In this document: positions 1 through 64,000 of the stretch, in pieces
Layout: the number at the start of each line of letters is the position of its first letter
How positions within the stretch are numbered: the stretch's first letter is position 1
NCBI RefSeq assembly: GCF_006715785.1
Contig: NZ_VFNX01000001.1
Coordinates: 496,001 to 560,000 of the forward strand
DNA from: Streptomyces puniciscabiei
GTDB lineage: Bacteria > Actinomycetota > Actinomycetes > Streptomycetales > Streptomycetaceae
Length of the DNA: 64,000 nt
Direction of reading: 5' to 3'
The notes under the pieces: generated by a model
Seen by the model: only the letters and a program-made list of their open reading frames with translations
Databases searched by the model: none
Told to the model about the DNA's origin: nothing
Translations under genes and position numbers: made by a program

Positions 1-437
1 GCTGCTCCTGGCACGCACCCACGCCCTGGGCGCTCGCCAAGTCGCCAGCTGGGACTTGGACGCCGACCCCGTCTGCGTGTCCCGGGCCCGGTCGAACGTC
101 GCTCGACAGCTGAGCAGCTGGGGCCTGGAGGAGGTCGGGTTCTCCACCGGGCTCATCGTCAGCGAACTGGTCACCAACGCCATCCGCTACGGCCGTCCTC
201 CCATACGGCTGCGCCTGATCCACGACCGTGCCCTCGTGTGCGAGGTCTCCGACGCGAGTGGCACGACCCCTCACCTGCGCCGGGCCCGCACCTACGACGA
301 GGGGGGGACGGGGTCTGCTCCTGGTCGCTCAGTTCGCCAAGCGCTGGGGAACGCGGCACGCCCGACACGGCAAGACGGTCTGGGCCGAGCTGAGCGAGAA
401 GGAGACCGCTGGATTCCCGGCATGGGATTCCCTGTAG
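1..437 (+). pseudogene. 3' end of a SpoIIE/HATPase regulator, frameshifted
   Basis: This is the C-terminal RsbW-like ATPase domain of a Streptomyces PAS/GAF/SpoIIE-type regulator; its N-terminus lies outside the window. The HATPase N-box ELVTNAIRYG is clear and nearly identical in DNA to the same segment of the full-length paralogue at 14416-16497. Near 301-307 a run of seven G changes the frame: the expected DEGGRGLLLVAQF continues only if one G is removed, after which the frame ends at 437. Read as is, the gene is broken; a homopolymer sequencing error is equally possible. The family binds ATP and usually acts on anti-sigma/anti-anti-sigma partners. Confidence 0.8.
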
Positions 438-675
438 GCGCGACGACGAGCTCTGCGGTGAGCGGATGCGCTCTGGCTGTGGCGGCAGCCCCAGCGAGCG
501 GTGAGGCTGGGTGCTGCTGGAGTCGGGGACCTCGCAGACCAGAAGGCTGTGGCGGCAAAGCAGCAGCTTCGCCGGCAGACGGCAGAGCCGCCCGAGCAAC
601 CCAGACCGCGGTGCTGCTGTGACGACCGCGGTCGTCAGACCCACTTGCTCACGACCGTTCCTTCAGGTCGGGCGG
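438..675. other. short stretch without a recognisable gene
   Basis: Between the broken SpoIIE-type gene and the stop of the amidohydrolase I see no coding sequence with family similarity and no clear terminator. Confidence 0.4.
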
Positions 676-1635
676 TCACCGTGCATCGGTGTCGAACAAG
701 CGGCGGGCATTGCGGGTGGTGAGGTCCCGCCAGGTGACGGTGGCGGACGGCTGCACCGCGGAGTCGATGGAGGTGACCTGAGCGAGCACCGCGTCCATGG
801 GCGTCCAGCAGTAGTCGCTGCCATAGAGGAGACGCTCGGTGCCGAAGGCCGCGCCGAAGGCCGGGACCTGCCGCGGGAATGGGGTGCCGGCCATGTCGTA
901 CCAGAGTCGGCCGAGCTGCTCGACGGCGCTCGGAGCGTCGACGGCGCCGCCGCCTACGTGGGTGCGGAAGAGTTCCATCCGGTCGGCGAGCAGCGGCAGC
1001 ACACCTCCGCCGTGTGTCAAGATCCAGCGGATCCGCGGACGGCGGGCGAGGACACCGCGCAGGAGCAGGTCGCTCGCAGTACGGGCAGTGTCGAAGAGGA
1101 ACTCCAGCATCGGCCGTGGCCGGCCCAGAGCAAGCTCGTCGGCGTGGGGCGCTGACGTGGGGTGAACGAAGACTACGGCGCTGCGGCGGTCGAGCTCCTC
1201 CCAGAGCGGCTCGAACCGGGGGTCACCGAGGTAGAGGCCATGGTGGTTGGTTTCCACCACCACTCCGTCCGCACCGAGGACGTCGAGCGCGTAGGCGGTC
1301 TCCGCGAGCGAGCCCTCGACGTCCGGCAGGGGCAGGGAGGCGAAGAGACCGAACCGCTGCGGGTCCTCCGTGCGGACCCGGGCGCCGAACTCATTGACCT
1401 CACGTGCGAGAGCGCGGGCCTCGCTGTCGTCCCCGAAGTGCACTCCGGGCGAGGAGATCGAGAGGTAGGACCTGTCGATCCCTGAGCGTTTCATCATGTC
1501 GAGATGCTCTTCGACGCTCCACGCGGGCCAGCCGGGCATCCCGTCGGGATGTTCGACACCTGCGGCTCGAGCCGCCGCCACATAACTGTCGGTGACGAAG
1601 TGGGCGTGCACATCGATGAATCCGGTCGCGGCCAT
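676..1635 (-). CDS. amidohydrolase 2 family protein (ACMSD-like)
   Basis: A metal-dependent hydrolase/decarboxylase of the amidohydrolase_2 family, 319 aa. The N-terminal metal motif DVHAHF follows the start, with VFVHPT, WILTHGGG and the late LLYGSDYCW (metal Asp) in the usual order, matching the ACMSD/2-amino-3-carboxymuconate semialdehyde decarboxylase fold. ATG at 1635 is chosen because AGGGAG stands about 7 nt upstream and the upstream extension has no family similarity. It is divergent from an IclR regulator, a common arrangement for aromatic or sugar-acid catabolism. The substrate cannot be told from sequence. Confidence 0.85.
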   Translation of the reverse strand: MAATGFIDVHAHFVTDSYVAAARAAGVEHPDGMPGWPAWSVEEHLDMMKRSGIDRSYLSISSPGVHFGDDSEARALAREVNEFGARVRTEDPQRFGLFASLPLPDVEGSLAETAYALDVLGADGVVVETNHHGLYLGDPRFEPLWEELDRRSAVVFVHPTSAPHADELALGRPRPMLEFLFDTARTASDLLLRGVLARRPRIRWILTHGGGVLPLLADRMELFRTHVGGGAVDAPSAVEQLGRLWYDMAGTPFPRQVPAFGAAFGTERLLYGSDYCWTPMDAVLAQVTSIDSAVQPSATVTWRDLTTRNARRLFDTDAR

Positions 1636-1715
1636 ACAATTCTCCCTTTCTGCGGGGTCCCTGTCAGTGCCAGCCACCGTAGGAAGCGTGCCGTACATTG
1701 GCAGCGGTGATTCCG
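1636..1715. promoter_or_regulatory. divergent promoter region amidohydrolase/IclR
   Basis: The roughly 80 bp between the two divergent starts must hold both promoters and, by analogy with other IclR systems, the IclR operator. I see no convincing palindrome. Confidence 0.4.
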
Positions 1716-2552
1716 ATGAATGAAATGTCGACCACCGACGGTGGTGCCCCCAGGAGACGCGGGGGCAGGCCGGCTGAGGGACAACCGGTGATCGACCGGG
1801 CTTTCGCCCTGCTCGGCAGCTTCGATGGTGACCACCGTGCGCAGACGCTTGCCGAACTCGCACAGCGAAGCGGCATCCCCCGCAGCAGTGCTCTCCGGCT
1901 CGCCCGGTCTCTGATGGAAGTGGGCGCTCTGGAACGCCTCGGCGACGGCCGCTTCGTCGTGGGTCTGCGGCTGCTGGAGACCCCTTCCCTGGCCCCGCGC
2001 GGTCATGGGCTGCGATCGGTGGCGATGCCGTTCATGAAGGATCTCTTCCACGTCACGCGTCAGCATGTCCTGCTCGCCGTGCGGGACCAGGGGGAGGCGC
2101 TGCTGGTCGAGCGGCTGTCAGCGCGTGATGCGAGCCCCGTGCGCTACCGCGTGGGGGGCCGCCTTCCTCTGACATCCACCGGCGTAGGACTGGTGCTTCT
2201 CGCCTTCGCCCCACCGGCCGTCCAGGAGCAGGCCATCTCCGCCTATGCGCCGGAGCACGGCGACGACGACATCCGCACCCCCGCCGACCTCCGTCGCGTG
2301 CTGGCGGAGGTACGACGCGGCGATCACGCTGTCGGCCACCAGAACCGTCCATGGCCGGTGAGCACCGTGGCCGCGCCGGTACGTGACGGCGGCGAGGTGG
2401 TCGCGGCGTTGTCGGTCGTGGCGCCCGGCACCGATTCGCCGAACCCGGGGTACGGACCGGCCGTGCGCGCGACGGCGCGGGCGATCTCCCGCCGTCTCGT
2501 CGAGGACGGTGGTCGGACCATGCCAGTCGAAGCCACAGACGGGCACCAGTAG
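1716..2552 (+). CDS. IclR-family transcriptional regulator
   Basis: An N-terminal winged helix (VIDRAFALLGSF...TLAELAQRSGIPRSSALRLARSLMEVGALERL) is followed by the IclR effector domain (RYRVGGRLPLTSTGVGLVLLA ... VSTVAAPVRDGGEVVAALSVV), about 278 aa, normal for the family. Start options in frame are TTG 1698, ATG 1716 and ATG 1725; none has a strong ribosome binding site, so 1716 is a compromise. It very likely controls the divergent amidohydrolase gene; whether it represses or activates is unknown. Confidence 0.88.
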   Translation: MNEMSTTDGGAPRRRGGRPAEGQPVIDRAFALLGSFDGDHRAQTLAELAQRSGIPRSSALRLARSLMEVGALERLGDGRFVVGLRLLETPSLAPRGHGLRSVAMPFMKDLFHVTRQHVLLAVRDQGEALLVERLSARDASPVRYRVGGRLPLTSTGVGLVLLAFAPPAVQEQAISAYAPEHGDDDIRTPADLRRVLAEVRRGDHAVGHQNRPWPVSTVAAPVRDGGEVVAALSVVAPGTDSPNPGYGPAVRATARAISRRLVEDGGRTMPVEATDGHQ

Positions 2553-2902
2553 CGTAACCGGGCCGCCCGCGCCGGCTGCCGTTGTGCGCCCCGCAGCTCT
2601 CCGGCTGGGCGGTGTGCAGGGCCTCGTGGATCGTGTTCAGCGCCGCGGTTGCGGCGAGGACAGAGGCGGGGGTGAGTCCGCGGGCCCGGGGATGGGCTGA
2701 TCGTCAACGGGCATGTGGCCTCCGACACGTGGTGTCGTCATCTCGACGACCGTCCGGGCATGTTCGGCTGTGCGACGGACGCCGCGATCGCAGGCGTGGA
2801 ACACCATGTCGCACGAGTCCGCGACAGCAACTGACAGAGAGGAGCGATTGCCACAGGCTCCGCTGGACGCACGGTTTCTCCGCCGCTTCGGTCATGGCTC
2901 GC
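2553..2902. other. no recognisable gene
   Basis: About 350 bp between the IclR stop and the decayed AtuA-like gene. Open frames are short and resemble no family; no strong hairpin or promoter is evident. Confidence 0.4.
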
Positions 2903-3815
2903 TCAGGATCGCACCAGAGATCGCGGCACCTTGATGCTCCGTGAGCGCAGCCATTCGCCGAGCGCTTTGGCCTGCGAGTCGAGCCGCAGTGTCGAGGTCG
3001 CGCCGGTCCCGAGCAGTCCTCGAATGAGGAAGTTGACCGCGCCCAGGTGGGGGAGTTCGTAGCGTGAGATCTCCAGTTCGCGCGTTTCGGGAAGAAGGCG
3101 CCGCAGCTCGTCGATGGTGAGGGTGGACTTGAGCCAGTCCCATGCCTCACGGTCGCGTACCCAGACGCCGAGGTTCGCGTCGCCGCCCTTGTCGCCGGAG
3201 CGGGCGTGCACGATCTCACCGAGTGGGGCGACGATGAGTTCGTCCGTCCGCGGTGCAGGCACCGATTGCGGGAGCGCCGGCTCGGCCCGTGGCGTCACCT
3301 CGCCACCGGTGTCGTCCGGGTTGCCGGGGGCGATGGTCTCCGTCGTGCCGTCGTGGTGATGGACCGTGTGAGTCGTGGTGATGGACCGTGTGATGGAGCG
3401 TCCGCTGGTCGAGCAGTGCGGGCCAGTAGGCACCGAACGCGGACCCCGGTTGCAGAGGGCCGAGGGCGTACAGCCCGGGGTAGCCGGACAGGGTCAGCTC
3501 CACCACGCGCGAGGAGAAGGCGCGCCCGGCGGCCTGCTGCGTCCCCTGCACGGTGATCCTGAGCAGCTCGGTTCCCGCGTTCTGGGTGTCGGGGTCGTGC
3601 TGGGCCTGCCCGATGCGCTCGACGGCGATCGCGTCGAGCCCGCGGGTGGCCTCGGCGTAGCGCTGGACGAATCGCTCGACCAGGGCGGCCTTCGCGTCGA
3701 GGTCCGTGCCGGTGAGCGCGAGGATCGCGCTGTTCGTCCAGCCTGCCACCCCTGTGATCGCGACCTTGGTCGTCTCGGGTGGCGCCGAGCCCCGCACGAT
3801 CTCGTCGTCCGCACC
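2903..3815 (-). pseudogene. AtuA/DUF1446-like protein, C-terminal half, frameshifted
   Basis: Two frames together encode the second half of an acyclic-terpene-utilisation AtuA-like (DUF1446) protein. The upstream frame gives RGSAPPETTKVAITGVAGW...GRAFSSRVVELTLSGYPGLYALGPLQPGSAFGAYWPALL; the downstream frame gives the C-terminal domain LGEIVHARSGDKGGDANLGVWV...LLGTGATSTLRLDSQAKALGEWLRSR. The frame break falls in a 22-bp tandem duplication at 3351-3393; deleting one copy restores one continuous frame. The N-terminal half is absent and replaced by a SpoIIE fragment. The family acts with acyl-CoA carboxylases in terpene or fatty-acid catabolism. Surely non-functional. Confidence 0.85.
3351..3393. 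repeat. 22-bp tandem duplication breaking the AtuA-like gene
   Basis: The 21-bp unit TCGTGGTGATGGACCGTGTGA occurs twice separated by one G, so the period is 22 bp. Because 22 is not a multiple of three, the second copy shifts the reading frame of the surrounding gene. Confidence 0.92.
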
Positions 3816-3819
3816 GGGG

Positions 3820-4035
3820 AACTGGGTCAGGTAGCGGCACGCACTGTGGTCCAGGGCGCTGGCGAGGGCCGGAAGCGTGGCGTGCTGGTAGGCGGCCTCC
3901 TGGAACGCGCCCATCAGCGCGGCTGCCTCCCCGACCGCGGCCAGCCCTTTTCCTCTGACATCGCCGATGAGCAGTGGAACACGGCTATGGTCACCTGAGC
4001 CGCTACCGCCAGTGCACCGACCAGTCCGGTCAGCC
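3820..4035 (-). pseudogene. SpoIIE/PP2C phosphatase fragment
   Basis: The minus strand encodes PLLIGDVRGKGLAAVGEAAALMGAFQEAAYQ, the hallmark of Streptomyces membrane SpoIIE phosphatases (RLLIGDVRGKG-type motif with one metal Asp). Just upstream, in another frame, is a hydrophobic segment LTGLVGALAVAAQVTIAVF resembling the preceding transmembrane helix. The fragment is about 70 residues and is joined in frame to the AtuA-like remnant, which is a rearrangement, not a natural domain fusion. Confidence 0.7.
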
Positions 4036-4603
4036 AGGCCCCTCCGAATGAAACGGTGATGGGGGAGCACCACCAAGCCCCGGGTGGGATACCACCGGTG
4101 CCGGGTGAAGGCGGAGTGCTGCCTAGGAGGGTACATATTTCCAATGTGTACCAATTATCCGTGAAGCGGCACAGGCGAAAAGCCCCCCTTATGGTCGAAC
4201 GAACGATATGCCTCCGGGCTGCCACGCCTCCGCACCCTGGATGGCCGGCTCATCCTGTCCCTGGACCGGGTAGGGCAGCACATCGCCGACGCTGAACGTG
4301 GGGGCAGGAACGGCAGCGCGGTGCAAAGGCTCGGCCGTCGGCGCCGGACTGCTTGGTGAAACGCGGCCGGAGCGACGTCACCGTCGGCCGGACGGGGAAA
4401 CCGAAGGCACCGGGATAAAGTGGTGTCGAGGCCGGCGACCGCCCGGGAATTTGGCGAAGAACCTTTGCCCACCACAGCCCGCGGCAGTGATGTCGCGAGA
4501 TTCTGAGTTCACTCGAATGGCCTCTGCGCCAGGACGAGCCGTCAGGTGCCATCGAATATGGAATCCCGGGCGTCGTCCGACGTCCCCGCACCGAAGGACC
4601 GGC
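4036..4603. other. upstream region of secreted hydrolase, no gene seen
   Basis: No frame in this 570-bp stretch shows family similarity. It holds the promoter of the downstream hydrolase; the last 100 bp are less GC-rich than the surroundings, but I cannot place -35/-10 boxes with confidence. Confidence 0.4.
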
Positions 4604-5464
4604 ATGCGAATATCCCGCGAGTCCCTCCGTATCGTGCACACGGCCCGTTGGGCTGCGGCTCTTCTGGCCGTATCGGGAATCACCTCCGCACTGACAGTCG
4701 AAACGGCGCAGGCCGGTGGTCCGGGCGGCGATCCCGGCGGGGAGAAGCCCACCATCGTGCTCGTGCACGGCGCCTTCGCCGACGCGTCCAGCTGGAACGG
4801 GGTCGTGCAGCGGCTCCAGCAGAACGGCTACACGGTGGACGCGCCGGCCAACCCGCTCCGCGGTGTCGCCCAGGACTCGGCCTACCTCGCGAGTTTCCTG
4901 AAGTCCGTCAAGGGACCGATCATCCTGGTCGGACACTCCTACGCCGGAGAGGTGATCTCGCAGGCCGCCGTCGGAAACGACAACGTCAAGGCCCTCGTCT
5001 ACATCAACGCGATCATGCCGGACAAGGGAGAGTCGCAGGCCACCCTCGCCGCGAAGTTCGCTCCCGCCCCCCTCACCAAGGTCCTGAAGCTGGTGCCCTT
5101 CCGGGGCGGTGACGGCACCACCGGCACGGACGTGTACATACAGCCGGACAAACTGCGCCAGGTCTTCGCCGCGGACCTGCCCACGAGCCAGACCACCGTC
5201 ATGGCGGCCACTCAGCGCCCGATCGCGATGTCGGCCTTCGCGGACAAGCTCACCGGCGCCGCCTGGCGGAACAAACCCGTGTACGCCCTTGTCGGCAGGC
5301 AGGACCGCGCGATCAACCCGGCCCTGGAACTGTTCGAGGCGAAACGCGCCAACGCCCGGAAGACGGTGGAGATCAACTCCTCGCACGTGTCCCTCGTCTC
5401 CCACCCACAGGCGGTCAAGAACCTGATCGTCGACGCCGCCGAGGACTATATGCGGAAGAAGTGA
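4604..5464 (+). CDS. secreted alpha/beta hydrolase
   Basis: A 286-aa alpha/beta hydrolase with an N-terminal signal peptide (MRISRESLRIVHTARWAAALLAVSGITSALTVETAQA). IVLVHGAFADASSWNGVV is the oxyanion strand-turn, GHSYAGEV the nucleophile elbow (Ser in GHSYAG), and INSSHVSLVSHP carries the catalytic His near the C-terminus. ATG 4604 is preceded by AAGGA at good spacing and begins the signal peptide; the longer in-frame extension is not signal-like. Closest in style to the Streptomyces esterase/EstC-like hydrolases; substrate unknown. Confidence 0.88.
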   Translation: MRISRESLRIVHTARWAAALLAVSGITSALTVETAQAGGPGGDPGGEKPTIVLVHGAFADASSWNGVVQRLQQNGYTVDAPANPLRGVAQDSAYLASFLKSVKGPIILVGHSYAGEVISQAAVGNDNVKALVYINAIMPDKGESQATLAAKFAPAPLTKVLKLVPFRGGDGTTGTDVYIQPDKLRQVFAADLPTSQTTVMAATQRPIAMSAFADKLTGAAWRNKPVYALVGRQDRAINPALELFEAKRANARKTVEINSSHVSLVSHPQAVKNLIVDAAEDYMRKK

Positions 5465-5776
5465 AATGGAAGGGTCGTTTTCCCGGACACCTCCAGATCT
5501 TCCACGTTGATGGCGCGTACCACAAGGAAGTAGCGGTCCGGACCGTTGCCTGGAGGCGTTGCCGGACCGAGGTACCTTCTGTAGCCGGCGTCGGCCGACG
5601 CGCATCCTATTTTTCGGCGCCAGAATTCCATTATCGTTTCGACGCTCACATAGGATACGCGTAAACCAATCGGTCGCAAGTTGCAGTTTCCGAGTTTCCT
5701 GCTCACGCTTGTTATGTAAGTCTCAAACTGGCCGTACTGCACCCTCCCCGATTGGCATCTTCCAGAGGAGCATCCC
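5465..5776. other. regulatory region with GTTTCC direct repeat
   Basis: No gene. The second half is AT-richer than its neighbours and contains GTTTCC twice at 5686-5691 and 5694-5699 (8-bp period) about 80 bp before the DJ-1-like start, a plausible regulator or -35 recognition site. The downstream ATG has a good AGAGGAG site. Confidence 0.4.
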
Positions 5777-6475
5777 ATGGCCAAGATCTTGTGCGTGATG
5801 ACCGGCGCAAGCTATTGGACCTTGAAGGACGGGCACCGGCACCCCACCGGCTACTGGGCCGAGGAGTTCGTGGCGCCTTACACCGTGTTCACCGACGCCG
5901 GACACGAGGTCACCGTGGCAACTCCGAGGGGGGTCATTCCCGTTGTGGACACGATGAGCCTGCGGCCCGGTATGGCAGGTGGCGAGGAGAACTCCCTCCG
6001 GGAGGAGGCCGTCATCGAGAAGGCCGAAGAGCTGCGGCACCCCATCTCCCTCAAGGACGTGCGTCTCGATGACTACGACGCGGTCTACTACCCCGGAGGC
6101 CACGGCCCGATGGAAGACCTTTCGGTCGACCCGGACTCCGGGGCGCTCCTGCGGGAGGCACTCGCCTCCGGCAAACCCCTCGGCGTCGTGTGCCATGCCC
6201 CGGCCGCCTTCCTCGCGACCCGTGACGCGAACGGCGAGACGCCTTTCGCGAACTACCGGGTGACGGGTTTCTGCAACGAGGAGGAGGCCGGTGTCGGTTT
6301 CGCCGACAAGGCAAAGTGGTTGCTGGAGGACGAGCTGAAGAAGCTGCCCACCGACTATTCGCGGGGCCCTGCCTGGGAGCCCTACACGGTCGCGGACCGC
6401 AACCTCATCACGGGCCAGAACCCGGCGTCCTCGGGGCCGCTCGCCAAGGAACTCGTCAAGGCTCTGTCCTCCTGA
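5777..6475 (+). CDS. DJ-1/PfpI family protein (Hsp31-like)
   Basis: A 232-aa type 1 glutamine-amidotransferase-like protein. YYPGGHGPMEDL and the nucleophile elbow GVVCHAPAAFL (Cys followed by His) mark the class I DJ-1/Hsp31 group, which includes glyoxalase III/deglycase and chaperone activities. The early Glu in GYWAEEF fits the active-site acid. Length is usual. AGAGGAG lies just upstream of the ATG. It stands alone between intergenic stretches. A role in aldehyde or redox stress is probable by family but not shown. Confidence 0.9.
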   Translation: MAKILCVMTGASYWTLKDGHRHPTGYWAEEFVAPYTVFTDAGHEVTVATPRGVIPVVDTMSLRPGMAGGEENSLREEAVIEKAEELRHPISLKDVRLDDYDAVYYPGGHGPMEDLSVDPDSGALLREALASGKPLGVVCHAPAAFLATRDANGETPFANYRVTGFCNEEEAGVGFADKAKWLLEDELKKLPTDYSRGPAWEPYTVADRNLITGQNPASSGPLAKELVKALSS

Positions 6476-6743
6476 AAGCAAGGGGCGTCGGCGGGCGCCT
6501 GAGCCCCGGATGCCGGACCGTGCTCGCGCCACCCGGGGGCGACTGCTGCCGGCGGCAGCGAGCGGATCGCCGACGCCTCAGCAGCCGAAGCTCCTTCCTG
6601 CCTGGGGCCTGCATTGGGGGACGCCACGCAAGCCGCACACCGGTCCGCAGTCGGCACGGGCGCAGTTGAATTGATCGATCTACGGAGGTGGAGTCCGGCC
6701 GCGCAACTGTCGGTGCCTTGTCGTAGGTGACGGGCCGTCCGCC
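6476..6743. other. no gene; distant inverted repeat
   Basis: Non-coding stretch after the DJ-1-like gene. GGCGTCGGCG near 6484 and CGCCGACGCC near 6569 are complementary, but about 75 bp apart, so terminator function is doubtful. Confidence 0.3.
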
Positions 6744-7290
6744 GACCGAGCCCTTGTGTTCGTCCCCGGGCACACCCGGTTGCCGGGCTACATCCGCGTA
6801 CAGACCGGAGTCGTCGACATCATCCAGCCCGCCCCATGTGCTGCCGGACACCAACGCGCACTTCCTGGGCGAGAACCCGCAGCACGTCCACACGGTCCGG
6901 TTCGACTCACGCGAACTGTGGGGCGCCGACGCCGAACGCTTCGCCCTCACCGTGGACATGTACGAGAGCTACCTGGAGACCACAGCACGACCACCACCGT
7001 CGGCGGCCCGGACCTCCTTCCGTGGCCTTGCGCACCGAGGCACTGGAGCAGCTGCTCACCGAGCGGGGGGCCTGATCGACCCACAGGTGATGAACGGGAT
7101 CATCCGCCAGTACGGGACCAACGCGGGCCCGCTCAACGGGGCCAAGGTCGTCGCCAGGGCGTGGACAGACCCCGACTACCGGCGGCGCCTGCTTCAGGAC
7201 GGCACCGCCGCCATCAACGTCTTCCCCGGCTGGCTCCACACCTACTGGCTCACGCGCGCCGTCCGCACAGGCGCGGTCGCGCTGCACTGA
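6744..7290 (+). pseudogene. nitrile hydratase beta-alpha remnant
   Basis: Pieces in all three frames match nitrile hydratase. First the beta-subunit C-terminus: FVPGHTRLPGYIR, then in a second frame VLPDTNAHFLGENPQHVHTVRFDSRELWGADAERFALTVDMYESYLE. Then the alpha N-terminus: ALRTEALEQLLTERG in a third frame and GLIDPQVMNGIIRQYGTNAGPLNGAKVVARAWTDPDYRRRLLQDGTAAI back in the second. The metal-binding CxLCSC segment of the alpha subunit is absent; an unrelated tail follows. The beta-before-alpha order is one of the natural orders. At least three frame changes and a truncation make this a dead gene pair. Confidence 0.85.
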
Positions 7291-7419
7291 CGCCCGCGAT
7301 CAGCCTGGCCGCAATGGACGGCTTGGTGATCACCGGTCCCTGAAATCCCCGGCGCGAGCGAGCCGCCTGTCCCTGGATTTGAGCGGGAGAGGCGCTTTCG
7401 GCCCAGGACTCGGATGCCT

Positions 7420-7670
7420 GGTGTGACTTCGGCGCCGAGGTGCCGGACCACTCCGAGCACATCCGCTCCGCCGTCCAGGGCGGCCAGCGTTGGGCCGCGC
7501 ACATCCGGCGGGTGCCCACGGCGAGCCCAGGAGGAAGGTGATGCCGCTCTCGACGTCGAGGAGGCCGCGCTGTTCATCCTCAGCGCCGTGGAGGGCACGC
7601 CAATGGCGCCCGCGGCCGCCAAGTCTTCCGCTCTTCGATGCCGTTCCGCCTGTCGGAGAGTGCGTACACC
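7420..7670 (+). pseudogene. degenerate copy of a TetR C-terminal domain
   Basis: The DNA closely resembles the 3' part of the TetR gene at 13483-14055: DAALDVEEAALFILSAVEGT occurs in one frame, with about 47 of 48 bases the same over 7540-7587, and PDHSEHIRSAVQGGQRWAAHIRRV in another. The DNA-binding part is absent and the frame changes within the copy, so it cannot work as a repressor. It ends just before an unrelated NmrA-like gene. Confidence 0.8.
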
Positions 7671-7689
7671 GCACCACGAGGAACCGGAT

Positions 7690-8619
7690 TCACAGGCTGA
7701 ACAGGCTGGGGTTGTCACGGACGTAATCGGCCACCCCCGATGGCGGCCGCCCGGTGACCTGCTCGACACCGTCCGCCTTGCGGTCGTATCGATTCTCGGC
7801 GTGAAGACGAGCCATGGTGGAGATGTGCTGAAAGGCATGGTCCGGCAGGCCCAGCGGTCTGAGATCGTCGTTGATCCATTCCTGCAGCGGGACGTCGGTG
7901 TACCCGACCGGTCGTCCCAGAGCTGCGGAAAGCTCTGCCGCCATGGCCGCGGTGTTCTCCGAGCGCGGGCCGGTCAGCTCGTAGATTCGGCCGATGTGCG
8001 GGCCCGGATCGGCCAGGATCTCCTCAACAACCGCGGCGACGTCCCGAGCCGCCACAGGGGAGGTTTTCGCCCGGCCGAAGGGCAGTCTGATGGTTCCGTT
8101 CTTCGCGATCGAGGAGAAGCCGACACGGAACAGCGGGTTCTCCATGAACACGGTGGGCCGGATCTCGACGACGGGCAGGCCTGACCAGCCGAGGACCTGC
8201 TCCACCAGCCAGTGCTGCCGCTGCTGCACGGACTCGGAGGTGCTGGCGAGATCCATCTCCGAGACAGTGAGCTGCGACATGTTCACGAACACTTCCAGGC
8301 GTCCGTACGCGCGGGCGACGGCCGCTGCCGTCACGGCAGCCTCGAGATACTGTGCCGACACGCCCATGCCGAAGTACATACGTCCACAACCGGCCAGGGC
8401 GTCGGCCACGTCGACCGCGCGCGTCAGGTCTCCGACGACGACCTCGGCTCCCGTCGCGCGCAGCGCCTCCGCTCGCTCGTCCTCGCGATGCACCATGGCG
8501 CGGACGCGCAGGCCCCGTTGCCTCAGCCCCTCGACCACAGATCGTCCGACGGCACCGACACTGCCCGCCGCGCCCGTCACCAGTACGGGCAGCGCACTGG
8601 CTTCCGGGGTGCCGTCCAT
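7690..8619 (-). CDS. NmrA-like NAD(P)-binding protein
   Basis: A 309-aa atypical short-chain dehydrogenase of the NmrA/HSCARG type. The dinucleotide motif is VLVTGAAGSVGAVGR near the start; RVRAMVHREDERAEAL, VVVGDLTRA, MSQLTVSEMD and VVEIRPTVFMENPL follow as in the family. The Tyr-x3-Lys catalytic pair is missing, which is usual for NmrA-like redox sensors or non-classical reductases. ATG 8619 lacks a clear ribosome binding site; an ATG at 8688 is the alternative. Function unknown. Confidence 0.82.
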   Translation of the reverse strand: MDGTPEASALPVLVTGAAGSVGAVGRSVVEGLRQRGLRVRAMVHREDERAEALRATGAEVVVGDLTRAVDVADALAGCGRMYFGMGVSAQYLEAAVTAAAVARAYGRLEVFVNMSQLTVSEMDLASTSESVQQRQHWLVEQVLGWSGLPVVEIRPTVFMENPLFRVGFSSIAKNGTIRLPFGRAKTSPVAARDVAAVVEEILADPGPHIGRIYELTGPRSENTAAMAAELSAALGRPVGYTDVPLQEWINDDLRPLGLPDHAFQHISTMARLHAENRYDRKADGVEQVTGRPPSGVADYVRDNPSLFSL

Positions 8620-8782
8620 AGGAGCAGACTGGGGTGTGCACCTCCCCGGCGCAAGCGGAGGCGGCCGTCCTCGCCGAGGTTGTGCCATGCAGTCACCGTC
8701 TGGCAAGCAGGTCGGCCAACCGGCCCAAGGAGGATGCTTGTCGCGTTGGCTCCGTCATGCCGGCAGTTCGCAGCACTCGTTC

Positions 8783-9676
8783 TCAGGTGCTGAGCCCGAG
8801 GACGTCCAGCGCAGCCGCGACGTCCTGGCGCGCCGACGTGTCCGGACCACGCAGGGGACGCGGCAGATTCGGCTCTTTCGTCAAGCCGAGGTGAGACGCA
8901 ACGGCGGACATGACGCGTAGGGCGCCATGACGGCGGAAGAGCACCCACAACGGCTCGAGTTGATCGGAGAGTTCCGTGGCCCGCCCTGCGTGGCCGGCCT
9001 GGGCGGCGCGGGTGAGCATGAGAGCGGTCTGGGGGAACATGCCCCCGAGGACCGAGTACCAGGCGTCGGAGCCGGCGTTCAGGCCGCGGACGGCCGCCCA
9101 GTCGCCGCTCACACCGATGGTGACCGTGGCCGGGATCAGCGCCCGCAGCGCATCGATACGGGCCTCGGCCCGGGCGGGTTCGTCGGGCACAGCCGGGGTC
9201 TTGATCGAGCCCACGTTCGGCAGCCGGGCGATACGGCCGTGCAGGTCGTCGGTGAAGTGCACTTGCGTGGTCCGGGGGTTGTCGTACACGCACAGCGGCA
9301 CGGACAGCTCACGGGTGACCTCTTCGTACAGGCCGAACACTTCGTCTTCCGTGAGCGGCTGATACGTCATCGGGGCGAGCAACACTGCGTCGGCCCCGGC
9401 CTTCTGCGCATCCTCGGCCAGGGCGAGGACCTGCGAGGTACGCAGCGCACCGATACCGACCATGACGGGGACACCGTCGGCTGCCTCAACAGCGATCTTC
9501 GCGGCACGTGCGCGCTGTTCACGGGTGAGATACGCGTAACCACCCGTGGAGCCGAGCGCCCCGATGGAGTCCACCCCGGCGGCCGCGAGGCGGGCGACGA
9601 GCGCCGCGTACGACGTGTAGTCGACGCCCTGCTCGTCGGTGGGCGTGAGAGGGAAGGCGCTGAGGCCGCGGAACAT
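8783..9676 (-). CDS. DapA/dihydrodipicolinate synthase family aldolase
   Basis: A 297-aa TIM-barrel class I aldolase. The start GLSAFPLTPTDEQGVD is typical; GSTGGYAYL stands where DapA has GTTGE; PLCVYDNPRTT carries the conserved Tyr; SIKTPAV carries the Schiff-base Lys. The GTTGE to GSTGG change suggests a keto-acid or aromatic aldehyde substrate rather than DapA itself. ATG 9676 has AGGAG in front. Biosynthetic DapA is unlikely given the accessory setting; a catabolic lyase is the better guess. Confidence 0.87.
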   Translation of the reverse strand: MFRGLSAFPLTPTDEQGVDYTSYAALVARLAAAGVDSIGALGSTGGYAYLTREQRARAAKIAVEAADGVPVMVGIGALRTSQVLALAEDAQKAGADAVLLAPMTYQPLTEDEVFGLYEEVTRELSVPLCVYDNPRTTQVHFTDDLHGRIARLPNVGSIKTPAVPDEPARAEARIDALRALIPATVTIGVSGDWAAVRGLNAGSDAWYSVLGGMFPQTALMLTRAAQAGHAGRATELSDQLEPLWVLFRRHGALRVMSAVASHLGLTKEPNLPRPLRGPDTSARQDVAAALDVLGLST

Positions 9677-10257
9677 GACGGCTCCTGGAAGCGATGAGAA
9701 CGGGCGGTAGTCGTTCGGCAGCCGTGTGCCGCCTTCGGCGTGGCGCCTGCAGACGCGACCCGGACCAGGATGCATGCGGCATCCACCTGAGGGTGTCTGA
9801 CCACGCATTGCCGGGCGTGCCAGCATCCTGACCATGGTCGATTGCGATGCGCAGGAGGATGGCCGCGCCGTCCGCGGCTTCAGCATGGCTGACGACCACC
9901 TCACCGGAGAGGTCCAAGCCGCTGCTGGACTGCGGCTCTTCGGAGTGACGGTCGTTGATCTCTTTGAGGGCGTCCCATACCTCGCCACCGGTCGACCGCT
10001 GTGCGGGATCCTTGGCCAGAAGACGGCTGACGAACGGCGGTGAGGCTCCCCTGCAGAACTGCGGGTCGGCGCGCAGGTTGCGCAACCGGTGGAGTCAGCC
10101 TGACGAGCGGAGGCCAGCCCCTCGCCGACGGAATTCGGGGTGCCGCGGGAGTCGGCCGGCTTGCCGTGGCGCATCCGGGCGGTGGCGATCACGGGCCGGG
10201 AGGTGGGGGTGCGGTTTTCGTGCCCCGCCCGGGCCGGCGACCGCCCCCGGCATGGCG
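9677..10257. other. mostly non-coding, with Ser/Thr kinase tail remnant
   Basis: On the minus strand near 9950-10030 the translation reads SRLLAKDPAQRSTGGEVWDALKEIND, matching the C-terminal end of a Streptomyces Ser/Thr protein-kinase catalytic domain (LLAKDPAQRPT-type). No other kinase motif is present, so only a fragment of about 25-30 residues survives. The remainder has no recognisable content. Confidence 0.5.
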
Positions 10258-10930
10258 TCAGCCCAGCGGGTTGGTCGTGTCGCGGAGCAGGGTGAGGACA
10301 GGGGCGTACATGCGCGTCTTGATGGTTCCGAGGCTGTCGCCGGCCTTGCTCGCGTGCGCCAGGGCGAGTTCGAGGGCGGCGGTGCGCAGGGCGTCCTCGT
10401 CCACTGCCTGGTCGACGATTCCGGCGGCGGCGGCTTCCTGGCCGCCGAAACGGCGGGCGGAGACCATGGCGTGCTGGGCTGTCTGCGGGGTCAGCCGGGA
10501 CTGGATGAGGGCGGACATGCCGGGAGTGAAGGGGATGTTGATCTCTGCCTCGGGCAGGCACCAGAAGCCCCGGTCGGCGCGCATGAGACGGAAGTCGTGG
10601 GCCAGGGAGAACATCGCTCCGGCGGCGAAGGTGTGTCCCTGCAGCGCGGCAACGGTGATCAGCGGGAGGGACAGGAACCTTGCGAACAGGCCGTGGACGG
10701 AGCTGACGTAGTCCAGGCGTTCGTCGCTGTGCGCGGCGAGCCATTCGAGATCGAGACCGTTGGAGTAGAACTTCCCGGTCGCAGCGGTCACCAGGGCGCG
10801 GGGGGCCTTCGGACTTCTCCACCTCGTCGAGGGCTGCTTCGACTGAGGCGATCCAGTCGGGATGGAAGCGGTTCTCCCCGTCACCGAGGTCGAGAACGAA
10901 GACGGCGTCGTGGCGGTCGAGCGTGGGCAT
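10258..10930 (-). pseudogene. enoyl-CoA hydratase/isomerase, single frameshift
   Basis: A crotonase-fold protein of about 223 aa. The start MPTLDRHDAVFVLDLGDGENRFHPDWI is in one frame; from ALVTAATGKFYSNGLDLEWL onwards the second frame continues with LQGHTFAAGAMFSLAHDFRLMRADRGFWCLPEAEI (oxyanion and active-site loop) to the stop. The break is in a six-C run (minus strand) near 10800; removing one base gives a continuous protein. Either a sequencing error in a homopolymer or a recent mutation. The rest is intact, so it may be functional in the real genome. Family: short enoyl-CoA hydratase/delta-isomerase. Confidence 0.82.
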
Positions 10931-11108
10931 GAGGGCTCATCGGAAAGGTGTCGGTGGTGCAGGGCACATTGGCCGGGTGGGGTCGGAGTCGTCTGCTGGG
11001 CCGCAGATCCGGGACTGCGGGCTGTCACCCTCCGCTGAAGCGGCCGGTCGGCGCTCGAGGAACACGGTGATGCCTCTGGTATGCGCCTGTCCGTCGCCGG
11101 AGCGGAAG

Positions 11109-12152
11109 TCAGCCGGCAAGCACTCGCCGGGCCCGGTGGCGCAGGCTGGCCGCGGCCAGCAGACACAGCGCCGAGGTCGCGCCGGCAAGGAGGATGCCGG
11201 TGAGTACCGGCCCTGCGGGAAGTGCGGACGCATGGATCCAGCGGATGGTGAAGTTGGTGGAAGCCGCCACCGGGAAGCTGAAGATCCACAGGCCCGGATG
11301 GAACGCGGTCTGGCGCAGCTCGGGGACCAGGAAAGCGACGAGGAGGACGGTGAAGAGCAGGGTCCCGGCGAAGCCGTAGCCGACGGCGTCGAAGACGCCC
11401 TTGTGGACGGCGGTCCAGGCGATTCCGCCGGTCGCCGGTGGGATGGTCAGGACGGTGAGGGCCGGGCGGGCGGGCCCGGGCAGGGGGCCACCGGTGACGA
11501 GGCCGCCGAGGATGACGGTGCCGAAGGCGAGCCAGTACAGCAGCCCCACCGCGAAGGCGGCGTCGGCGATGCCGGGCAGTCTGAGTGTGGATGCGACGGC
11601 GCTGGCGACGAAGGGTGCGGAGGAGACCGGCAGCAGATAGCCCGGGTGCAGAGCGGTGGTGCTCAGGGTGCCCGTGAGCCAGTGGGCGAGCAGGCGTGCA
11701 GCGATGAAGGCGGCCAGGACAAGGAATACCGCGTAGACCCAGCGTGCTTCGGTGAGTTCGAAACGGGAGAAGTGGCCTGTGATCAGCATGCCGATGAGGG
11801 GGACGTACCCGAAGGTGAAGCCGTCGCCGGGATGACGCAGGTCGTGGCGCAGGTTGTGCCATCGGGCCCCGCCATGGCGCAGGTACTGGACCAGCAACAC
11901 CAGCCAGATCAGCCCGCTGAAGGTGAACAGCGCGTCGCTGACCTGCAGAGCGGCCGGAAAGGTGGTTACCGCCGCCTGCCAGGCTCCCCCGAGGCCGGCG
12001 GTGCCGAGGGAGATGGACAGGAGCCTGATCCGTGCGGCGCGGGTCGCATGGGGACCGTGTACGTCGGGGACGATGTCGGCGGCTGGGCGTACAGGGCCGC
12101 TGTCGCGCGGGGCCGTGCTGGTGTGCTCTGTCGTGTCGACCATATCGGTCAT
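11109..12152 (-). CDS. TDT family (TehA/SLAC1-like) membrane transporter
   Basis: A 347-aa protein with about ten hydrophobic helices (for example WIVLLVQYL-type, YAVFLVLAAFIAARLL, LLFTVLLVAFLVPELRQ). FHPGLWIFSFPVAASTNF is the C-terminal signature of the C4-dicarboxylate/tellurite-resistance/SLAC1 anion family. GAGG is placed well before ATG 12152. It lies 75 bp after the zinc ADH on the same strand and is probably co-transcribed. The substrate (anion, dicarboxylate or sulfite) is unknown. Confidence 0.87.
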   Translation of the reverse strand: MTDMVDTTEHTSTAPRDSGPVRPAADIVPDVHGPHATRAARIRLLSISLGTAGLGGAWQAAVTTFPAALQVSDALFTFSGLIWLVLLVQYLRHGGARWHNLRHDLRHPGDGFTFGYVPLIGMLITGHFSRFELTEARWVYAVFLVLAAFIAARLLAHWLTGTLSTTALHPGYLLPVSSAPFVASAVASTLRLPGIADAAFAVGLLYWLAFGTVILGGLVTGGPLPGPARPALTVLTIPPATGGIAWTAVHKGVFDAVGYGFAGTLLFTVLLVAFLVPELRQTAFHPGLWIFSFPVAASTNFTIRWIHASALPAGPVLTGILLAGATSALCLLAAASLRHRARRVLAG

Positions 12153-12226
12153 GGGGGAACCTCAAAGGGATTGCCGGGGGTGCGGGCCGGGACTCGCCTG
12201 CCCGGCGGCGCAGGGCGTGGCGGTGG

Positions 12227-13243
12227 TCAGGCGGCCATGTCGAGGACGACGCGGAAGCGGGCCTTGCCCGAGAGCATCCGCTCGTAGGCGTCCATGGCGT
12301 GGGTGAAGGGCATGGTCTCGGTGGCGGGGCGGATGCCGTGGGCGAGGCTGAAGGCGAGGTTGTCCTCGTTCTGGATCGAGGATCCGGTCAGGCTGCCCAC
12401 GATGCGCCGGGTGCCGAAGATCAGGTCGGCCGTGGCGACCGCCAGTGGGTCGGGGGCGGCGCCGACCACGACCAGGCTGCCGCCCGGGGCCAGCCCGCGG
12501 ACCAGTGGGTTCATGGACGTACCGCTGGACGCGGTGGCGACGATCAGCGACGCGCCGCCCAGGTCGGCAAGCGCCGTGCCGGGGTCGGTGACGGTACTGT
12601 CGATGTACTCGTGGGCGCCCAGTTCCCTGGCGAGTTTCTCCTTCTCCTGGCCGCGGGCGATGGCGGCCACGCGGTGTCCGAGGCTGCGTGCGTACTGCAG
12701 GGCCAGGTGACCGAGCCCGCCGATCCCCTGTACGGCGACCAGGGCGCCCGCGCGGGTGGGGGCCTGCTGGAGCGCGGTGAGGGTGGTCAGTCCGGCGCAC
12801 AGCAGCGGGGCGGCCTGTACGGCGGGCATGCCGTCAGGGATGCGCACCAGTCCGCTCGCGCGGGCGTAGGTCACCTCCGCGTATCCGCCGTCGATGGTCG
12901 TTCCGGTCTGTTCCTGGTTGAGACAGTTGACGAAGTCGCCGCGGCGGCACGGTTCGCACTGCCAGCAGTGCCCGTTCAGGAAGCCGACGCCGACGCGGTC
13001 GCCGGGCCCCCAGGCGGAGACGCCCGGGCCCACGGCGTCGATCACGCCGACGATCTCGTGGCCGGGGACGACGGGGCGTGACGGGTCGGGGCGCAGTCCC
13101 TCCACGGCCAGTACGTCGGAGTGGCAGACGCCGCACGCCTCCACCCTGAGCCGGACGTGTCCGGGCTGCGGGTCGACCAGCTCGCGCTCGACGAGCCGGA
13201 GCTGGTGGACACCGGTGGCCTCGAAGGCTCGGTACGCGGACAT
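12227..13243 (-). CDS. zinc-dependent alcohol dehydrogenase
   Basis: A 338-aa medium-chain dehydrogenase. Catalytic zinc: CGVCHSD and GHE; structural zinc: CWQCEPCRRGDFVNC; NAD(P) site: VQGIGGLGHLALQYARSLG. The arrangement is that of AdhA/AdhP-type propanol-preferring or cinnamyl-alcohol-like enzymes. GAGGAG precedes ATG 13243, and the 23 residues upstream in frame are not part of the family. It diverges from a TetR gene; the intervening region has repeated GACCGGTC sites, so repression by that TetR is likely. Confidence 0.92.
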   Translation of the reverse strand: MSAYRAFEATGVHQLRLVERELVDPQPGHVRLRVEACGVCHSDVLAVEGLRPDPSRPVVPGHEIVGVIDAVGPGVSAWGPGDRVGVGFLNGHCWQCEPCRRGDFVNCLNQEQTGTTIDGGYAEVTYARASGLVRIPDGMPAVQAAPLLCAGLTTLTALQQAPTRAGALVAVQGIGGLGHLALQYARSLGHRVAAIARGQEKEKLARELGAHEYIDSTVTDPGTALADLGGASLIVATASSGTSMNPLVRGLAPGGSLVVVGAAPDPLAVATADLIFGTRRIVGSLTGSSIQNEDNLAFSLAHGIRPATETMPFTHAMDAYERMLSGKARFRVVLDMAA

Positions 13244-13313
13244 GGTGCTTCTCCTCGGTGCTGCTGCCTCTGCCGACACGGGGAGGGCCGAGGCGGGGGT
13301 GGGGACCGGCATC

Positions 13314-13462
13314 CAATATGACCGGTCACTTCAATATGACCGGTCGCTTTAAACTTAGTCAAGCGGGTCCGAGGGCCGAGCTGTGGGCCGCGAGTCGTCG
13401 CGCGCGGGATTCACCTCTCGGTGACCTTGGTTTGACCTGCGGCAAGGCGACCGGACATATTG
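13314..13462. promoter_or_regulatory. TetR operators, CAATATGACCGGTC repeats
   Basis: CAATATGACCGGTC occurs at 13314-13327 and 13332-13345 as direct repeats with 18-bp period. A third, inverted copy with one mismatch (GACCGGACATATTG) lies at 13449-13462. The core GACCGGTC is itself palindromic. The sites sit between the divergent ADH and TetR genes and so are the likely binding sites of that TetR. Confidence 0.75.
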
Positions 13463-13482
13463 ACCCCGAGGTGGTGGTGAGG

Positions 13483-14055
13483 ATGGCACGCGCGTCCAAG
13501 CGCGAGGAGATCGCGCAGGCGGCCCTGGAGCAGTTCCGCACGCGGGGCTTCCATGCCACCGGCATCAGCGACATCACGTCGGCGGCCGGGGCTCCCAAGG
13601 GCTCGTTCTACAACCACTTCACCAGCAAGGAGGAGAGCGCCCTCGAGGCGCTGAGCCGCTACGCCGCCGGGTTGCGGTTCGACCTGCTCGACACGCCCGG
13701 GCGCCCTGCGCTGGAGCGACTTCGGGCGCACTTCGAGTTCCTGGGCGCGGACACGGTCGACAGCGGCTTCACCCGCGGATGCCTGGTGGGCAACCTGGGC
13801 GCGGAGGTGGCGGATCACTCCGAGGAGATCCGTTCCGCCGTGCAGGGCGGCTTCCAGCGGTGGGCCGCGCACATCCGGCGGGTGCTCACCGAAGCACAGG
13901 AAGCAGGTGAGCTGGATGCCGCTCTCGACGTCGAGGAGGCCGCGCTGTTCATCCTCAGTGCCTGGGAGGGCACGCTGATCGCGGCCCGGGCCGACAAGTC
14001 CTCCGCTCCCTTCGACGCCTTCTTCCACATGGTCTTCGGCGTCCTCCTGCGCTGA
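13483..14055 (+). CDS. TetR/AcrR family repressor
   Basis: A 190-aa regulator. The N-terminal helix-turn-helix is ISDITSAAGAPKGSFYNHFTSKEE; the C-terminal ligand domain contains RGCLVGNLGAEVADHSEEIRSAV, as in the TetR group that controls quinone/aldehyde-responsive reductases. ATG 13483 begins the conserved MARASKREEI; longer frames upstream are not conserved. It is divergent from the zinc ADH with palindromic operators between. A second, decayed copy of its C-terminus lies at 7420-7670. Confidence 0.9.
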   Translation: MARASKREEIAQAALEQFRTRGFHATGISDITSAAGAPKGSFYNHFTSKEESALEALSRYAAGLRFDLLDTPGRPALERLRAHFEFLGADTVDSGFTRGCLVGNLGAEVADHSEEIRSAVQGGFQRWAAHIRRVLTEAQEAGELDAALDVEEAALFILSAWEGTLIAARADKSSAPFDAFFHMVFGVLLR

Positions 14056-14415
14056 TCACGGGCGGCCGCCGAACACTCGCAGGCACCGCCACCAACACCA
14101 AGGCTCGACCCGGACCGCGAGGCAGGCGTGGGCGAGCCTGGGCGCCCCGGATCCCACCCGCACGCGTGCGGCGTGCGGCGTGCGCGGGCCCGATGCCAGG
14201 CCCCCCGGACCTCGGACTGCTGCTCATGCAGCGATGGGGAAATGGAGCGCTCGCCGAAGCGCCCACCTGCGACATTCGCTCAGGGGTTCCTCGGGCGGTT
14301 CCACGACCTGCGGAAACGCTTGAGGCCGCAACGGCGGCAGCTCAAACACGTCTCGGCATGCGAGGGAGCGGCGCGCAGGAGCCAGGAGCAGGCTGGATGG
14401 GGGAGGTGGGTTGCC
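14056..14415. other. leader region of sensor protein, no separate gene
   Basis: An open frame continues upstream to 14128, but the residues before 14416 resemble no domain and there is a GGGAGG site before GTG 14416. I therefore treat this as an untranslated or promoter region. Confidence 0.5.
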
Positions 14416-16497
14416 GTGGCGCACAACGAAGCTATTTCGCCCGTCGAGGGTGCGGCGGTACTGGAAGCTCTGTTCCACCAGTCCCCGACCGGCCTGATGG
14501 TCCTGGACAGGGAGCTGCGAATCCTGCGGATCAACGTCGACACGCCGTTCCTTCACACAGCGCCTCCTGAACAGATCATGGGCCGACGCGTCACCGACGT
14601 GTATGACTTTTCCACGCCCGGCGAGGTTGAGGCGATGCTGCACGGCGTGCTGGAGAGCGGCGCGCCCGCACGGGGGCGACTGGTGGCGGTGCGTCCGAAG
14701 GGTGCGCCGGGCCCTGAGTACCTGTTCTCCGTCTCGGCGTCCCGCCTTGAGGATGCGCAGCGGAGGATCTTGGGGGTGCTGACGGAGATCCTCGATGTCA
14801 CCGAACGCGAAAAGGTACGTGCCCGTCTGCGCGTCCTCGGCTCGGTGCGCGAGCGCGTGGGACAGACCCTGGACGTGGTGGCCACCTGCGAGGAACTGGT
14901 GCGGGCGGTGGTGCCAGACCTTGCCGACATCGCCGTGGTGGACGTGGTGGACGCAGTGGTGCGGGGCGAGGAACCTCCGCCGAGTCCTCTCGGGCGGGAG
15001 GTGCCGCTACGCCGTGCCGCCTTCGGCCGCAGTGGCGGCGAGCAGCAGCTTCAGGCACATCCGGTGGGTGACGTGCGCGCTCTGCCGTTCCCGACGCCTT
15101 ACGCGCGGACGCTGAGCGACCTCAAGCCCCGCCTCGTCGCCCTGGGCCCCGAAACACCCTGGCTGGCGGCCGTCCCGCAGCGCGCCGAGGCGATCCGCGC
15201 CTCCGGCGCCCACAGCCTCATCACCACACCCCTGACGCTGCGGGGAACCGTGCTGGGACTGATGAGCCTGTACCGCACCGACCAGGGCGACCCCTACGAC
15301 CAGGGCGATGTCACCCTCGCCGTCGCAGTGGCCGCTCACACCGCGCTGTGCATCGACAACGCCCGCCGCTACACCCGCGAACACACCATCGCCTTGACCA
15401 TCCAGCGCCACCTGCTGCTTCCCCACGCTACGACGCAGACCACCGTTGAAACCGCGCACCTGCACGTGCCCTCCGAGGTGGGCGGAGGCAGCGGGTTCGA
15501 CACCTTCGCCCTCTCAGGCGGCCGTACCGCACTGGTGGTCGGTGAAGTGGCCGGCCAAGGCATCCATGCGGCCACCACCCTGGGACAGATACGGACCGCC
15601 ACGCACTCCCTGGCCGCGCTCGACCTGGAGCCCGACGAACTACTCGCCCGCCTCAACGACACCGCCATCAGCCTGGCCGAGGAACGCGCAGCTCTGCCGC
15701 CCGGCGATCCCATGCCGCTCACGGGAAGCTGCGCGTACGCGGTCTACGACCCGCTCGACCAGACCTGCAGCATCGCCCTGGCCGGTCACCCCCCACCCGT
15801 CGTCGCCCATCCCGACGGGAGAACTGAGATCTTTCACCTGCCGAGCGGACCTCCCCTGGGCAGTACGGAAGGACCCCCCTTCGCCGCCACCACGGTCTCT
15901 CTCACCGACGGCAGCGTCCTTGCCTTCTACACCCCGTCGCTCCTGCACGCCTCCCAGCCCCCCGAGACCCTGCAATGGGTATTGGCCCACACTGACCGGC
16001 CACTGCAGGATCTGTGCGACGACGTGCTCTACCGCCTGCGGAACGACACCCGCCACGGCGACGTCATCCTCCTCCTCGCCCGCACCCACGCGTTCCCCGC
16101 GGACCAGGTCGCCATATGGCATCTCGACCACCACCCCAAAGCCGTCGCCACGGCGCGCACCCAGACCCAGGACCAGCTCACCCGTTGGGGAGTGGATGAC
16201 GAAACCGCCTACACCACGGAAATAATCGTCAGCGAACTGGTCACCAACGCCATCCGTTACGGCACCCCGCCGGTGCGGTTGCGGCTCATCAAGGACCGCA
16301 CGCTCACCTGCGAAGTCCGCGACAGCAATTCCCTCGCGCCTCGACTGCGCCACGCGAAGACCATCGACGAAGGCGGGCGCGGCTTGTTCATCATCGCCCA
16401 ACTCGCACAGAACTGGGGCGTCCGTTACTCCCTCGACGGCAAGACCATCTGGGCCGAGCAGACTCTCCCGCCCTCAACCTCGCCCAGTCCCCAATAG
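14416..16497 (+). CDS. PAS-GAF-PP2C(SpoIIE)-HATPase regulator, degenerate phosphatase
   Basis: A 693-aa cytosolic regulator. Approximate order: PAS domain 15-130 (FHQSPTGLMVLDRELRILRIN), GAF 140-325, SpoIIE/PP2C 350-550, RsbW-like ATPase 570-690 (ELVTNAIRYGTPP, DEGGRGLFIIAQL). The phosphatase looks inactive: the usual GGDWYD reads GGGSGFD, GDVMGHG reads GEVAGQG, and the late YTDGL reads YTPSL, so the acidic metal ligands are changed. The ATPase motifs are intact. GTG 14416 follows GGGAGG at 9 nt. It probably acts as an anti-sigma or partner-switch kinase with sensing by PAS/GAF. The fragment at position 1 is a paralogue. Confidence 0.88.
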   Translation: MAHNEAISPVEGAAVLEALFHQSPTGLMVLDRELRILRINVDTPFLHTAPPEQIMGRRVTDVYDFSTPGEVEAMLHGVLESGAPARGRLVAVRPKGAPGPEYLFSVSASRLEDAQRRILGVLTEILDVTEREKVRARLRVLGSVRERVGQTLDVVATCEELVRAVVPDLADIAVVDVVDAVVRGEEPPPSPLGREVPLRRAAFGRSGGEQQLQAHPVGDVRALPFPTPYARTLSDLKPRLVALGPETPWLAAVPQRAEAIRASGAHSLITTPLTLRGTVLGLMSLYRTDQGDPYDQGDVTLAVAVAAHTALCIDNARRYTREHTIALTIQRHLLLPHATTQTTVETAHLHVPSEVGGGSGFDTFALSGGRTALVVGEVAGQGIHAATTLGQIRTATHSLAALDLEPDELLARLNDTAISLAEERAALPPGDPMPLTGSCAYAVYDPLDQTCSIALAGHPPPVVAHPDGRTEIFHLPSGPPLGSTEGPPFAATTVSLTDGSVLAFYTPSLLHASQPPETLQWVLAHTDRPLQDLCDDVLYRLRNDTRHGDVILLLARTHAFPADQVAIWHLDHHPKAVATARTQTQDQLTRWGVDDETAYTTEIIVSELVTNAIRYGTPPVRLRLIKDRTLTCEVRDSNSLAPRLRHAKTIDEGGRGLFIIAQLAQNWGVRYSLDGKTIWAEQTLPPSTSPSPQ

Positions 16498-16705
16498 CGG
16501 TCGTAGCGAACCCGAGGCCGCCCTGATCGTCGTCGGCCAGCCGTATGCCTCCCGCTGCGACCGATGGCATCGCGTTCCCCAGGACGACGAATCCGTCCTC
16601 CGTGAATGCTCGCGCAGGGTCTGACAAAAGGGAGAGCACCTGGCCGATGCCGCCTGGACGGGTCCGCCAGTCCCATGGGCCCCTCTCTGGCGCCGGGCAT
16701 GGTGA

Positions 16706-17038
16706 TCAGCGGGTCGGGCGCAGGAATTTCAACGTCAGGCCGATCGAGGCGTACCGCATGCCCTGGGGCAGTACGGACTGCACCGCGCAGCCGGCCGCCG
16801 AGTCGAGGAGCGTGGCATGGACGCCGCCGTGGACGCCGTCGATCGGGTTGTAGTGTTCCTCGCCCGGCACCAGGACGAAGACCGCCCGGCCGTGCTCGGC
16901 CTCCTCCAGGGCGAAGCCGAGGGCGGCGGCGATCGGCGGGGCGGGCAGGCGCCCGGCCAGGATCTCGCGGAGGAAGTCCAGACCGCTGTGGTGAGGGAGG
17001 GCGCCGGCGGAAAGGGCGGGGTCTTCCCAGCCGAACAC
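16706..17038 (-). pseudogene. PaaI-type thioesterase, C-terminally truncated
   Basis: A hotdog-fold acyl-CoA thioesterase of 110 aa. HYNPIDGVHGGVHATLLDSAAGCAVQSVLPQG carries the active-site region (Asn-Pro, HGG, Asp-Ser), followed by YASIGLTLKFLRPTR and then a stop. The last strands normally found in this family (about 35-50 residues) are missing. The start GTG 17038 has no clear ribosome binding site. Likely a recent truncation; residual function is doubtful. Confidence 0.7.
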
Positions 17039-17214
17039 ACGCGATCTGTGAGTTGCTGCCTTGCCGCTCCTGTCCCACCGGTCGCGTCGGCACGCAAAGA
17101 CCTCTTCGACGTTTCCGGCATGCGGCAGTTCCTCAGGGGTGTGTTGTCGGTGTGCCGTGCCGGGCGGCCATGGCGGGGTCCCACTTCCGCGGTGGCATCG
17201 TCCTGCGGGGCGTT

Positions 17215-17721
17215 TCAGCCGCCGCTGGGTTCAGGGCTGTCCTGGCCGACGCGGATGAGGCCCGGGCCGGCATCGACGAACGAGTCCCCGACCGGCACGT
17301 CGTGGCCGTCGTCGCAGCGGAGCACCGCGTGCACCCCGGCACCGCATTCCTTGTGGCGTACGACCACGGGGGGACCTTGTTCGTCCGTGGCCCACCTGTC
17401 GCCCCATTGCCGAAGCGCCACGATGACGGCCCGGAAGTCCCGGCCCTTCTGGGTCAGTTGATAGGCGTACCGGGTCCGCTGGCCGGGCTCCTGGTAAGGG
17501 ACGCGCTCCAGGAGACCGGCGGCAGTCAGTTCTTTCAGGCGCGCCGCGGCGGCGGGTTCGCCGATGCCCACGCGCTTGGCGAAGTCATCGAAGCGGCGCG
17601 TGCCGAAGAACGCCTCGCGCATGATCAACAGCGCTGTTCTGTTGCCGACGATCTCCAGAGTCCTGGCAATGGAGCAGTTTGCCATGGACCAGGCGTCCCG
17701 TTCCTCCAGCAGGTCCTTCAT
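17215..17721 (-). CDS. HxlR-family transcriptional regulator
   Basis: A 168-aa winged-helix regulator. CSIARTLEIVGNRTALLIMREAFFGTRRFDDFAKRVGIGEPAAAARLKELTAAGLLERVPYQEPGQRTRYAYQLTQKGRDF is a full HxlR domain with the usual N-terminal Cys; about 60 further residues follow, as in the longer actinomycete subgroup. GGAGGTGGAGAG stands before ATG 17721. It is divergent from an SDR gene with a perfect 9-bp inverted repeat between them, so it probably controls SDR and MFS. Confidence 0.9.
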   Translation of the reverse strand: MKDLLEERDAWSMANCSIARTLEIVGNRTALLIMREAFFGTRRFDDFAKRVGIGEPAAAARLKELTAAGLLERVPYQEPGQRTRYAYQLTQKGRDFRAVIVALRQWGDRWATDEQGPPVVVRHKECGAGVHAVLRCDDGHDVPVGDSFVDAGPGLIRVGQDSPEPSGG

Positions 17722-17752
17722 CTCTCCACCTCCACCTGACTTGCCTCGTTCA

Positions 17753-17781
17753 AAGTCAGCCTATACCGTCGTGGCTGACTT
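17753..17781. promoter_or_regulatory. HxlR operator candidate
   Basis: AAGTCAGCC and GGCTGACTT form a perfect 9-bp inverted repeat with an 11-bp spacer, centred between the divergent HxlR and SDR starts. HxlR dimers bind such palindromes next to their own genes. Confidence 0.75.
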
Positions 17782-17828
17782 CTAAAGACGTAAGCCAGCC
17801 GGGGTGTGCGCATCCCGAGGGAGGAATC

Positions 17829-18527
17829 ATGGACATCAGCACAGCAACCGTCCTGGTCACCGGAGCCAATCGCGGACTCGGCCGGGCACTGACCCAGGAA
17901 CTGCTCGCGCGTGGCGCGACCGTGTACGGGGCGGCCCGCCGACCCGACCAGATCGATCTGCCCGGCGTGAAAGCGATACAGCTCGACGTCACCGACCCCG
18001 CCTCGGTCGCCGCGGCTGCCGAGGAGGCCCGTGACATCACGGTGCTGATCAACAACGCCGGCAGTTCCACGGGCGCCGACCTGCTGACCGGCAGCTGGGA
18101 CGCCGTCCGCCTGGAAATGGAGACTCACTACCTGGGCACCCTCGGCATGATCCGGGCTTTCGCCCCCGTGATCGAGTCCCAGGGCGGAGGCGCCGTCCTC
18201 AACATCCTGTCCGTGCTGTCATGGATCAGCTTCCCCGCCGTCGGCGCCTACGCCGCCGCCAAGTCCGCGGAGTGGAGCCTGACCAACGCGGTGCGCCAGC
18301 AGCTCGCACCGCGGGGTATCACCGTGTCCGGACTCCACGTCGGCTACATGGACACCGACATGGCCCGCCATGTCGACGGGCCCAAGACCGCCCCGGCGGA
18401 CGTCGCCCGCGCGGCCGTCGACGGCATCGCCTCCGGGGCCGCCGAGATCGTCGTCGACGAGCGCAGCCGCCAGGTGCAGGCCGGCCTCCCCGGTGGCGTC
18501 GCCGCCCTTTACCCGCAGCTCGGCTGA
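17829..18527 (+). CDS. short-chain dehydrogenase/reductase
   Basis: A 232-aa classical SDR. The cofactor motif VLVTGANRGLGRAL, the NNAG motif (LINNAGSS), the catalytic Ser region (ILSVLSWIS) and YAAAKSA (Tyr-x3-Lys) are all in place. Substrate unknown. GGGAGG precedes ATG 17829. The MFS gene starts 12 bp after the stop, so the two are co-transcribed, probably under the HxlR regulator. Confidence 0.92.
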   Translation: MDISTATVLVTGANRGLGRALTQELLARGATVYGAARRPDQIDLPGVKAIQLDVTDPASVAAAAEEARDITVLINNAGSSTGADLLTGSWDAVRLEMETHYLGTLGMIRAFAPVIESQGGGAVLNILSVLSWISFPAVGAYAAAKSAEWSLTNAVRQQLAPRGITVSGLHVGYMDTDMARHVDGPKTAPADVARAAVDGIASGAAEIVVDERSRQVQAGLPGGVAALYPQLG

Positions 18528-18539
18528 GACGAGAACGCC

Positions 18540-20123
18540 ATGACTTCCACTCCTTCCCCCGCCCCGGGCCGGCTCAGGCCGACCGGCCGGCCAACCGGCC
18601 TCCGGCCCTCCCCCGACCAGCCTTCCCGGCTCGCCGCCGCCGTCACGCTCATCGCGATGTGCCTGGGCGCCATGACGACCTTTCTGCTGATCACCGCATC
18701 GGTATCGGCTCTGTCGGCCATCCAGGACGACCTGCACGTCTCCCCGACCGGCCTCGTCTGGATCCCCTCCGCCTACACCCTGCTCGTGGCCAGTCTGGTG
18801 ATGTCCGCGGGCACCATCGGCAACCTCTACGGCCGCAAGCGCACCTTCGCCACCGGTGCCGCGATCATGATCATCGGCTCGCTCATCGTCTACGCGGCGG
18901 GTTCGGTGGGAGGCGTCATCGCCGGCCAACTCGTTTCCGGCCTCGGTGGCGCGCTCATCCTGCCCAACAGCCTGGCCATCCTGGGAGTCACCTTCCCGGA
19001 CCCTCACCGCCGCACCGAAGTCGTCACCATCTGGGCCGCCTCCTCCGGCATCGGGCTTGCCGCCGGCCCTCTGATCGCGGGCACACTGCTGGACCACTTC
19101 CACTGGAACACGGTCTTCCTGTCGACCGCCGTCCTCGCCGTGGTCACCCTGGCCGCCGCCGTCCTCGTCGCCGAATCGCGCGGCCCCGAGGGCAAGTTGG
19201 ACATCCCCGGCCAGGTCCTGGCCGCCCTGGGCATCGCCGCCCTCGTCTACGCCCTCATCGAAGGCGGACACGACGGCTACACCAGTCCCCGCATCCTCAC
19301 CGCCTGGATCATCGCGGCCGCGGCCCTGACCGGTTTCGTCCTCGTCGAGCGCGCCGCCCGCACACCCATGCTGGACATCACCCTGTTCCGGTCGGCGTCC
19401 TTCAGCGCCGTCATGTTCGTCGCGGCCGTCTCCCTGTTCGGCTTCACCGGCCTGGCCATCCTGACGGTGCTCTTCTACGAACGCGTCCAGCACCTGTCCG
19501 CCCTGGCCGTCGGATGGCGGCTGCTGGCCTTCTTCGGCGTCTACGTCATCGTCAGCTACGCGACCGGACGCGTGATCCGCCGCACCGGCTTCAAGCTCCC
19601 GCTGACCCTGGGCTTCCTCATCGGAGCCGCCGCCACGGCCGGACTCACCACGCTGGATCCGACCGCCCCCTACGCCCGGGTGTGGTGGCTGTTCGCGCTC
19701 TTCGGAGCCGCAAGCGGGATGGTGGCCGCGCCCAGCACCGCCGCCGCCCTGGTCAGCGTCTCCCACGAACGCGCCGGCATGGCCTCCGGAGCCGTCAACG
19801 CCTTCCGCCAGATCGGATCCGTCACCGGCTCCTCCCTCCTCGGCGCACTCCTCGCCAGCCGGCTCCAGTCCCAACTGCCAACCCGGCTCGCCACTCATCA
19901 CGTCCCCCGAGCAGCCTGGCCCGCCGTCGAGCACGCCGTCTCCACCGGCAGCAGCGGCCACCGAGCGGCCCCGCCGAACGTGACCGCCGCCATCGGCGAC
20001 GCCTTCACCTCCGGCATCCATGTCGGCATGACCGTCATCGCCGCCGTATTCCTGTGCGCGGCCCTCGCCTCAGCTCTGCTGGTACACAACCGACCGCACC
20101 AGACCAGGGTCATGACGAACTGA
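18540..20123 (+). CDS. MFS transporter, DHA2 (EmrB/QacA-type) family
   Basis: A 527-aa drug:H+ antiporter-like membrane protein with about 14 hydrophobic helices. LHVSPTGLVWIPSAYTLLVASLVMSAGTIGNLYGRKRTF contains motif A (G-x-L-x-G-R-K-R); ILPNSLAILGVTFPDP and the AGMASGAVNAFRQIGSVTGSSLLGALL segment are typical of the DHA2 group. It directly follows the SDR gene. Export of a toxic compound handled by the SDR is an inference from context. Confidence 0.9.
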   Translation: MTSTPSPAPGRLRPTGRPTGLRPSPDQPSRLAAAVTLIAMCLGAMTTFLLITASVSALSAIQDDLHVSPTGLVWIPSAYTLLVASLVMSAGTIGNLYGRKRTFATGAAIMIIGSLIVYAAGSVGGVIAGQLVSGLGGALILPNSLAILGVTFPDPHRRTEVVTIWAASSGIGLAAGPLIAGTLLDHFHWNTVFLSTAVLAVVTLAAAVLVAESRGPEGKLDIPGQVLAALGIAALVYALIEGGHDGYTSPRILTAWIIAAAALTGFVLVERAARTPMLDITLFRSASFSAVMFVAAVSLFGFTGLAILTVLFYERVQHLSALAVGWRLLAFFGVYVIVSYATGRVIRRTGFKLPLTLGFLIGAAATAGLTTLDPTAPYARVWWLFALFGAASGMVAAPSTAAALVSVSHERAGMASGAVNAFRQIGSVTGSSLLGALLASRLQSQLPTRLATHHVPRAAWPAVEHAVSTGSSGHRAAPPNVTAAIGDAFTSGIHVGMTVIAAVFLCAALASALLVHNRPHQTRVMTN

Positions 20124-20240
20124 CGTGCGACATCCGCGAGGAACGCCGAGAACCGTGGACTCGCCTGCGCCGCAATGCCGACGAGGCAGGGATGGACGGT
20201 GCCGGGCGGCCGTAGCAGCGCGTGGCTCGCTGGGAAAGAC

Positions 20241-20716
20241 CTACCGGGCGTGCCAGTTACTGTGAGCGGCCGCGACGGGGCATGCGCAGGGCTGTGGGCC
20301 GACGAGTGGACGGCCCGCGAGGGACATGACGTGGTCGCGGCGGCTGGGCTGTGGCCGACGAAGCGCTGTGAGACCAGGGTTTGCTGATCGTCTCCCCCAC
20401 CGAGGACGGCTTTGCGGAAGAGCTTGTGGTGCAGCGAGCACAGGCACAGCACGTTGTCGATCTCGTCGGGACCATCGGACGCCCACCAGCGCACATGGGC
20501 GGCCTCCAGCCCGACCGGCACCGCGCCGACCCTGCCGTCGCAACCACAGAACGCGCACCGGTACTCGTAGGCGGTCAGCACCAGCTCCCGCATCCGCCGG
20601 TCCCGCTGCCTGCGTGCCGCCGAGAGCTGCCCGGTCTGCGCCGGCTCCAGTTCCAGGCCGACGGCTTCGCACAGTTCGCCATGAGGGGAGGGCGGGAAGT
20701 GCAGGTCGGGCAGCAA
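20241..20716 (-). pseudogene. HNH tail of a phosphorothioate-type McrA endonuclease
   Basis: RMRELVLTAYEYRCAFCGCDGRVGAVPVGLEAAHVRWWASDGPDEIDNVLCLCSLHHKLFRKAVLG is an HNH nuclease core with CxxC and His residues, closely resembling the C-terminal part of the ScoMcrA group (McrA of Streptomyces coelicolor, which cuts phosphorothioated or methylated DNA). The N-terminal sulfur-binding and SRA-like domains are missing. Near 20330 the frame changes, after which the expected VMSLAGRPLVGPQ and the C-terminal WHAR follow in a second frame. It is a remnant only. Confidence 0.8.
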
Positions 20717-21051
20717 TCACGCGATCCTGCCCCGCAGTTGCGGCCCGCGTCGCAGAGCTGCTCTCAAGTCCGGCACGAGCCGGTCAGCGACGGCGTGGGG
20801 GGAGTGCGCACCGATCGCGGGCCCGGCAGCCCCGGAAGCGGAGTGCGGGATCTCAGGGAGACCGGTGCCACCGGGCGCCGGCGCAACGCGCTGAGACTCG
20901 GCAGGAACACGTACTCGCCACCACGGGTGATGACGTAGCGCTCGACGTCGTGCAGGCGACGCCGGACGGGCGCTGGGGATCGTGAAGACGCTTGTGCCGA
21001 CGACCGCGAGAGGCCGACGTCGCCGCCGGCGGCTGCGATGCGGCAGTGCGC
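20717..21051. other. no intact gene; remnant on the minus strand
   Basis: A minus-strand frame reads RRRLHDVERYVITRGGEYVFLPSLSALRR, which looks like a genuine C-terminal protein segment, but I cannot assign it to a family and it lacks a start and a body. Confidence 0.35.
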
Positions 21052-22107
21052 TCATCCAGCGCCGAGCGTGGCGGCCTGTGCGGTCGCTCGGCTGGCGGGG
21101 TGACGTGCACGCCACACAAGGAAGACCGACGAGGCGACCAGGCACCACACGGCGAGCACCACATACGGCTCGACGTGCTGGTTGTGCGGGAAGTAGATGG
21201 CGTTGCGCTGGGCGTTCACCGACGCGCCCGGCGGCAGGAACCGCCCCAGAAAGCCCAGGACCGGAGGGAGCAGCGGCCAGGCCACCGCACCCCCGGACGA
21301 GGGGTTGCCGAGGATGACCAGCAACAGCCACGTCGGCAGCATCGCCCAGCGGCCCAGGAACGTGTGGAACGCGGTGAAGATCATGCCCGCCGTGATCATG
21401 GTGAAAGTGCAGATTCCCCATGACTGGACGAACGGCAGCCGCACCACACCGAGCACCCAGTCGGCCATGACGCAGATCCACAGGCCACCCAGCACGGAAT
21501 AGCCGGCCGTAGCGGCGATACGCTCGGCGGGGCGCAGCGCCTGAGCATGCACTCCGAGCTGGATGGCACCGACGAAACCGAGGATGGTCGACCCCAGGGC
21601 GATGTAGAAGAGAGCCAGCCCCTGCGGGTCCGTGGCCGGAAGCGGTTTGACGTCCCTGACCTGCACCGGGATGCCGAGGGACCGGCCCACCGCCGGGGCA
21701 CTCTGGCCGAGAACCCGGGCGACCGACGCCCCCGCCGCGCTCGCCACATCGACCTCCACCCCGGCCGGTCGACGCTGCAGGATCGCGAACTCCCGCTGGG
21801 CGTCGACCGCGGCGAGGGCACTGCCGTAGTCAGGGTACGGATGAAGGACCAGCGACGTGCGGAGCGTGGTCTCCAGCGCGTTGGTGAACCGGCCGCCCGC
21901 GACCGACTTTCCCGTCACCGCGACGGGGATGCGATGCGGTACGGGATTGGCCATGGCCCAGCAGTAGGCGCCGACGAAGAGCCCGGCCAGGGCCGCGATG
22001 ATCAGCGAGATCACCACCGCCGGCAGGAAACGCGACGACGTCAGTCGCGGCCATCTGCCGTGTCGGGGCGGCTGAGGCGGCGCCGCCGCAGACCACCGCT
22101 CTCCCAT
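21052..22107 (-). CDS. ABC-2/YhgE-like multi-pass membrane protein
   Basis: A 351-aa membrane protein: one helix near the N-terminus (FLPAVVISLIIAALAGLFVGAYCWAMA), an extracellular domain of about 130 residues, then five or six helices (LALFYIALGSTILGFVGAIQLG ... VVLAVWCLVASSVFLVW). The VPHRIPVAVTGKSVAGGRFTNALE and ASGNPSSGG-like (LGNPSSGGAVAWPLLPP) motifs are those of the YhgE/Pip and DUF3533 permeases. ATG 22107 starts the conserved part. Function in the family is poorly known; some members take part in export or phage infection. Confidence 0.75.
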   Translation of the reverse strand: MGERWSAAAPPQPPRHGRWPRLTSSRFLPAVVISLIIAALAGLFVGAYCWAMANPVPHRIPVAVTGKSVAGGRFTNALETTLRTSLVLHPYPDYGSALAAVDAQREFAILQRRPAGVEVDVASAAGASVARVLGQSAPAVGRSLGIPVQVRDVKPLPATDPQGLALFYIALGSTILGFVGAIQLGVHAQALRPAERIAATAGYSVLGGLWICVMADWVLGVVRLPFVQSWGICTFTMITAGMIFTAFHTFLGRWAMLPTWLLLVILGNPSSGGAVAWPLLPPVLGFLGRFLPPGASVNAQRNAIYFPHNQHVEPYVVLAVWCLVASSVFLVWRARHPASRATAQAATLGAG

Positions 22108-23205
22108 GGCCGTGATCGTACGGTGGGCGCCGGGCGAGACCCGGCTGCCGCACCGCACGCGTCACCGGCATGCCGCAACGCGAGCGAGCGCCGGCTCACC
22201 ATGGTGCAGCGGTGCGCAGCATTGCCCCCGTCCGCTCAGCTCACGGGTCCACAGACCCCTCGCCATGCGGTGCGGAGTGAGCGTGCCAGTGCCTGGCGGC
22301 AGGCGCCGGCCAGGCGGAGCGGTGTCCGTGGCGCCGCGGAGGTGATTCAAAGCAAACGAGCTGTCCAGGAGGTCCCACCCACATGCGCGGCGCCCCGTCG
22401 TCTTGGCCGTAGCCTGATATGGGCTTCCGCCTCGGGCGTGACGGCCTGATCCGCGGGCGCTGAGAGCGGTCCAGCAGGCCGGACACGCCCCTCCTGCTCG
22501 AACCCGCCGCCAAGTGTGCAAGTCGTAGCGAGAAGCGTCGTCCTGGATCTCGGCGGCGTTTTTGCCGTGACCGTCAGGCTGCCTGGTAACGGCCGGGGGG
22601 CGCGGCCGCCGGAGTCGACGCCCTGACGGGTGCGACACATGGGTCAAGGGCTCAGGACGGGTCCTCCGCATCGGCTTTGAGCCGGAGTCGAGTCGACGGC
22701 GGCCGTCGGGGGGCGGCACGTGGTGTGCGGTCGGTGGAGATGGTGGGCGCCGTAGCGTTCGATGGCCAGGGGCGCGGCGTCGTCTCCCGGTTCGTGGCCG
22801 ACGTGCTCCAGCAGATCGCGGTGGATGTGGCGGAGCAGGGCCTCGGGTCCGGACGTGGGCGCGGAGGCGGCGCGCTCGGGGAGTGGAGGTGCTCCGTGTG
22901 GAGTGGTCGCTGAACCTGACACGGGAGCCTTGCGGCCGGGCGTCGTCTCACATGCGTCGTCGTGGCATTCGATGCACGCTGGCTATGGAGAGGCTTCTTG
23001 TGTGGGCAATCTTCGTACGCGACGACCCTGCCGTCCCGGCGCGGCCCGAAAGAAGGTGGGGATCGAGGACCGGCCTTCTGGTCATGAGTCGCCATGGGTG
23101 AGAGTCGCGCGTGCACCTGGGGGCGCCAGGACGCGGTCCGGCTCAAAGCCTCCCATCGCCGGGTCGACCCTCACCGATCGGCAGGCGGCAGAGGGAAGGA
23201 GCGCG
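22108..23205. other. 1.1 kb without a recognisable gene
   Basis: Several long frames exist on both strands, but they have mixed codon preference and no family similarity. No tRNA, phage integrase or insertion-sequence end is visible. Confidence 0.4.
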
Positions 23206-23406
23206 ATGGAGGCCACCTACATCGCCGCCTGGACCGTCTCCGGGGCCTTCGTTCCCGTCCTGTCGGGCAACGGCGGCACCACACTGACCAACATGCTGTC
23301 GGCCGCCTCCTTGGCCTCCTGGCCGGGCTTCCCGGGGATGCGGCCTCCAGCAGCCCGGCGGTCACGGACGGGCGCGATGTCTGAAGCACTGCGGGAGCAC
23401 TCGTGA
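23206..23406 (+). CDS. hypothetical small hydrophobic protein
   Basis: A 66-aa frame with AAGGAG well placed before ATG 23206 and a moderately hydrophobic first half (MEATYIAAWTVSGAFVPVLSG). No family recognised. It may be the 5' stub of a lost membrane protein. Confidence 0.3.
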   Translation: MEATYIAAWTVSGAFVPVLSGNGGTTLTNMLSAASLASWPGFPGMRPPAARRSRTGAMSEALREHS

Positions 23407-23622
23407 TCGCACTGGCGAACGACCGGGTCGAAGTCCTCACCGACCAGCGCACCCGGCAGGTCGAGCATGCTGCGCGGCAACCCGTCCAGCGGTGAGGAGG
23501 TGCCGGCCCGGTCCGGCGGGGCTGCCCCCACAGGATCAACGCCTGGTTGCCTGCGGCAGCTCGACGAGGTGCTGGATCAGTCCTCAGGACAACCTAGGCA
23601 AGACCACAGCGCGGGAGGAATC

Positions 23623-24380
23623 ATGACGGTTGAGCCGACTGCGGGTTCGGAACCCGCGACCAGGCCCTGCACGGGCAGACCCTCGTCGTCATCGGCGGGA
23701 GCGCGGGCATCGGGCTGGCGACCGCACGGCTCGCCCGTACCCAGGGCGCCGGCGTGGTCCTCACCGGACGGGACCCCGAACGCCTGCACACCGCCGCCAA
23801 GGAGGCCGACGCCCTCAGCACCGCCGCCTTCGACGCCCATGACCCGGAGCAACTCGAACGGTTCTTCCAGCAGCTGCCGGGGCCGCTCGATCACGTGATG
23901 ATCACCGCGGGCGGCCCGTCCTACGGCCGTCTTCTCGACATGGACGCCGCCCAGGCGCGCCGGGCCATCAGCGACCACATGGTGCTCGCCCTCGAGGTCG
24001 CACGCCACTGCGCCGGCACCGTACGGCCGGGCGGCACGCTGCTGCTCATGGGCGGCACGGGAGCCCGCCGCGTCCGGGCCGCCCTCGGTGTCGCCCCCGC
24101 GGTCACCGCCGCGGCGCCCGCGTTCACGGCCAGTCTCGCCCTCGAGCTCGCACCGGTCCGCGTGAACCTGATCGCCGCCGGCTTCGTGGACACGCCATTG
24201 TCGGCGCGGCTGCTCGGCGACGCACTCGACGCCCGCCGCGAGGAGCTGCGCGCCATGCTGCCGATCGGCCGCGTAGTCGTACCCGAGGACGTGGCGGCTC
24301 TCGCCGTGCACATCATGACCAACACCGCCCTCACCGGTGCGACCTTCGACGTCGACGGAGGCCAGCAACTCGTCGGCTGA
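23623..24380 (+). pseudogene. short-chain dehydrogenase with N-terminal frameshift
   Basis: An SDR of about 252 aa. TLVVIGGSAGIGLATARL is the cofactor motif, DHVMITAGGPS the NAG equivalent, and the C-terminal VNLIAAGFVDTPLS and GATFDVDGGQQLV are typical. The catalytic Tyr-x3-Lys is absent (APAVTAAAPAF at that place), so it is an atypical SDR. The best start, ATG 23623 with GAGGA, is in another frame from GFGTRDQALHGQT onwards; one missing base between about 23633 and 23642 would explain this. Otherwise translation could start only at GTG 23754, which removes the cofactor loop. Confidence 0.8.
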
Positions 24381-24918
24381 GCCGCACGTCGTTGGCGGTC
24401 ATTCGCCACGCATCGCGATGGCCCGGATTTGTGTGCTCCGCACTTGTCTGCGGGACGGGACCAACAACGTCATCAGTGCCGCGAGTACTTCCTGGGGCCG
24501 GCCACCCAGTGGCCGGTGCCAGGAATGACTACCCTCCGCACCGTCGTGGGCGACGAGTAAGCGGCCGTCCTCGTCGCAGCGGTCGGGTGCCACCGATGCC
24601 GGTGGCGCCCGCCCGCACCACTCATCCTGGCCTATCGCGATGGCGGCGTCGGGCATCTCAGGCGGGCTCACCGGTGAAGAGAGCGTGCGTCGGCACGTAG
24701 TGCCGCGGCTCTGTGTGCAGCGGTGGTGAACGGCGTTGTCCGGTGAGCGGCACACGGGGGGCATGTGTCTTTATGAAACATTCTGCCTACTTATGATGAA
24801 ATAGTCAGATGTAATCCTTTCATCGTCAAGCCCCCTCTCAGGATTGATTGAACGATCGCGGCGGCGTCCGGCGCCCTCTTGCCGCTGCGGCCTGACGAGG
24901 GCGCCGTGCCCCTCGGCT
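24381..24918. other. no gene; AT-rich island
   Basis: The region downstream of both the SDR and the P450 genes. Positions 24770-24850 are markedly AT-rich for this genome, with no clear hairpin. No frame resembles a known protein. Confidence 0.4.
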
Positions 24919-26103
24919 TCATAGGTGGATGGGCAGGTGGCGGGGTCCGCGGAGCATCGCGTTCTGCCGGTACCGGGGCGGGTCTTCCACCAGGCGAGCG
25001 CTGCCGAGATGGGGAAGCAGCGCGCCGAGCGCGGCGTAAGCCTCGACGCGGGCCAGGGGTCCGCCGTAGCAGGCGTGGATGCCGCTGCCGAAGCCGAGGT
25101 GCTGGTTGTCCGGGCGGGCGGGGTCGAACCGGTCGGGATCGCGGAACCGCATCGGGTCGCGGTTGCCCGAGGCCAGCACCAGAATGACGGACGCGCCTGC
25201 GGGGACGAGGGTGCCGGCGATGTCGATGTCGGCGTGCGGGATGCGCTCGCGCATGTGGACCGGGGGCTCGTAGCGCAGCAGTTCCTCCACCGCACGCGGC
25301 AGCAGCTCCGGTTCCCGGCGCAGCCGGTCCAACTGCTCGGGCCGGCGCAGGAAGGTGAGGGCACCGTTGGCGATCAGGTTGACCGTGGTCTCATGTCCGG
25401 CGATGAGGAGCAGTACGGCGGTTTCCGCGAGTTCCTCGTCGGTGAGCCGCAGGGACGGGTCCGGCTCGTTGACGAAGGCGGAGAGCATGTCGTCGCCCGG
25501 CTTGCCACGGCGCTGCTCGGCCAGGTTCAGCAGGTAGCCGCCCATCTCCATCCGTGCCTGGTCGCCGGCCTTGTCCGGCTCGGCGGTGTCCTCGTCGGGC
25601 CTGACGTCGGCGGCTGCGACGATCGCGTCGGACCAGGCCCGGAAGAGCGGCTCGTCCTCGTGCGGCACGCCGAGCAGGCGGCAGATCACGGTGACAGGCA
25701 GCGGGTAGGCGAAGTCGTCGACGATGTCGACCTGCCGGCCCGCCTCGAAGGGCTCCAGCAGTTCCTTGGTGATCCGGTCGATCTCGGCGCGCATGCCGTC
25801 GACCCGGCCAGGGCTGTGCGGAGGCCCGAAGGGCCGCATGGCGAGCGTGCGCAGCCTGTGGTGCTCGGGGTCGTCGAGCCGCAGGAACGGCGGCTTGTGG
25901 GTCACCTCGCCGCGGGTACGGGGATCGGCACTCATCCGTGGGTCGTGGAGCAGAGCGGCGATGTCGTGGTAGGTGCCGATCAGGTAGCTGCCGTCGGCCT
26001 GCGGCACCACAGGACCGGCCTCGCGGAGTTCCGCGTACAGCGGATAGGGGTTGGGGCGGCTGGCGTAGTCGGTGATCCGTGCCAGCAAGGTCGCGGAGTC
26101 CAT
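24919..26103 (-). CDS. cytochrome P450 (class I, bacterial)
   Basis: A 394-aa soluble P450. The I-helix has AGHETT (oxygen activation), the K-helix EELLR, and the heme loop FGSGIHACYGGPLAR with the Cys ligand. Length and layout match Streptomyces CYP105/CYP107-like enzymes; the exact family needs comparison. GAGGAG precedes ATG 26103. It is the last gene of a ferredoxin / ferredoxin reductase / P450 operon, so its electron partners are encoded with it. Confidence 0.95.
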   Translation of the reverse strand: MDSATLLARITDYASRPNPYPLYAELREAGPVVPQADGSYLIGTYHDIAALLHDPRMSADPRTRGEVTHKPPFLRLDDPEHHRLRTLAMRPFGPPHSPGRVDGMRAEIDRITKELLEPFEAGRQVDIVDDFAYPLPVTVICRLLGVPHEDEPLFRAWSDAIVAAADVRPDEDTAEPDKAGDQARMEMGGYLLNLAEQRRGKPGDDMLSAFVNEPDPSLRLTDEELAETAVLLLIAGHETTVNLIANGALTFLRRPEQLDRLRREPELLPRAVEELLRYEPPVHMRERIPHADIDIAGTLVPAGASVILVLASGNRDPMRFRDPDRFDPARPDNQHLGFGSGIHACYGGPLARVEAYAALGALLPHLGSARLVEDPPRYRQNAMLRGPRHLPIHL

Positions 26104-26133
26104 GGTGGCTCCTCGTAGAGGGCGGGAGGTGGG

Positions 26134-27489
26134 CTACACCACCGTCAGCCGGCGGTCGGGAAGGTGACCGGTGAGTGCGACGGTCGGGCCGTGGGACAGC
26201 ACGGAGGGGTCCGGTACGGCGGAGGGGATCGTGATGTCGGCGGCGATCGCACGGTCCTGCGCACCGGGCGGGGGCGGGAAGGGAGCGCCGGTCTCGATCA
26301 GGTGCCGGTAGTAGTCGAGCGCCTTGGCCATGTCGACGGTGACGGCGGCGGTGACCCGGCCCTGGTAGCCGTAGACCATCGCGAGCCGGCGTGCCTCCAG
26401 GGAGCCCTGGGCGATGACCACGTGGTCGGAGTAGGTGGGGACGCCCACCGACTTGATGTTGAGTCCGAACTGGGTCGACCAGAAGACCGGGATGGCCAGG
26501 TGCGGGCGCTGCAGCGGACCCGGGTTGACCATGTTGTGGGCCGCGACCGCGGCCTGCTCGACCGCGTTTCCCCAGTGTTCCAGGGACAGCATCTGGTAGC
26601 CGAACAGCGGGTGGGGGAAGCGGGAGACGTCGCCGGCCACGAAGACGTCGTCGGTGACGATCCCGTACATGTTGAAGGCCCGGCAGCCTGCGTCGCAGGC
26701 GATGCCGCGTGGGCCCGCCGCCAGCCCGGACTCCGCCAGCCACTCCACGTTGCGGATCGCGCCCAGCGCCACGACGCACACGTCCGCCTCGACGCGGCTG
26801 CCGTCGGACAGCTGCGCGCCGGTGAAGGCGCCGTTACCGTTCAGGGCGGTGACTGTCACTCCGGTGCGCAGGTCCACGCCGTGGTTGCGCTGCATGACGG
26901 CGGCGAGCTTGGACAGGGTGCCGCCGAGCGCACCTACCAGGGGTGCGGGGCCGCGTTCGGCGACGGTCACCTCAAGGCCCAGTTCCCGGCAGGCGGAGGC
27001 GATCTCGGAGCCGGTGAAGCCGCCGCCGATCACCAGTACCCGCTCTGGTCTCGCGGCCAGCCGCTCGGCCAGTCCCGCGCCGTCCTCGCGCGTGCGCAGG
27101 GTGAACACCCCGTCCAGCGCGCCTTCCTCCGGGTTGGGCCAGGGCCGTGCCCGGGTGCCGGTGGCGATCAGCAGCCGGTCGTACGGCAGCGACTCGCCGT
27201 CTTCCAGCAGGACCCGTTTCGCCAGCAGGTCCACGCCGGTGGCGCGCACGCCGAGGCGCCACTCGGCGTCCGGGTCCCGCCGCATCGGCAGCTCGAGGGT
27301 GTGCGCCGTCGCCTGGCCCAGCAGCACCTGCTTGGACAGCGGCGGCCGGTCGTAGGGCGCATGGGGCTCGTCCCCGACCACGGTCAGAGACCCGGTGAAG
27401 CCCTCCTCGCGCAGCGCCTCCGCGGCTCTCAGCCCGGCCAGCGACGCGCCGACGATGACGATACGGCCGTCTTTCGGGTCACCGGGCAC
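26134..27489 (-). CDS. FAD-dependent ferredoxin reductase
   Basis: A 451-aa pyridine-nucleotide-disulfide-type reductase. FAD motif IVIVGASLAGLRAAEALREEGFTGSLTVVGDE; PYDRPPLSK is the signature of oxygenase-coupled reductases; the NAD(P)H motif is VLVIGGGFTGSEIASACRELG; DVFVAGDVSRF is the second FAD motif. It passes electrons from NAD(P)H to the adjacent ferredoxin for the P450. Its start overlaps the ferredoxin stop by 11 bp (27479-27489), and the P450 gene starts 30 bp after its stop. Confidence 0.94.
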   Translation of the reverse strand: MPGDPKDGRIVIVGASLAGLRAAEALREEGFTGSLTVVGDEPHAPYDRPPLSKQVLLGQATAHTLELPMRRDPDAEWRLGVRATGVDLLAKRVLLEDGESLPYDRLLIATGTRARPWPNPEEGALDGVFTLRTREDGAGLAERLAARPERVLVIGGGFTGSEIASACRELGLEVTVAERGPAPLVGALGGTLSKLAAVMQRNHGVDLRTGVTVTALNGNGAFTGAQLSDGSRVEADVCVVALGAIRNVEWLAESGLAAGPRGIACDAGCRAFNMYGIVTDDVFVAGDVSRFPHPLFGYQMLSLEHWGNAVEQAAVAAHNMVNPGPLQRPHLAIPVFWSTQFGLNIKSVGVPTYSDHVVIAQGSLEARRLAMVYGYQGRVTAAVTVDMAKALDYYRHLIETGAPFPPPPGAQDRAIAADITIPSAVPDPSVLSHGPTVALTGHLPDRRLTVV

Positions 27490-27715
27490 CGGTGCTCACC
27501 TCTTCCCCGAGGAGGATCGCCTGCACCGGGCACGCCGCCGCGGCCTGGCGTACCCGCTCCACCTGGTCGTCCGGGACGGCCGTGGCGTACAGCAGCCCCT
27601 CTTCCCCGTGCAGCTCGAACACCTCCGGGGCGAGGAACACGCACTGTGCATAGCCCTGGCAGCGTGTGAGGTCGACAACGGTCCGCATCTCCACCACTTC
27701 TTCCTCCGTTGTCAC
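27479..27715 (-). CDS. [3Fe-4S] ferredoxin
   Basis: A 78-aa ferredoxin. CQGYAQC and later CPVQAI give a C-x5-C...C-P pattern lacking the fourth Cys, which is the 3Fe-4S type used by Streptomyces P450s. GTG 27715 has a strong GGAGGGG site; the alternative ATG 27688 also has a GGAG nearby. First gene of the P450 operon. Confidence 0.92.
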   Translation of the reverse strand: MTTEEEVVEMRTVVDLTRCQGYAQCVFLAPEVFELHGEEGLLYATAVPDDQVERVRQAAAACPVQAILLGEEVSTGAR

Positions 27716-27935
27716 ACCCCCCTCCTCTCCAGCATGGGGCCAGACCCGGGTGCCTGCATGCCTTGCGATCGAGAGCGGGGATTCGGGCCAGCACGATGAG
27801 AGAGAAATGGATGAACTCCCGGTAACCACCCTCCAGTTGTTCATCAGCCTTCAGCGGTGACACCTCACCGAAGCAGGGGTGCACCCTGCGGTCAGCTCGT
27901 GCAGGTGACCCGAGTCACTGTCGCCGCCCCACCAT
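27716..27935. other. upstream region of ferredoxin operon
   Basis: The region holds a GATGAAC/TTCATC inverted pair around 27800-27845. This could be a hairpin or operator. It lies between the ferredoxin start and the CCATAC operators of the next gene. Confidence 0.35.
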
Positions 27936-27988
27936 TTCCATACAACGTATGGTTATCCTGGCAGGGTGATTCCATACAACGTATGGAA
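27936..27988. promoter_or_regulatory. two CCATAC-N3-GTATGG operators
   Basis: TTCCATACAACGTATGG at 27936-27952 and TTCCATACAACGTATGGAA at 27970-27988 are near-perfect palindromes with centres 34 bp apart. The same motif occurs in the CYP102/TetR intergenic region (31189-31315), which suggests regulation by the TetR at 30491-31192. Confidence 0.8.
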
Positions 27989-28071
27989 TCGTTGCCCGGA
28001 CAACGCCAGGCGCCTCACATCGCCTGCAAAGCAGCCGTTGCTGCAGCTCGCACCAACCGGAAGGAAAGATC

Positions 28072-28512
28072 ATGAAGAAGCTCACGAGGCGGATTGCTGT
28101 CGCTGTTTCCTCCGTGGCGGTCGCGGGTGTCGCCGTTGTCGGTGCCGGGGGCACCGCTTCGGCCGCGACTCCCGCATCCGTGCACGTCCAGCGGTCGGCC
28201 GTCGGCGTCAACGCCGCCGACTACCGTTGGGACCACGGCGTCGGCTACCTGATCGAGCAGGGCTATTGCTGGGACGCACACCGTGGCTGGCACCACGACG
28301 ACCGTGTCACCGGCTCGTCCTGGCACAGCCGCGACGGTCGCTGCCACCGCTGGGACGACGAGGGGCGCGGGTGGAAGTGGGACAGGTCGTACCGGCACAA
28401 CTGGAACCGCTACGAGTGCGACGGCCGGGACTGGGGCCACCACGACCAGTACCACGGCGACCGGGACTACCTCGGCTGGGACCACTACGACCGGAATCGC
28501 GGTGACCGGTGA
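28072..28512 (+). CDS. small secreted Trp/His/Asp-rich protein
   Basis: A 146-aa secreted protein of unknown function. The signal peptide is MKKLTRRIAVAVSSVAVAGVAVVGAGGTASAA. The mature part is strikingly rich in W, H, D, R, Y and G (DRSYRHNWNRYECDGRDWGHHDQYHGDRDYLGWDHYDRNRGDR) with three Cys. AAGGAAAG lies before the ATG. It sits downstream of two CCATAC-N3-GTATGG operators, so it is probably induced together with the CYP102 gene. Metal binding is possible from composition, but not shown. Confidence 0.8.
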   Translation: MKKLTRRIAVAVSSVAVAGVAVVGAGGTASAATPASVHVQRSAVGVNAADYRWDHGVGYLIEQGYCWDAHRGWHHDDRVTGSSWHSRDGRCHRWDDEGRGWKWDRSYRHNWNRYECDGRDWGHHDQYHGDRDYLGWDHYDRNRGDR

Positions 28513-28799
28513 GACAGGTACTGCTCGTGCCCACATGGGCCGAAGCCGTACCCCTCGCTCTGATCCCTGCCGCCCGGGCGGGCGATTGGGTGAGGGCCTG
28601 TTCCTCTTGAACCTGCCTGCGGACACCTACCCGTGTCGCAGGCGCGCGCCGCCACGCTGCCGCGCCGCCACGAATCGCATGGTCCGCCGATGCCGACCGG
28701 CGCCCGAGCCCTGCTACAACGCCTCTTCCTCCGATGCCTTTTCGCTGCCGCAAGCGGCAGGACGCAGCCGAGACAGGGGATGCCTTGGAGTGAATACCG

Positions 28800-29219
28800 A
28801 TGGAGTCTTTGAGGACCGTGGTTCAAGGACTGACCGCGCAGCTCGTCGTCTCGCGCACCTACTCGCACCCCCTGTGTATGCGTCTGCGGTACGAGCCCGA
28901 CGACCCCTATGTCGTCCGTGCCGCCTTCTTCCCCCACAGCGACGAGCCGGTCGAATGGGTCCTGGGGCGTGATCTCCTGACCGATGGTCTGAAAGGTTCC
29001 GCAGGTCATGGGGACGTCCGGATCTGGTCGGCCGTCGGCCGTGGCGACCAGGCGATGTACATCGCTCTCGGGTCTCGCGCGGGCACCGCCCTGCTCGAGG
29101 TTCCCGTGCAGGACGTCAAGGCATTCCTGGAACGCACGGAGGCTCTGGTGCCACGGGGCACCGAGGCCGGACGCATCGACTGGGATGCCGAACTGGCGCA
29201 CCTGCTCTCGCAAAGCTGA
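28800..29219 (+). CDS. SsgA-like sporulation/cell division protein (SALP)
   Basis: A 139-aa SsgA-family protein. The sequence LRYEPDDPYVVRAAFFPHSDEPVEWVLGRDLLTDGL...GHGDVRIWSAVGRGDQAMYIALGSRAGTALLEVPVQDVKAFLERTEALVPRGTE is diagnostic. The family is restricted to morphologically complex actinomycetes and acts in septum placement and spore maturation. GGAG lies about 11 nt before ATG 28800. The copy is probably one of several SALPs. Confidence 0.93.
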   Translation: MESLRTVVQGLTAQLVVSRTYSHPLCMRLRYEPDDPYVVRAAFFPHSDEPVEWVLGRDLLTDGLKGSAGHGDVRIWSAVGRGDQAMYIALGSRAGTALLEVPVQDVKAFLERTEALVPRGTEAGRIDWDAELAHLLSQS

Positions 29220-29255
29220 CCACTGACTATCCATGCTCAGACAGAAAGGGAACGA

Positions 29256-29591
29256 GTGTCCATGTCCCAGTACCAGCTCCGTGTCTACACGCTGTGCAGC
29301 CCTGAGGCGCTCGTCGCCTACGAGAGCATCTGGTCCAAGCACATCCCCGGTATGACGAAGTACCGGATCAGCACGCACGGCATCTGGACGGTGCCCGCGG
29401 CTTTCGGAAGTGAGACGCCCAAGCTGTACGCCCTCGTCTCCTACAGGGACGGCGACGACGTGCAGGAACGGCTGCTGGCGTACCTGGCCGGCCCGGAGTT
29501 CAGCGCCGACATGGAGGGCTTCGACCTCGGCCAGATCATCGGTGTCACCGAGACCGCGCTGACGCCCACCTCCGACTCACCCTTGCGCTGA
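29256..29591 (+). CDS. NIPSNAP-family protein
   Basis: A 111-aa dimeric alpha/beta barrel protein. YQLRVYTLCSPEALVAYESIWSKHIPGMTKYRISTHGIWTVP and LYALVSYRDGDD are NIPSNAP-like. GTG 29256 follows AAAGGGA closely; ATG 29262 is the alternative. Such proteins often accompany catabolic or polyketide genes, but here it stands alone. Confidence 0.8.
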   Translation: MSMSQYQLRVYTLCSPEALVAYESIWSKHIPGMTKYRISTHGIWTVPAAFGSETPKLYALVSYRDGDDVQERLLAYLAGPEFSADMEGFDLGQIIGVTETALTPTSDSPLR

Positions 29592-29615
29592 CGGGTCCCG
29601 CGCGACCGGCGCTTC

Positions 29616-29645
29616 GGCCATTGGGGCCATAGGGGCCATTGGGGG
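29616..29645. repeat. GGGGCCATW tandem repeat
   Basis: Three imperfect 9-bp units of GGGGCCATT/A follow the NIPSNAP-like gene. Confidence 0.6.
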
Positions 29646-29648
29646 CTC

Positions 29649-29741
29649 GGCCAGTGCCGGTAGACGGTTACCCGGCCGACGCCGGCACGAGTGGCAACCG
29701 TTTGATGTGTCACGGATAGAACCCGAGTCGCAGCCACTATG
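29649..29741 (-). pseudogene. TetR helix-turn-helix fragment
   Basis: The minus strand gives THQTVATRAGVGRVTVYRHWP, matching the HTH of TetR proteins (VATRAGVGRATVYRHWP-type). Only about 30 residues survive. It adjoins an MFS remnant, suggesting a decayed repressor/efflux pair. Confidence 0.65.
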
Positions 29742-29819
29742 AGACATCCATTGAGCAGGGGAGGGGAGCCGCAAAGGCCCTGTGTTCGCCCCCGAAGGTG
29801 GGTGGCCCACACAGCACTG

Positions 29820-30235
29820 CTTGTCCCGCTACATGTGCACGACAGGTGCGGCGTTCTCGTTCTGCTGGAGCACACCCCGGCGGTAGAGCAGGGCAGAGAT
29901 GACCAGACCGGTGACGAAGACGGCCGCCGACCACCAGTAGGCCATGGCATAGCCCTCCAGGCCGGCCTGAGCCAGCACGCCGGGGTTCTTGGGATTGCGG
30001 CCGACGCAACGCCGGCATCGGCGGCAGCCACCCCGGAGGTCGCCAGCTCATGGCGGGCGCGATGACCGTGCCCAGCCCGATGCCGACGAGTACCAGCTGG
30101 GGCAGTACCTGCGTCATGTATCCGCTGTTCAGGTCCAGCGTGGTCATCCAGATCAGCCCTGCGGCCGCAATGGCCATGCCCAGCGGTACCACCGGCTTCG
30201 GTCCTATGGGCGCCACCAGGACGTTGACGGATGAC
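29820..30235 (-). pseudogene. MFS drug transporter C-terminal remnant
   Basis: GPKPVVPLGMAIAAAGLIWMTTLDLNSGYMTQVLPQLVLVGIGLGTVIAPAMS is a helix pair of a DHA2/EmrB transporter. After at least two frame changes, the C-terminus YAMAYWWSAAVFVTGLVISALLYRRGVLQQNENAAPVVHV follows. The first two thirds of the gene are gone. Non-functional. Confidence 0.75.
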
Positions 30236-30490
30236 GCGGGTGATTCAGCTCGGAGAGGCCGACGGCCTCCCCCCTCAGGAGGGAGACCAGGAACAAGCCG
30301 ACGACCATGGTCATTGCACGTTCAGCGCCGGCATACGGCTGCCGTGCAGAGGCTGGATGTGGAACCACCCCGCCGGGCGGTCTCACCCGATGCGACGGGG
30401 TGGCTCTCCTGTGTCGCAGCGTGATATCGCCCGACTGCCGGCGCGCCTCAGGCGCCGGCGCTTGGGGCGCAGCGTCTCAGGCCGACCGGC

Positions 30491-31192
30491 TCAATGGCCG
30501 GCGTGCCGGCCGTCACGACCGGCGGTGAGGCGGCCTTCCAGGCCCGTGATCAGCGTGTCCATCACGAGACGGAACATGTGGTCCTGGTCAGGGCCTTCAG
30601 GGGCCGCACTCGCAGAGCCAGGGTCTGCGTCCGCGGCCCCCTCCTCGTCGGCTTCAGGGCCGTGGGACTTGAGGGTCGACCACTGGTGGAGAGCGCCGTT
30701 GAGTTCTGCGGTGAGGACACCGATGACGACGGCGACCATCAGCGCGGCGATCTCCGAGACCTCTGACTGCGGCACACCGGCAGCGGCCACGATGGCGGTG
30801 AGGGCGGTCCAGAACGGGTCGTCGGGCTGGATGAAGTCCGGCTGGTGGCTGAACGAGTACGCCAGCAGCTTCGGGTGACGGTGCGCCAGGGTCCGGAAGT
30901 CCGTGGCGAGCAGGCGGATCCGCTCCTGCCAGGGCGCGTCCTCCAGTGTCACGGTGCGGAACTGCGCTCCGACCATTCTCGTCACGCCGCGCAGCACGGC
31001 TTCCTTGTTCGGCACGTGGTGGTACAGCGACATCGGGTTCGCGTCGAGCGCGGTGGCGAGTTTGCGCATGGTGAGCGCCTCGACCCCGTCCTCGTCGATG
31101 AGCCGCAGGGCGGCGGCGTAGATCCCGGCCTCGGTCAGAGGCACGTCCCTCTTCCTCGTTCCCCGCGGGGGACGCCTCACCTTCTTTTCCAT
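30491..31192 (-). CDS. TetR family repressor of the CYP102 gene
   Basis: A 233-aa regulator. Its HTH is ALTMRKLATALDANPMSLYHHVPNKEAVLRGV, the TetR-class-C group (TetR_C-like, MSLYHHV), followed by a long ligand-binding domain with a variable acidic loop (GPEADEEGAADADPGSASAAPEG). It is divergent from the self-sufficient P450, with several CCATAC/GTAYGG palindromes between. B. megaterium CYP102A1 is likewise controlled by a TetR-type repressor (Bm3R1), so control of the P450 by fatty-acid-like or aromatic ligands is plausible. Confidence 0.9.
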   Translation of the reverse strand: MEKKVRRPPRGTRKRDVPLTEAGIYAAALRLIDEDGVEALTMRKLATALDANPMSLYHHVPNKEAVLRGVTRMVGAQFRTVTLEDAPWQERIRLLATDFRTLAHRHPKLLAYSFSHQPDFIQPDDPFWTALTAIVAAAGVPQSEVSEIAALMVAVVIGVLTAELNGALHQWSTLKSHGPEADEEGAADADPGSASAAPEGPDQDHMFRLVMDTLITGLEGRLTAGRDGRHAGH

Positions 31193-31315
31193 ACCTCGTA
31201 CGGTATCAGTTTCGTACGCCGTATGGAAATGACCTGAATCACAGCGCCCACCAGGGCGGCCGGACTTGCTTCACGTTTCCATACGCCGTACGGTATCAAT
31301 TCCATACGGCGTATG
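31189..31315. promoter_or_regulatory. four TetR operators between TetR and CYP102
   Basis: Palindromes of the type CCATAC-N3-GTAYGG: 31189-31203 (CCATACCTCGTACGG), 31211-31228 (inverted, TTCGTACGCCGTATGGAA), 31277-31293 (TTCCATACGCCGTACGG) and 31300-31315 (TTCCATACGGCGTATG). The first pair overlaps the TetR start; the second pair lies 80-120 bp before the P450 start. Both genes are therefore likely repressed from here. Confidence 0.85.
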
Positions 31316-31396
31316 TTTCCGTACGGCGCCACGGCATCGACCTACGCAGCGCGCCCTTGCCCATCCCCCTCCACCCCCTCCGCAGAGGAGCAAGAC

Positions 31397-34300
31397 ATGA
31401 GCACGAACACCGCGAACGACCTTCGCCCCATCCGGTCCCCGCGGGGGATCCCTCTGCTCGGCCACACGCCGCAGATCCCCGACACCAATCCGGTGGAGTA
31501 CTTCGGTGAGCTGTCCAAGCAGTTCCCCGAGGGCATCTACGGCATGGACATCGCCGGCATCGAGCAGGTCTTCGTCTACGACCCGGACCTGGTGGCCGAG
31601 GTCAGCGACGAGACGCGGTTCTTCAAGCAGATCGACAAGACGCCGCTGCACCACATCCGGGACTTCGCCGGCGCCGGCCTGTTCACCGCCCACCAGCACG
31701 AAGAGGAATGGGGCAGGGCACACCGGATCCTGCTGCCGGCCTTCAGCCAGCGGGCCATGAGGAACTACTTCGGGCAGATGCTGGAGATCGCCCAGAACCT
31801 GGCGGGCAAGTGGGAGCGCCGGGAGGGTCAGCCGGTCAACATCACCGACGACTACACCCGCCTGACGCTCGACACCATCGCCCTGTCGGGGTTCGGCTAC
31901 CGGTTCGACTCCTTCGACAAGGAGGAGCTGCACCCGTTCCTCAACGCGATGCTGGGCGCGCTGACCGAGTCGATGCGGCGCTCTCAGGAGCTGCCGATGA
32001 TGACCAAGCTGCGCAGGGCCGATGCCAAGAAGTACGGCGAGAACATCCAGGCGATGCGCGAGCTGGTCGAGAGCGTGATCAAGGAGCGCCAGGAGGGCAA
32101 GGGCAGCGCTGAGGAGGACCTGCTGGGCCTGATGCTTGAGGCCACCGACCCGGACACCGGCAAGCGGCTGGACGTCGACAACGTGCGTGACCAGGTGCTG
32201 ACGTTCCTGATCGCCGGGCATGAGACCACCAGTGGTCTGCTGTCGTTCGCCACGTACTCGCTGATGCGTAACCCGCACGTGCTGGCCCAGGCGTACGCCG
32301 AGGTGGACCGCCTGCTGCCCGGTGACACCGTCCCGGACTACGACACGATCATGCAGCTGGACGTCATCCCGCGGATCCTGGAGGAGACCCTGCGCCTGTG
32401 GGCTCCCATCCCGATGATCGCCAAGGCGCCCATCGAGGACACCGTCATCGGCGGCCGCTACGAGCTGAAGAAGGGCACGCGGGTCAGCATCCTCGAGGGT
32501 CCCCTGCACACCCACCCCAAGGCGTGGGAGCGGCCCGACGAGTTCGACATCGACCGGTGGCTGCCGGAGAACCGGGCCCAGCAGCACCCGCACGCCTACA
32601 AGCCGTTCGGCAACGGTGTGCGCGCCTGCATCGGCCGGCAGTTCGCGCTCACCGAGGCCCGCCTGGCCCTGGCGCTGGTGCTGCAGAAGTTCAAGCTCTC
32701 GGACACCAGCGACTACAAGATGGACGTGCGGGAGGCGCTGACGCGCAAGCCCGGCAACTTCGAGCTGATCGTCCGTCGCCGTCAGGAGCACGAGCGGACC
32801 GTCTTCGGCGCCGCGGACCTGCAGACCGGCGACACTCAGGCGCAGGCAGCGGTCAGCGGTGTGGGTGTGAACCTGACGGTGGCGTATGGCTCCAGCCTGG
32901 GTTCGTGCGAGGACCTGGCCCGCACCATCGCCGACCGCGGCGAGCGCTCCGGCTTCGGCACCACCCTGGTGAGCCTGGACGACCTCGGCGACAACCTGCC
33001 CACCGAGGGCCTCCTCGCCGTTGTCGCCGCCAGCTACAACGGCAAGGCTCCCGACAACGCCCAGCGCTTCGACGACCTGCTCGCCGCCGGGCTGCCCGAG
33101 GGCTCGCTGGCGAATGTGCGGTACGCGCTGCTGGGCGCGGGCAACACCCAGTGGGTGGCCACCTACCAGGCGTTCCCCAAGCGGATCGAGGAAGGTCTGC
33201 TGGCCGCCGGCGCCACCCCCATCGTCGAGCGCGGCATCGCGGACGCCGCCGGTGACTTCGACGGCATGGCCACGCGGTGGATGAACACCCTGTGGGCCAC
33301 TCTGGCCGAGGAGTACGCCGCCGACACCTCCCAGGCGAGCGGCCCCCGTTACCAGGTCCAGCTGCTCACCGAGTCCGACGTGCGCCCCGCCATCGTCTCC
33401 GAGCAGGCCTACCCGCTCACCGTGGTCGCCAACGAGGAGCTCGTGGCCGACGCGACCGGCCTGTGGGACTTCGCCATCGAGCCGCCGCGCCCGTCCGCGA
33501 AGTCCATCACCGTCGAGCTGCCCGAGGGTGTCACCTACGACACCGGCAACCACCTGGCCGTCTTCGCCAAGAACGAACTCGCCCTGGTGGAACGCGCACT
33601 GAGGCGGCTCGGCGTCGACTACGACCAGGTGCTCCGGCTCGACCAGCCGGCCGGTGGCCGCACCCACCTGCCGGTCGGCACCCCGGTCACCGCCGGCATC
33701 CTGCTCACCGAGTTCCTGGAACTGCAGGACGTGGCCACCCGCTCCCAGATCCAGACGCTCGCCGAGTACACCGAGTGCCCGTGGACCCGGCCGCAGCTGC
33801 TGGCGTACACCGCCGACACCCAGGAGGCCGAGGAGCGCTACAGCAAGGAGATCCTCGGCAAGCGCATCTCCGTCCTGGGCCTGCTGGAGCGCTTCCCGGC
33901 CGTCGAGCTGCCGCTGGCGGTGTTCCTGGAGATGACGGGCCCCATCCGCCCGCGGTTCTACTCCATCTCCTCCGCCCCGTCCGCCAACCCGCGCCACGTA
34001 CGCCTGACCGTCGGCCTGCTGGAAGGCCCGGCCCTGTCCGGCGACGGCCAGTACCGCGGCACCTGCTCCGCCTACATCGCCGGCCTCGAACCCGGGGACG
34101 TCGTCTACGGCTACGTCCGCGTCCCCTCCCCCACCTTCGCCCCGCCCGCCGACCCCGCCACGCCGCTGATCCTCATCGGCCCCGGCACCGGCATCGCACC
34201 GCTGCGCGGCTTCCTGGAGGAGCGGGCGACACAGCACGCCAACGGCACCCAGGTGGGCGCGTCCCAGGTGTTCGTCGGCTGCCGCCACCCGGAGCACGAC

Positions 34301-34618
34301 TACTTCTACCGCCAGGAGATGCAGGACTGGGAGCAGGCCGGCATCGCCCAGGTGCACACCGCCTACTCGGCGGTGACCGGCCACCCGGCCCGGTTCGTGC
34401 AGAACGCCATCGCCAACGCCGCCGACACGGTGTGGCAGGCCATCCAGGACGGCGCGTACATCTACGTCTGCGGTGACGGCCGCCGCATGGCCCCCGCCGT
34501 CCGCGAGGCACTCGCCGCCATCCACCGCCAGAAGACCGGCAGCGACGACGACACCGCCCAGCAGTGGCTCGCCCAGCTCGAGGCCGACGAGCGCTACCAG
34601 CAGGACGTCTTCGCCTGA
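31397..34618 (+). CDS. self-sufficient P450/NADPH-P450 reductase (CYP102/BM3 type)
   Basis: A 1073-aa fusion protein. The heme domain (1-460) begins IPLLGHTPQIPDTNPVEYFGELSKQFPEGIY and has I-helix AGHETT near 273-278 and FGNGVRACIGRQFAL with Cys about 411. A flavodoxin domain starts about 492 (VAYGSSLGSCEDLARTIADRG); the FAD domain has RPRFYSISSAP near 851; the NADPH site has GPGTGIAPLRGFLEER near 928. All parts match P450-BM3 (1049 aa), so it hydroxylates fatty acids or related compounds without separate redox partners. GAGGAG precedes ATG 31397. It is controlled by the divergent TetR. Confidence 0.96.
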   Translation: MSTNTANDLRPIRSPRGIPLLGHTPQIPDTNPVEYFGELSKQFPEGIYGMDIAGIEQVFVYDPDLVAEVSDETRFFKQIDKTPLHHIRDFAGAGLFTAHQHEEEWGRAHRILLPAFSQRAMRNYFGQMLEIAQNLAGKWERREGQPVNITDDYTRLTLDTIALSGFGYRFDSFDKEELHPFLNAMLGALTESMRRSQELPMMTKLRRADAKKYGENIQAMRELVESVIKERQEGKGSAEEDLLGLMLEATDPDTGKRLDVDNVRDQVLTFLIAGHETTSGLLSFATYSLMRNPHVLAQAYAEVDRLLPGDTVPDYDTIMQLDVIPRILEETLRLWAPIPMIAKAPIEDTVIGGRYELKKGTRVSILEGPLHTHPKAWERPDEFDIDRWLPENRAQQHPHAYKPFGNGVRACIGRQFALTEARLALALVLQKFKLSDTSDYKMDVREALTRKPGNFELIVRRRQEHERTVFGAADLQTGDTQAQAAVSGVGVNLTVAYGSSLGSCEDLARTIADRGERSGFGTTLVSLDDLGDNLPTEGLLAVVAASYNGKAPDNAQRFDDLLAAGLPEGSLANVRYALLGAGNTQWVATYQAFPKRIEEGLLAAGATPIVERGIADAAGDFDGMATRWMNTLWATLAEEYAADTSQASGPRYQVQLLTESDVRPAIVSEQAYPLTVVANEELVADATGLWDFAIEPPRPSAKSITVELPEGVTYDTGNHLAVFAKNELALVERALRRLGVDYDQVLRLDQPAGGRTHLPVGTPVTAGILLTEFLELQDVATRSQIQTLAEYTECPWTRPQLLAYTADTQEAEERYSKEILGKRISVLGLLERFPAVELPLAVFLEMTGPIRPRFYSISSAPSANPRHVRLTVGLLEGPALSGDGQYRGTCSAYIAGLEPGDVVYGYVRVPSPTFAPPADPATPLILIGPGTGIAPLRGFLEERATQHANGTQVGASQVFVGCRHPEHDYFYRQEMQDWEQAGIAQVHTAYSAVTGHPARFVQNAIANAADTVWQAIQDGAYIYVCGDGRRMAPAVREALAAIHRQKTGSDDDTAQQWLAQLEADERYQQDVFA

Positions 34619-34770
34619 CCGCCGCAAGGCGCACTCCCCCAGCCGCCGGGAGGCGTGCGGCATCCCCCGCTGCCGGCCGTACGCCTCCCGGCCACCACCA
34701 GCCCCTCACGCACCCCATGGCACCCAGCGTCCCGGATCATCGGGCGGTGCCGCTCATAGAAAGCAGACTC

Positions 34771-35817
34771 ATGGACACCATGCTCGCCGGACGCTTCCAC
34801 CTGGACAGCAAGAAGTTCGCCGTGGAAGAGGTCCCGATCCCCGTGCCGGGCCCGGGCGAGGTCCTCATCGAGGTCAAGGCCGCCGGCGTCTGCCTCTCCG
34901 ACGTCCACCTCCTCGACGGCTCCCTGTCCCCGCTCTTCCTGGACTCCGACACGGTCACCGTCGGCCACGAGGTCTCCGGCGTGATCCACACCCTCGGCCC
35001 CGACCTCAAGCGCGGCCTGCCCGTCGGCACCCGCGTCACCCTGGAGGCCGGCAAGACCTGCGGCACGTGCGCAGGATGCGTGCGCCACCGCCCCTGCACC
35101 CAGATGCTCACCGCCGGCATCGACTACGACGGCGGCTGGGCCGAGTACGTGATCGCCCGCGAGGACACCCTCATCCCCATCCCCGACAGCCTCCCCTTCG
35201 ACCAGGCCGCGATCATCCCCGACGCGGTCTCCACCCCCTACGCCGCCGTCGTCGCCACCGCCGGCGTCCGTGCCGCCCAGTCCGTCGGCGTCTGGGGCGT
35301 GGGCGGAGTCGGCGCGCACAACGTACGCCTCGCCCGCCTGGTCGGCGCCGCCCCGATCATCGCCGTCGACCCGCTGCCCAGCGCCCGCGAGCGCGCCCTG
35401 GCCTTCGGCGCGGACCTCGCGCTCGACCCGGCAGCCCCCGACTTCGCCGACCAGGTCCGCGCAGCCACCGGCGGACGCGGCCTCGACTTCGCCTTCGACT
35501 GCGCCGGCGTCCCCGCCGTCCGCGACCAGGCCGCCTCCGTCCTCGGCCTGGGCGGCTCCCTGATCCTGGTGGGCATCACACCCCGGCCACTGACCATCAC
35601 CGAGGGCCTGACCTTCAACTACCTGCAAAAGCAGGTGCGCGGCCACTACGGCGGCTTCCCCGAGTCCGTCTCCGAGCTGGTGCAGCTGACCGCGGCCGGC
35701 CGCCTCGACCTGGCCCCCTCCATCACCGACCACATCCCGCTCATCGAAGCCGCCGACGCCGTCCACCGACTGGAGAACAAGATCGGCGACCCGATCCGCC
35801 TCATCCTCGTCCCCTGA
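34771..35817 (+). CDS. zinc-binding alcohol dehydrogenase
   Basis: A 348-aa medium-chain dehydrogenase. Catalytic zinc CLSDVHLLDG and GHE; structural zinc cluster CGTCAGCVRHRPC; cofactor motif VWGVGGVGAHNVRLARLVGA. It follows the CYP102 gene by 150 bp on the same strand and may oxidise the hydroxylated product. ATG 34771 has only a weak GAAAG site; ATG 34780 is possible. Substrate not predictable from sequence. Confidence 0.9.
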   Translation: MDTMLAGRFHLDSKKFAVEEVPIPVPGPGEVLIEVKAAGVCLSDVHLLDGSLSPLFLDSDTVTVGHEVSGVIHTLGPDLKRGLPVGTRVTLEAGKTCGTCAGCVRHRPCTQMLTAGIDYDGGWAEYVIAREDTLIPIPDSLPFDQAAIIPDAVSTPYAAVVATAGVRAAQSVGVWGVGGVGAHNVRLARLVGAAPIIAVDPLPSARERALAFGADLALDPAAPDFADQVRAATGGRGLDFAFDCAGVPAVRDQAASVLGLGGSLILVGITPRPLTITEGLTFNYLQKQVRGHYGGFPESVSELVQLTAAGRLDLAPSITDHIPLIEAADAVHRLENKIGDPIRLILVP

Positions 35818-35924
35818 CGCCGTCAGCGGGACAACAAGCCACCCTGGGCAGGGGTGAGTGGGCGCCGGTGCGTGAGGGAACACCGGCGCCCACGGCTTTC
35901 CGGCCACCGTGGAGAGACAGAACC

Positions 35925-36575
35925 ATGCAGACGACCGACACCCCTGGCCGTACTTCGCGGCGCAAGGACGCTCACTCCAACCGCCGACGGATCCTCGCGA
36001 CCGCCCGAAAGAAACTGCGGGAGGACCCCGACGCGAGTCTCGACAGCATCTCTCAGGCGGCCGGCGTCGCGCGGCGCACCCTCTACGGCCACTTCCCCAG
36101 CCGGCATGCGCTGATCGCCGACCTGGCGCGGGAAGCAGGCCATGAGCTCCGGCAGGCGTTCGCCGCGGCGCGGACCAGGGATGCCGACCCGATGGAAACG
36201 ATGACACGGATGGTGCTGGCGGCATGGACGGTGGGCGACCACTACCGCGTGCTCATCACCTTGGGACGGCGTCATCTGGGAGAGGACGAGATCCGCACCA
36301 CCCTGGCACCGGCCCGCGCAGAAGCCGTCGCAACCCTACGACGTGGTCAGCGCGAAGGCGTCTTCGCGGACCACCTTCCCGCACCCGTCCTCGCACAAGC
36401 GCTGGAAGCACTGATGCTGGCCCTCGCCGAGGAGAACACCACGTCCACCTGGGCGGACCCCACGGGCGAGGCCGCGGCAACCGCGTTCCTCGTCGCCGCC
36501 GGCGTAGCACCGCGGAGGGCCGCGCTTCAGGTGCAGGAGGTCATCGGGCGAGATCGGGCAGCGGGCGACGGGTGA
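35925..36575 (+). CDS. TetR family regulator
   Basis: A 216-aa regulator. HTH: SLDSISQAAGVARRTLYGHFPSRHALIADLAREAG. The C-terminal part (YRVLITLGRRHLGEDEIRTTLAPARAEAV) resembles the TetR group that regulates NAD(P)-dependent or efflux genes. GGAGAG precedes the ATG. It follows the ADH gene and overlaps the end of the convergent TetR gene by 35 bp (36541-36575). Confidence 0.88.
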   Translation: MQTTDTPGRTSRRKDAHSNRRRILATARKKLREDPDASLDSISQAAGVARRTLYGHFPSRHALIADLAREAGHELRQAFAAARTRDADPMETMTRMVLAAWTVGDHYRVLITLGRRHLGEDEIRTTLAPARAEAVATLRRGQREGVFADHLPAPVLAQALEALMLALAEENTTSTWADPTGEAAATAFLVAAGVAPRRAALQVQEVIGRDRAAGDG

Positions 36576-37179
36576 CCTCGTGGGCCTCGTCCGCAGCGAG
36601 GCCGAGCATGCGCAGGACCATCTCGGCCAGGTCGGAGGCGGCCTCGTCGCCGTCGAGGTCCGGGCGGTCCAGCCGGAGAGCCACCAGGGACAGCAGGGTG
36701 CCGCCCAGGGCCGACAGGGCGGTGGTCGCGTTGCCGCAGGTGAAACGGCCTGAGGCGATGCCGATCTCCAGGTCGCGCAGGGCGCGTGGGGCGAGGCCGC
36801 GGTCGGAGTGGATGTGGGACAGGCCGCGGTCGCGCAGGATTCGCATGAGTTCCGGGTGGGAGTCGGCCATCCTGGCGGTGAGCCGGAAGCCGGCCGCGAC
36901 CAGCTCGGCCGGGTCGTCGATGCCTTCCACGCACTCGTCGATGACCTGCCCGAACTCCTCCAGGGCGTCCGTCACTGCCGCGTCGAACAGCTCCGTCTTC
37001 GACTCGAAGTGGTTGTAGAAGGACCCGAAGCCGACATCGGCGCGCTCGGCGATGGCCTGGATGCTTGCGCTCGTGTCCCCGGTTTCCGCGAGGATCTGCC
37101 GGGCCGCGCGGACGAGCGCCTGGCGGGTCTCGGCACGGCGTCGCTCGAAGCGGTTCTTGGGCGGGGCTGACGTCGGCAT
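36541..37179 (-). CDS. TetR family regulator of the ring-cleavage operon
   Basis: A 212-aa TetR protein. HTH: SIQAIAERADVGFGSFYNHFESKTELFDAAV; the C-terminal region has FRLTARMADSHPELMRILRDRGLSHI. It is divergent from the extradiol dioxygenase operon, with two TGATGA-x-TCCTCA sites between, so it is probably the local repressor. Its 3' end overlaps the convergent TetR gene. Confidence 0.88.
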   Translation of the reverse strand: MPTSAPPKNRFERRRAETRQALVRAARQILAETGDTSASIQAIAERADVGFGSFYNHFESKTELFDAAVTDALEEFGQVIDECVEGIDDPAELVAAGFRLTARMADSHPELMRILRDRGLSHIHSDRGLAPRALRDLEIGIASGRFTCGNATTALSALGGTLLSLVALRLDRPDLDGDEAASDLAEMVLRMLGLAADEAHEVTRRPLPDLAR

Positions 37180-37220
37180 GCGGCCCAGTGTAACCGTCGC
37201 AACGATGACCCTGCCATTAC

Positions 37221-37293
37221 TGATGAGATCCTCAATTATTTGGGCTGCACCTATTGACGGAGAGAAACGGCAGAGTTGATGATTTCCTCATTA
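37221..37293. promoter_or_regulatory. paired operator candidate, TGATGA...TCCTCA
   Basis: TGATGAGATCCTCAA at 37221-37235 and TGATGATTTCCTCAT at 37277-37291 are similar direct repeats, each partly palindromic (ATGA...TCAT), 56 bp apart, between the divergent TetR and dioxygenase genes. The second site ends just before the dioxygenase ribosome binding site. Confidence 0.65.
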
Positions 37294-37317
37294 CGGCAGT
37301 GTTGCTTGGAGGACACC

Positions 37318-38463
37318 ATGTCCCACATCCCCGTTGACAAGGGCGGTCCTCTGACGCCCCACCAAGACCTCCACAGTGAGCAGGGCGCCCTACGCGGTGA
37401 ACACCCCGGACGAGCCCGTAATCCGGTGATCAAAGTGGCGGATCTGGCCTGGCTGGAGTTCGAGAAGCCGGACCTGGACCGGGCCGAGGCGTTCGCCCGC
37501 GACTTCGGCTTCTCGATCGCCGCCCGCACCGATCATGAGCTGTGGCTGCGCGGCACGTTCGCGGGCTCGCCCTGCATGGTCATCCGGCGCGGCCGCGCGT
37601 CCCGCTTCCTCGGGCCCGCGTTCCGCGCGGCCGAACGGACCGACGTGGACCGGCTGGCCGCCGCCGTCGGCCACACCGTCCGGGACATCGACGTCCCCGG
37701 CGGCGGCCGGTCGGTCGCCCTGTTCGATCCCTCGGGACTCCCGGTCCGGGTGGTGCACTGCGCCGAACCGCTTCCCGCGCTGCCCGGGCAGCAGCCGCTG
37801 ATCCTCAACACCGGCGTCGAAGGCCGTCGTACGAACACCACCCAGCGCCCGCCCCGTGAGCCGTCCCGCATCCAGCGCCTCGGCCACGTGGTGCTGGAGA
37901 CGCGGACGTTCACCCGCACCCTGGACTGGTACCTGGACACCCTCGGCATGATCGTGTCCGACTTCCTCTTCCTGGACGGACAGCGCCGGCGCGGGCCGAC
38001 CATGGCGTTCATCCGCTGCGACCAGGGCAGCCTGCCCGTGGACCACCACACCCTCGCCCTGCACCTCGGGCCGGGCACCGGCTACGTCCACTCCGCCTAC
38101 CAGGTCACCGACCTCGACGCGATCGCCGCCGGCGGGGAGTACCTGGCCGAGCGCGGCTACCAGCGCAGCTGGGGCATCGGCCGGCACATCCAGGGCAGCC
38201 AGCTCTTCGACTACTGGCGCGACCCCGACCACTTCATGCTGGAGCACTTCGCCGACGGCGACCTGTTCTCCTGCGACCTCGAACCCGGATGGGCACCGAT
38301 GTCGGCGAGCGGCCTGGCCCAGTGGGGGCCGCCCGTCACCCGCGACTTCCTGGGCACCAGCCCCTCCCCCGCCAAGCTCCGCGAGGTCATGACGGCCCTG
38401 CGCGACGACAACGAACTCGACCCCGCACGCCTGCTGGGCCTGATGAAAGCGATGAGCTCATGA
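37318..38463 (+). CDS. extradiol ring-cleavage dioxygenase (VOC family)
   Basis: A 381-aa type I extradiol dioxygenase. Two VOC modules; the C-terminal one carries the iron triad: His190 (RLGHVVLETR), His243 or His244 (DHHTLAL) and Glu309 (HFMLEHF). Such enzymes open catecholic rings next to the hydroxyls. GGAG precedes ATG 37318. The stop overlaps the FAH-family start (ATGA), so translation is coupled. First gene of an operon whose later members hydrolyse and activate the product. Confidence 0.92.
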   Translation: MSHIPVDKGGPLTPHQDLHSEQGALRGEHPGRARNPVIKVADLAWLEFEKPDLDRAEAFARDFGFSIAARTDHELWLRGTFAGSPCMVIRRGRASRFLGPAFRAAERTDVDRLAAAVGHTVRDIDVPGGGRSVALFDPSGLPVRVVHCAEPLPALPGQQPLILNTGVEGRRTNTTQRPPREPSRIQRLGHVVLETRTFTRTLDWYLDTLGMIVSDFLFLDGQRRRGPTMAFIRCDQGSLPVDHHTLALHLGPGTGYVHSAYQVTDLDAIAAGGEYLAERGYQRSWGIGRHIQGSQLFDYWRDPDHFMLEHFADGDLFSCDLEPGWAPMSASGLAQWGPPVTRDFLGTSPSPAKLREVMTALRDDNELDPARLLGLMKAMSS

Positions 38464-39437
38464 GCACCAACGTGCTGCGCACCCCCGACGGCTGGTGGGC
38501 CGTCCTCCCCCAAGCTCTCGACTCCTCTCGAGCAGGGGGGACCCCCACCGAACGCGCCGTCCGCATCGAGACCAAGGCGGTCACCACCGCCGAACTGCTC
38601 GCCGACCGGGCCGCCGTCCGGGAGGCCGCCGCCTCCGGCGAGAGCGGCACACCCGTCGCCGGCCTGGTCGCGCTGCCCCCGGTCACCACCCCTTGCCGGG
38701 TGGTCGCCCAGATGGTCAACTACCGCAGCCACGCCAAGGATTCGGGCTTCACGGGCGACATACCGCCCACCTTCTTCCGCAAGGCGTCCGGCTCGGTCAG
38801 CGGCCCGCACGACACGATCGTCCGCCCGGCACACGTGAACTTCCTCGACTACGAAGTCGAACTCGGCCTCGTCATGGGCGCGACGCTCCCGGTGGGCACG
38901 GTTGTCGAGGAGCAGGACCTTCCTTCGTACGTCGCCGGACTCGTCCTCACCAACGACGTCAGCGCCCGCGACGTCCAGCTGACCAAGACCCAGTTCTACG
39001 AGAGCAAGTCCTACCCCACCTTCACGCCGACGGGTCCGTACCTGGCCCTGCTGGAGCCGGAGGACTTCGACCGTCTGATCGACCTGCGACTGCGGCTGTC
39101 GGTGAACGGTGTGACGCGTCAGGACCGCACCCTGGCCGACATGATCGTGCGGCCCGCGCAGGCGCTCACCCTGCTCGCCCGCTTCCAGACCCTCGACCCG
39201 GGCGACCTGCTGCTGACCGGTACGCCCGGCGGCACGGCCCTGAAGGCCCCGCCCAAGCCGGTCGAGAAGATCGCCGCGCTGCTGCCGCCCGCGCTGAAGT
39301 GGAAGGCGTTCTTCAACGGCCAGGCCAAGAACCCCCGGTATCTGCGCGACGGTGACCTCGTCACCGCCTCGATCGCCACCCCGGACGGGCGGATCGACCT
39401 GGGCGAGCAGCGGACCGCTGTGGCGGACGCGACGTGA
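38460..39437 (+). CDS. fumarylacetoacetate hydrolase family protein
   Basis: A 325-aa FAH-family enzyme. Metal ligands occur in VNFLDYEVELGLVMG (Glu residues) and NDVSARDVQLTK (Asp); LLTGTPGGTALK is the usual C-terminal loop. It is expected to hydrolyse or hydrate the ring-cleavage product, in homology with 2-hydroxyhepta-2,4-dienoate hydratases and acylpyruvases. Residues encoded by 38505-38546 come from an inserted palindromic repeat, yet the frame stays open. Overlaps its neighbours on both sides by 4 bp (ATGA, GTGA). Confidence 0.9.
   Translation: MSTNVLRTPDGWWAVLPQALDSSRAGGTPTERAVRIETKAVTTAELLADRAAVREAAASGESGTPVAGLVALPPVTTPCRVVAQMVNYRSHAKDSGFTGDIPPTFFRKASGSVSGPHDTIVRPAHVNFLDYEVELGLVMGATLPVGTVVEEQDLPSYVAGLVLTNDVSARDVQLTKTQFYESKSYPTFTPTGPYLALLEPEDFDRLIDLRLRLSVNGVTRQDRTLADMIVRPAQALTLLARFQTLDPGDLLLTGTPGGTALKAPPKPVEKIAALLPPALKWKAFFNGQAKNPRYLRDGDLVTASIATPDGRIDLGEQRTAVADAT
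38505..38546. repeat. GC-rich palindromic interspersed repeat in coding sequence
   Basis: CTCCCCCAAGCTCTCGA followed by CTCGAGCAGGGGGGACCCCC. The same family, in opposite orientation, occurs at 49143-49180. Such elements are frequent in Streptomyces genomes, usually between genes; here it adds residues PQALDSSRAGGTP to the FAH-like protein. Confidence 0.75.
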
Positions 39438-41035
39438 GCACCGCATCCCGGAGACCGGTAGTGATCATCGGCGCGGGACCCGTAGGAGTCACGGCCGCGC
39501 TCCTGCTCGCCCGGCACGGAGTGCCCAGCCTGCTCCTCGAACGCCACCGGGACATCTACCCCCTGCCGCGGGCCGTCGTCGTGGACGACGAGGTTCGCCG
39601 GATCCTGCAGAGCGTCGGCGTCCACGAGGAGTTCGCCGCCATCGCCAGGCCGGCGCCCGGGTTGCGGCTGCTGGACGCCCGGCGCCGCGTGATCGCCGAG
39701 TTCCCACGGTCCCTGCACGGCCACCACGGCTTCCCGCAGACGACCATGTTCGACCAGCCGGAGCTGGAACGGCTGCTGCGCGACGCCCTGGCCCGTCGCC
39801 CCGAGTGCGAGCTGCGGGGCGGGGTGGAGGTCGTGTCCGTCAGCCAGGACACCGACGGAACGGCTCCGGTCCGGGTCACCTTCCGCCGCGACGGCAGCGA
39901 CGAGGACGAGCACGTGTGGGCCGACGCCGTCCTCGGCTGCGACGGCGCGGGCAGCATCACCCGCGACGCCATCGGCGCCGTGTGGGAGGACCTGCATTTC
40001 GAGGAGAGCTGGCGGGTCATCGACGTGCGCACCAGCCTCCCGGTGCGCACCTGGGAGGGCGCCGAGCAGATCTGCTGCCCCACCCGCCCGGCCACCTTCA
40101 TGCGAGTCGGCGAGGACCGCTACCGCTGGGAGTTCCGGCTGGCCGAGGGCGAGTCCTTGGACGGCCCGGAAGGGCTGGAGCAGTTGCGCGAGCTGGTCGC
40201 CCCCTGGGTCGACCTGCCGTCCGCTGCCCACGGGGGCGGCGACTTCGAGGTGATCCGGCAGGCGCAGTACACCTTCCGGGCCCGTCTCGCCGGCCGGTGG
40301 CGCCGGGGACGCGTCTTCCTGCTGGGCGACGCGGCCCACCTCACCCCGCCCTTCATCGGGCAGGGCCTGTGCGCGGGCCTGCGCGACGCCCGCAACCTCA
40401 CCTGGAAACTCGCCCGCGTCCTCCGACACGGCGCGGACGACCGGCTGCTGGACACCTACCAGCAGGAGCGCAAGCCGCACGCCCGCCACGTGATCCGTGT
40501 CGCGGTCGCCGTCGGCTGGGCCATGACCGGCGGACAGGACCGCGGTGCGGCCGTCCGCCGGGCCGTGGTGGGCGCGGCCTGCCGCATCCCCGGCGTGACC
40601 GCGGCGGTGAGCCGCGACCTCAGTCCCGCACTGACCGCCAATCCGCTGGTACGACGCCGCCCCCGGCTGACCGGCCGCTCACTGGCCGGCACCTTCTGCC
40701 CGCAACCCTGGGTGATCGTCGACGGCAGGCGAGAGCGCCTCGACGACATCCTCGGGGACTCCTTCGCCGTGCTGACCGCCGTACCGCCCACGGCACGGAT
40801 GACGGGCGTGGCCACGGCCCTGGGCGCATCCGTGATCCATGTCGGCGACCTGGGCGACGACGGGACGCTGGCCGCCTGGCTGGCACGCGGCCGGGCGGAC
40901 GCCGTCCTGCTGCGCCCGGACCGGGTCGTGATGGACACCGTCCCCACCGGCACCGGCGACTTCACCGACGCCGCCGCCTGGGCTCCCCTGCTGCACACGG
41001 CCCGCCGCCCCGCCGAAGCCCGGCCCGCACCCTGA
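39434..41035 (+). CDS. FAD-dependent aromatic monooxygenase (MhpA-like)
   Basis: A 533-aa class A flavin monooxygenase. FAD motif VVIIGAGPVGVTAALLLARHG; the DG motif VLGCDGAGSITRDAIG; the GD motif VFLLGDAAHLTPPFIGQGLCAGLRDARNLTWKLA. It matches 3-(3-hydroxyphenyl)propionate and phenol hydroxylases, which add the ortho-hydroxyl needed by the extradiol dioxygenase. GTG 39434 overlaps the previous stop (GTGA). Substrate unknown, but phenolic. Confidence 0.93.
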   Translation: MSTASRRPVVIIGAGPVGVTAALLLARHGVPSLLLERHRDIYPLPRAVVVDDEVRRILQSVGVHEEFAAIARPAPGLRLLDARRRVIAEFPRSLHGHHGFPQTTMFDQPELERLLRDALARRPECELRGGVEVVSVSQDTDGTAPVRVTFRRDGSDEDEHVWADAVLGCDGAGSITRDAIGAVWEDLHFEESWRVIDVRTSLPVRTWEGAEQICCPTRPATFMRVGEDRYRWEFRLAEGESLDGPEGLEQLRELVAPWVDLPSAAHGGGDFEVIRQAQYTFRARLAGRWRRGRVFLLGDAAHLTPPFIGQGLCAGLRDARNLTWKLARVLRHGADDRLLDTYQQERKPHARHVIRVAVAVGWAMTGGQDRGAAVRRAVVGAACRIPGVTAAVSRDLSPALTANPLVRRRPRLTGRSLAGTFCPQPWVIVDGRRERLDDILGDSFAVLTAVPPTARMTGVATALGASVIHVGDLGDDGTLAAWLARGRADAVLLRPDRVVMDTVPTGTGDFTDAAAWAPLLHTARRPAEARPAP

Positions 41036-41051
41036 CGAGGAACACCACACC

Positions 41052-43085
41052 ATGACCACCCCGCACTCCACACCCTGTCCGGAGCCCTTCCTGCCGCCCG
41101 ACCCCCAAGCGGCCGCCGGCAGCCGCATCGCGGACTTCGCCCGCTGGGCCGCCCGGCACCAGGGCGCCGAAGGGATTCCGGACCCGACCGACTACCAGGC
41201 CCTGCACCACTGGTCCGTCACGGACCTGGAAGGATTCTGGGCCGCGGTGTGGGAGTACTTCGACATCGACGCCACCACTCCGTACGAGCGGGTGCTGGCC
41301 GAGGAGACCATGCCCGGCGCCCGCTGGTTCCCCGGCGCCACCCTCAACTACGCCCACCACGCACTGCGCAACCTGCACCCGGACGCGCCCGCGATCACCG
41401 CACTGGACGAGACCGGAGCCGCCTGCGAGATCACGGGCCGGCAGCTGCGCGCCCAGGTCGCCTCCGTCGCGGCCACCCTGCGCGACCTGGGCGTCGGCCA
41501 GGGTGACCGGGTGGTCGGCTACCTGCCCAACACCCCCCACGCCGTCATCGCCTTCCTCGCCGCCGCCAGCCTGGGCGCGGTGTGGTCGGTGTGCGGCCAG
41601 GACTACGCACCCAAGGCCGCCGCCGACCGCTTCGCCCAGCTCGAACCCACGGTGCTCATCACGGCGGACGGCTACCTCTTCAACGGCACCCGTCACGACC
41701 GCCGCGCCGCCTCCCTCGACCTCGCCGCCGCCCTTCCCACGCTCAAGGCCACGGTCCTCGTGGACCACCTTGGCCTTGCGTGGCCCGCGACCCGGGCCGC
41801 GAGACTGACGGTTCCCTGGGAGGACGCGGCCGGCCGCACCGAGTACCTCGCCATCACCCCGGTTCCGTTCGACCACCCGCTGTGGATCGTCTTCTCCTCC
41901 GGCACGACGGGGCTGCCCAAAGGCATCGTCCACGGCCACGGAGGCGTCCTGCTGGAACACCTCAAGATCCTCGGCCTGCACTGCGACCTGGGCGTCGGGG
42001 ACCGCCTGCTGTGGTACACCACCACCCACTGGATGATGTGGAACCTGGTCGTCTCCACCCTGCTGACCGGTGCCGCCACCTGCACCTACGACGGCAGCCC
42101 CGCGCCGGTGGCGCGCCCGGACGTCCTGTGGGAGCTGGCGGCCCGCCACCAGGTCACCGTCTTCGGCACCAGTCCCCAGTACCTGCTGGCCATGGCCAAG
42201 CTCGGCGTCGACCCCGCCGTGCACGACCTGTCGGCGATCCGCGCCATCGGCAGCACCGGCTCCGCCCTGCCGGCCTCCGCCTACCCCTGGGTCCGCGACC
42301 ACGTCGGCGCAGGCGTCCAGCTCGCCTCCACCAGCGGCGGCACGGACGTCGTCTCCGGCTTCGCCGGCAGCACCCCCACCACCCCGGTGTGGGCGGGTGA
42401 ACTGTCGGCCCCCAACCTCGGCGTGGCCCTCGCGGCGTACGACGGCGCGGGCCGGCCGGTCGTCGACCAGGTCGGCGAACTGGTCGTCACCCGCCCCATG
42501 CCGTCGATGCCGCTGTACTTCTGGAACGACCCCGACGGCAGCCGCTACCGCGACGCCTACTTCAGCGCCTATCCGGGCGTGTGGCGGCACGGGGACTGGA
42601 TCACCCTCACCTCCCACGGCTCGGTGATCGTGCACGGCCGCTCCGACGCCACGCTCAACCGCAACGGCGTACGGCTGGGCAGCGCCGACATCCACGACAT
42701 CGTCGAACGCCTCCCCGAGATCGCCGAGGCCCTCGTCATCGGTGCGGAGGAACCCGACGGCGGTTACTGGATGCCACTGTTCGTGGTCCTCGCCGACGGG
42801 GTCGGTCTGGACGAGTCCCTGTGCGAGAAGATCCGCGACGCGATCCGCACCGGCGCCTCACCCCGCCACGTCCCCGACGAGATCCTCGCCGTGCCGGCCA
42901 TCCCGCACACGAAGACCGGCAAGAAGCTCGAGGTCCCGGTCAAGCGCCTCCTCCAGGGCGCACCCGCCGAGCAGGTCCTCAACCCCTCCGCGGTCGACAA
43001 CCCCGCCCTGATCGCCCACTTCGCCGGCCTGGGCGCCGAACGCCGCCAGGCCCGCCGCCCGCACACCCCCGAAGGCGCCTCGTGA
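41052..43085 (+). CDS. acetoacetyl-CoA synthetase
   Basis: A 677-aa adenylate-forming ligase. The length, N-terminal WSVTDLEGFWAAVWEYFDI, PGARWFPGATLNYA, the P-loop SSGTTGLPKGIVHGHGG and the C-terminal TKTGKKLEVPVKRL identify acetoacetate-CoA ligase, not acetyl-CoA synthetase. It would activate acetoacetate released by the FAH-like hydrolase. It starts 16 bp after the monooxygenase stop with a good GAGG site. Confidence 0.93.
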   Translation: MTTPHSTPCPEPFLPPDPQAAAGSRIADFARWAARHQGAEGIPDPTDYQALHHWSVTDLEGFWAAVWEYFDIDATTPYERVLAEETMPGARWFPGATLNYAHHALRNLHPDAPAITALDETGAACEITGRQLRAQVASVAATLRDLGVGQGDRVVGYLPNTPHAVIAFLAAASLGAVWSVCGQDYAPKAAADRFAQLEPTVLITADGYLFNGTRHDRRAASLDLAAALPTLKATVLVDHLGLAWPATRAARLTVPWEDAAGRTEYLAITPVPFDHPLWIVFSSGTTGLPKGIVHGHGGVLLEHLKILGLHCDLGVGDRLLWYTTTHWMMWNLVVSTLLTGAATCTYDGSPAPVARPDVLWELAARHQVTVFGTSPQYLLAMAKLGVDPAVHDLSAIRAIGSTGSALPASAYPWVRDHVGAGVQLASTSGGTDVVSGFAGSTPTTPVWAGELSAPNLGVALAAYDGAGRPVVDQVGELVVTRPMPSMPLYFWNDPDGSRYRDAYFSAYPGVWRHGDWITLTSHGSVIVHGRSDATLNRNGVRLGSADIHDIVERLPEIAEALVIGAEEPDGGYWMPLFVVLADGVGLDESLCEKIRDAIRTGASPRHVPDEILAVPAIPHTKTGKKLEVPVKRLLQGAPAEQVLNPSAVDNPALIAHFAGLGAERRQARRPHTPEGAS

Positions 43086-43429
43086 TCCTCTCCGCCTCCC
43101 TGACCTGCCTCATCGCGTTGATCTTCGCCCTGCTGGGCGCGGCCAAGATCCTGGCCCTGGGTCCGATGCCCGAGCTCGCCGCCCACGCCGGCTTCACCAC
43201 GGCGGCCTACCGGGTCATCGGCGGGCTGGAGCTGGCGGGCGCGATCGGCGTGGCCCTCGGCCCGGTCGTACCGCTGTGCGGCGGCCTGGCCGGCATCGGA
43301 CTGCTGATGCTGCTCGCCGGTGCCGTGACCACGCACGTACGCAAGGGCGACCGGCTGACCAAGCTCCTCCCCGCGGTGACATGCGCGGCCCTGGTCGCCT
43401 GGTATCTCGTACTCCTCGCCGGCCTCTGA
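43082..43429 (+). CDS. DoxX-like membrane protein
   Basis: A 115-aa protein with four hydrophobic helices (LIALIFALLGAAKILAL, VIGGLELAGAIGVALG, LAGIGLLMLLAGAVTTH, ITCAALVAWYLVLL-type). DoxX/DoxD-like proteins are small membrane proteins tied to redox or quinone metabolism. GTG 43082 overlaps the synthetase stop (GTGA). Last gene of the operon. Confidence 0.85.
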   Translation: MILSASLTCLIALIFALLGAAKILALGPMPELAAHAGFTTAAYRVIGGLELAGAIGVALGPVVPLCGGLAGIGLLMLLAGAVTTHVRKGDRLTKLLPAVTCAALVAWYLVLLAGL

Positions 43430-43501
43430 CCCGTTCCGGGAGACTGATGGCGGCCCCTCGTCCTGTTAGCGAGCCCACGGCGGGGCTGGCAGACTGACTC
43501 T

Positions 43502-44206
43502 GTGGTTCCGCTGATGGTCGCGGCGGATCAGATCGCGTCCTCATCGCTCACCGGCGCCAGTGTGGTGTCAGTCTGCGCACTGCTCTTCACCGTCGCGTCG
43601 TTCTGGTGGCTCAACGCCCGACAGGGACGTCTGCAGGCGTGGGAACCTCATTCCTTCGCGGCCATCGTCCACGGTTCCACGGCACGCCTACGACTGCCGC
43701 TCGTCCTGCACAACACCGGTCCCAAACCGATCGTCGTGCAGGACCTCATCCTGACCTTCCCCGATGAGCCCGCCTCTCATCTGCCACTTCTGTGGGTGTC
43801 CTCGCCGTCCCGGCTCCAACCGGGGCCGGACGAGGAGGCGAAGCTGCCCGCCGGATTCGTCGTGCCCGGCAGAGAAGCGCAACAGCTCTTCCTCGAGTTC
43901 GAGGCACCGTTTTCCGGATTCCTCCCGGAGGCCCGTGACTACAAGGCCCAGATACAGGTGCGGGTCGGCCACCGCAAGGGTTGGCGGCCCCTGCTGACGT
44001 TCAGCTTGAGGGCCGCCAACATCATCGATCCAGGTCGCTACACCGTTTACAACAACGCACCGGTGGAGCTGACGAAGGAAGATCAGAGGAGAGCGGATGC
44101 CGCGCTCCTCGAACTGCTGGAAGAGCACGGGGACGGCTCCCCTCCGGGCGCCAGGAGGCAGGGAGACCCTCCGAATGACGAAGGTGACGCCGACACGAGC
44201 AGCTGA
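43502..44206 (+). CDS. hypothetical membrane-anchored protein
   Basis: A 234-aa protein with one N-terminal helix ([20 protein letters not shown]) and then a soluble beta-rich domain ([25 protein letters not shown] ... [14 protein letters not shown]) and a charged C-terminus. It resembles DUF-type Ig-like proteins of actinomycetes, but no function is known. GTG 43502 or ATG 43514 may start it. Confidence 0.7.
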
Positions 44207-44465
44207 CATCGCCGTCCGTCCTCTGACGTGGACAGCGGTGGCACCGGCCTCGCCTGGCCGCCGACCATCCTGCGCCGGCCGGCTTCGACAGGGATCGCCC
44301 GGGTGTCCAGGCCATGACGGCGCGCCGCGGCAACGGCGTGCCGGAGGAAACCGGAGTACTGACAGGTCGCAGCTTCCGCGACCATGACGCCGGAGCTGCA
44401 GCACGGGGATCGGTGGCCTCGGACGCGGCTGGGTCACGCCTTTTCCGCGTCGCGTCGGTGCATCC
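44207..44465. other. non-coding between hypothetical and isonitrile synthase
   Basis: The region between two convergent genes, about 260 bp; no gene and no convincing terminator seen. Confidence 0.4.
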
Positions 44466-45449
44466 TCACTGAGTCCCAGGCAGGCAGGCTGCCCGGTTCT
44501 GGTCGAAGTGACTGTCTCTGCCGCCTTGCCGCACCAGTCGACCCATCCGGGCGGCTTCGGCTCGGGGCATGAGAGTCCACCTACCGTCGCTACGGCGCAA
44601 CGCGGCGGAGTGCCAGGGGGTCGTCCAGGCGTCGGGGGCGTCGAGGAGACGGATGCCGAATTTCCCGGTGCCGACGGGCTGGGGATGGATGGAGAGGCGT
44701 ACCGCGCGGGGGTGGTGTTCGGCGATCAGGGTGCCCCAGGCGCGGCTGCGCTGGATGACGCCGTAAGCGCGTTGTCGACATGCGCGTTGGAGGGCGGAGC
44801 GGGTGCCGGTCCAGTCGGCGGTGTCCTCGACGAGGAAGCGGGTGATGCCCCGGTAGAGGGCCAGGGCCTGTTCGTCGGCGCGGATCTCGGCCCGGAGTGC
44901 TTCCAGGGTGGGGGCGTAGCGCTCATGGATGTGGGTGCGTTTCGTGTCGTGCGGAAGGTCGCCGAGGACGTCGCGGAGATCGAAGACGGACAGTCTGTGG
45001 AGGCCCATCCGCCCTATCTGTATGCGTAGGTCGTCGGCGTAGGCGTCGATGTGGTCGTCGGGGACGCCGATGAGGTCGCCGAAGACGTGGCCGTCCGAGC
45101 AGATGATCAGACGGGCGCCGGGCGGGTAGATCCGCTCGATCTGGGTGCACAGGGTGTTCAGGAAGGTCAGGGAGAGGCGTTCGCCCTGGTCGGGGAGGTG
45201 ACCGAGGACCTTGGCCGGGTTGGGGGACTTACAAGGGAAGCCGGGCAGCGTGAAGACGATGTGAGCGCCGTCGCGTACGAAGGCGGCGATGCTGCGCAGC
45301 TGATGCGGGAACGCTTCCGCGGGAGCGGGGACGGGGGCGGGGGCGGGGGCGGGGGCGGGGGCGGTCGTGCGGTGGTGGGGCAGGAGCAGGTTCAGGATCT
45401 CGGTGGCGATGCTCGTGGGGAGGGTGTCCGGCGCGGTCGTCAGGGGCAT
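44466..45449 (-). CDS. isonitrile (isocyanide) synthase, PvcA/Dit1 family
   Basis: A 327-aa PvcA/Dit1-type enzyme. FPCKSPNPAKVLG (about 71-83), GERLSLTFLNTLC, ARLIICSDGHVFGDLIGV, TKRTHIHERYAPTLEALR, and the late AVRLSIHPQPVGTGKFGIRLL and WHSAALRRSDGRW are the ordered family motifs. These enzymes turn the amino group of Tyr or Trp into an isonitrile using ribulose 5-phosphate as carbon source. ATG 45449 has AGGAGG. The N-terminus has a Pro-Ala linker from a 6-bp repeat. Last gene of the exporter / amidotransferase / P450 / synthase set. The substrate, probably Tyr or Trp, is not proven. Confidence 0.92.
   Translation of the reverse strand: MPLTTAPDTLPTSIATEILNLLLPHHRTTAPAPAPAPAPVPAPAEAFPHQLRSIAAFVRDGAHIVFTLPGFPCKSPNPAKVLGHLPDQGERLSLTFLNTLCTQIERIYPPGARLIICSDGHVFGDLIGVPDDHIDAYADDLRIQIGRMGLHRLSVFDLRDVLGDLPHDTKRTHIHERYAPTLEALRAEIRADEQALALYRGITRFLVEDTADWTGTRSALQRACRQRAYGVIQRSRAWGTLIAEHHPRAVRLSIHPQPVGTGKFGIRLLDAPDAWTTPWHSAALRRSDGRWTLMPRAEAARMGRLVRQGGRDSHFDQNRAACLPGTQ
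45325..45363. repeat. GGGGGC hexanucleotide tandem repeat
   Basis: About six units of GGGGGC/GGGGAC, encoding an (Ala-Pro)n linker in the isonitrile synthase. Confidence 0.85.
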
Positions 45450-45598
45450 GTCGTCCTCCTGGGGTACGAGGGCGTACGAGGGCACGTCGACATGGCGCCG
45501 TGGCGGGAGGGGAAGCCAGGCGCCTGGGGTCAGTGGGCGTGGGTCAGCCGGGGCCGGGTCGGCTGGTGGGGCCGGACCCGGTCAGCGGTACGTCGGTG

Positions 45599-46861
45599 TC
45601 AGAGGCGGCGTTCGTAGCCGACGGGGAGGTGGTTGGTGCCACGGCCGAGGACGGCGGGGATCCACTCGATGTCCTCGTCTCTGACGGCCGGATGAAGGCC
45701 GGGCAGGCGGGCGAGGAGTACGCCAAGGGCGATCTGGAGTTCGGCGCGGGCGAGGGCGGCTCCGGGGCAGAAGTGGATGCCGTGGCCGAAGGCGAGGTGG
45801 GAGTTGGGCGAGCGATCGAAGTCCAGGGTGTCCGGGTCGGGGAAGCGGCGGGGGTCCCGGTTGGCCGCGCAGAGGGAGACGATCACGGAGTCGCCGCCGG
45901 GTACGCGCGTGCCGTGCAGATCGCTGTCCTTGTCGAAGAAGCGCCAGGTGGTGAGCTCGAAGGCACTGTCGTAGCGGAGGAGTTCCTCGACGGCGCGGGG
46001 CAGCAGGTCCGGGTTGTCGCGGAGCCGGGCGAGCTGGTCCGGGTTGCGGAACAGGGCGATCAGGGCTGTGGTGATCTGGTTGGTGACCGGCTCCTGGCCC
46101 GCGACGAGGAGCTGGAAGATCATCGAGTCCAGCTCCTCCTGCGACAGTTCGCGGCGGTCGCGGGCCACGACGAGGCGGCTGAGCAGGTCGTCGTCCCAGT
46201 GTTCACGCTTGTGGGCCACGACATCGGCGATGTAGCTCTGCAGGCCGTGCAGGCGGGCCTCGTAGAGGGGGCGGCCGGGGTCGGTGGGGCCGACCGGCTG
46301 GACGACCTTGCCCCAGTCGCGGTCGAAGCGGGCCGCGAGTTCCTTCGGGAGGCCGATGACTTCGGCGAGGACCTGGAAGGGGAACTGGGCGGCGAAGCCG
46401 GTGACGAGGTCCGCGGGGCCGTGCTCCGGCAGTGCGTCGACGAGGGCGTCGGCCAGTTCCTGGAAGCGGGGGCGGAGCTGCTCGATGCGGCGCGGGGTGA
46501 AGGCGTCCGTCACGAAGCGGCGCATCCGGGTGTGCTGGGGCGGGTCCTGATGAAGGAGGTGCACCTGGAGCTGGGAGTGCTGCGGCTCGGGCATGATCGA
46601 GGCGCGGGCGCGCCAGCGGTCGTTGCCACGGTCGTGGTTCTTGCCGAGGCGGTCGTCGTTCAGCGCGGCGTGGGCGGCGTCGTAGCCGGTGACGAGCCAG
46701 GCTTGGACGCCGCTGGGGAAGAGGACCCGGTGGACGGGGCCGGCCTCGCGCATCTGCCCGTACAGGGGGTAGGGGTTGGTCTTGTAGGGGCAGCCCATCA
46801 GCGGCACGGGGTCGGACAAGGTGTCGGGATCCGCGGCTGGATGCTGTTCCTGGAGGGTCAT
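45599..46861 (-). CDS. cytochrome P450 of the isonitrile cluster, atypical I-helix
   Basis: A 420-aa P450. Heme loop FGHGIHFCPGAALARAE with Cys365; K-helix EELLR about 292-296. The I-helix reads A254-G-Q-E-P-V259-T, so the usual Thr pair after the acid is replaced by Pro-Val; this alters proton delivery and suggests chemistry other than simple hydroxylation, such as radical phenol coupling. ATG 46861 has GAGGAG. The gene lies 11 bp from the amidotransferase gene and 149 bp before the synthase. No ferredoxin is encoded nearby. Confidence 0.92.
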   Translation of the reverse strand: MTLQEQHPAADPDTLSDPVPLMGCPYKTNPYPLYGQMREAGPVHRVLFPSGVQAWLVTGYDAAHAALNDDRLGKNHDRGNDRWRARASIMPEPQHSQLQVHLLHQDPPQHTRMRRFVTDAFTPRRIEQLRPRFQELADALVDALPEHGPADLVTGFAAQFPFQVLAEVIGLPKELAARFDRDWGKVVQPVGPTDPGRPLYEARLHGLQSYIADVVAHKREHWDDDLLSRLVVARDRRELSQEELDSMIFQLLVAGQEPVTNQITTALIALFRNPDQLARLRDNPDLLPRAVEELLRYDSAFELTTWRFFDKDSDLHGTRVPGGDSVIVSLCAANRDPRRFPDPDTLDFDRSPNSHLAFGHGIHFCPGAALARAELQIALGVLLARLPGLHPAVRDEDIEWIPAVLGRGTNHLPVGYERRL

Positions 46862-46872
46862 GGGGAGGCTCC

Positions 46873-48699
46873 TCAGAGGGCGAGTTCGGGCCGGTAGTGG
46901 TCCAGCCAGAGGGCGAGGTCGACGACGCGTTCGAGGCGCAGGCGGTGGCCCCACTGCAGTCGGTCGGGCGGGGTGTCGAGGCAGGGCTTGATGCGGGTCT
47001 CGTCGGCCAGGGCGCGGACCTGTTCGGTGGCGAGCGCGTCGCGGGCCAGATCCTGCAGGCCGCGGTTGTAGTCGGGGTGGTGGGTGGCCGGGTAGTGGTT
47101 CTTGGGCCGGTGCAGCACCGAGTCCGGAGCGAGGCCGGCGCCCATCGCGCGCAGCAGGCTCTTCTCCCGTCCGTCGAAGCTCTTCAGCGCCCACGGGGTG
47201 GTGAAGGCGTACTCGACGAGCCGGTGGTCGCAGTACGGGACGCGGACCTCCAGGCCCTGCGCCATGCTGAGGCGGTCCTTGCGGTGCAGGAGCTGGCGCA
47301 GCCAGCGGGTCAGGGACAGGTGCTGCATCTCGCGTTGGCGGTGTTCGGCGGCACTCTCGCCGTCCAGGTGCGGTACGGCGGCCAGCGCGGTGCGGTACGT
47401 GTCGTCGCGGAACTCACCGATACGCAGGTCCAGTTCCGGGTTCAGGGGCATGGCCGCCTCGTCGCCCGTCACCAGCAGCCACGGGAAGGTTTCCGCAGCG
47501 AGGGCCTTCGGGTTGTGGAACCAGGGGTAGCCGCCGAAGACCTCGTCGGCCGCCTCGCCGGAGAGGGCGACGGTGGAGTGCTTGCGGATCTCGCCGAACA
47601 GCAGGTACAGCGAGGTGTCCATGTCGCCGACACCGATGGGTGAGTCGCGGGCCACGACGACGGCCTTGCGGTGCTCCGGGTCGAGCAGGGCGCGCGGGTC
47701 GAGGACGACCGTGCTGTGGTCGGTGCCGATGAAGGCGCCGGCCTCGATGGCGTAGGGCGTGTCGTGGCCGGTGCGCAGGACGTCGCCGGTGAACTGTTCA
47801 GCCTGGTCGCTGTAGTCGACGGCGTAGGAGCGGATCCGGGCGTCCGGGCCTTCGCGCAGGCGGAGTTCGTCGGCGAGCAGGGCGGTCAGGACGGTGGAGT
47901 CGATGCCACCGGAGAGCAGGCTGCACAGCGGGACGTCCGCTTCGAGCTGGCTCCGGGCCGCGGCACCGACCAGGCTGCGGATCCGCTCGATGGCCGTGTC
48001 CTGGTCGCCGGTGTGGTCGGTAGCCTCCAGCTGCCAGTAGCGGCGTTCACGGATGCCGCCCCGGTCCAGCACGAGCACGCCGCCCGGCTCGACCTCCCTG
48101 ACTCCGGACCACACGGTCGGGCCGGTGTTGAACAGCAGGCTGTACGCCTCCCGCAGCCCGTCCGCGTCCACCCGGGGCCGTATCCCGGGGTGGGCGAACA
48201 GGGCCTTGGGCTCGGAGGCGAAGGCGAGGCCGCCGTCGACAGTGGCCCAGAACAGGGGCTTCACCCCGAGCCGGTCGCGGACCAGGAGCAGCCGCTGGGC
48301 GCCCTCGTCCCAGACGGCGAAGGCGAACATGCCCTCCAGGTGCTCGGCCACCGCCTCCCCCCACTCGGCGTACGCGCGCAGCACCACCTCGGTGTCGCTG
48401 CGCGTGCGGAACGCATGGCCCCGGGCGCGCAGTTCCGTGCGCAGTTGGTGGTGGTTGTAGACCTCGCCGCTGTAGCTGAGCACGATGACCGGCTGCTCGG
48501 GACGGTCGGTCATCGGCTGTATGCCGCCGTCGAGGTCGATGACGGCCAGGCGTCGGTGGCCGATGGCGGCCCTCTCGCCGATCCAGACGCCTCCGGCGTC
48601 GGGGCCCCGCGGGGTGAGGGTGGCGGTCATGGCCCCGATGACCGGGGCCTGGGTGCGGGCGTCCTGGTGGAAGGACGCCCAGCCGGTGATTCCGCACAT
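46873..48699 (-). CDS. asparagine-synthetase-like amidotransferase
   Basis: A 608-aa AsnB-type protein. N-terminal glutaminase with Cys2 (MCGITGW), RGPDAGG and SYSGEVYN; the C-terminal synthetase has PP-loop SGGIDST (263-269) and LSGEAADEVFGGYPWF, SMAQGLEVRVPYCDH. It should make amides from carboxylates with Gln and ATP. In an isonitrile cluster a carboxamide on the amino-acid-derived product is the likely result. It starts 17 bp after the MFS stop, so the three genes are co-transcribed. A housekeeping asparagine synthetase is less likely here. Confidence 0.9.
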   Translation of the reverse strand: MCGITGWASFHQDARTQAPVIGAMTATLTPRGPDAGGVWIGERAAIGHRRLAVIDLDGGIQPMTDRPEQPVIVLSYSGEVYNHHQLRTELRARGHAFRTRSDTEVVLRAYAEWGEAVAEHLEGMFAFAVWDEGAQRLLLVRDRLGVKPLFWATVDGGLAFASEPKALFAHPGIRPRVDADGLREAYSLLFNTGPTVWSGVREVEPGGVLVLDRGGIRERRYWQLEATDHTGDQDTAIERIRSLVGAAARSQLEADVPLCSLLSGGIDSTVLTALLADELRLREGPDARIRSYAVDYSDQAEQFTGDVLRTGHDTPYAIEAGAFIGTDHSTVVLDPRALLDPEHRKAVVVARDSPIGVGDMDTSLYLLFGEIRKHSTVALSGEAADEVFGGYPWFHNPKALAAETFPWLLVTGDEAAMPLNPELDLRIGEFRDDTYRTALAAVPHLDGESAAEHRQREMQHLSLTRWLRQLLHRKDRLSMAQGLEVRVPYCDHRLVEYAFTTPWALKSFDGREKSLLRAMGAGLAPDSVLHRPKNHYPATHHPDYNRGLQDLARDALATEQVRALADETRIKPCLDTPPDRLQWGHRLRLERVVDLALWLDHYRPELAL

Positions 48700-48716
48700 G
48701 GGAAACGACTCCTCGG

Positions 48717-50168
48717 TCAGTGGTGGTGGGCGGCGGGAGCCGCGTCGGTGGACATCTCGTGCGCGAGCGCCGGCCTGCGTCCTCGCAGTGCGAGCAGGGG
48801 TACGGCGATACCGGCGGCGGCTGCCGCCAGGGCCAGCCCGGCCGTCACGCCGTCATCGCCTCCGGCCAGACCCCAGGCTGCGGTGGCCAGGGCCGGGCCG
48901 AGGGTGAAGCCGAGACTGCGGGCCAGCTGTACGGAGGAGCCCACGGTCGCCGTGCGGTCCGCCGGGGCGGCGCCCATGACGAGAGCCTGGGTCGGGCCGC
49001 CGTTCAGGCCCATGCCGATACCTGCCAGCGCCAGCCGCCAGGCCACGTCCACCGGCGACCAGTCATCCCCCAGCGGAACGAGGAGGAGCAGACCGGCGGC
49101 GGTGAGAGCAGCCCCGATGACCGCCACCGGCCGGGCCCCGGTGGGGGTCCCCCCGCGCGAGCGGAGCCGAGCGTGGGGGATGTCGGCGAGGCGGCCACCG
49201 ACCGGCCCGGCCGCTGCCATGCCGAGCGGGAAGGCGAGCACGGTCAGACCGGTAGTGGTGGCGCTGACGCCGTCGTCGCGCTGGAGGTGCAGGGCGACGA
49301 CGTAGTGCATCGCCGCGAACCCGGCCGCCAGCGCCAGCACCGCCGTATGCGCCCGGAACAGCCCCGCCGCCCGCACTGCGCCGACGACCGGTCGGCCGCC
49401 CGGTCCCCGCAGCCACCACCACAACGGCGCTACGGCGGCAAGCCCGAGCACCAGCCACACCGGGCTTCCCGACGCCAGGGTCAGCGCAAGCAGCAGGGCG
49501 GCCACCCCGGAACCCACCAGCAGTGCGTCCGCCGCCGACCGCCGGTCGGGCAGGCGCAGGCCTCCGTCCCTCGGCATCGCCCTCCACGCCACGATCAGGG
49601 CGAGCAGGCAGAAAGGGATCTTGACGAGGAAGACGGCGCGCCAGCCCAGGTGGTCCAGCAGCAGTCCGCCCACCGCCGGACCGGTCACCGCGCCCAGCGG
49701 GCCCAGCGTCGCGGGCACGCTCATGGCCCGCCCGCGCAGTTCCGGCCGTACCGAACGCAGGGCGAGAACCGGCATCAGCACGAAGAGCACGGCCCCGAAC
49801 GCTCCCTGCGCGAGGCGGGCGGCGATCAGCCATGACGCCCAGGGCGCGGCGGCCGCCAGCGCGCTGCACAGACCGAAGCCCGCGGTCGCGACCAGCAGGG
49901 CGGAACGCATCCCGACCCCGTCCAGCCACCGGCCGACAGGCAACAGCAGGGCGACCACGGGCAGTTGATAACCAAGGACCGCCCACTGGGCGGCCGTGGC
50001 GGAGACGTGCAGACCGTCGGCGATGTCCGCCAGGGCCACGTTGACGATGTTCATGTCGAGCATCGCCACGAACGACAGCAGGCCGGCCACCGCAACGAGC
50101 AGCCAGCGGTCCTCACCGCCGACGGATATGTGGCCGGGCTGTTGAGAACCGGGACTGTGGCCTGTCAC
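48717..50168 (-). CDS. MFS exporter of the isonitrile cluster
   Basis: A 483-aa DHA2-type MFS transporter, about 14 helices: SFVAMLDMNIVNVALADIADGLHVSATAAQWAVLGYQLPVVALLLPVGRWLDGVGMRS (motif A region) and RTATVGSSVQLARSLGFTLGPAL. An inserted palindromic repeat (49143-49180) supplies the residues HARLRSRGGTPTG. GTG 50168 follows GAGGGG. First gene of the isonitrile operon, with an ECF-type promoter about 56 bp upstream; likely exports the isonitrile product. Confidence 0.9.
   Translation of the reverse strand: MTGHSPGSQQPGHISVGGEDRWLLVAVAGLLSFVAMLDMNIVNVALADIADGLHVSATAAQWAVLGYQLPVVALLLPVGRWLDGVGMRSALLVATAGFGLCSALAAAAPWASWLIAARLAQGAFGAVLFVLMPVLALRSVRPELRGRAMSVPATLGPLGAVTGPAVGGLLLDHLGWRAVFLVKIPFCLLALIVAWRAMPRDGGLRLPDRRSAADALLVGSGVAALLLALTLASGSPVWLVLGLAAVAPLWWWLRGPGGRPVVGAVRAAGLFRAHTAVLALAAGFAAMHYVVALHLQRDDGVSATTTGLTVLAFPLGMAAAGPVGGRLADIPHARLRSRGGTPTGARPVAVIGAALTAAGLLLLVPLGDDWSPVDVAWRLALAGIGMGLNGGPTQALVMGAAPADRTATVGSSVQLARSLGFTLGPALATAAWGLAGGDDGVTAGLALAAAAAGIAVPLLALRGRRPALAHEMSTDAAPAAHHH
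49143..49180. repeat. GC-rich palindromic interspersed repeat inside MFS gene
   Basis: GGGGGTCCCCCCGCGCGAG then CGGAGCCGAGCGTGGGGGA; the same family as 38505-38546 in reverse orientation. The coding frame is kept. Confidence 0.75.
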
Positions 50169-50223
50169 CGTTGCCGCCCCTCACGGTCGTGGGTGGGCTG
50201 CCGGACGGCAGCCTCGTCCCACA

Positions 50224-50251
50224 AGTCGGGAGGGATCGCACACGAGTTCCC
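50224..50251 (-). promoter_or_regulatory. ECF-type promoter of the isonitrile operon
   Basis: On the minus strand GGGAACT, 16 bp, CGACT. It ends about 56 bp before the MFS start. The same box pair with equal spacing lies before four other genes of this region. Confidence 0.8.
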
Positions 50252-50271
50252 GGGCGCGTCCAAAAATCATG

Positions 50272-50294
50272 GCGGGCAGGCTGAAACTGCCCGC
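50272..50294 (-). terminator. hairpin terminator of small membrane protein gene
   Basis: GCGGGCAG, a 7-nt loop, CTGCCCGC: a perfect 8-bp stem just after the stop at 50300 (minus strand). It separates that gene from the promoter of the MFS gene. Confidence 0.75.
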
Positions 50295-50299
50295 GCCGG

Positions 50300-50593
50300 T
50301 CAGTCGCGGCGGCCGCCGCGTGCCGGCTTGCCCGAAACGGCCGACTCCACCAGCAGGTACAGCAGCGCGCAGAGGATCAGCCCGGCGGCACAGCCGACAA
50401 CCGCGCCGAACGCTCCGTCGACGACGGATCCCAGCCAGCCGTATCCGGCTACGACAACGGCCACGGTGGCCGCGAGCAGCGGCCAGGCTCCCCCGTTGAT
50501 CCGCGCCCAGCCATGCCGGATCGTCCTGGGCTCAGGGTCCCGAGGCCATTCCGCCTGGGAGCCGCCGTGCACGTCGCGCCGGAGCCGCGCCAT
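50300..50593 (-). CDS. small two-helix membrane protein
   Basis: A 97-aa protein. Helices: GAWPLLAATVAVVVAGYGWLGSV and AVVGCAAGLILCALLYLLVESAV. The N-terminus is charged and the C-terminus basic. GGGGAGGG precedes ATG 50593. No known family. It lies between the copper chaperone and the isonitrile exporter, but its own promoter is not evident. Confidence 0.65.
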   Translation of the reverse strand: MARLRRDVHGGSQAEWPRDPEPRTIRHGWARINGGAWPLLAATVAVVVAGYGWLGSVVDGAFGAVVGCAAGLILCALLYLLVESAVSGKPARGGRRD

Positions 50594-50694
50594 CCGACCG
50601 CCCTCCCCCGCAGTGCTCAACACGCCCGCTGGCCCGGTGCGTGCCGCGGAGGGTTTCTTCCCTTCGGCCGGACATCGAATCGGCGTGCGTACGG

Positions 50695-50722
50695 GGGAAC
50701 TCCGGGCTCCGCTCAGCCGACC
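50695..50722 (+). promoter_or_regulatory. ECF-type promoter of the copper chaperone
   Basis: GGGAACT, 16 bp, CGACC; ends about 87 bp before the chaperone start. It matches the minus-strand promoters of this region except for the last base of the -10 box. Confidence 0.8.
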
Positions 50723-50808
50723 ACTGAGATGACGGCGTCGGCCTGAACGTCCGCGTTCGGCCGTCCGCAGGCCACCCCAAAGCCCTATCCGCATCCAGGA
50801 GTTGCGCC

Positions 50809-51024
50809 ATGGACCAGAAGCAGTACAACGTCACGGGAATGAGCTGCGAGCACTGCGCGGCGAGCATCAGGGAAGAGGTCTCCGAGGTACCCGGGGTCAG
50901 CAAGGTCGTGGTCGACCTCGCCGCCAACGCCGTCACCGTGCACGGCACGGGCCTTGAGGACGAGCGGCTGCGCGCGGCGATCGTCGAGGCCGGGTACGGC
51001 ATCGCCGACTCGATCGCCGCCTGA
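50809..51024 (+). CDS. CopZ-like copper chaperone
   Basis: A 71-aa HMA-domain protein. GMSCEHCAASIREEVSEVPGVSKVVVDL has the MxCxxC metal motif and the betaalphabeta order of CopZ/Atx1. It carries Cu(I) to P-type ATPases or other targets. AGGAG precedes the ATG. The only plus-strand gene between the isonitrile operon and the importer, under its own ECF-type promoter. Confidence 0.93.
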   Translation: MDQKQYNVTGMSCEHCAASIREEVSEVPGVSKVVVDLAANAVTVHGTGLEDERLRAAIVEAGYGIADSIAA

Positions 51025-51089
51025 TCCCGGCAGACGGCCGAGCGGGCAGGACGCGATGTCGTCCTGCCCGAGCCCGTTCATCAGCCCGT

Positions 51090-51908
51090 TCATCCCCGGG
51101 TGGGCGTCTCCAGCGGCACGGCTGTCGGCGCCTCGTCCGCCGGCGTCCGGTGGTCGAAGGCGATGAGTGGGTCACCGGTCAGGGGATGGTCGACAACCGC
51201 CGCCCGCACTCCGAACACCTCCGCCATCAGCGCGGGCGTGAGGACGTCCCGCGGCGGGCCGGAGGCGACGACCGCTCCGTCGTGCAGGACGTGGAGGCGG
51301 TCACAGACGGAGGCCGCGGCGTTCAGGTCATGCAGCGACACCAGGGTCGTACGGCGCTGGGCACGCAGGAGGGCGAGCAGCTCGACCTGGTGGCGGATGT
51401 CGAGGTGGTTGGTCGGTTCGTCCAGCACCAGGACGTCCGGGTTCTGTGCGAACGCCCGTGCCAGCAGGACGCGTTGGCGCTCACCGCCGGACAGGGCCGT
51501 GAAGCGCCGTCCGGCCTGTTCCGCCATGCCGACGTCGGTGAGCGCCTGCGCGACGATGTCCCGGTCGGCGGCGTCCTCCCCGGCGAAGGCCCGCTTGTAG
51601 GGCGTACGGCCCATCGCGACGACCTCGCGCACGGTCAGCTCGAAGTCGCTCCCGCGCTCCTGCGGCAGGGCGGCCACATACCGCGCCGACCGGAGCGGAG
51701 TCATCTCGCGCAGGTCGGTGCCGGCGAGCAGGACCCGCCCGGCGGTGGGCTTCAGGTGCCGGTAGACGGTGCGCAGGAGCGTGGACTTGCCGCTGCCGTT
51801 CGGCCCGACCAAGCCGGTGATCTCGCCCTCGGCCGCGACGAGATGGGCGCCCGCGACGACCGTACGGCCGGCGTAGGCGACGTACAGGTCCTCGATGTCG
51901 ATCCTCAA
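51090..51908 (-). CDS. metallophore ABC transporter ATPase
   Basis: A 272-aa FecE/FhuC-type ATPase. Walker A GPNGSGKST, signature LSGGERQRV, Walker B VLVLDEPTNHLDI, H-loop LHDLN. TTG 51908 has GGGGAG and overlaps the permease stop (51905-51907). It powers uptake of metal-chelate complexes together with the permease and lipoprotein encoded upstream. Confidence 0.92.
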   Translation of the reverse strand: MRIDIEDLYVAYAGRTVVAGAHLVAAEGEITGLVGPNGSGKSTLLRTVYRHLKPTAGRVLLAGTDLREMTPLRSARYVAALPQERGSDFELTVREVVAMGRTPYKRAFAGEDAADRDIVAQALTDVGMAEQAGRRFTALSGGERQRVLLARAFAQNPDVLVLDEPTNHLDIRHQVELLALLRAQRRTTLVSLHDLNAAASVCDRLHVLHDGAVVASGPPRDVLTPALMAEVFGVRAAVVDHPLTGDPLIAFDHRTPADEAPTAVPLETPTRG

Positions 51909-52978
51909 CTTCCGCTCCCCAGGCGCCGGTCCAGCAGGTACAGCAGGGCCGGAGCCCCGAGCAGAGAGGTGACCACGCCGACCGGCAGCTCCTGGGTGTC
52001 CATCGCCGTACGGCACACGATGTCGACCACCACCAGGAGCAGGGCTCCGAACAACGCGGAGACCGGCAGCAGGCGTCGGTGATCGCCGCCCACGACCAGG
52101 CGGCAGACATGCGGCACCATCAACGCGACGAACGCGATCGCGCCGGAGACCGCCACCAGGACACCGGTCAGCACGCTGGTCACGGTGAACAGCTCGCGGC
52201 GCAGCCGGATGACGTCGATGCCCAGTCCGGCGGCCGTCTCGTCGCCCATCAGCAGGGCGTTCAGGCCCCGGGCGCGTGCCTGGAGCCACAGCAGCGCGGC
52301 GGGTACGGCCACGGCGGGTACCGCGAGCAGTTCCCACGTCGCTCCGCCGAGGCTGCCCATGAGCCAGAACAGGACGCTGTGGGTCTGCTGCTCGTCCCCG
52401 GCCTGCAACACCAGGTAGCTGGTGAACCCGGAGAGGAACTGGCCGATCGCGACCCCGGCCAGCACGAGCCGCAGAGGCGCGAACCCGCCACCGCGCCGGG
52501 CCACCGCCCACACCAGCGCGAAGGTCGCCAGCGCGCCGGCAAAAGCGGCCCCGGACAGGCCCAGTCCCAGTGCCCCGCCGGCGCCGAGGCCGAGGACGAT
52601 CGCCGCGACCGCGCCGAGGGAGGCGCCGTTGGAGATGCCCAGCAGGTAGGGGTCGGCCAGCGGGTTGCGCACCAGCGCCTGGACGGCCGTACCGACGAGC
52701 CCGAGGCCGGCGCCGACGAGGGCGGCGAGCAAGGCACGAGGAAATCGGAGCTGCCAGACGATGAGGTCGTCCGTGCCGGGGCGCGGAGCCTCGCCGGACA
52801 GCCGCCGCCAGACCACGCTCCACACCTCGCCGGGCGGGATCGACGTCGAGCCCCAGGCCACGGCGGCCGTCAGCGCGGCCAGCAGCGCCACGGCCAGAAC
52901 CGCGGTGAGCGGACCGGCGGGCAGGCTGCCGCGCTCCTCCGCGGCCGCGGCTTTCCGGCGCACCAGTGTGAAGGCCAC
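51905..52978 (-). CDS. metallophore ABC transporter permease (FecCD)
   Basis: A 357-aa FecCD/BtuC-type permease with about ten helices. LRFPRALLAALVGAGLGLVGTAVQALVRNPLADPYLLGISNGASLGAV is diagnostic, as is VALMVPHVCRLVVGGDHRRLLPVSALFGALLLVVVDIVCR. GTG 52978 starts two bases after the binding-protein stop. Only one permease is encoded, so it acts as a homodimer. Family substrates: iron siderophores, heme, cobalamin and other chelates. Confidence 0.93.
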   Translation of the reverse strand: MAFTLVRRKAAAAEERGSLPAGPLTAVLAVALLAALTAAVAWGSTSIPPGEVWSVVWRRLSGEAPRPGTDDLIVWQLRFPRALLAALVGAGLGLVGTAVQALVRNPLADPYLLGISNGASLGAVAAIVLGLGAGGALGLGLSGAAFAGALATFALVWAVARRGGGFAPLRLVLAGVAIGQFLSGFTSYLVLQAGDEQQTHSVLFWLMGSLGGATWELLAVPAVAVPAALLWLQARARGLNALLMGDETAAGLGIDVIRLRRELFTVTSVLTGVLVAVSGAIAFVALMVPHVCRLVVGGDHRRLLPVSALFGALLLVVVDIVCRTAMDTQELPVGVVTSLLGAPALLYLLDRRLGSGS

Positions 52979-52980
52979 GA

Positions 52981-54060
52981 TCAGGCGACCTTGCCGGGGT
53001 AGAGGGTCTTGGCGATGGCCTCGACCGTGTCGGCGTTCCCGACTCCCGCGATGGTGGTCTGCTCGGAGCCGATGCGCAGGAAGTGGCCCTCCTCGACCGC
53101 CTTCAGGCCCTTGGTGGCGGGGTTCGACCTCAGCCACTGCTCGGCCTCGTCGAACGCCTTCTTGTTCGCCGCCTCGCTGCCGCGGTTGCGGACGCCGAGC
53201 TGGATCCAGTCGGGGTTCTTCGCGATCACGTCCTCCCAGCCGACCTGCTTGTAGTCGCCGTCGCAGTCGGCGAAGACGTTGCGGGCTCCGGCCAGGGTGA
53301 TCACGGCGTTGGCGATCTGGCGGTTGCAGGTGACGCTGGGCTGCTTGGTACCGGCGTCGTAGTCGAAGAAGAAGTACGTGGGCCGGTTGCTCTCCGCCGT
53401 ACCGCCGACCGCCTTCTGGACCGCGCCCGCCTTCTCCTTCATCCCGGCGACGAGTTTCTGCGCCTGCGCACTGGTGCCGGTGACGGCGCCAAGGGAGGTG
53501 ACATCGGCCTCGACAGCGGACAGATCGGTCACCGGGCTCTTGCTCCGGGCAGCACAGGCGGTGGACTTCAGGTAGATGTGCTTGATCCCGGCCGCCTTGA
53601 ACTCCTCCGCCGTCGGCGCGTCCCCCATGCCTCCGCCGCCCATGCTTCCCGTGGAGGCGAAGGTGTCGATGTAGAGGTCGGCTCCGGAGCCGAGCAGCTT
53701 CTCCTTGGGGATCACTGTCCGGCTGAGCACCTTGACCTTCTGCGCCTGTGCGTCGAGGGTGCCGGGCAGCGTGCCCTTGCCGGGCGGGAAGCCGGTGCCG
53801 ATCACCTGGTCGCCGGCGCCGAGGCGGAGCAGCAGCTCCAGGCTGGAGGCGTTGCTGGTGACGATTCTCTTCGGGGCGCCGGAGAAGGTGGTCCTGGCGC
53901 CCATGCAGTCGGTGACGGACACCGGGTAGCCACCGGAAGCCGCCTTCCCGGCCTGCCCCGCGTTACCGTCCGCCGTGTCCTTCCCCCCGCCGCCGCAGCC
54001 CGCCACCAGCAGGCCGCCCAGTACGACGGCCGCGGTACCGCCCCACACACGAGAACGCAT
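52981..54060 (-). CDS. metallophore ABC substrate-binding lipoprotein
   Basis: A 359-aa FecB/BtuF-type lipoprotein. Signal LGGLLVAGC (lipobox Cys), then the binding domain: PKRIVTSNASSLELLLRLGAGDQVIGTGFP ... GADLYIDTF ... WEDVIAKNPDWIQLGVR. It has the family's long central helix and two lobes. GGGAG precedes ATG 54060. First gene of the importer operon, with an ECF-type promoter 57 bp upstream. Its ligand is unknown; context suggests a copper-isonitrile complex. Confidence 0.9.
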   Translation of the reverse strand: MRSRVWGGTAAVVLGGLLVAGCGGGGKDTADGNAGQAGKAASGGYPVSVTDCMGARTTFSGAPKRIVTSNASSLELLLRLGAGDQVIGTGFPPGKGTLPGTLDAQAQKVKVLSRTVIPKEKLLGSGADLYIDTFASTGSMGGGGMGDAPTAEEFKAAGIKHIYLKSTACAARSKSPVTDLSAVEADVTSLGAVTGTSAQAQKLVAGMKEKAGAVQKAVGGTAESNRPTYFFFDYDAGTKQPSVTCNRQIANAVITLAGARNVFADCDGDYKQVGWEDVIAKNPDWIQLGVRNRGSEAANKKAFDEAEQWLRSNPATKGLKAVEEGHFLRIGSEQTTIAGVGNADTVEAIAKTLYPGKVA

Positions 54061-54116
54061 CGAACAACTCCCGGATCCACTCGGTACACGGGCGAGCCTT
54101 CGCCACCCGCTCCAGT

Positions 54117-54144
54117 AGTCGGAGCGAAGGTGCCTCGAGTTCCC
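54117..54144 (-). promoter_or_regulatory. ECF-type promoter of the importer operon
   Basis: Minus strand GGGAACT, 16 bp, CGACT. It ends about 57 bp before the lipoprotein start. The bases after the -35 box (CG) are also shared with the MFS promoter. Confidence 0.82.
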
Positions 54145-54194
54145 GGCCAGTTGGCGAGCCGGCTCGGATGAACCGCTCCCGGTACTCCGGCGGC

Positions 54195-54236
54195 GAGGGT
54201 GCCGGTGCCGTTCTTCCAGCCGGCACCGGCACCCTC
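54195..54236 (-). terminator. strong hairpin after the sigma factor gene
   Basis: GAGGGTGCCGGTGCCG and its complement form a 16-bp stem with a 10-nt loop, directly after the sigma factor stop. It should prevent read-through into the importer operon. Confidence 0.85.
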
Positions 54237-54244
54237 CCGGAGCG

Positions 54245-54892
54245 TCAGGCCGCCAGCGCGGCGGGCCGGTCCTCCCCCACTGCCTTAACGGCGTGGGAGG
54301 TGCCCCCATCGTCCAACAGGTCCATCAGCGTTGCGCGGGCTCGGGCCACGCGGGAGCGGACCGTGCCGATCGGGCAGTCGCTCACCTCGGCGGCCTCCGC
54401 GTACGGCAGGCCGAGCAGCTGCGTGAGGGTGAACGCTTCCCGACGGTCATCGGGCAGCGACGCCAGCAGATCGAGCAGGGCGATGCCGTCGTCGAAGCCG
54501 GGCAGGTCGCACGGCTGGGCCAGCTCGATCGCCAACTGCCAGTCCGGTACGTCGGTCAGGCGGGGGCGGGCGGCGGCGTACCGGTAGCTGTCGATCACCG
54601 CTCGGCGGGCGATGGACAGCAGCCACGCCCGCGCCGAGGAACGCCCCTCGAACCGGTGCAGGCTGCTGAGGGCGCGCAGGAAGGTGTCCTGCGCGAGATC
54701 GTCCGCCGCCTGGGGATCGCCGCAGAGGTGGGCGACATAGCGCTGGACGTCCCGGTGCAGGGCGCGCACGAACTGCTCGACCGCGTGCGCGTCACCGCCT
54801 CGGGCGGCCAGCGCCCATGCGGTGATCGATTCGTCGGGCGCCGCCGGTTCGTAGTTCTTGGCGCGCGACGTGGGCAGGGCAGAGGTAATCAC
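54245..54892 (-). CDS. ECF sigma factor, SigC-like
   Basis: A 215-aa ECF sigma factor. Region 2: QAADDLAQDTFLRALSSLHRFEGRSSARAWLLSIARRAVIDSYR; region 4: LTQLLGLPYAEAAEVSDCPIGTVRSRVARARATL. It resembles SigC of Mycobacterium tuberculosis over the whole length, including SSAR-WLL-IAR and LLTQLLGL-YA-AA. No anti-sigma gene is next to it. GTG 54892 follows AAGGA. The C-terminal residues GGTSHAVKAVGEDRPA derive from a palindromic repeat (54271-54307). It probably recognises the GGGAACT-N16-CGACT promoters around it. Confidence 0.88.
   Translation of the reverse strand: MITSALPTSRAKNYEPAAPDESITAWALAARGGDAHAVEQFVRALHRDVQRYVAHLCGDPQAADDLAQDTFLRALSSLHRFEGRSSARAWLLSIARRAVIDSYRYAAARPRLTDVPDWQLAIELAQPCDLPGFDDGIALLDLLASLPDDRREAFTLTQLLGLPYAEAAEVSDCPIGTVRSRVARARATLMDLLDDGGTSHAVKAVGEDRPAALAA
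54271..54307. repeat. GC-rich palindromic repeat at the end of the sigma gene
   Basis: CCTCCCCCACTGCCTTAACG then GCGTGGGAGGTGCCCCC, an imperfect palindrome of a Streptomyces interspersed type, different in core from 38505 and 49143. It encodes the last residues of the sigma factor. Confidence 0.65.
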
Positions 54893-55071
54893 CTGGTGTC
54901 CTTCTCGGGTCAACCGTGATCCGGACCAGGGCACGCCGAAGCGCGCGGTCCGGTGAAAGTGGGAGGGACGGCCCTACGGCGTCGCTGTGGCGCTACAGCG
55001 CCTGTGCGGTCGTACGGCCGTGGCCCGAGGCGCGCACGGGCAGCCGGGCGGCCTCGGGAAGACAGCTGTCT

Positions 55072-55725
55072 TCAGGCGACAGCCGTTCCCACGGGCGGAC
55101 CCCGAGAAGTGATCGCATGGACGAGGAGGAGACGCGGCGCCCGGTCCGAGCGTCGGCGCCGCAGGTGGACGCGCGGGCGGTTCGGGGTGGCGGGCAGGGC
55201 GAGCAGCAACTGCAGCGGCGCCGCCAGCCATCCGGCCGCCGCCCGCAGGATCCGGAAGGCGGCCTTCTCGCCGTACGCCAGCCACAGGCCGCACAGCACC
55301 GCGGCGAGCAGGTGAGCGGCGAGCATGCCGGACGACGACGAACCGCCGTCCATGGAGTGCCCCATGTGATCCATGGGGCTGATGCCCGTGTGGTCCATAT
55401 GCAGGGCGCCCATGTCCATGGAGCCCATGCCGCTCATGCCCATGGAGGCCGAGCCGTCGGACGTGCCGGACGTCGACTGGGCGTAGGAGAACGCCTCGTG
55501 GAGCACCGTCTGGGCGGCGACCACGACCGTCACGATCAACGGCAGCCCGCGCTCACGCCCCGCCAGGCCCCAGCCCACGGCACCGGTCACGGCCCCGCCG
55601 GCGGCCAGCGCCCACGCCGGCACGTCGCTGCCGGACATCAGGACGTGGCCCAGGGCAGCGAGCAGCACGCACACGGCCGCGAACACCGCGGCCCGTGTCG
55701 CGCGAGCACACCACCCTGCCGTCAT
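55072..55725 (-). CDS. Met/His-rich membrane protein, paralogue 1
   Basis: A 217-aa membrane protein with about five helices. Between helices it carries a striking copper-ligand segment (MGMSGMGSMDMGALHMDHTGISPMDHMGHSMDGG). It shares AAVFA-LCVLLAALGH at the N-terminus and the GRER...LH-F pattern with the protein at 59903-60562. GAGG precedes ATG 55725. The family (DUF5134-like) is not characterised; copper storage or transport is inferred from composition and neighbours. Confidence 0.75.
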   Translation of the reverse strand: MTAGWCARATRAAVFAAVCVLLAALGHVLMSGSDVPAWALAAGGAVTGAVGWGLAGRERGLPLIVTVVVAAQTVLHEAFSYAQSTSGTSDGSASMGMSGMGSMDMGALHMDHTGISPMDHMGHSMDGGSSSSGMLAAHLLAAVLCGLWLAYGEKAAFRILRAAAGWLAAPLQLLLALPATPNRPRVHLRRRRSDRAPRLLLVHAITSRGPPVGTAVA

Positions 55726-55832
55726 GGTGCCTCATCCTCGCATCCGGGCTTCGGTCGTCATGCGTGGGTACGGACCTCCACGGGGGACCGTACTCAATCC
55801 GCAGGGTGTGATCCAGCCCACGACAACTGGCT

Positions 55833-55859
55833 GGAACTCGACGACAATCTGCCCCGACC
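55833..55859 (+). promoter_or_regulatory. orphan ECF-type box pair, plus strand
   Basis: GGAACT, 16 bp, CGACC on the plus strand between two minus-strand genes. It would read towards the end of the PCuAC gene in antisense. No plus-strand gene follows. Confidence 0.45.
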
Positions 55860-55876
55860 TCTAGGAGAGGACTCCT

Positions 55877-55891
55877 CCGCCCTCAGGGCGG
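55877..55891 (-). terminator. short hairpin after the PCuAC gene
   Basis: CCGCCC-TCA-GGGCGG, a perfect 6-bp stem just after the stop at 55896 (minus strand). Could stop both strands. Confidence 0.55.
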
Positions 55892-55895
55892 GCGA

Positions 55896-56417
55896 TCACG
55901 GACCGCTGTCGCTCGGGCGGATCACGACCGCGATCGTCTCGACCGGCGCGCTGCGCTCGAAGTGCAGCGTGAACGGTACAAGGTCACCCGCCCGCCAGTC
56001 GGCCCCGGCCCGCAGCGTCACGTCCACACCGCGCGGCGACATGGACAGCACACCGCCCGCAGGGACGCCGGCCGAGGTCACGTCCGTCTTGTACGCGGCC
56101 CGGCCGCCCAGCATGCGGTGCCCGCTGAGGGTGATCCGGCCGTGCGCGGCAGTGGACGTCACGTTCACCAGGCGGTCGTCCGCGCCACCGACGTTGGCGA
56201 TGTCGAAGAGCGCCGCGGTGTCCGTGCTGTTCCCGTACGGCAGGAGGACCCGCCCGTTCGAGACGGTGATCCGGGCCGGGCTGCCCGCCTTCCCGGCCCC
56301 GGCCCAGGTCGTCAGCCCTCCCAGGGCGAGGCTGCACGCGGCCACGGGCGCGAGCGCGGCGAGGAGGGTGTCGGTCAGCCGACGGCGAGTGGGTCGCCAG
56401 AGGTTCTGCTCGGTCAT
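55896..56417 (-). CDS. PCuAC-type periplasmic copper chaperone
   Basis: A 173-aa secreted protein. Signal or anchor helix: LLAALAPVAACSLALGGLTTWAG. ITVSNGRVLLPYGNSTDTAALFDIANVGGADDRLVNVTS and HRMLGG...MSPRGVDVTLRAG match the PCuAC domain, which delivers copper outside the membrane (for example to cytochrome oxidase). Some of the usual H(M)x10Mx21HxM ligands are changed or displaced. The start overlaps the ATPase stop by 4 bp (ATGA), so the two are translated together. Confidence 0.87.
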   Translation of the reverse strand: MTEQNLWRPTRRRLTDTLLAALAPVAACSLALGGLTTWAGAGKAGSPARITVSNGRVLLPYGNSTDTAALFDIANVGGADDRLVNVTSTAAHGRITLSGHRMLGGRAAYKTDVTSAGVPAGGVLSMSPRGVDVTLRAGADWRAGDLVPFTLHFERSAPVETIAVVIRPSDSGP

Positions 56418-58687
56418 CGGGTACGCCTCCGGGCGGGAGCGGGCGACGGCTGCCAGGCGCGCAGCCGCAGGCTGTTGCCCACGACCAGCAGCGAACTCAC
56501 CGACATCGCCGCCGCTGCGAGCATCGGATTGAGCAGGCCGACCATGGCGAGCGGCACGGTCACGACGTTGTAGCCGAAGGCCCAGACGAGGTTGGCCCGG
56601 ATCGTGCCCAGCGTGCGCCGGGCGAGCCGGACCGCGTCCGCCAACGCCTCGATGTCCCCGCGTACCAACGTCACGTCGGCGGCCCCGATGGCCACGTCCG
56701 TGCCGCTGCCCATGGCGATGCCCAGGTCGGCGCCGGCCAGGGCGGCGGCGTCGTTCACTCCGTCGCCGACGACCGCGACGCGGTAGCCCCGCTCCCGCAG
56801 GTCCCGTACGAGGTCGGCCTTGGCCTCGGGGGTGCAGCGGGCGTGCACCTCGTCGATGCCCAGGGCCGCGGCCACGGCCTGCGCGGGTGCCTCGCGGTCA
56901 CCGGTGGCGAGCACCGGCCGCACGCCGAGGCGCCGCAGCCGGTCCACCGCCCGGTAACTTCCGGGCCGTACGACGTCCCCGACATCGATCAGGGCCTCGG
57001 CCACGCCGTCCACCCGGACCAGGACGGGCGTGTGGGCGGCGGCCTCGGCCACCGACAGCGCGTCTGCCAGGGCGGTGGGCAACTCGCCGTCACAGGCGAG
57101 GACTTCCACCAGCCGGGCCTCGACCAGGCCGCGCACGCCCCGTCCCGGCACGGCGGCGAACTCGCTCACGTCCGGCAGCGGCCCCTCGGGGAGTTCCCGC
57201 CGGGCGTAGGAGGCGATCGCCCGGCCCAGGGGATGTTCCGAGCCGTGCTCGACGGCCCCGGCCAGCCGCAGCAGCGCCTCCCTGCCCAGTCCTTCGCGTA
57301 CGACCGTGACGCGGGCGACGGTCATGTGGCCGGAGGTGAGCGTGCCGGTCTTGTCCAGGACGACCGTGTCGATGTGCTGGAGCCCCTCCAGCGCCTGGGG
57401 TCCGCCGACCAGGACGCCCAGTTGGGCACCGCGGCCGGTCGCGGCCATCAGCGCGGTCGGCGTGGCCAGGCCGACCGCGCACGGGCAGGCCACGACGAGC
57501 ACGGCCACGCACGCGGTGACGGCGGCCTGCGGGTCGGCCCCGGCACCGAGCCAGAAACCGAGACAGGTGACGGCCAGCGCGAGCACGACGGGGACGAACA
57601 CCCCGGCCACCGTGTCGGCCAGCCGCTGCGCCCGTGCCTTGCCGGCCTGGGCCTCGGTCACCAGCCGGGTGATCCGGGCGAGCTGGGTGTCCGCGCCGAC
57701 GGCCGTGGCCTGCACCAGCAGCAGCCCGCCGGCGTTGACAGCGCCGCCGACCACCGCCGAACCCGGCCCGACCTCGACGGGCTCGCTCTCCCCGGTGACC
57801 AGGGACAGATCCACGGCCGAACTGCCCTCCACCACCTGCCCGTCGGTGGCCACCCGCTCCCCCGGCCGCACGACGAAGACCTGCCCCGGCCTCAACCACT
57901 CGATGGGAACGCGCCGTTCGTCGTCGCCTTCGCGGATCGTCACCTCTTTGGCGGCGAGTTGGGCCAGTGACCTGAGCGCCGCCCCGGTCCCGCGCCGGGC
58001 CCGCGCCTCCAGGAACCGCCCCGCCAGGACGAACAGCGGTACACCGACGGCGGCTTCGAGATAGAGGTGCGCCGCGCCGTCCGAAGCCGAGGGCACCAGA
58101 GTGAACGGCATCCGCATGCCGGGCTCCCCGGCACCGCCGAGGAAGAGCGCGTAGGCGGACCAGGAGAAGGACGCCACCACACCCAGCGACACCAGGGTGT
58201 CCATGGTCGCCGCCGCATGCCGAAGCCCACGCGCCGCCCGCACATGGAAGGGCAACGCACTCCAGACGGCGACCGGCGCGGCCAGCGCGAGGCACAGCCA
58301 CTGCCAGTTGCGGAACTGCAGCGCGGGCACCATCGACAGCACGAGCACGGGCACGGCGAGCAGAGCGGTGACCAGCAGCCGACTCCGCTCCTGGCGAGCG
58401 TCTTCGGGCTCGCCCGCGTCCTTGCCTTCCCCCGCCCCGGGCTGCTTGGGCGGCTCGGGCAGGGCAGCCGTGTAGCCGGCCTCCTCGACGGCGGCGACGA
58501 GTTCCCAGGGGCTGATCCGCGACGGGTGGCTCACCCGCGCTCGTCCGGTGGCCAGATTGACGGTCGCCGTGACCCCGTCCAGCCTGCCGAGCTTCTTCTC
58601 GACGCGCCTCACACAGGCCGCGCAGGTCATACCGCCGACGGTCAGGTCGGTCGTCACCAGGTCGACGGTCACCGGTTCCCCGCCCAT
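56414..58687 (-). CDS. copper P-type ATPase (CopA/CtpA-like)
   Basis: A 757-aa P1B-type ATPase. N-terminal HMA domain GGMTCAACVRRVEKKLG (CxxC about 22-25); six to eight helices; transmembrane metal site CPC in VVACPCAVGLATPTALMAATGRGA; phosphorylation site DKTGTLTSGH; GDGVNDAAAL hinge. The CPC motif marks Cu(I)/Ag(I) pumps. In the family, direction is outward. Coupled to the small protein before it (TGATG overlap at 58687) and PCuAC after it. It may load extracytoplasmic proteins rather than detoxify. Confidence 0.95.
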   Translation of the reverse strand: MGGEPVTVDLVTTDLTVGGMTCAACVRRVEKKLGRLDGVTATVNLATGRARVSHPSRISPWELVAAVEEAGYTAALPEPPKQPGAGEGKDAGEPEDARQERSRLLVTALLAVPVLVLSMVPALQFRNWQWLCLALAAPVAVWSALPFHVRAARGLRHAAATMDTLVSLGVVASFSWSAYALFLGGAGEPGMRMPFTLVPSASDGAAHLYLEAAVGVPLFVLAGRFLEARARRGTGAALRSLAQLAAKEVTIREGDDERRVPIEWLRPGQVFVVRPGERVATDGQVVEGSSAVDLSLVTGESEPVEVGPGSAVVGGAVNAGGLLLVQATAVGADTQLARITRLVTEAQAGKARAQRLADTVAGVFVPVVLALAVTCLGFWLGAGADPQAAVTACVAVLVVACPCAVGLATPTALMAATGRGAQLGVLVGGPQALEGLQHIDTVVLDKTGTLTSGHMTVARVTVVREGLGREALLRLAGAVEHGSEHPLGRAIASYARRELPEGPLPDVSEFAAVPGRGVRGLVEARLVEVLACDGELPTALADALSVAEAAAHTPVLVRVDGVAEALIDVGDVVRPGSYRAVDRLRRLGVRPVLATGDREAPAQAVAAALGIDEVHARCTPEAKADLVRDLRERGYRVAVVGDGVNDAAALAGADLGIAMGSGTDVAIGAADVTLVRGDIEALADAVRLARRTLGTIRANLVWAFGYNVVTVPLAMVGLLNPMLAAAAMSVSSLLVVGNSLRLRAWQPSPAPARRRTR

Positions 58688-58932
58688 CAGTGGCCGCCTC
58701 CGTGCATGTCCCCCATGTCGTCCGTGCCGCCGCCCCCGCCGGAATCGCCGCCCCCCCGGCTCGTGCCGGTGCCGTGCATGCCGGGCGCGACGGGCCCTGC
58801 GGCGACGCCGACGGCGTACGACACCGCGAACATCAGCGCCAGCAGGAGAAGGAATCCGCAGAGGGCGGGCGGAGGCACCAGCTTCCGCAACACCGCGCCC
58901 GCGCCGGAGAAGATGTGCCGGGACTTGTCCAT
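58687..58932 (-). CDS. small membrane protein with His/Met/Gly tail
   Basis: An 81-aa protein: one helix LCGFLLLLALMFAVSYAVGVAAG, then MHGTGTSRGGGDSGGGGGTDDMGDMHGGGH, a likely metal-binding tail on the outside. ATG 58932 is preceded by TTG 58935. First gene of the ATPase/PCuAC operon, with its stop overlapping the ATPase start. Confidence 0.8.
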   Translation of the reverse strand: MDKSRHIFSGAGAVLRKLVPPPALCGFLLLLALMFAVSYAVGVAAGPVAPGMHGTGTSRGGGDSGGGGGTDDMGDMHGGGH

Positions 58933-58992
58933 CAACCGCGTCTCCAGATCACGTCGTACGGCGTCGGTCGGATCGCGCCGTACCGCATCAGG

Positions 58993-59019
58993 AGTCGGGG
59001 CCGCCCGGGGTCGAGTTCC
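58993..59019 (-). promoter_or_regulatory. ECF-type promoter of the copper ATPase operon
   Basis: Minus strand GGAACT, 16 bp, CGACT; ends about 61 bp before the small membrane protein start. Confidence 0.78.
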
Positions 59020-59084
59020 GGAGCAAAGTTGTGGTCCGCGTCACGCGAGGGGCAACTGTGCCGGGGGGGCGCGCCGACGGAACA

Positions 59085-59117
59085 CTGCCCTGCCGACGGC
59101 TGTCGTCGGCAGGGCAG
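59085..59117 (-). terminator. hairpin after the YcnI-like gene
   Basis: CTGCCCTGCCGACG and CGTCGGCAGGGCAG form a perfect 14-bp stem with a short loop, just after the stop of the YcnI-like gene. Confidence 0.88.
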
Positions 59118-59122
59118 CTGCG

Positions 59123-59863
59123 CTACTCCGCCCGGGAGCCGGCGGAACGGCCGCGCACGACGGCAAAGCCCGCCGCGGCCAGGCCCAGCACCCCGGCGAC
59201 CAGCCCGGCGATGCCGAGACCGCGGGCGGTCGAGTCGCCGGCCGAGGCGGTCGACTTGGCGCTGTCGGAGCCCTTCGAACCCGCCGGCGAGACGGTCGAA
59301 GTGCCACCGCCGTCCTCCGTGCCCTTGGCGGTGAGCTTGAGCACGGGCGCCGGGTTCTCCGGCTCCTGGCCGCCCTGCGCCTCCTCGATCCAGCGGACGA
59401 TCTTGCCGTCGGAGTACGTCTGCAGGGTCTTGAAGGTCAGCCGGCCGGTGTCGTCGGGCAGCTGGCCGAAGGCTACGTTGAATTCCTCGTACTGGCCCGG
59501 CGCGATCTTGCCGCCGCTGAAGGTGATCTCGGAGACGGCGTCGGTGATGGTGCCGTCGTCGGTCTTGACGGGCGTCTTGAGCTTGGTGTTGGTGACCTGG
59601 GCGGTCCAGCCGTCCTGCGGGTGCACCAGCACGCCGAGGACAGGGTGGTCGGTGGGCAGGAAGACCTGGACCTTGGTGGTGGAGGCGTTGTCCTCCTCGT
59701 TGGGGACACGGAAGGTCAGCACGCCGTCGGTGGCGCCCTTGGCGTAGCTGTCGGGGTGGACGGTGACGTGCGCGGAGGCGACGCCCGCGGCAGCGAGGAG
59801 TCCGGCGGCGGTCAGGGCCGTGACGGCGCCGGCGCGGCGCAGGGTGGTGCGGGTCCTGGACAT
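59123..59863 (-). CDS. YcnI-like copper-binding protein (DUF1775)
   Basis: A 246-aa secreted, C-terminally anchored protein. The signal peptide ends ...AGVASA-HVTVHPDSY, so the mature protein begins with His, which is the copper ligand in YcnI. The beta domain with VTNTKLKTPV and EEFNVAFGQLPDDTG is DUF1775; a Ser/Thr linker and a C-terminal helix with RGRSA follow. Family members take part in copper homeostasis. It lies 39 bp after the membrane protein at 59903 on the same strand. Confidence 0.93.
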   Translation of the reverse strand: MSRTRTTLRRAGAVTALTAAGLLAAAGVASAHVTVHPDSYAKGATDGVLTFRVPNEEDNASTTKVQVFLPTDHPVLGVLVHPQDGWTAQVTNTKLKTPVKTDDGTITDAVSEITFSGGKIAPGQYEEFNVAFGQLPDDTGRLTFKTLQTYSDGKIVRWIEEAQGGQEPENPAPVLKLTAKGTEDGGGTSTVSPAGSKGSDSAKSTASAGDSTARGLGIAGLVAGVLGLAAAGFAVVRGRSAGSRAE

Positions 59864-59902
59864 GAGGTGAGGGATCTCCGTACGGAAGAAGGGATGTCGG
59901 GT

Positions 59903-60562
59903 TCAGATCGCGTACGACAGCGCGTACGACATCCCGGGCGGCGGCCCCCGCCGGTGAACGGCGTACCTCAGCCGCACCTGCCGCAACCCCCACGGCCCAC
60001 CGACAGCCCGACGCACCGGCCCTGGCCCGGCCGGCGCACGCCACGCCCCGCCGGCCACCCGCCACCAGGCGGCAAGCCCCGGCACGAACGCGACCGCCCA
60101 CCGCAGCAGTGACCACAGTGCCACCTCACCGCGCCGCAGCCACCAGGTCAGCAGCAGGGCCGCCCCGGCATGCGCGGCGGTGGCGTGCGGTGTCAGTGCA
60201 TGGGCCGCTTGGACCATCCGCATACCGTGCATGACCATCACGGCGTGAGGGGGCTCGGCGGCGTGGAAGACAAGGTGCAACCCGCCCTGGGCGGCCAGAG
60301 TCCCCGTGCCGATGGCGGCCGGCGACCGCTCACGGCCGCCCAGGAGGCAGCCCGCCGCGAAGACCGGCACGAACGAGGCGACCTGTACCCACACCGGTGG
60401 CGCCATGCCCGTGGCCATGGCATGCCCTCCGGCAGCGAGCAGCACGCACAGCACGGCGAACACCGCCGCGCGCACGCTCCGCACCGCCAGGGACACACTC
60501 ACGGCACCTGATGCTGCCACGCGTCCAAAGGATCTCTCCCCCGGCCCAGGCACACGCATCAC
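59903..60562 (-). CDS. His/Met-containing membrane protein, paralogue 2
   Basis: A 219-aa protein with about five helices, paralogous to 55072-55725 (AAVFAVLCVLLAAGGHA, GRERSPAAIG, LHLVFH). A loop contains HAVMVMHGMRMVQAAHALTPHATAAHAG. The start is uncertain: GTG 60562, ATG 60559 or an internal GTG near 60502. It is first in an operon with the YcnI-like gene, under an ECF-type promoter about 42 bp upstream. Function unknown; copper context. Confidence 0.72.
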   Translation of the reverse strand: MMRVPGPGERSFGRVAASGAVSVSLAVRSVRAAVFAVLCVLLAAGGHAMATGMAPPVWVQVASFVPVFAAGCLLGGRERSPAAIGTGTLAAQGGLHLVFHAAEPPHAVMVMHGMRMVQAAHALTPHATAAHAGAALLLTWWLRRGEVALWSLLRWAVAFVPGLAAWWRVAGGAWRAPAGPGPVRRAVGGPWGLRQVRLRYAVHRRGPPPGMSYALSYAI

Positions 60563-60603
60563 CGCCCACGACTCGTACCTGGTCGATCCGCCTCCTCCTT
60601 ACG

Positions 60604-60631
60604 AGTCGGACGCGAGTGCTGTTCAGTTCCC
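60604..60631 (-). promoter_or_regulatory. ECF-type promoter of the YcnI operon
   Basis: Minus strand GGGAACT, 16 bp, CGACT; ends about 42 bp before the first possible start of the membrane protein. Confidence 0.8.
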
Positions 60632-60779
60632 AGCCATCTTGGCGAAATCGAAGCACCGGTAGCGCCCCGGGGAGCACGGGCGCACGCCCGCCGCCTCCGC
60701 GCCCCCTGCGCACGAGGGGGTTGCGCGTCCGCCGCATCCGCGACGGGTATCTCCGGGGCAGTCCCCCCGCGGCCACCCA

Positions 60780-60810
60780 CCGGTCCGGCCGGTCCGGCCG
60801 GTCCGTCCGG
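60780..60810. repeat. GGCCGGTCC tandem repeat
   Basis: Three 9-bp units, the last imperfect, upstream of the small Cys-rich protein gene. Confidence 0.7.
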
Positions 60811-60852
60811 ACGCCGGAGTGCCGCAACCCCATCCCACGGAGGTGGATCAGC

Positions 60853-61062
60853 ATGACCGACACCAGCGGGCTGGAACCCGTCGCCACGTTCTGCGGCAAC
60901 TGCAACTGCGGCTGTCCCCAGCTGTTCGTCGACCCGGCCGCCCCCACCGACCGCCGCATCGTCCTGACCGACGACTTCGGCCAGCAGGTCCGGATGAGCG
61001 CCGACCAGTTCTCCTCGATCGTCGCCGACGCCAAGGCAGGCAAGCTGGACGGCATCGCCTGA
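60853..61062 (+). CDS. small Cys-rich protein
   Basis: A 69-aa protein with a cluster FCGNCNCGCPQLFVDP near the N-terminus and an acidic, hydrophilic remainder. GGAGG precedes ATG 60853. The four closely spaced Cys suggest metal or redox function, and it adjoins the copper region, but no ECF-type promoter is present and similar small proteins are widespread in actinomycetes. Function not known. Confidence 0.75.
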   Translation: MTDTSGLEPVATFCGNCNCGCPQLFVDPAAPTDRRIVLTDDFGQQVRMSADQFSSIVADAKAGKLDGIA

Positions 61063-61399
61063 CCGACAGCCGCAGGGCAACGCGAAGGCGGCCCGCACGG
61101 GCGACTCCCTGTTCCAGTCGCTGCACGGCGCCGGGCCGCCGACCCTCGCGACCTGCCGGGTGTTTCACATCACACCACGCCACGGAACGCGGGCGTGCTC
61201 GTCGCGCCGTTCCTGCTCGTCGCGGCGGTCACTGTACGCGGTGCGCAGGGGCCCTTGCCCGTGCCGGCTCGTGAACCAGGACAGCGGCAGCGTGCGGTCA
61301 TGCCATTGGCACCGAGGCCCCGCCTGGAACGGGTCCAGCACCCAATGTCCTCCGGCCCTCGCCTTCATGTGACAGAGCAGTGCCGCTAGCTTTCGTGAC
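61063..61399. other. no gene seen
   Basis: About 340 bp; GGAAC...GTTCC inverted pair near 61183-61212 but no coding frame of interest. Confidence 0.35.
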
Positions 61400-61720
61400 G
61401 TGGCACGCGACGAGGCAAGGCAGGTGGAGGTGGTCCACCGTCCCGGGGACCCGCCGGAACCGCCTCTGCATGTACAGATGGGCGACGAGGTCCACATCAC
61501 CTTGCGCGGGTCACCCGCATACGGGTGGACGCCGGTCGAGGTGGTCGCAGGTCCCTTGACGGTGACCGCGTCAGAAACGACGGACGGAACCGTAAGGGCC
61601 ACGGTCGATGCGGTCGGTGCGGGCGAGGCGGAGCTGCGGTCGACCTCCTCGTTTCGCGGGGATCGGTTCGGGCCGCAGACGCGGCTCTGGCGGCTGCTGG
61701 TGCACGTCGAACCGGCGTAG
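61400..61720 (+). CDS. small chagasin-like beta protein, cytosolic
   Basis: A 106-aa protein. MGDEVHITLRGSPAYGWTPVEVVAGPLTVT has the pattern of chagasin-like protease-inhibitor domains (GD-v-i-L--np--GY-W). No signal peptide. GTG 61400. It faces the lipoprotein at 61732, which has the same motif pair, so one may be a duplicate of the other. Confidence 0.55.
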   Translation: MARDEARQVEVVHRPGDPPEPPLHVQMGDEVHITLRGSPAYGWTPVEVVAGPLTVTASETTDGTVRATVDAVGAGEAELRSTSSFRGDRFGPQTRLWRLLVHVEPA

Positions 61721-61731
61721 GCGTACGACGG

Positions 61732-62235
61732 TTACGGGACCACGGTGAGGGTCAGTTGCCAGGCCCTTGAGGGCGGACCGTGTGGGTCGGGCGTGTAGGT
61801 GTCGGCCGAGCTGAGCGTCGCGGTCCCCGCAGAGGCGGCGCGCGCGGTGGCGGACCGAGTGCCGTCGGATGCGGTGTGGTCGTCGAGCAACGTGACGGTG
61901 TTCGGGCTGGAGCTCCTGACCGGTGCCCAGCCGTAGTTGGCCGGCGACTTGAGGGTCAGGTGGATCGTCGTGCCGAGCTTCAGGCAGGCGCTACGCAAGG
62001 GGTTGTCGGCCGGCGGGTACAAGACCGTGACGGTGCCGCTGAGGCACGGCCGGGTGGAGCTGGAGGCCGACGAGCCTGCAGAGGCCGAGGTCCCGTGGGA
62101 CGACCGGGTCGAGGTGGGGGCCGAGGGCCTGTTCTCGGCGGTCGCGGTGGCCCCGGTGCCGGACGCGCAGGCGGTGGCTGAAACAATGAGGGCGAGCACG
62201 GCGAGTGAACAGGAGCCGGTGCGGCGGTGTCTCAC
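61732..62235 (-). CDS. lipoprotein with related small beta domain
   Basis: A 167-aa protein. The lipobox is VSATAC; a Ser/Thr-rich linker follows, then LGTTIHLTLKSPANYGWAPVRSSSPNTVTLLDDHTASDGTRSATARAASAGTATL, which parallels the protein at 61400 (ITLRGSPAYGWTPV...DGTVRATVDAVGAGEAEL). GTG 62235. Chagasin-like fold probable; function unknown. Confidence 0.65.
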   Translation of the reverse strand: MRHRRTGSCSLAVLALIVSATACASGTGATATAENRPSAPTSTRSSHGTSASAGSSASSSTRPCLSGTVTVLYPPADNPLRSACLKLGTTIHLTLKSPANYGWAPVRSSSPNTVTLLDDHTASDGTRSATARAASAGTATLSSADTYTPDPHGPPSRAWQLTLTVVP

Positions 62236-62564
62236 GATGCCCCCAGGGTGGAGTCGGGACAGTCCGACGGTGGGACGCGGCTGAGGCTGGATCCGTTCCG
62301 TGATCCGGCGGGGACTCGCGCTCCCAACTACGGGCGATACAGGGAAATCCCTGGTGCCGATACAGAGGAAGCCCTGTGTTTTTACTGTGAGTTGACTGAA
62401 GTCTGTAAATTCTCGGTTGCTTCGCGCCACGCAGGCTGCATCTCTCTTGTTGCGTGACATGTCCGGTGCAACCATCCCGGATTGCGAACACGCGCTCCAT
62501 CGGCGTGAACGTCCTTCTTCTCCCCGCATGCCGGGCGATCTCCGGCTGGCCGAAAGGATGTTCC
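62236..62564. other. promoter region of secreted protein
   Basis: About 330 bp between divergent genes. CAGGGA-AA-TCCCTG (about 62340-62353) is a perfect short palindrome, and CGATACAG occurs twice around it; 62380-62420 is AT-rich. A regulated promoter is likely here. Confidence 0.5.
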
Positions 62565-64000
62565 GTGTCCCGATCCAGACGCAGACGCGGACGCATAGCC
62601 GCGCTCACCGCGGTCCTCACCGCAGTCCCCGCCCTCTGGCTCGCCGCCCCCGCGGCCCAGGCCGACCCCGCACCCCACACCCCGGCGGCCCACCACTCGG
62701 CCGACACCGGCCCCGCCGTCCGGCACGACACCTCCCCCACCCTGCGCTCCATGGCCGCCCACGCCCACCACGGACACCACGGCAGGAAGCAGCAGGACGA
62801 CGACCCCGGTGAGGCGCGCCTCCCGCACCCGCCCGCGTCCCACATCCCGGATCCGGTCGTGCAGTCCAGCCCCGGCGGGCCGTCCGCCCCTTCGACGGGC
62901 ACGAACTTCGAGGGCATCGGCGCCGGCAACTACTCGATCACCGGTGTCCCGCCGGACCCGAACGCCGCCGTCGGCTCCAGCCAGATCGTCGAGACCGTGA
63001 ACACCGCCTACGCGGTCTACTCCAAGAGCGGTGCCACCGTCCTCGCCCCGACCGACACCAGCACCCTGTGGTCCGGCTTCGGCGGATCCTGTCAGTCCAC
63101 CAACGACGGTGACGCGGTGGTCCGCTGGGACACCCTGGCCAGTCGCTGGGTGGTGACGCAGTTCGCGAACGTGTCCTCGTCCTCGGGCCCGTACTACGAG
63201 TGCGTGGCCGTCTCCAGCAGTTCGGACGCGACGGGCAGCTACTACCGCTACTCGTTCCAGTACGCGAACTTCCCGGACTACCCGAAGCTGTCGGTGTGGC
63301 CGGACGCGTACTACGTCACGTACAACATGTTCACCGCCTCCGGCACCTTCCTGAACGCCGAGGCGTGCGCCATGAACCGGTCGGCCATGCTCACCGGCGC
63401 GAGCGCCGCCCAGCAGTGCTTCACCACCTCGTCCTCCTACGGCGGCCTCCTCGGCGCGGACCTGGACGGCTCGACCGCGCCGCCGTCCGGGGAACCGGAG
63501 CTGATGGTGGGCCTGGGCACGACGAGTACGACGCTGGCGTACTGGAAGTTCCACGTCGACTGGGCGACGACCTCCAACTCGACGTTCAGCGGCCCGTCGA
63601 CGCTGACCGTGGCGTCGTACACCACCGCCTGTGGCAGTTCGGGCACCTGCATTCCGCAGACCGGGACCAGTCAGCAGCTCGACTCGCTGTCCGACCGGCT
63701 GATGTTCCGGCTGGCCTACCGCAACTTCGGCGATCACGAGTCGCTCGTCGTCAATCACGCGGTGACGGCGGGAAGTTCCGTGGGTGTGCGCTGGTACGAG
63801 CTGCGCATGTCCGGCGGCAACCCGACCGTGTACCAGCAGGGCACCTACGCCCCCGACTCCACCTACCGGTGGATGGGCTCGATCGCCGAGGACAAGACCG
63901 GCAACATCGCCCTCGGCTACTCCCAGTCCTCCTCCTCGGTGCACCCGTCGATCCGCTACACCGGACGCCTGGCCGGCGACACCCTCGGCACGATGACGCA
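62565..64000 (+). CDS. large secreted protein, incomplete
   Basis: More than 478 residues, running off the window. GTG 62565 with AAAGGA starts a signal peptide (VSRSRRRRGRIAALTAVLTAVPALWLAAPAAQA). The mature protein has a Pro/His-rich stretch, then a repeat-rich, Ser/Thr/Tyr-rich domain: NFEGIGAGNYSITGVPPDPNAAVGSSQIVETVNTAYAVYSKSGATVL, VVRWDTLASRWVVTQFANVSSSSGPYYECVAVS, YPKLSVWPDAYYVTYNMF. This looks like a beta-propeller of unknown function found in secreted proteins of several phyla. Confidence 0.8.
   Translation, partial: MSRSRRRRGRIAALTAVLTAVPALWLAAPAAQADPAPHTPAAHHSADTGPAVRHDTSPTLRSMAAHAHHGHHGRKQQDDDPGEARLPHPPASHIPDPVVQSSPGGPSAPSTGTNFEGIGAGNYSITGVPPDPNAAVGSSQIVETVNTAYAVYSKSGATVLAPTDTSTLWSGFGGSCQSTNDGDAVVRWDTLASRWVVTQFANVSSSSGPYYECVAVSSSSDATGSYYRYSFQYANFPDYPKLSVWPDAYYVTYNMFTASGTFLNAEACAMNRSAMLTGASAAQQCFTTSSSYGGLLGADLDGSTAPPSGEPELMVGLGTTSTTLAYWKFHVDWATTSNSTFSGPSTLTVASYTTACGSSGTCIPQTGTSQQLDSLSDRLMFRLAYRNFGDHESLVVNHAVTAGSSVGVRWYELRMSGGNPTVYQQGTYAPDSTYRWMGSIAEDKTGNIALGYSQSSSSVHPSIRYTGRLAGDTLGTMT

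What the first reader, a model, noticed from the sequence alone, without database searches (positions are those of the whole stretch)
44466..60562. Putative isonitrile chalkophore system joined to a copper-handling locus
A PvcA/Dit1-type isonitrile synthase, a P450, an AsnB-like amidotransferase and an MFS exporter lie next to a FecB/FecCD/FecE-type importer, a CopZ-like chaperone, a CopA-like ATPase, PCuAC, YcnI and three Met/His-rich membrane proteins. Isonitriles bind Cu(I) tightly; established examples are SF2768 in Streptomyces thioluteus, xanthocillin in Aspergillus and the nrp-dependent diisonitrile chalkophore of M. tuberculosis. The gene set supplies synthesis, export, uptake and intracellular or extracytoplasmic copper delivery. 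I know of no described Streptomyces system combining PvcA-type chemistry with this importer and SigC-like control.
Basis: partly seen in the sequence, partly recalled or inferred. Interest (0 to 1): 0.96.

Follow-up and report, generated by a model that had tools for sequence, protein, structure and literature searches.

The report
Isonitrile copper scavenger under SigC-like control
This Streptomyces locus carries genes predicted to make, export and take back an isonitrile that likely scavenges copper, and the same promoter-like sequence stands before its synthesis, uptake and copper-handling genes and also before a chemically different isonitrile pathway in other Streptomyces, which would put both under one likely copper-starvation switch.

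Summary
PvcA, P450, AsnB, MFS, FecB/CD/E, CopZ, ECF sigma, PCuAC-like, CopA and YcnI genes are all there and stay together: of 295 Streptomyces genomes, 45 have both the synthase and the orthologous binding protein, 3 the synthase only, 5 the binding protein only, 242 neither. Two different gene orders keep the same gene set.

[quoted passage not shown] I saw only its citation. PvcA + P450 + AsnB fits a hazimycin-type product (structure recalled).

One element, GGAACT-N15-CCGACT, precedes the MFS-AsnB-P450-PvcA operon, FecB, g58687-CopA and g59903-YcnI, and, with one mismatch, CopZ. Four of the genome's eight exact copies lie in this 10.4 kb. With at most one mismatch it precedes FecB in 33 of 37 loci, at 15-nt spacing only. 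Thirteen of 17 copper-linked NRPS-isonitrile loci carry it exactly, against none of 15 unlinked ones. The likely reader is the SigC-like ECF sigma factor; that, the copper signal and the product are untested.

The parts
44466..45485 (-). PvcA/Dit1-type isonitrile synthase, last gene of the synthesis operon
   Evidence: DIT1_PvcA 258.6 bits; PDB 3e59 PvcA, E 7e-82, aligned over residues 17-328; NCBIfam tyrosine isonitrile synthase is the only family matched but below cut-off, 280.6 of 600
45599..46867 (-). Cytochrome P450, predicted phenol-coupling enzyme; start placed at MTLQEQ
   Evidence: PF00067; FGHGIHFCPG haem-ligand motif read from the translation
46873..48699 (-). AsnB-like glutamine amidotransferase, predicted from its operon to turn the isonitrile carboxylate into an amide
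   Evidence: Asn_synthase 277.8 bits and GATase_7; scores over the cut-off of the general asparagine synthase model TIGR01536, 460 bits; Cys2 present
48717..50168 (-). MFS exporter, first gene of the synthesis operon
   Evidence: MFS_1 181.2 bits
50224..50250 (-). Promoter-like element GGAACT-N15-CCGACT of the MFS-AsnB-P450-PvcA operon, 56 nt before the MFS start
   Evidence: Exact match; distance
50696..50722 (+). The same element with one mismatch, 87 nt before CopZ
   Evidence: site with at most one mismatch before CopZ in 9 of 9 genomes whose CopZ start could be placed
50809..51024 (+). CopZ-like HMA copper chaperone
   Evidence: HMA 61.1 bits; kept in 9 of 29 type-A loci
51090..51905 (-). 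FecE-type ABC ATPase (start approximate)
   Evidence: ABC_tran 111.1 bits at residues 328-472 of the open frame 51090-52823
51905..52987 (-). FecCD-type permease (start approximate)
   Evidence: FecCD 313.2 bits
52981..54060 (-). FecB-type binding lipoprotein, predicted receptor for the copper-isonitrile complex
   Evidence: Peripla_BP_2 58.4 bits; lipobox LLVAGC read from the translation
54117..54143 (-). Promoter-like element of the importer operon, 57 nt before FecB
   Evidence: Exact match; site with at most one mismatch in 25 of 29 type-A genomes, 24 of them at 55-59 nt
54245..54934 (-). SigC-like ECF sigma factor, predicted reader of the element
   Evidence: Sigma70_r2 and Sigma70_r4_2; PDB 2o7g (SigC) best, 2o8x (SigC) fourth
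55072..55725 (-). Met/His-rich membrane protein coded next to this ECF gene; candidate copper sensor or transporter
   Evidence: No Pfam or NCBIfam family; invariant C19, H27, M30, H76, M134, H138 in 55 sequences; beside the ECF gene in 20 of 20 fetched loci from genomes without a PvcA match
55896..56417 (-). Membrane-anchored PCuAC-domain protein
   Evidence: PCuAC 52.9 bits; of its Met/His positions only M126 is invariant in 50 sequences, H100 and M102 in about two thirds
56414..58687 (-). CopA-type P1B ATPase
   Evidence: TIGR01511 489 bits, over cut-off; CPC and CxxC motifs read from the translation
58687..58935 (-). Small Met/His-rich membrane protein
   Evidence: 82 aa, one hydrophobic stretch; kept in 19 of 29 type-A loci
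58993..59019 (-). Promoter-like element of the g58687-CopA-PCuAC group, 58 nt before g58687
   Evidence: Exact match; 12 of 14 placeable loci have it exactly
59123..59863 (-). YcnI/DUF1775 protein
   Evidence: DUF1775 163.2 bits
59903..60562 (-). Second Met/His membrane protein, paralogue of 55072-55725
   Evidence: 46% identity over 76 aa
60604..60630 (-). Promoter-like element of g59903-YcnI
   Evidence: Exact match, 42 nt before g59903; 2 of 2 placeable loci

Best explanation
This locus is a predicted hazimycin-type isonitrile chalkophore system that likely scavenges copper, and its synthesis, uptake and copper-handling gene groups carry one shared promoter-like element, GGAACT-N15-CCGACT, predicted to be read by the SigC-like ECF sigma factor encoded among them. 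Shown by sequence: the genes, their co-conservation in two different orders, the element, its fixed spacing and its positions. Inferred: PvcA makes the tyrosine isonitrile, the P450 couples two units, AsnB amidates the carboxylates, the MFS protein exports the product, and FecB/FecCD/FecE take back the copper complex. Inferred: copper shortage activates the ECF factor, perhaps through the Met/His-rich membrane protein coded just upstream of it; CopZ, CopA, the PCuAC-like protein and YcnI then move the copper to where it is used. Outside this window the same element stands in copper-linked NRPS-type isonitrile loci, so one switch likely serves two unrelated chemistries.
For: Families. Co-occurrence of synthase and FecB orthologue in 295 genomes: 45 both, 3 synthase only (one of these, G003, has a partial FecB), 5 FecB only, 242 neither. 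Two gene orders with one gene set: type A 29 loci, type B 13, one of another order, five without the importer in the stretch examined. Element: 8 exact copies in 9.15 Mb, 4 in this locus, binomial 1.2e-10. Site with at most one mismatch before FecB in 33 of 37 loci, MFS 19 of 23, g58687 12 of 14, CopZ 9 of 9; permuted elements average at most 0.01 per set; of spacers 12-18, only 15 gives sites, apart from 2 at 18 before CopZ. ECF: SigC is the best solved relative; all 48 PvcA+ genomes have an ECF homologue, against 163 of 247 others, p 3e-8 (counted by hand; test). NRPS-type loci: 24 exact sites in 17 copper-linked loci against 0.02 expected, and 0 in 15 unlinked loci; L265 shows TauD, FcoT, ligase, NRPS and FecB. 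Precedent: M. tuberculosis SigC induces the nrp chalkophore operon and ctpB (PMC7924339, passages).
Against: No expression, copper or product data. The element does not precede the ECF gene (0 of 8) or the Met/His gene (0 of 21), so no autoregulation ties the ECF factor to it. GGAAC is a common ECF -35 (recalled), so another ECF factor could read the site; a different ECF factor, SigG1 (ECF56), is reported to act on a copA/copZ efflux locus in S. tsukubaensis (PMC7730460, passages). Thirteen of 20 ECF-only loci have no exact site in the fetched stretch. Type-B CopA groups have no site of their own (0 of 14 genomes, 8 of them with a g58687 match). Five of 48 PvcA loci show neither importer nor copper genes, though one of these stretches is only 2 kb. 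A CopA exporter under copper shortage is counter-intuitive, though SigC-ctpB is a parallel. The AsnB protein fits the general asparagine synthase model, so amidation of the isonitrile rests on its operon only. The relatives are not independent samples, so the p values are too small.
Confidence: 0.74

Rival explanations
1. The element is a real shared promoter, but it is read by another ECF sigma factor or answers a different signal; the neighbouring SigC-like gene is only a genomic companion.
For: No element before the ECF gene itself; Streptomyces have many ECF factors with GGAAC-type -35 elements (recalled); another ECF factor, SigG1, is reported to act on copA/copZ in S. tsukubaensis (PMC7730460, passages); weak genome-wide contrast.
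Against: All 48 PvcA+ genomes have an ECF homologue, against 163 of 247 others; the ECF gene sits inside both gene orders and in 14 of 17 copper-linked NRPS loci but none of the 15 unlinked ones (three of the 17 stretches were placed off-centre towards known hits); M. tuberculosis SigC has comparable targets.
Confidence: 0.2
2. The isonitrile is a weapon that poisons copper enzymes of rivals, and the copper genes protect the producer; the regulon answers copper excess or the product, not copper shortage.
For: Isonitriles have antimicrobial activity (PMC11290450, start of abstract in a search listing); CopA and CopZ are detoxification proteins in most bacteria (established knowledge), and ECF-controlled copA/copZ efflux is reported in S. 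tsukubaensis (PMC7730460, passages).
Against: A dedicated FecB/CD/E importer under the same element; four genomes keep the importer and its element without a PvcA match, which fits uptake as the benefit; SigC acts in copper shortage in M. tuberculosis.
Confidence: 0.12
3. The product is another tyrosine or tryptophan isonitrile (a xanthocillin-like or monomeric compound), so the copper role is right but the hazimycin label is wrong.
For: The PvcA protein is below the NCBIfam tyrosine cut-off and AsnB fits the general asparagine synthase model; AsnB is missing in 10 of 13 type-B loci, so products likely vary across the family.
Against: The window has AsnB with Cys2 intact in the operon and no PvcB-like gene among its four genes, which fits a carboxamide product as recalled for hazimycin; AsnB is kept in 28 of 29 type-A loci.
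Confidence: 0.25

Closest known systems
Hazimycin biosynthesis / actinobacterial chalkophores (Matsuda et al. 2024, J. Antibiot. 77:228; seen only as a citation in PMC11085572)
   Same: The title names hazimycins as actinobacterial chalkophores; from recall a PvcA-type diisonitrile with importer and exporter genes around the synthesis genes, in Kitasatospora and two Streptomyces, with wide distribution
   Different: I could not read the paper, so I cannot say whether it notes the ECF gene, the copper operons or a promoter element
M. tuberculosis SigC (ECF36) with the nrp chalkophore operon and ctpB (PMC7924339, PMC9600254 and PMC8999054, passages)
   Same: SigC-like sigma factor, isonitrile chalkophore genes and a copper P-type ATPase under one control
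   Different: Chemistry: NRPS-type diisonitrile lipopeptide there, PvcA-type here; I did not compare the M. tuberculosis promoter sequences
SF2768 of Streptomyces thioluteus (NRPS diisonitrile chalkophore; described in PMC9600254, passages)
   Same: Isonitrile copper uptake in Streptomyces; NRPS-type loci with FecB and the same element occur in this genus
   Different: No PvcA; TauD, FcoT, ligase and NRPS enzymes make the isonitrile
SigG1-RsfG of S. tsukubaensis (ECF56; PMC7730460, passages)
   Same: An ECF sigma factor linked to a CopA/CopZ locus in Streptomyces, also without autoregulation
   Different: Another ECF group with a C-terminal extension; proposed role is copper efflux and tolerance, no chalkophore mentioned (0 occurrences of the word)
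PvcA of Pseudomonas (PDB 3e59)
   Same: Isonitrile synthase homologous over residues 17-328
   Different: That pathway has other partners and is not joined to copper operons (recalled)

Membership tests
PvcA/Dit1 isonitrile synthases | DIT1_PvcA domain over the Pfam cut-off, essentially full length | tested here: met
   258.6 bits against 26.4, profile 1-267 of 273
Tyrosine isonitrile synthase (NCBIfam equivalog) | Score over the NF045653 cut-off | tested here: not met
   280.6 against 600 bits; substrate therefore not settled
Hazimycin-type chalkophore clusters | PvcA + P450 + amidotransferase with exporter and importer around them (definition partly recalled) | tested here: met
   All present; the paper could not be read
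Hazimycin-type chalkophore clusters | Production of a copper-binding diisonitrile | not testable with these tools
   Needs LC-MS and copper-binding assays
SigC (NCBIfam PRK09649 equivalog) | Score over cut-off | tested here: not met
   171.5 against 219 bits, though it is the best of 85 models matched
SigC-type copper-starvation sigma factors (functional) | Directs transcription of chalkophore and copper ATPase genes when copper is short | tested here: inconclusive
   Shared element before those genes; no expression data
PCuAC copper chaperones | Canonical H(M)x10Mx21HxM copper motif (recalled) | tested here: not met
   Domain present, but of the Met/His positions only M126 is invariant in 50 sequences
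P1B copper ATPases (CopA) | TIGR01511 over cut-off, CPC motif | tested here: met
   489.2 against 397 bits; ACPCAVG in the translation
NRPS-type isonitrile chalkophores | FcoT-family thioesterase with TauD, ligase and NRPS | tested here: not met
   No FcoT match in the window's genome

The most novel reading that the evidence does not exclude
Streptomyces share one copper-starvation switch, a SigC-like ECF sigma factor paired with a new family of Met/His-rich membrane copper sensors reading GGAACT-N15-CCGACT, into which two chemically unrelated isonitrile pathways (PvcA-type and NRPS-type) were plugged independently; some species keep only the importer with its switch site and live as chalkophore cheats.
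Probability: 0.5. Interest if true: 0.78.

Novelty: new member of a known kind. Interest (0 to 1): 0.6.

Why it matters
The gene cluster itself is a further member of the hazimycin-type chalkophores. The regulatory finding goes further: it gives a concrete, testable promoter for copper-starvation control in Streptomyces, would link two different isonitrile chemistries to one switch, offers a safe soil model for the SigC chalkophore control known from M. tuberculosis, and could let genome miners tell copper-uptake isonitrile clusters from others by a 27-base element. It also points to an unannotated membrane protein family as a candidate copper sensor or transporter, and to importer-only species as candidate cheats.

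Tried and rejected
Chance neighbourhood was rejected: co-occurrence p 1e-43 if genomes were independent, which they are not, and two gene orders with one gene set.

Autoregulation of the ECF gene by the element was not supported: 0 of 8 upstream of the ECF gene, 0 of 21 upstream of the Met/His gene.

A genome-wide excess of the element was not found: with up to one mismatch it occurs 77 times in the own genome against 112 for the reversed control. The signal is local, in exact copies and upstream positions.

The structure of the Met/His protein was predicted with mean pLDDT 65.4 and pTM 0.37; too weak for a fold search, so none was run. PADLOC gave nothing for four unplaced proteins.

A search for FcoT clusters outside Streptomyces (108 genomes of the class) found none and is uninformative, since its control genomes did not ring either. 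A paper search for the SigC promoter consensus listed two papers on other sigma factors, which I did not read, so the M. tuberculosis promoters were not compared. A search for isocyanide clusters in Kitasatospora found no paper.
Full report
What is there. All run on the minus strand except CopZ. In reading order: g59903-YcnI; g58687-CopA-PCuAC; the Met/His membrane protein g55072; the ECF sigma factor; FecB-FecCD-FecE; MFS-AsnB-P450-PvcA.

Co-conservation. In 295 Streptomyces genomes, PvcA matches at E 1e-20 in 61. Forty-eight have a match of at least 370 bits; the other 13 are distant, broken or fragmentary. FecB matches in 81; 50 have at least 400 bits. The cuts were set after seeing the tables: the weakest full-length FecB orthologue has 401.6 bits, the next full-length match 191 bits; partial copies were left out. 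Both are present in 45 genomes, synthase only in 3 (G003, which has a partial FecB, G032 and G058), FecB only in 5, neither in 242.

Two gene orders. I fetched about 20 kb around PvcA in 47 genomes plus 20.5 kb of the window; five stretches are shorter, one of them 2 kb, because the contig ends. Type A (29 loci) has the window's order; AsnB in 28 of 29, MFS in 28, ECF in 20, CopA in 21. Type B (13 loci) has P450-PvcA next to an oppositely directed importer on one side and CopA-PCuAC with ECF-g55072 on the other; AsnB in 3 of 13, ECF in 11, CopA in 11. One locus has another order. Five have no importer in the stretch and no copper gene; three of these genomes have FecB elsewhere (G280 about 750 kb away, G196 about 34 kb away, G001 on another contig). 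Over all 48: FecB 43, CopA 33, ECF 32, and the Met/His gene in all 32 ECF loci. Kitasatospora loci from the named collection also have the importer on the other side (L048, L049, L052). The same set in different orders speaks for function rather than inherited neighbourhood.

The promoter element. Reading the upstream regions showed GGAACT-N15-CCGACT before four gene groups. In the whole genome there are eight exact copies, four of them here (binomial 1.2e-10). A one-mismatch copy precedes CopZ. In loci whose gene starts could be placed, a site with at most one mismatch lies within 200 nt upstream of FecB in 33 of 37, MFS in 19 of 23, g58687 in 12 of 14, CopZ in 9 of 9 and g59903 in 2 of 2 (the 37 include the broken-PvcA genome G090 and a second stretch of G196). 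Two hundred permuted elements average at most 0.01 per set. Of spacers 12 to 18 only 15 gives sites, apart from 2 at 18 before CopZ. In type-A loci 24 of the 25 FecB sites lie 55-59 nt from the start codon. Negative results: none before the ECF gene (0 of 8), g55072 (0 of 21), PCuAC (0 of 11), CopA (0 of 16), FecE (0 of 44), PvcA (0 of 15) or YcnI (0 of 2), one of 32 before AsnB, 4 of 31 before P450. In a wider scan the P450 sites belong to type B, where P450 leads its operon (11 of 14), and none is type A (0 of 29). These fit operon-internal genes, but also show that the ECF gene is not autoregulated by this element.

The sigma factor. Its closest solved relative is the first domain of M. tuberculosis SigC (2o7g, E 1.5e-24; next chain 4.4e-16); the second SigC domain (2o8x, 8.4e-16) ranks fourth, behind two SigH-type chains matched over both domains. 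The best of 85 NCBIfam models is SigC, below its cut-off. PMC8999054 (passages) places SigC in group ECF36 and in its table of ECF factors without an anti-sigma factor. PMC7924339 (passages) reports that SigC induction raises the nrp chalkophore operon and ctpB. The ECF homologue is widespread, 211 of 295 genomes, and present in all 48 PvcA+ genomes (hand count; test). In 20 fetched ECF loci from genomes without a PvcA match, the Met/His gene is beside it in 20 of 20; 7 of these 20 hold exact elements, 13 sites against 0.03 expected, and 13 hold none.

A second chemistry on the same switch. FcoT, a marker of NRPS-type isonitrile clusters, matches over its cut-off in 26 of 295 genomes at 32 places; I fetched all 32. 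Seventeen have FecCD or CopA homologues in the fetched stretch; 14 of these 17 also have the ECF gene, and none of the other 15 does. Three of the 17 stretches (L264, L267, L274) were placed off-centre towards ECF or Met/His hits already known, which favours the ECF count there. Exact elements: 24 sites in 13 of the 17 against 0.02 expected, and none in the 15 (Fisher 7e-6). With one mismatch allowed, 2 of the 15 also show sites before open frames (L270, L287). L265 shows an oxygenase-like gene (PF05118), MFS, a carrier domain, TauD, FcoT, ligase, NRPS with reductase, FecB and an ABC ATPase by Pfam; its FecCD was seen by tblastn (48%), while the open frame I sent to Pfam there gave no family. 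CopA-PCuAC-g55072-ECF lie upstream, and exact elements stand before the first gene and before FecB. So the element marks copper-linked isonitrile clusters of either chemistry.

Importer without synthase. Four genomes (G106, G213, G223, G235) have the orthologous importer and no PvcA match at E 1e-20; all four keep the element before FecB, two exactly and two with one mismatch. G223 also has NRPS-type FcoT loci. G090 has PvcA in two pieces in different frames. These are candidate users of other species' chalkophore.

Product. PvcA + P450 + AsnB without a PvcB-like gene in the operon fits a coupled tyrosine isonitrile carrying carboxamides, the structure I recall for hazimycin. By sequence alone AsnB fits the general asparagine synthase model. 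Matsuda et al. 2024 has 'Actinobacterial chalkophores' and 'hazimycins' in its title; I saw only the citation, and the paper is not held. The sigma-factor link may be new: searches listed no paper that I could recognise as reporting SigC-like control of an isonitrile locus in Streptomyces, but that library misses most subscription journals. One listed paper, on SigG1 of S. tsukubaensis, links another ECF group to copA/copZ efflux and does not contain the words chalkophore or isonitrile (PMC7730460, passages).

Limits. No expression, binding or product data. The genome-wide contrast between ECF+ and ECF- genomes is weak and was done on 100 of 295. Relatives are not independent. The roles of the Met/His proteins, the copper signal and the direction of response are inferred.

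Noticed in passing
55072-55725 and 59903-60562: An unannotated Met/His-rich membrane protein family; homologues of 55072-55725 match in 286 of 295 Streptomyces genomes, with invariant Cys, His and Met residues in 55 sequences; no Pfam or NCBIfam model.
   Followed up: partly
L112, L113, L114, L115: Importer-only genomes that keep the FecB orthologue and its promoter-like element but have no PvcA match: candidate chalkophore cheats.
   Followed up: partly
L116-L121: Only a C-terminal scrap of PvcA is found in six genomes (G243, G101, G117, G169, G148, G033). In L116 and L117 it lies about 426 bases from a homologue of the window's 61732-62529 frame, as if the whole locus between them had been lost.
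   Followed up: partly
L014 and L018: Two Archangium (myxobacteria) contigs encode PvcA 75-77% and P450 86-88% identical to the window's, without the rest of the locus in the 20 kb held: likely transfer between phyla.
   Followed up: no
55833-55859: A one-mismatch copy of the element on the + strand between PCuAC and the Met/His gene; no gene that I recognise follows on that strand.
   Followed up: no
31313-43085: An unrelated set: P450-reductase fusion, alcohol dehydrogenase, TetR, glyoxalase, FAA hydrolase, FAD hydroxylase, acyl-CoA synthetase, probably aromatic degradation.
   Followed up: no
55896-56417: The PCuAC-domain protein has a hydrophobic N-terminal stretch and does not keep the canonical copper motif (recalled) across 50 sequences, so its copper role is doubtful.
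   Followed up: partly
L129 around 6075-7202: In an ECF locus without PvcA, an exact element lies between the ECF gene and a different FecE-like ATPase (50% identical): perhaps another metallophore importer on the same switch.
   Followed up: no
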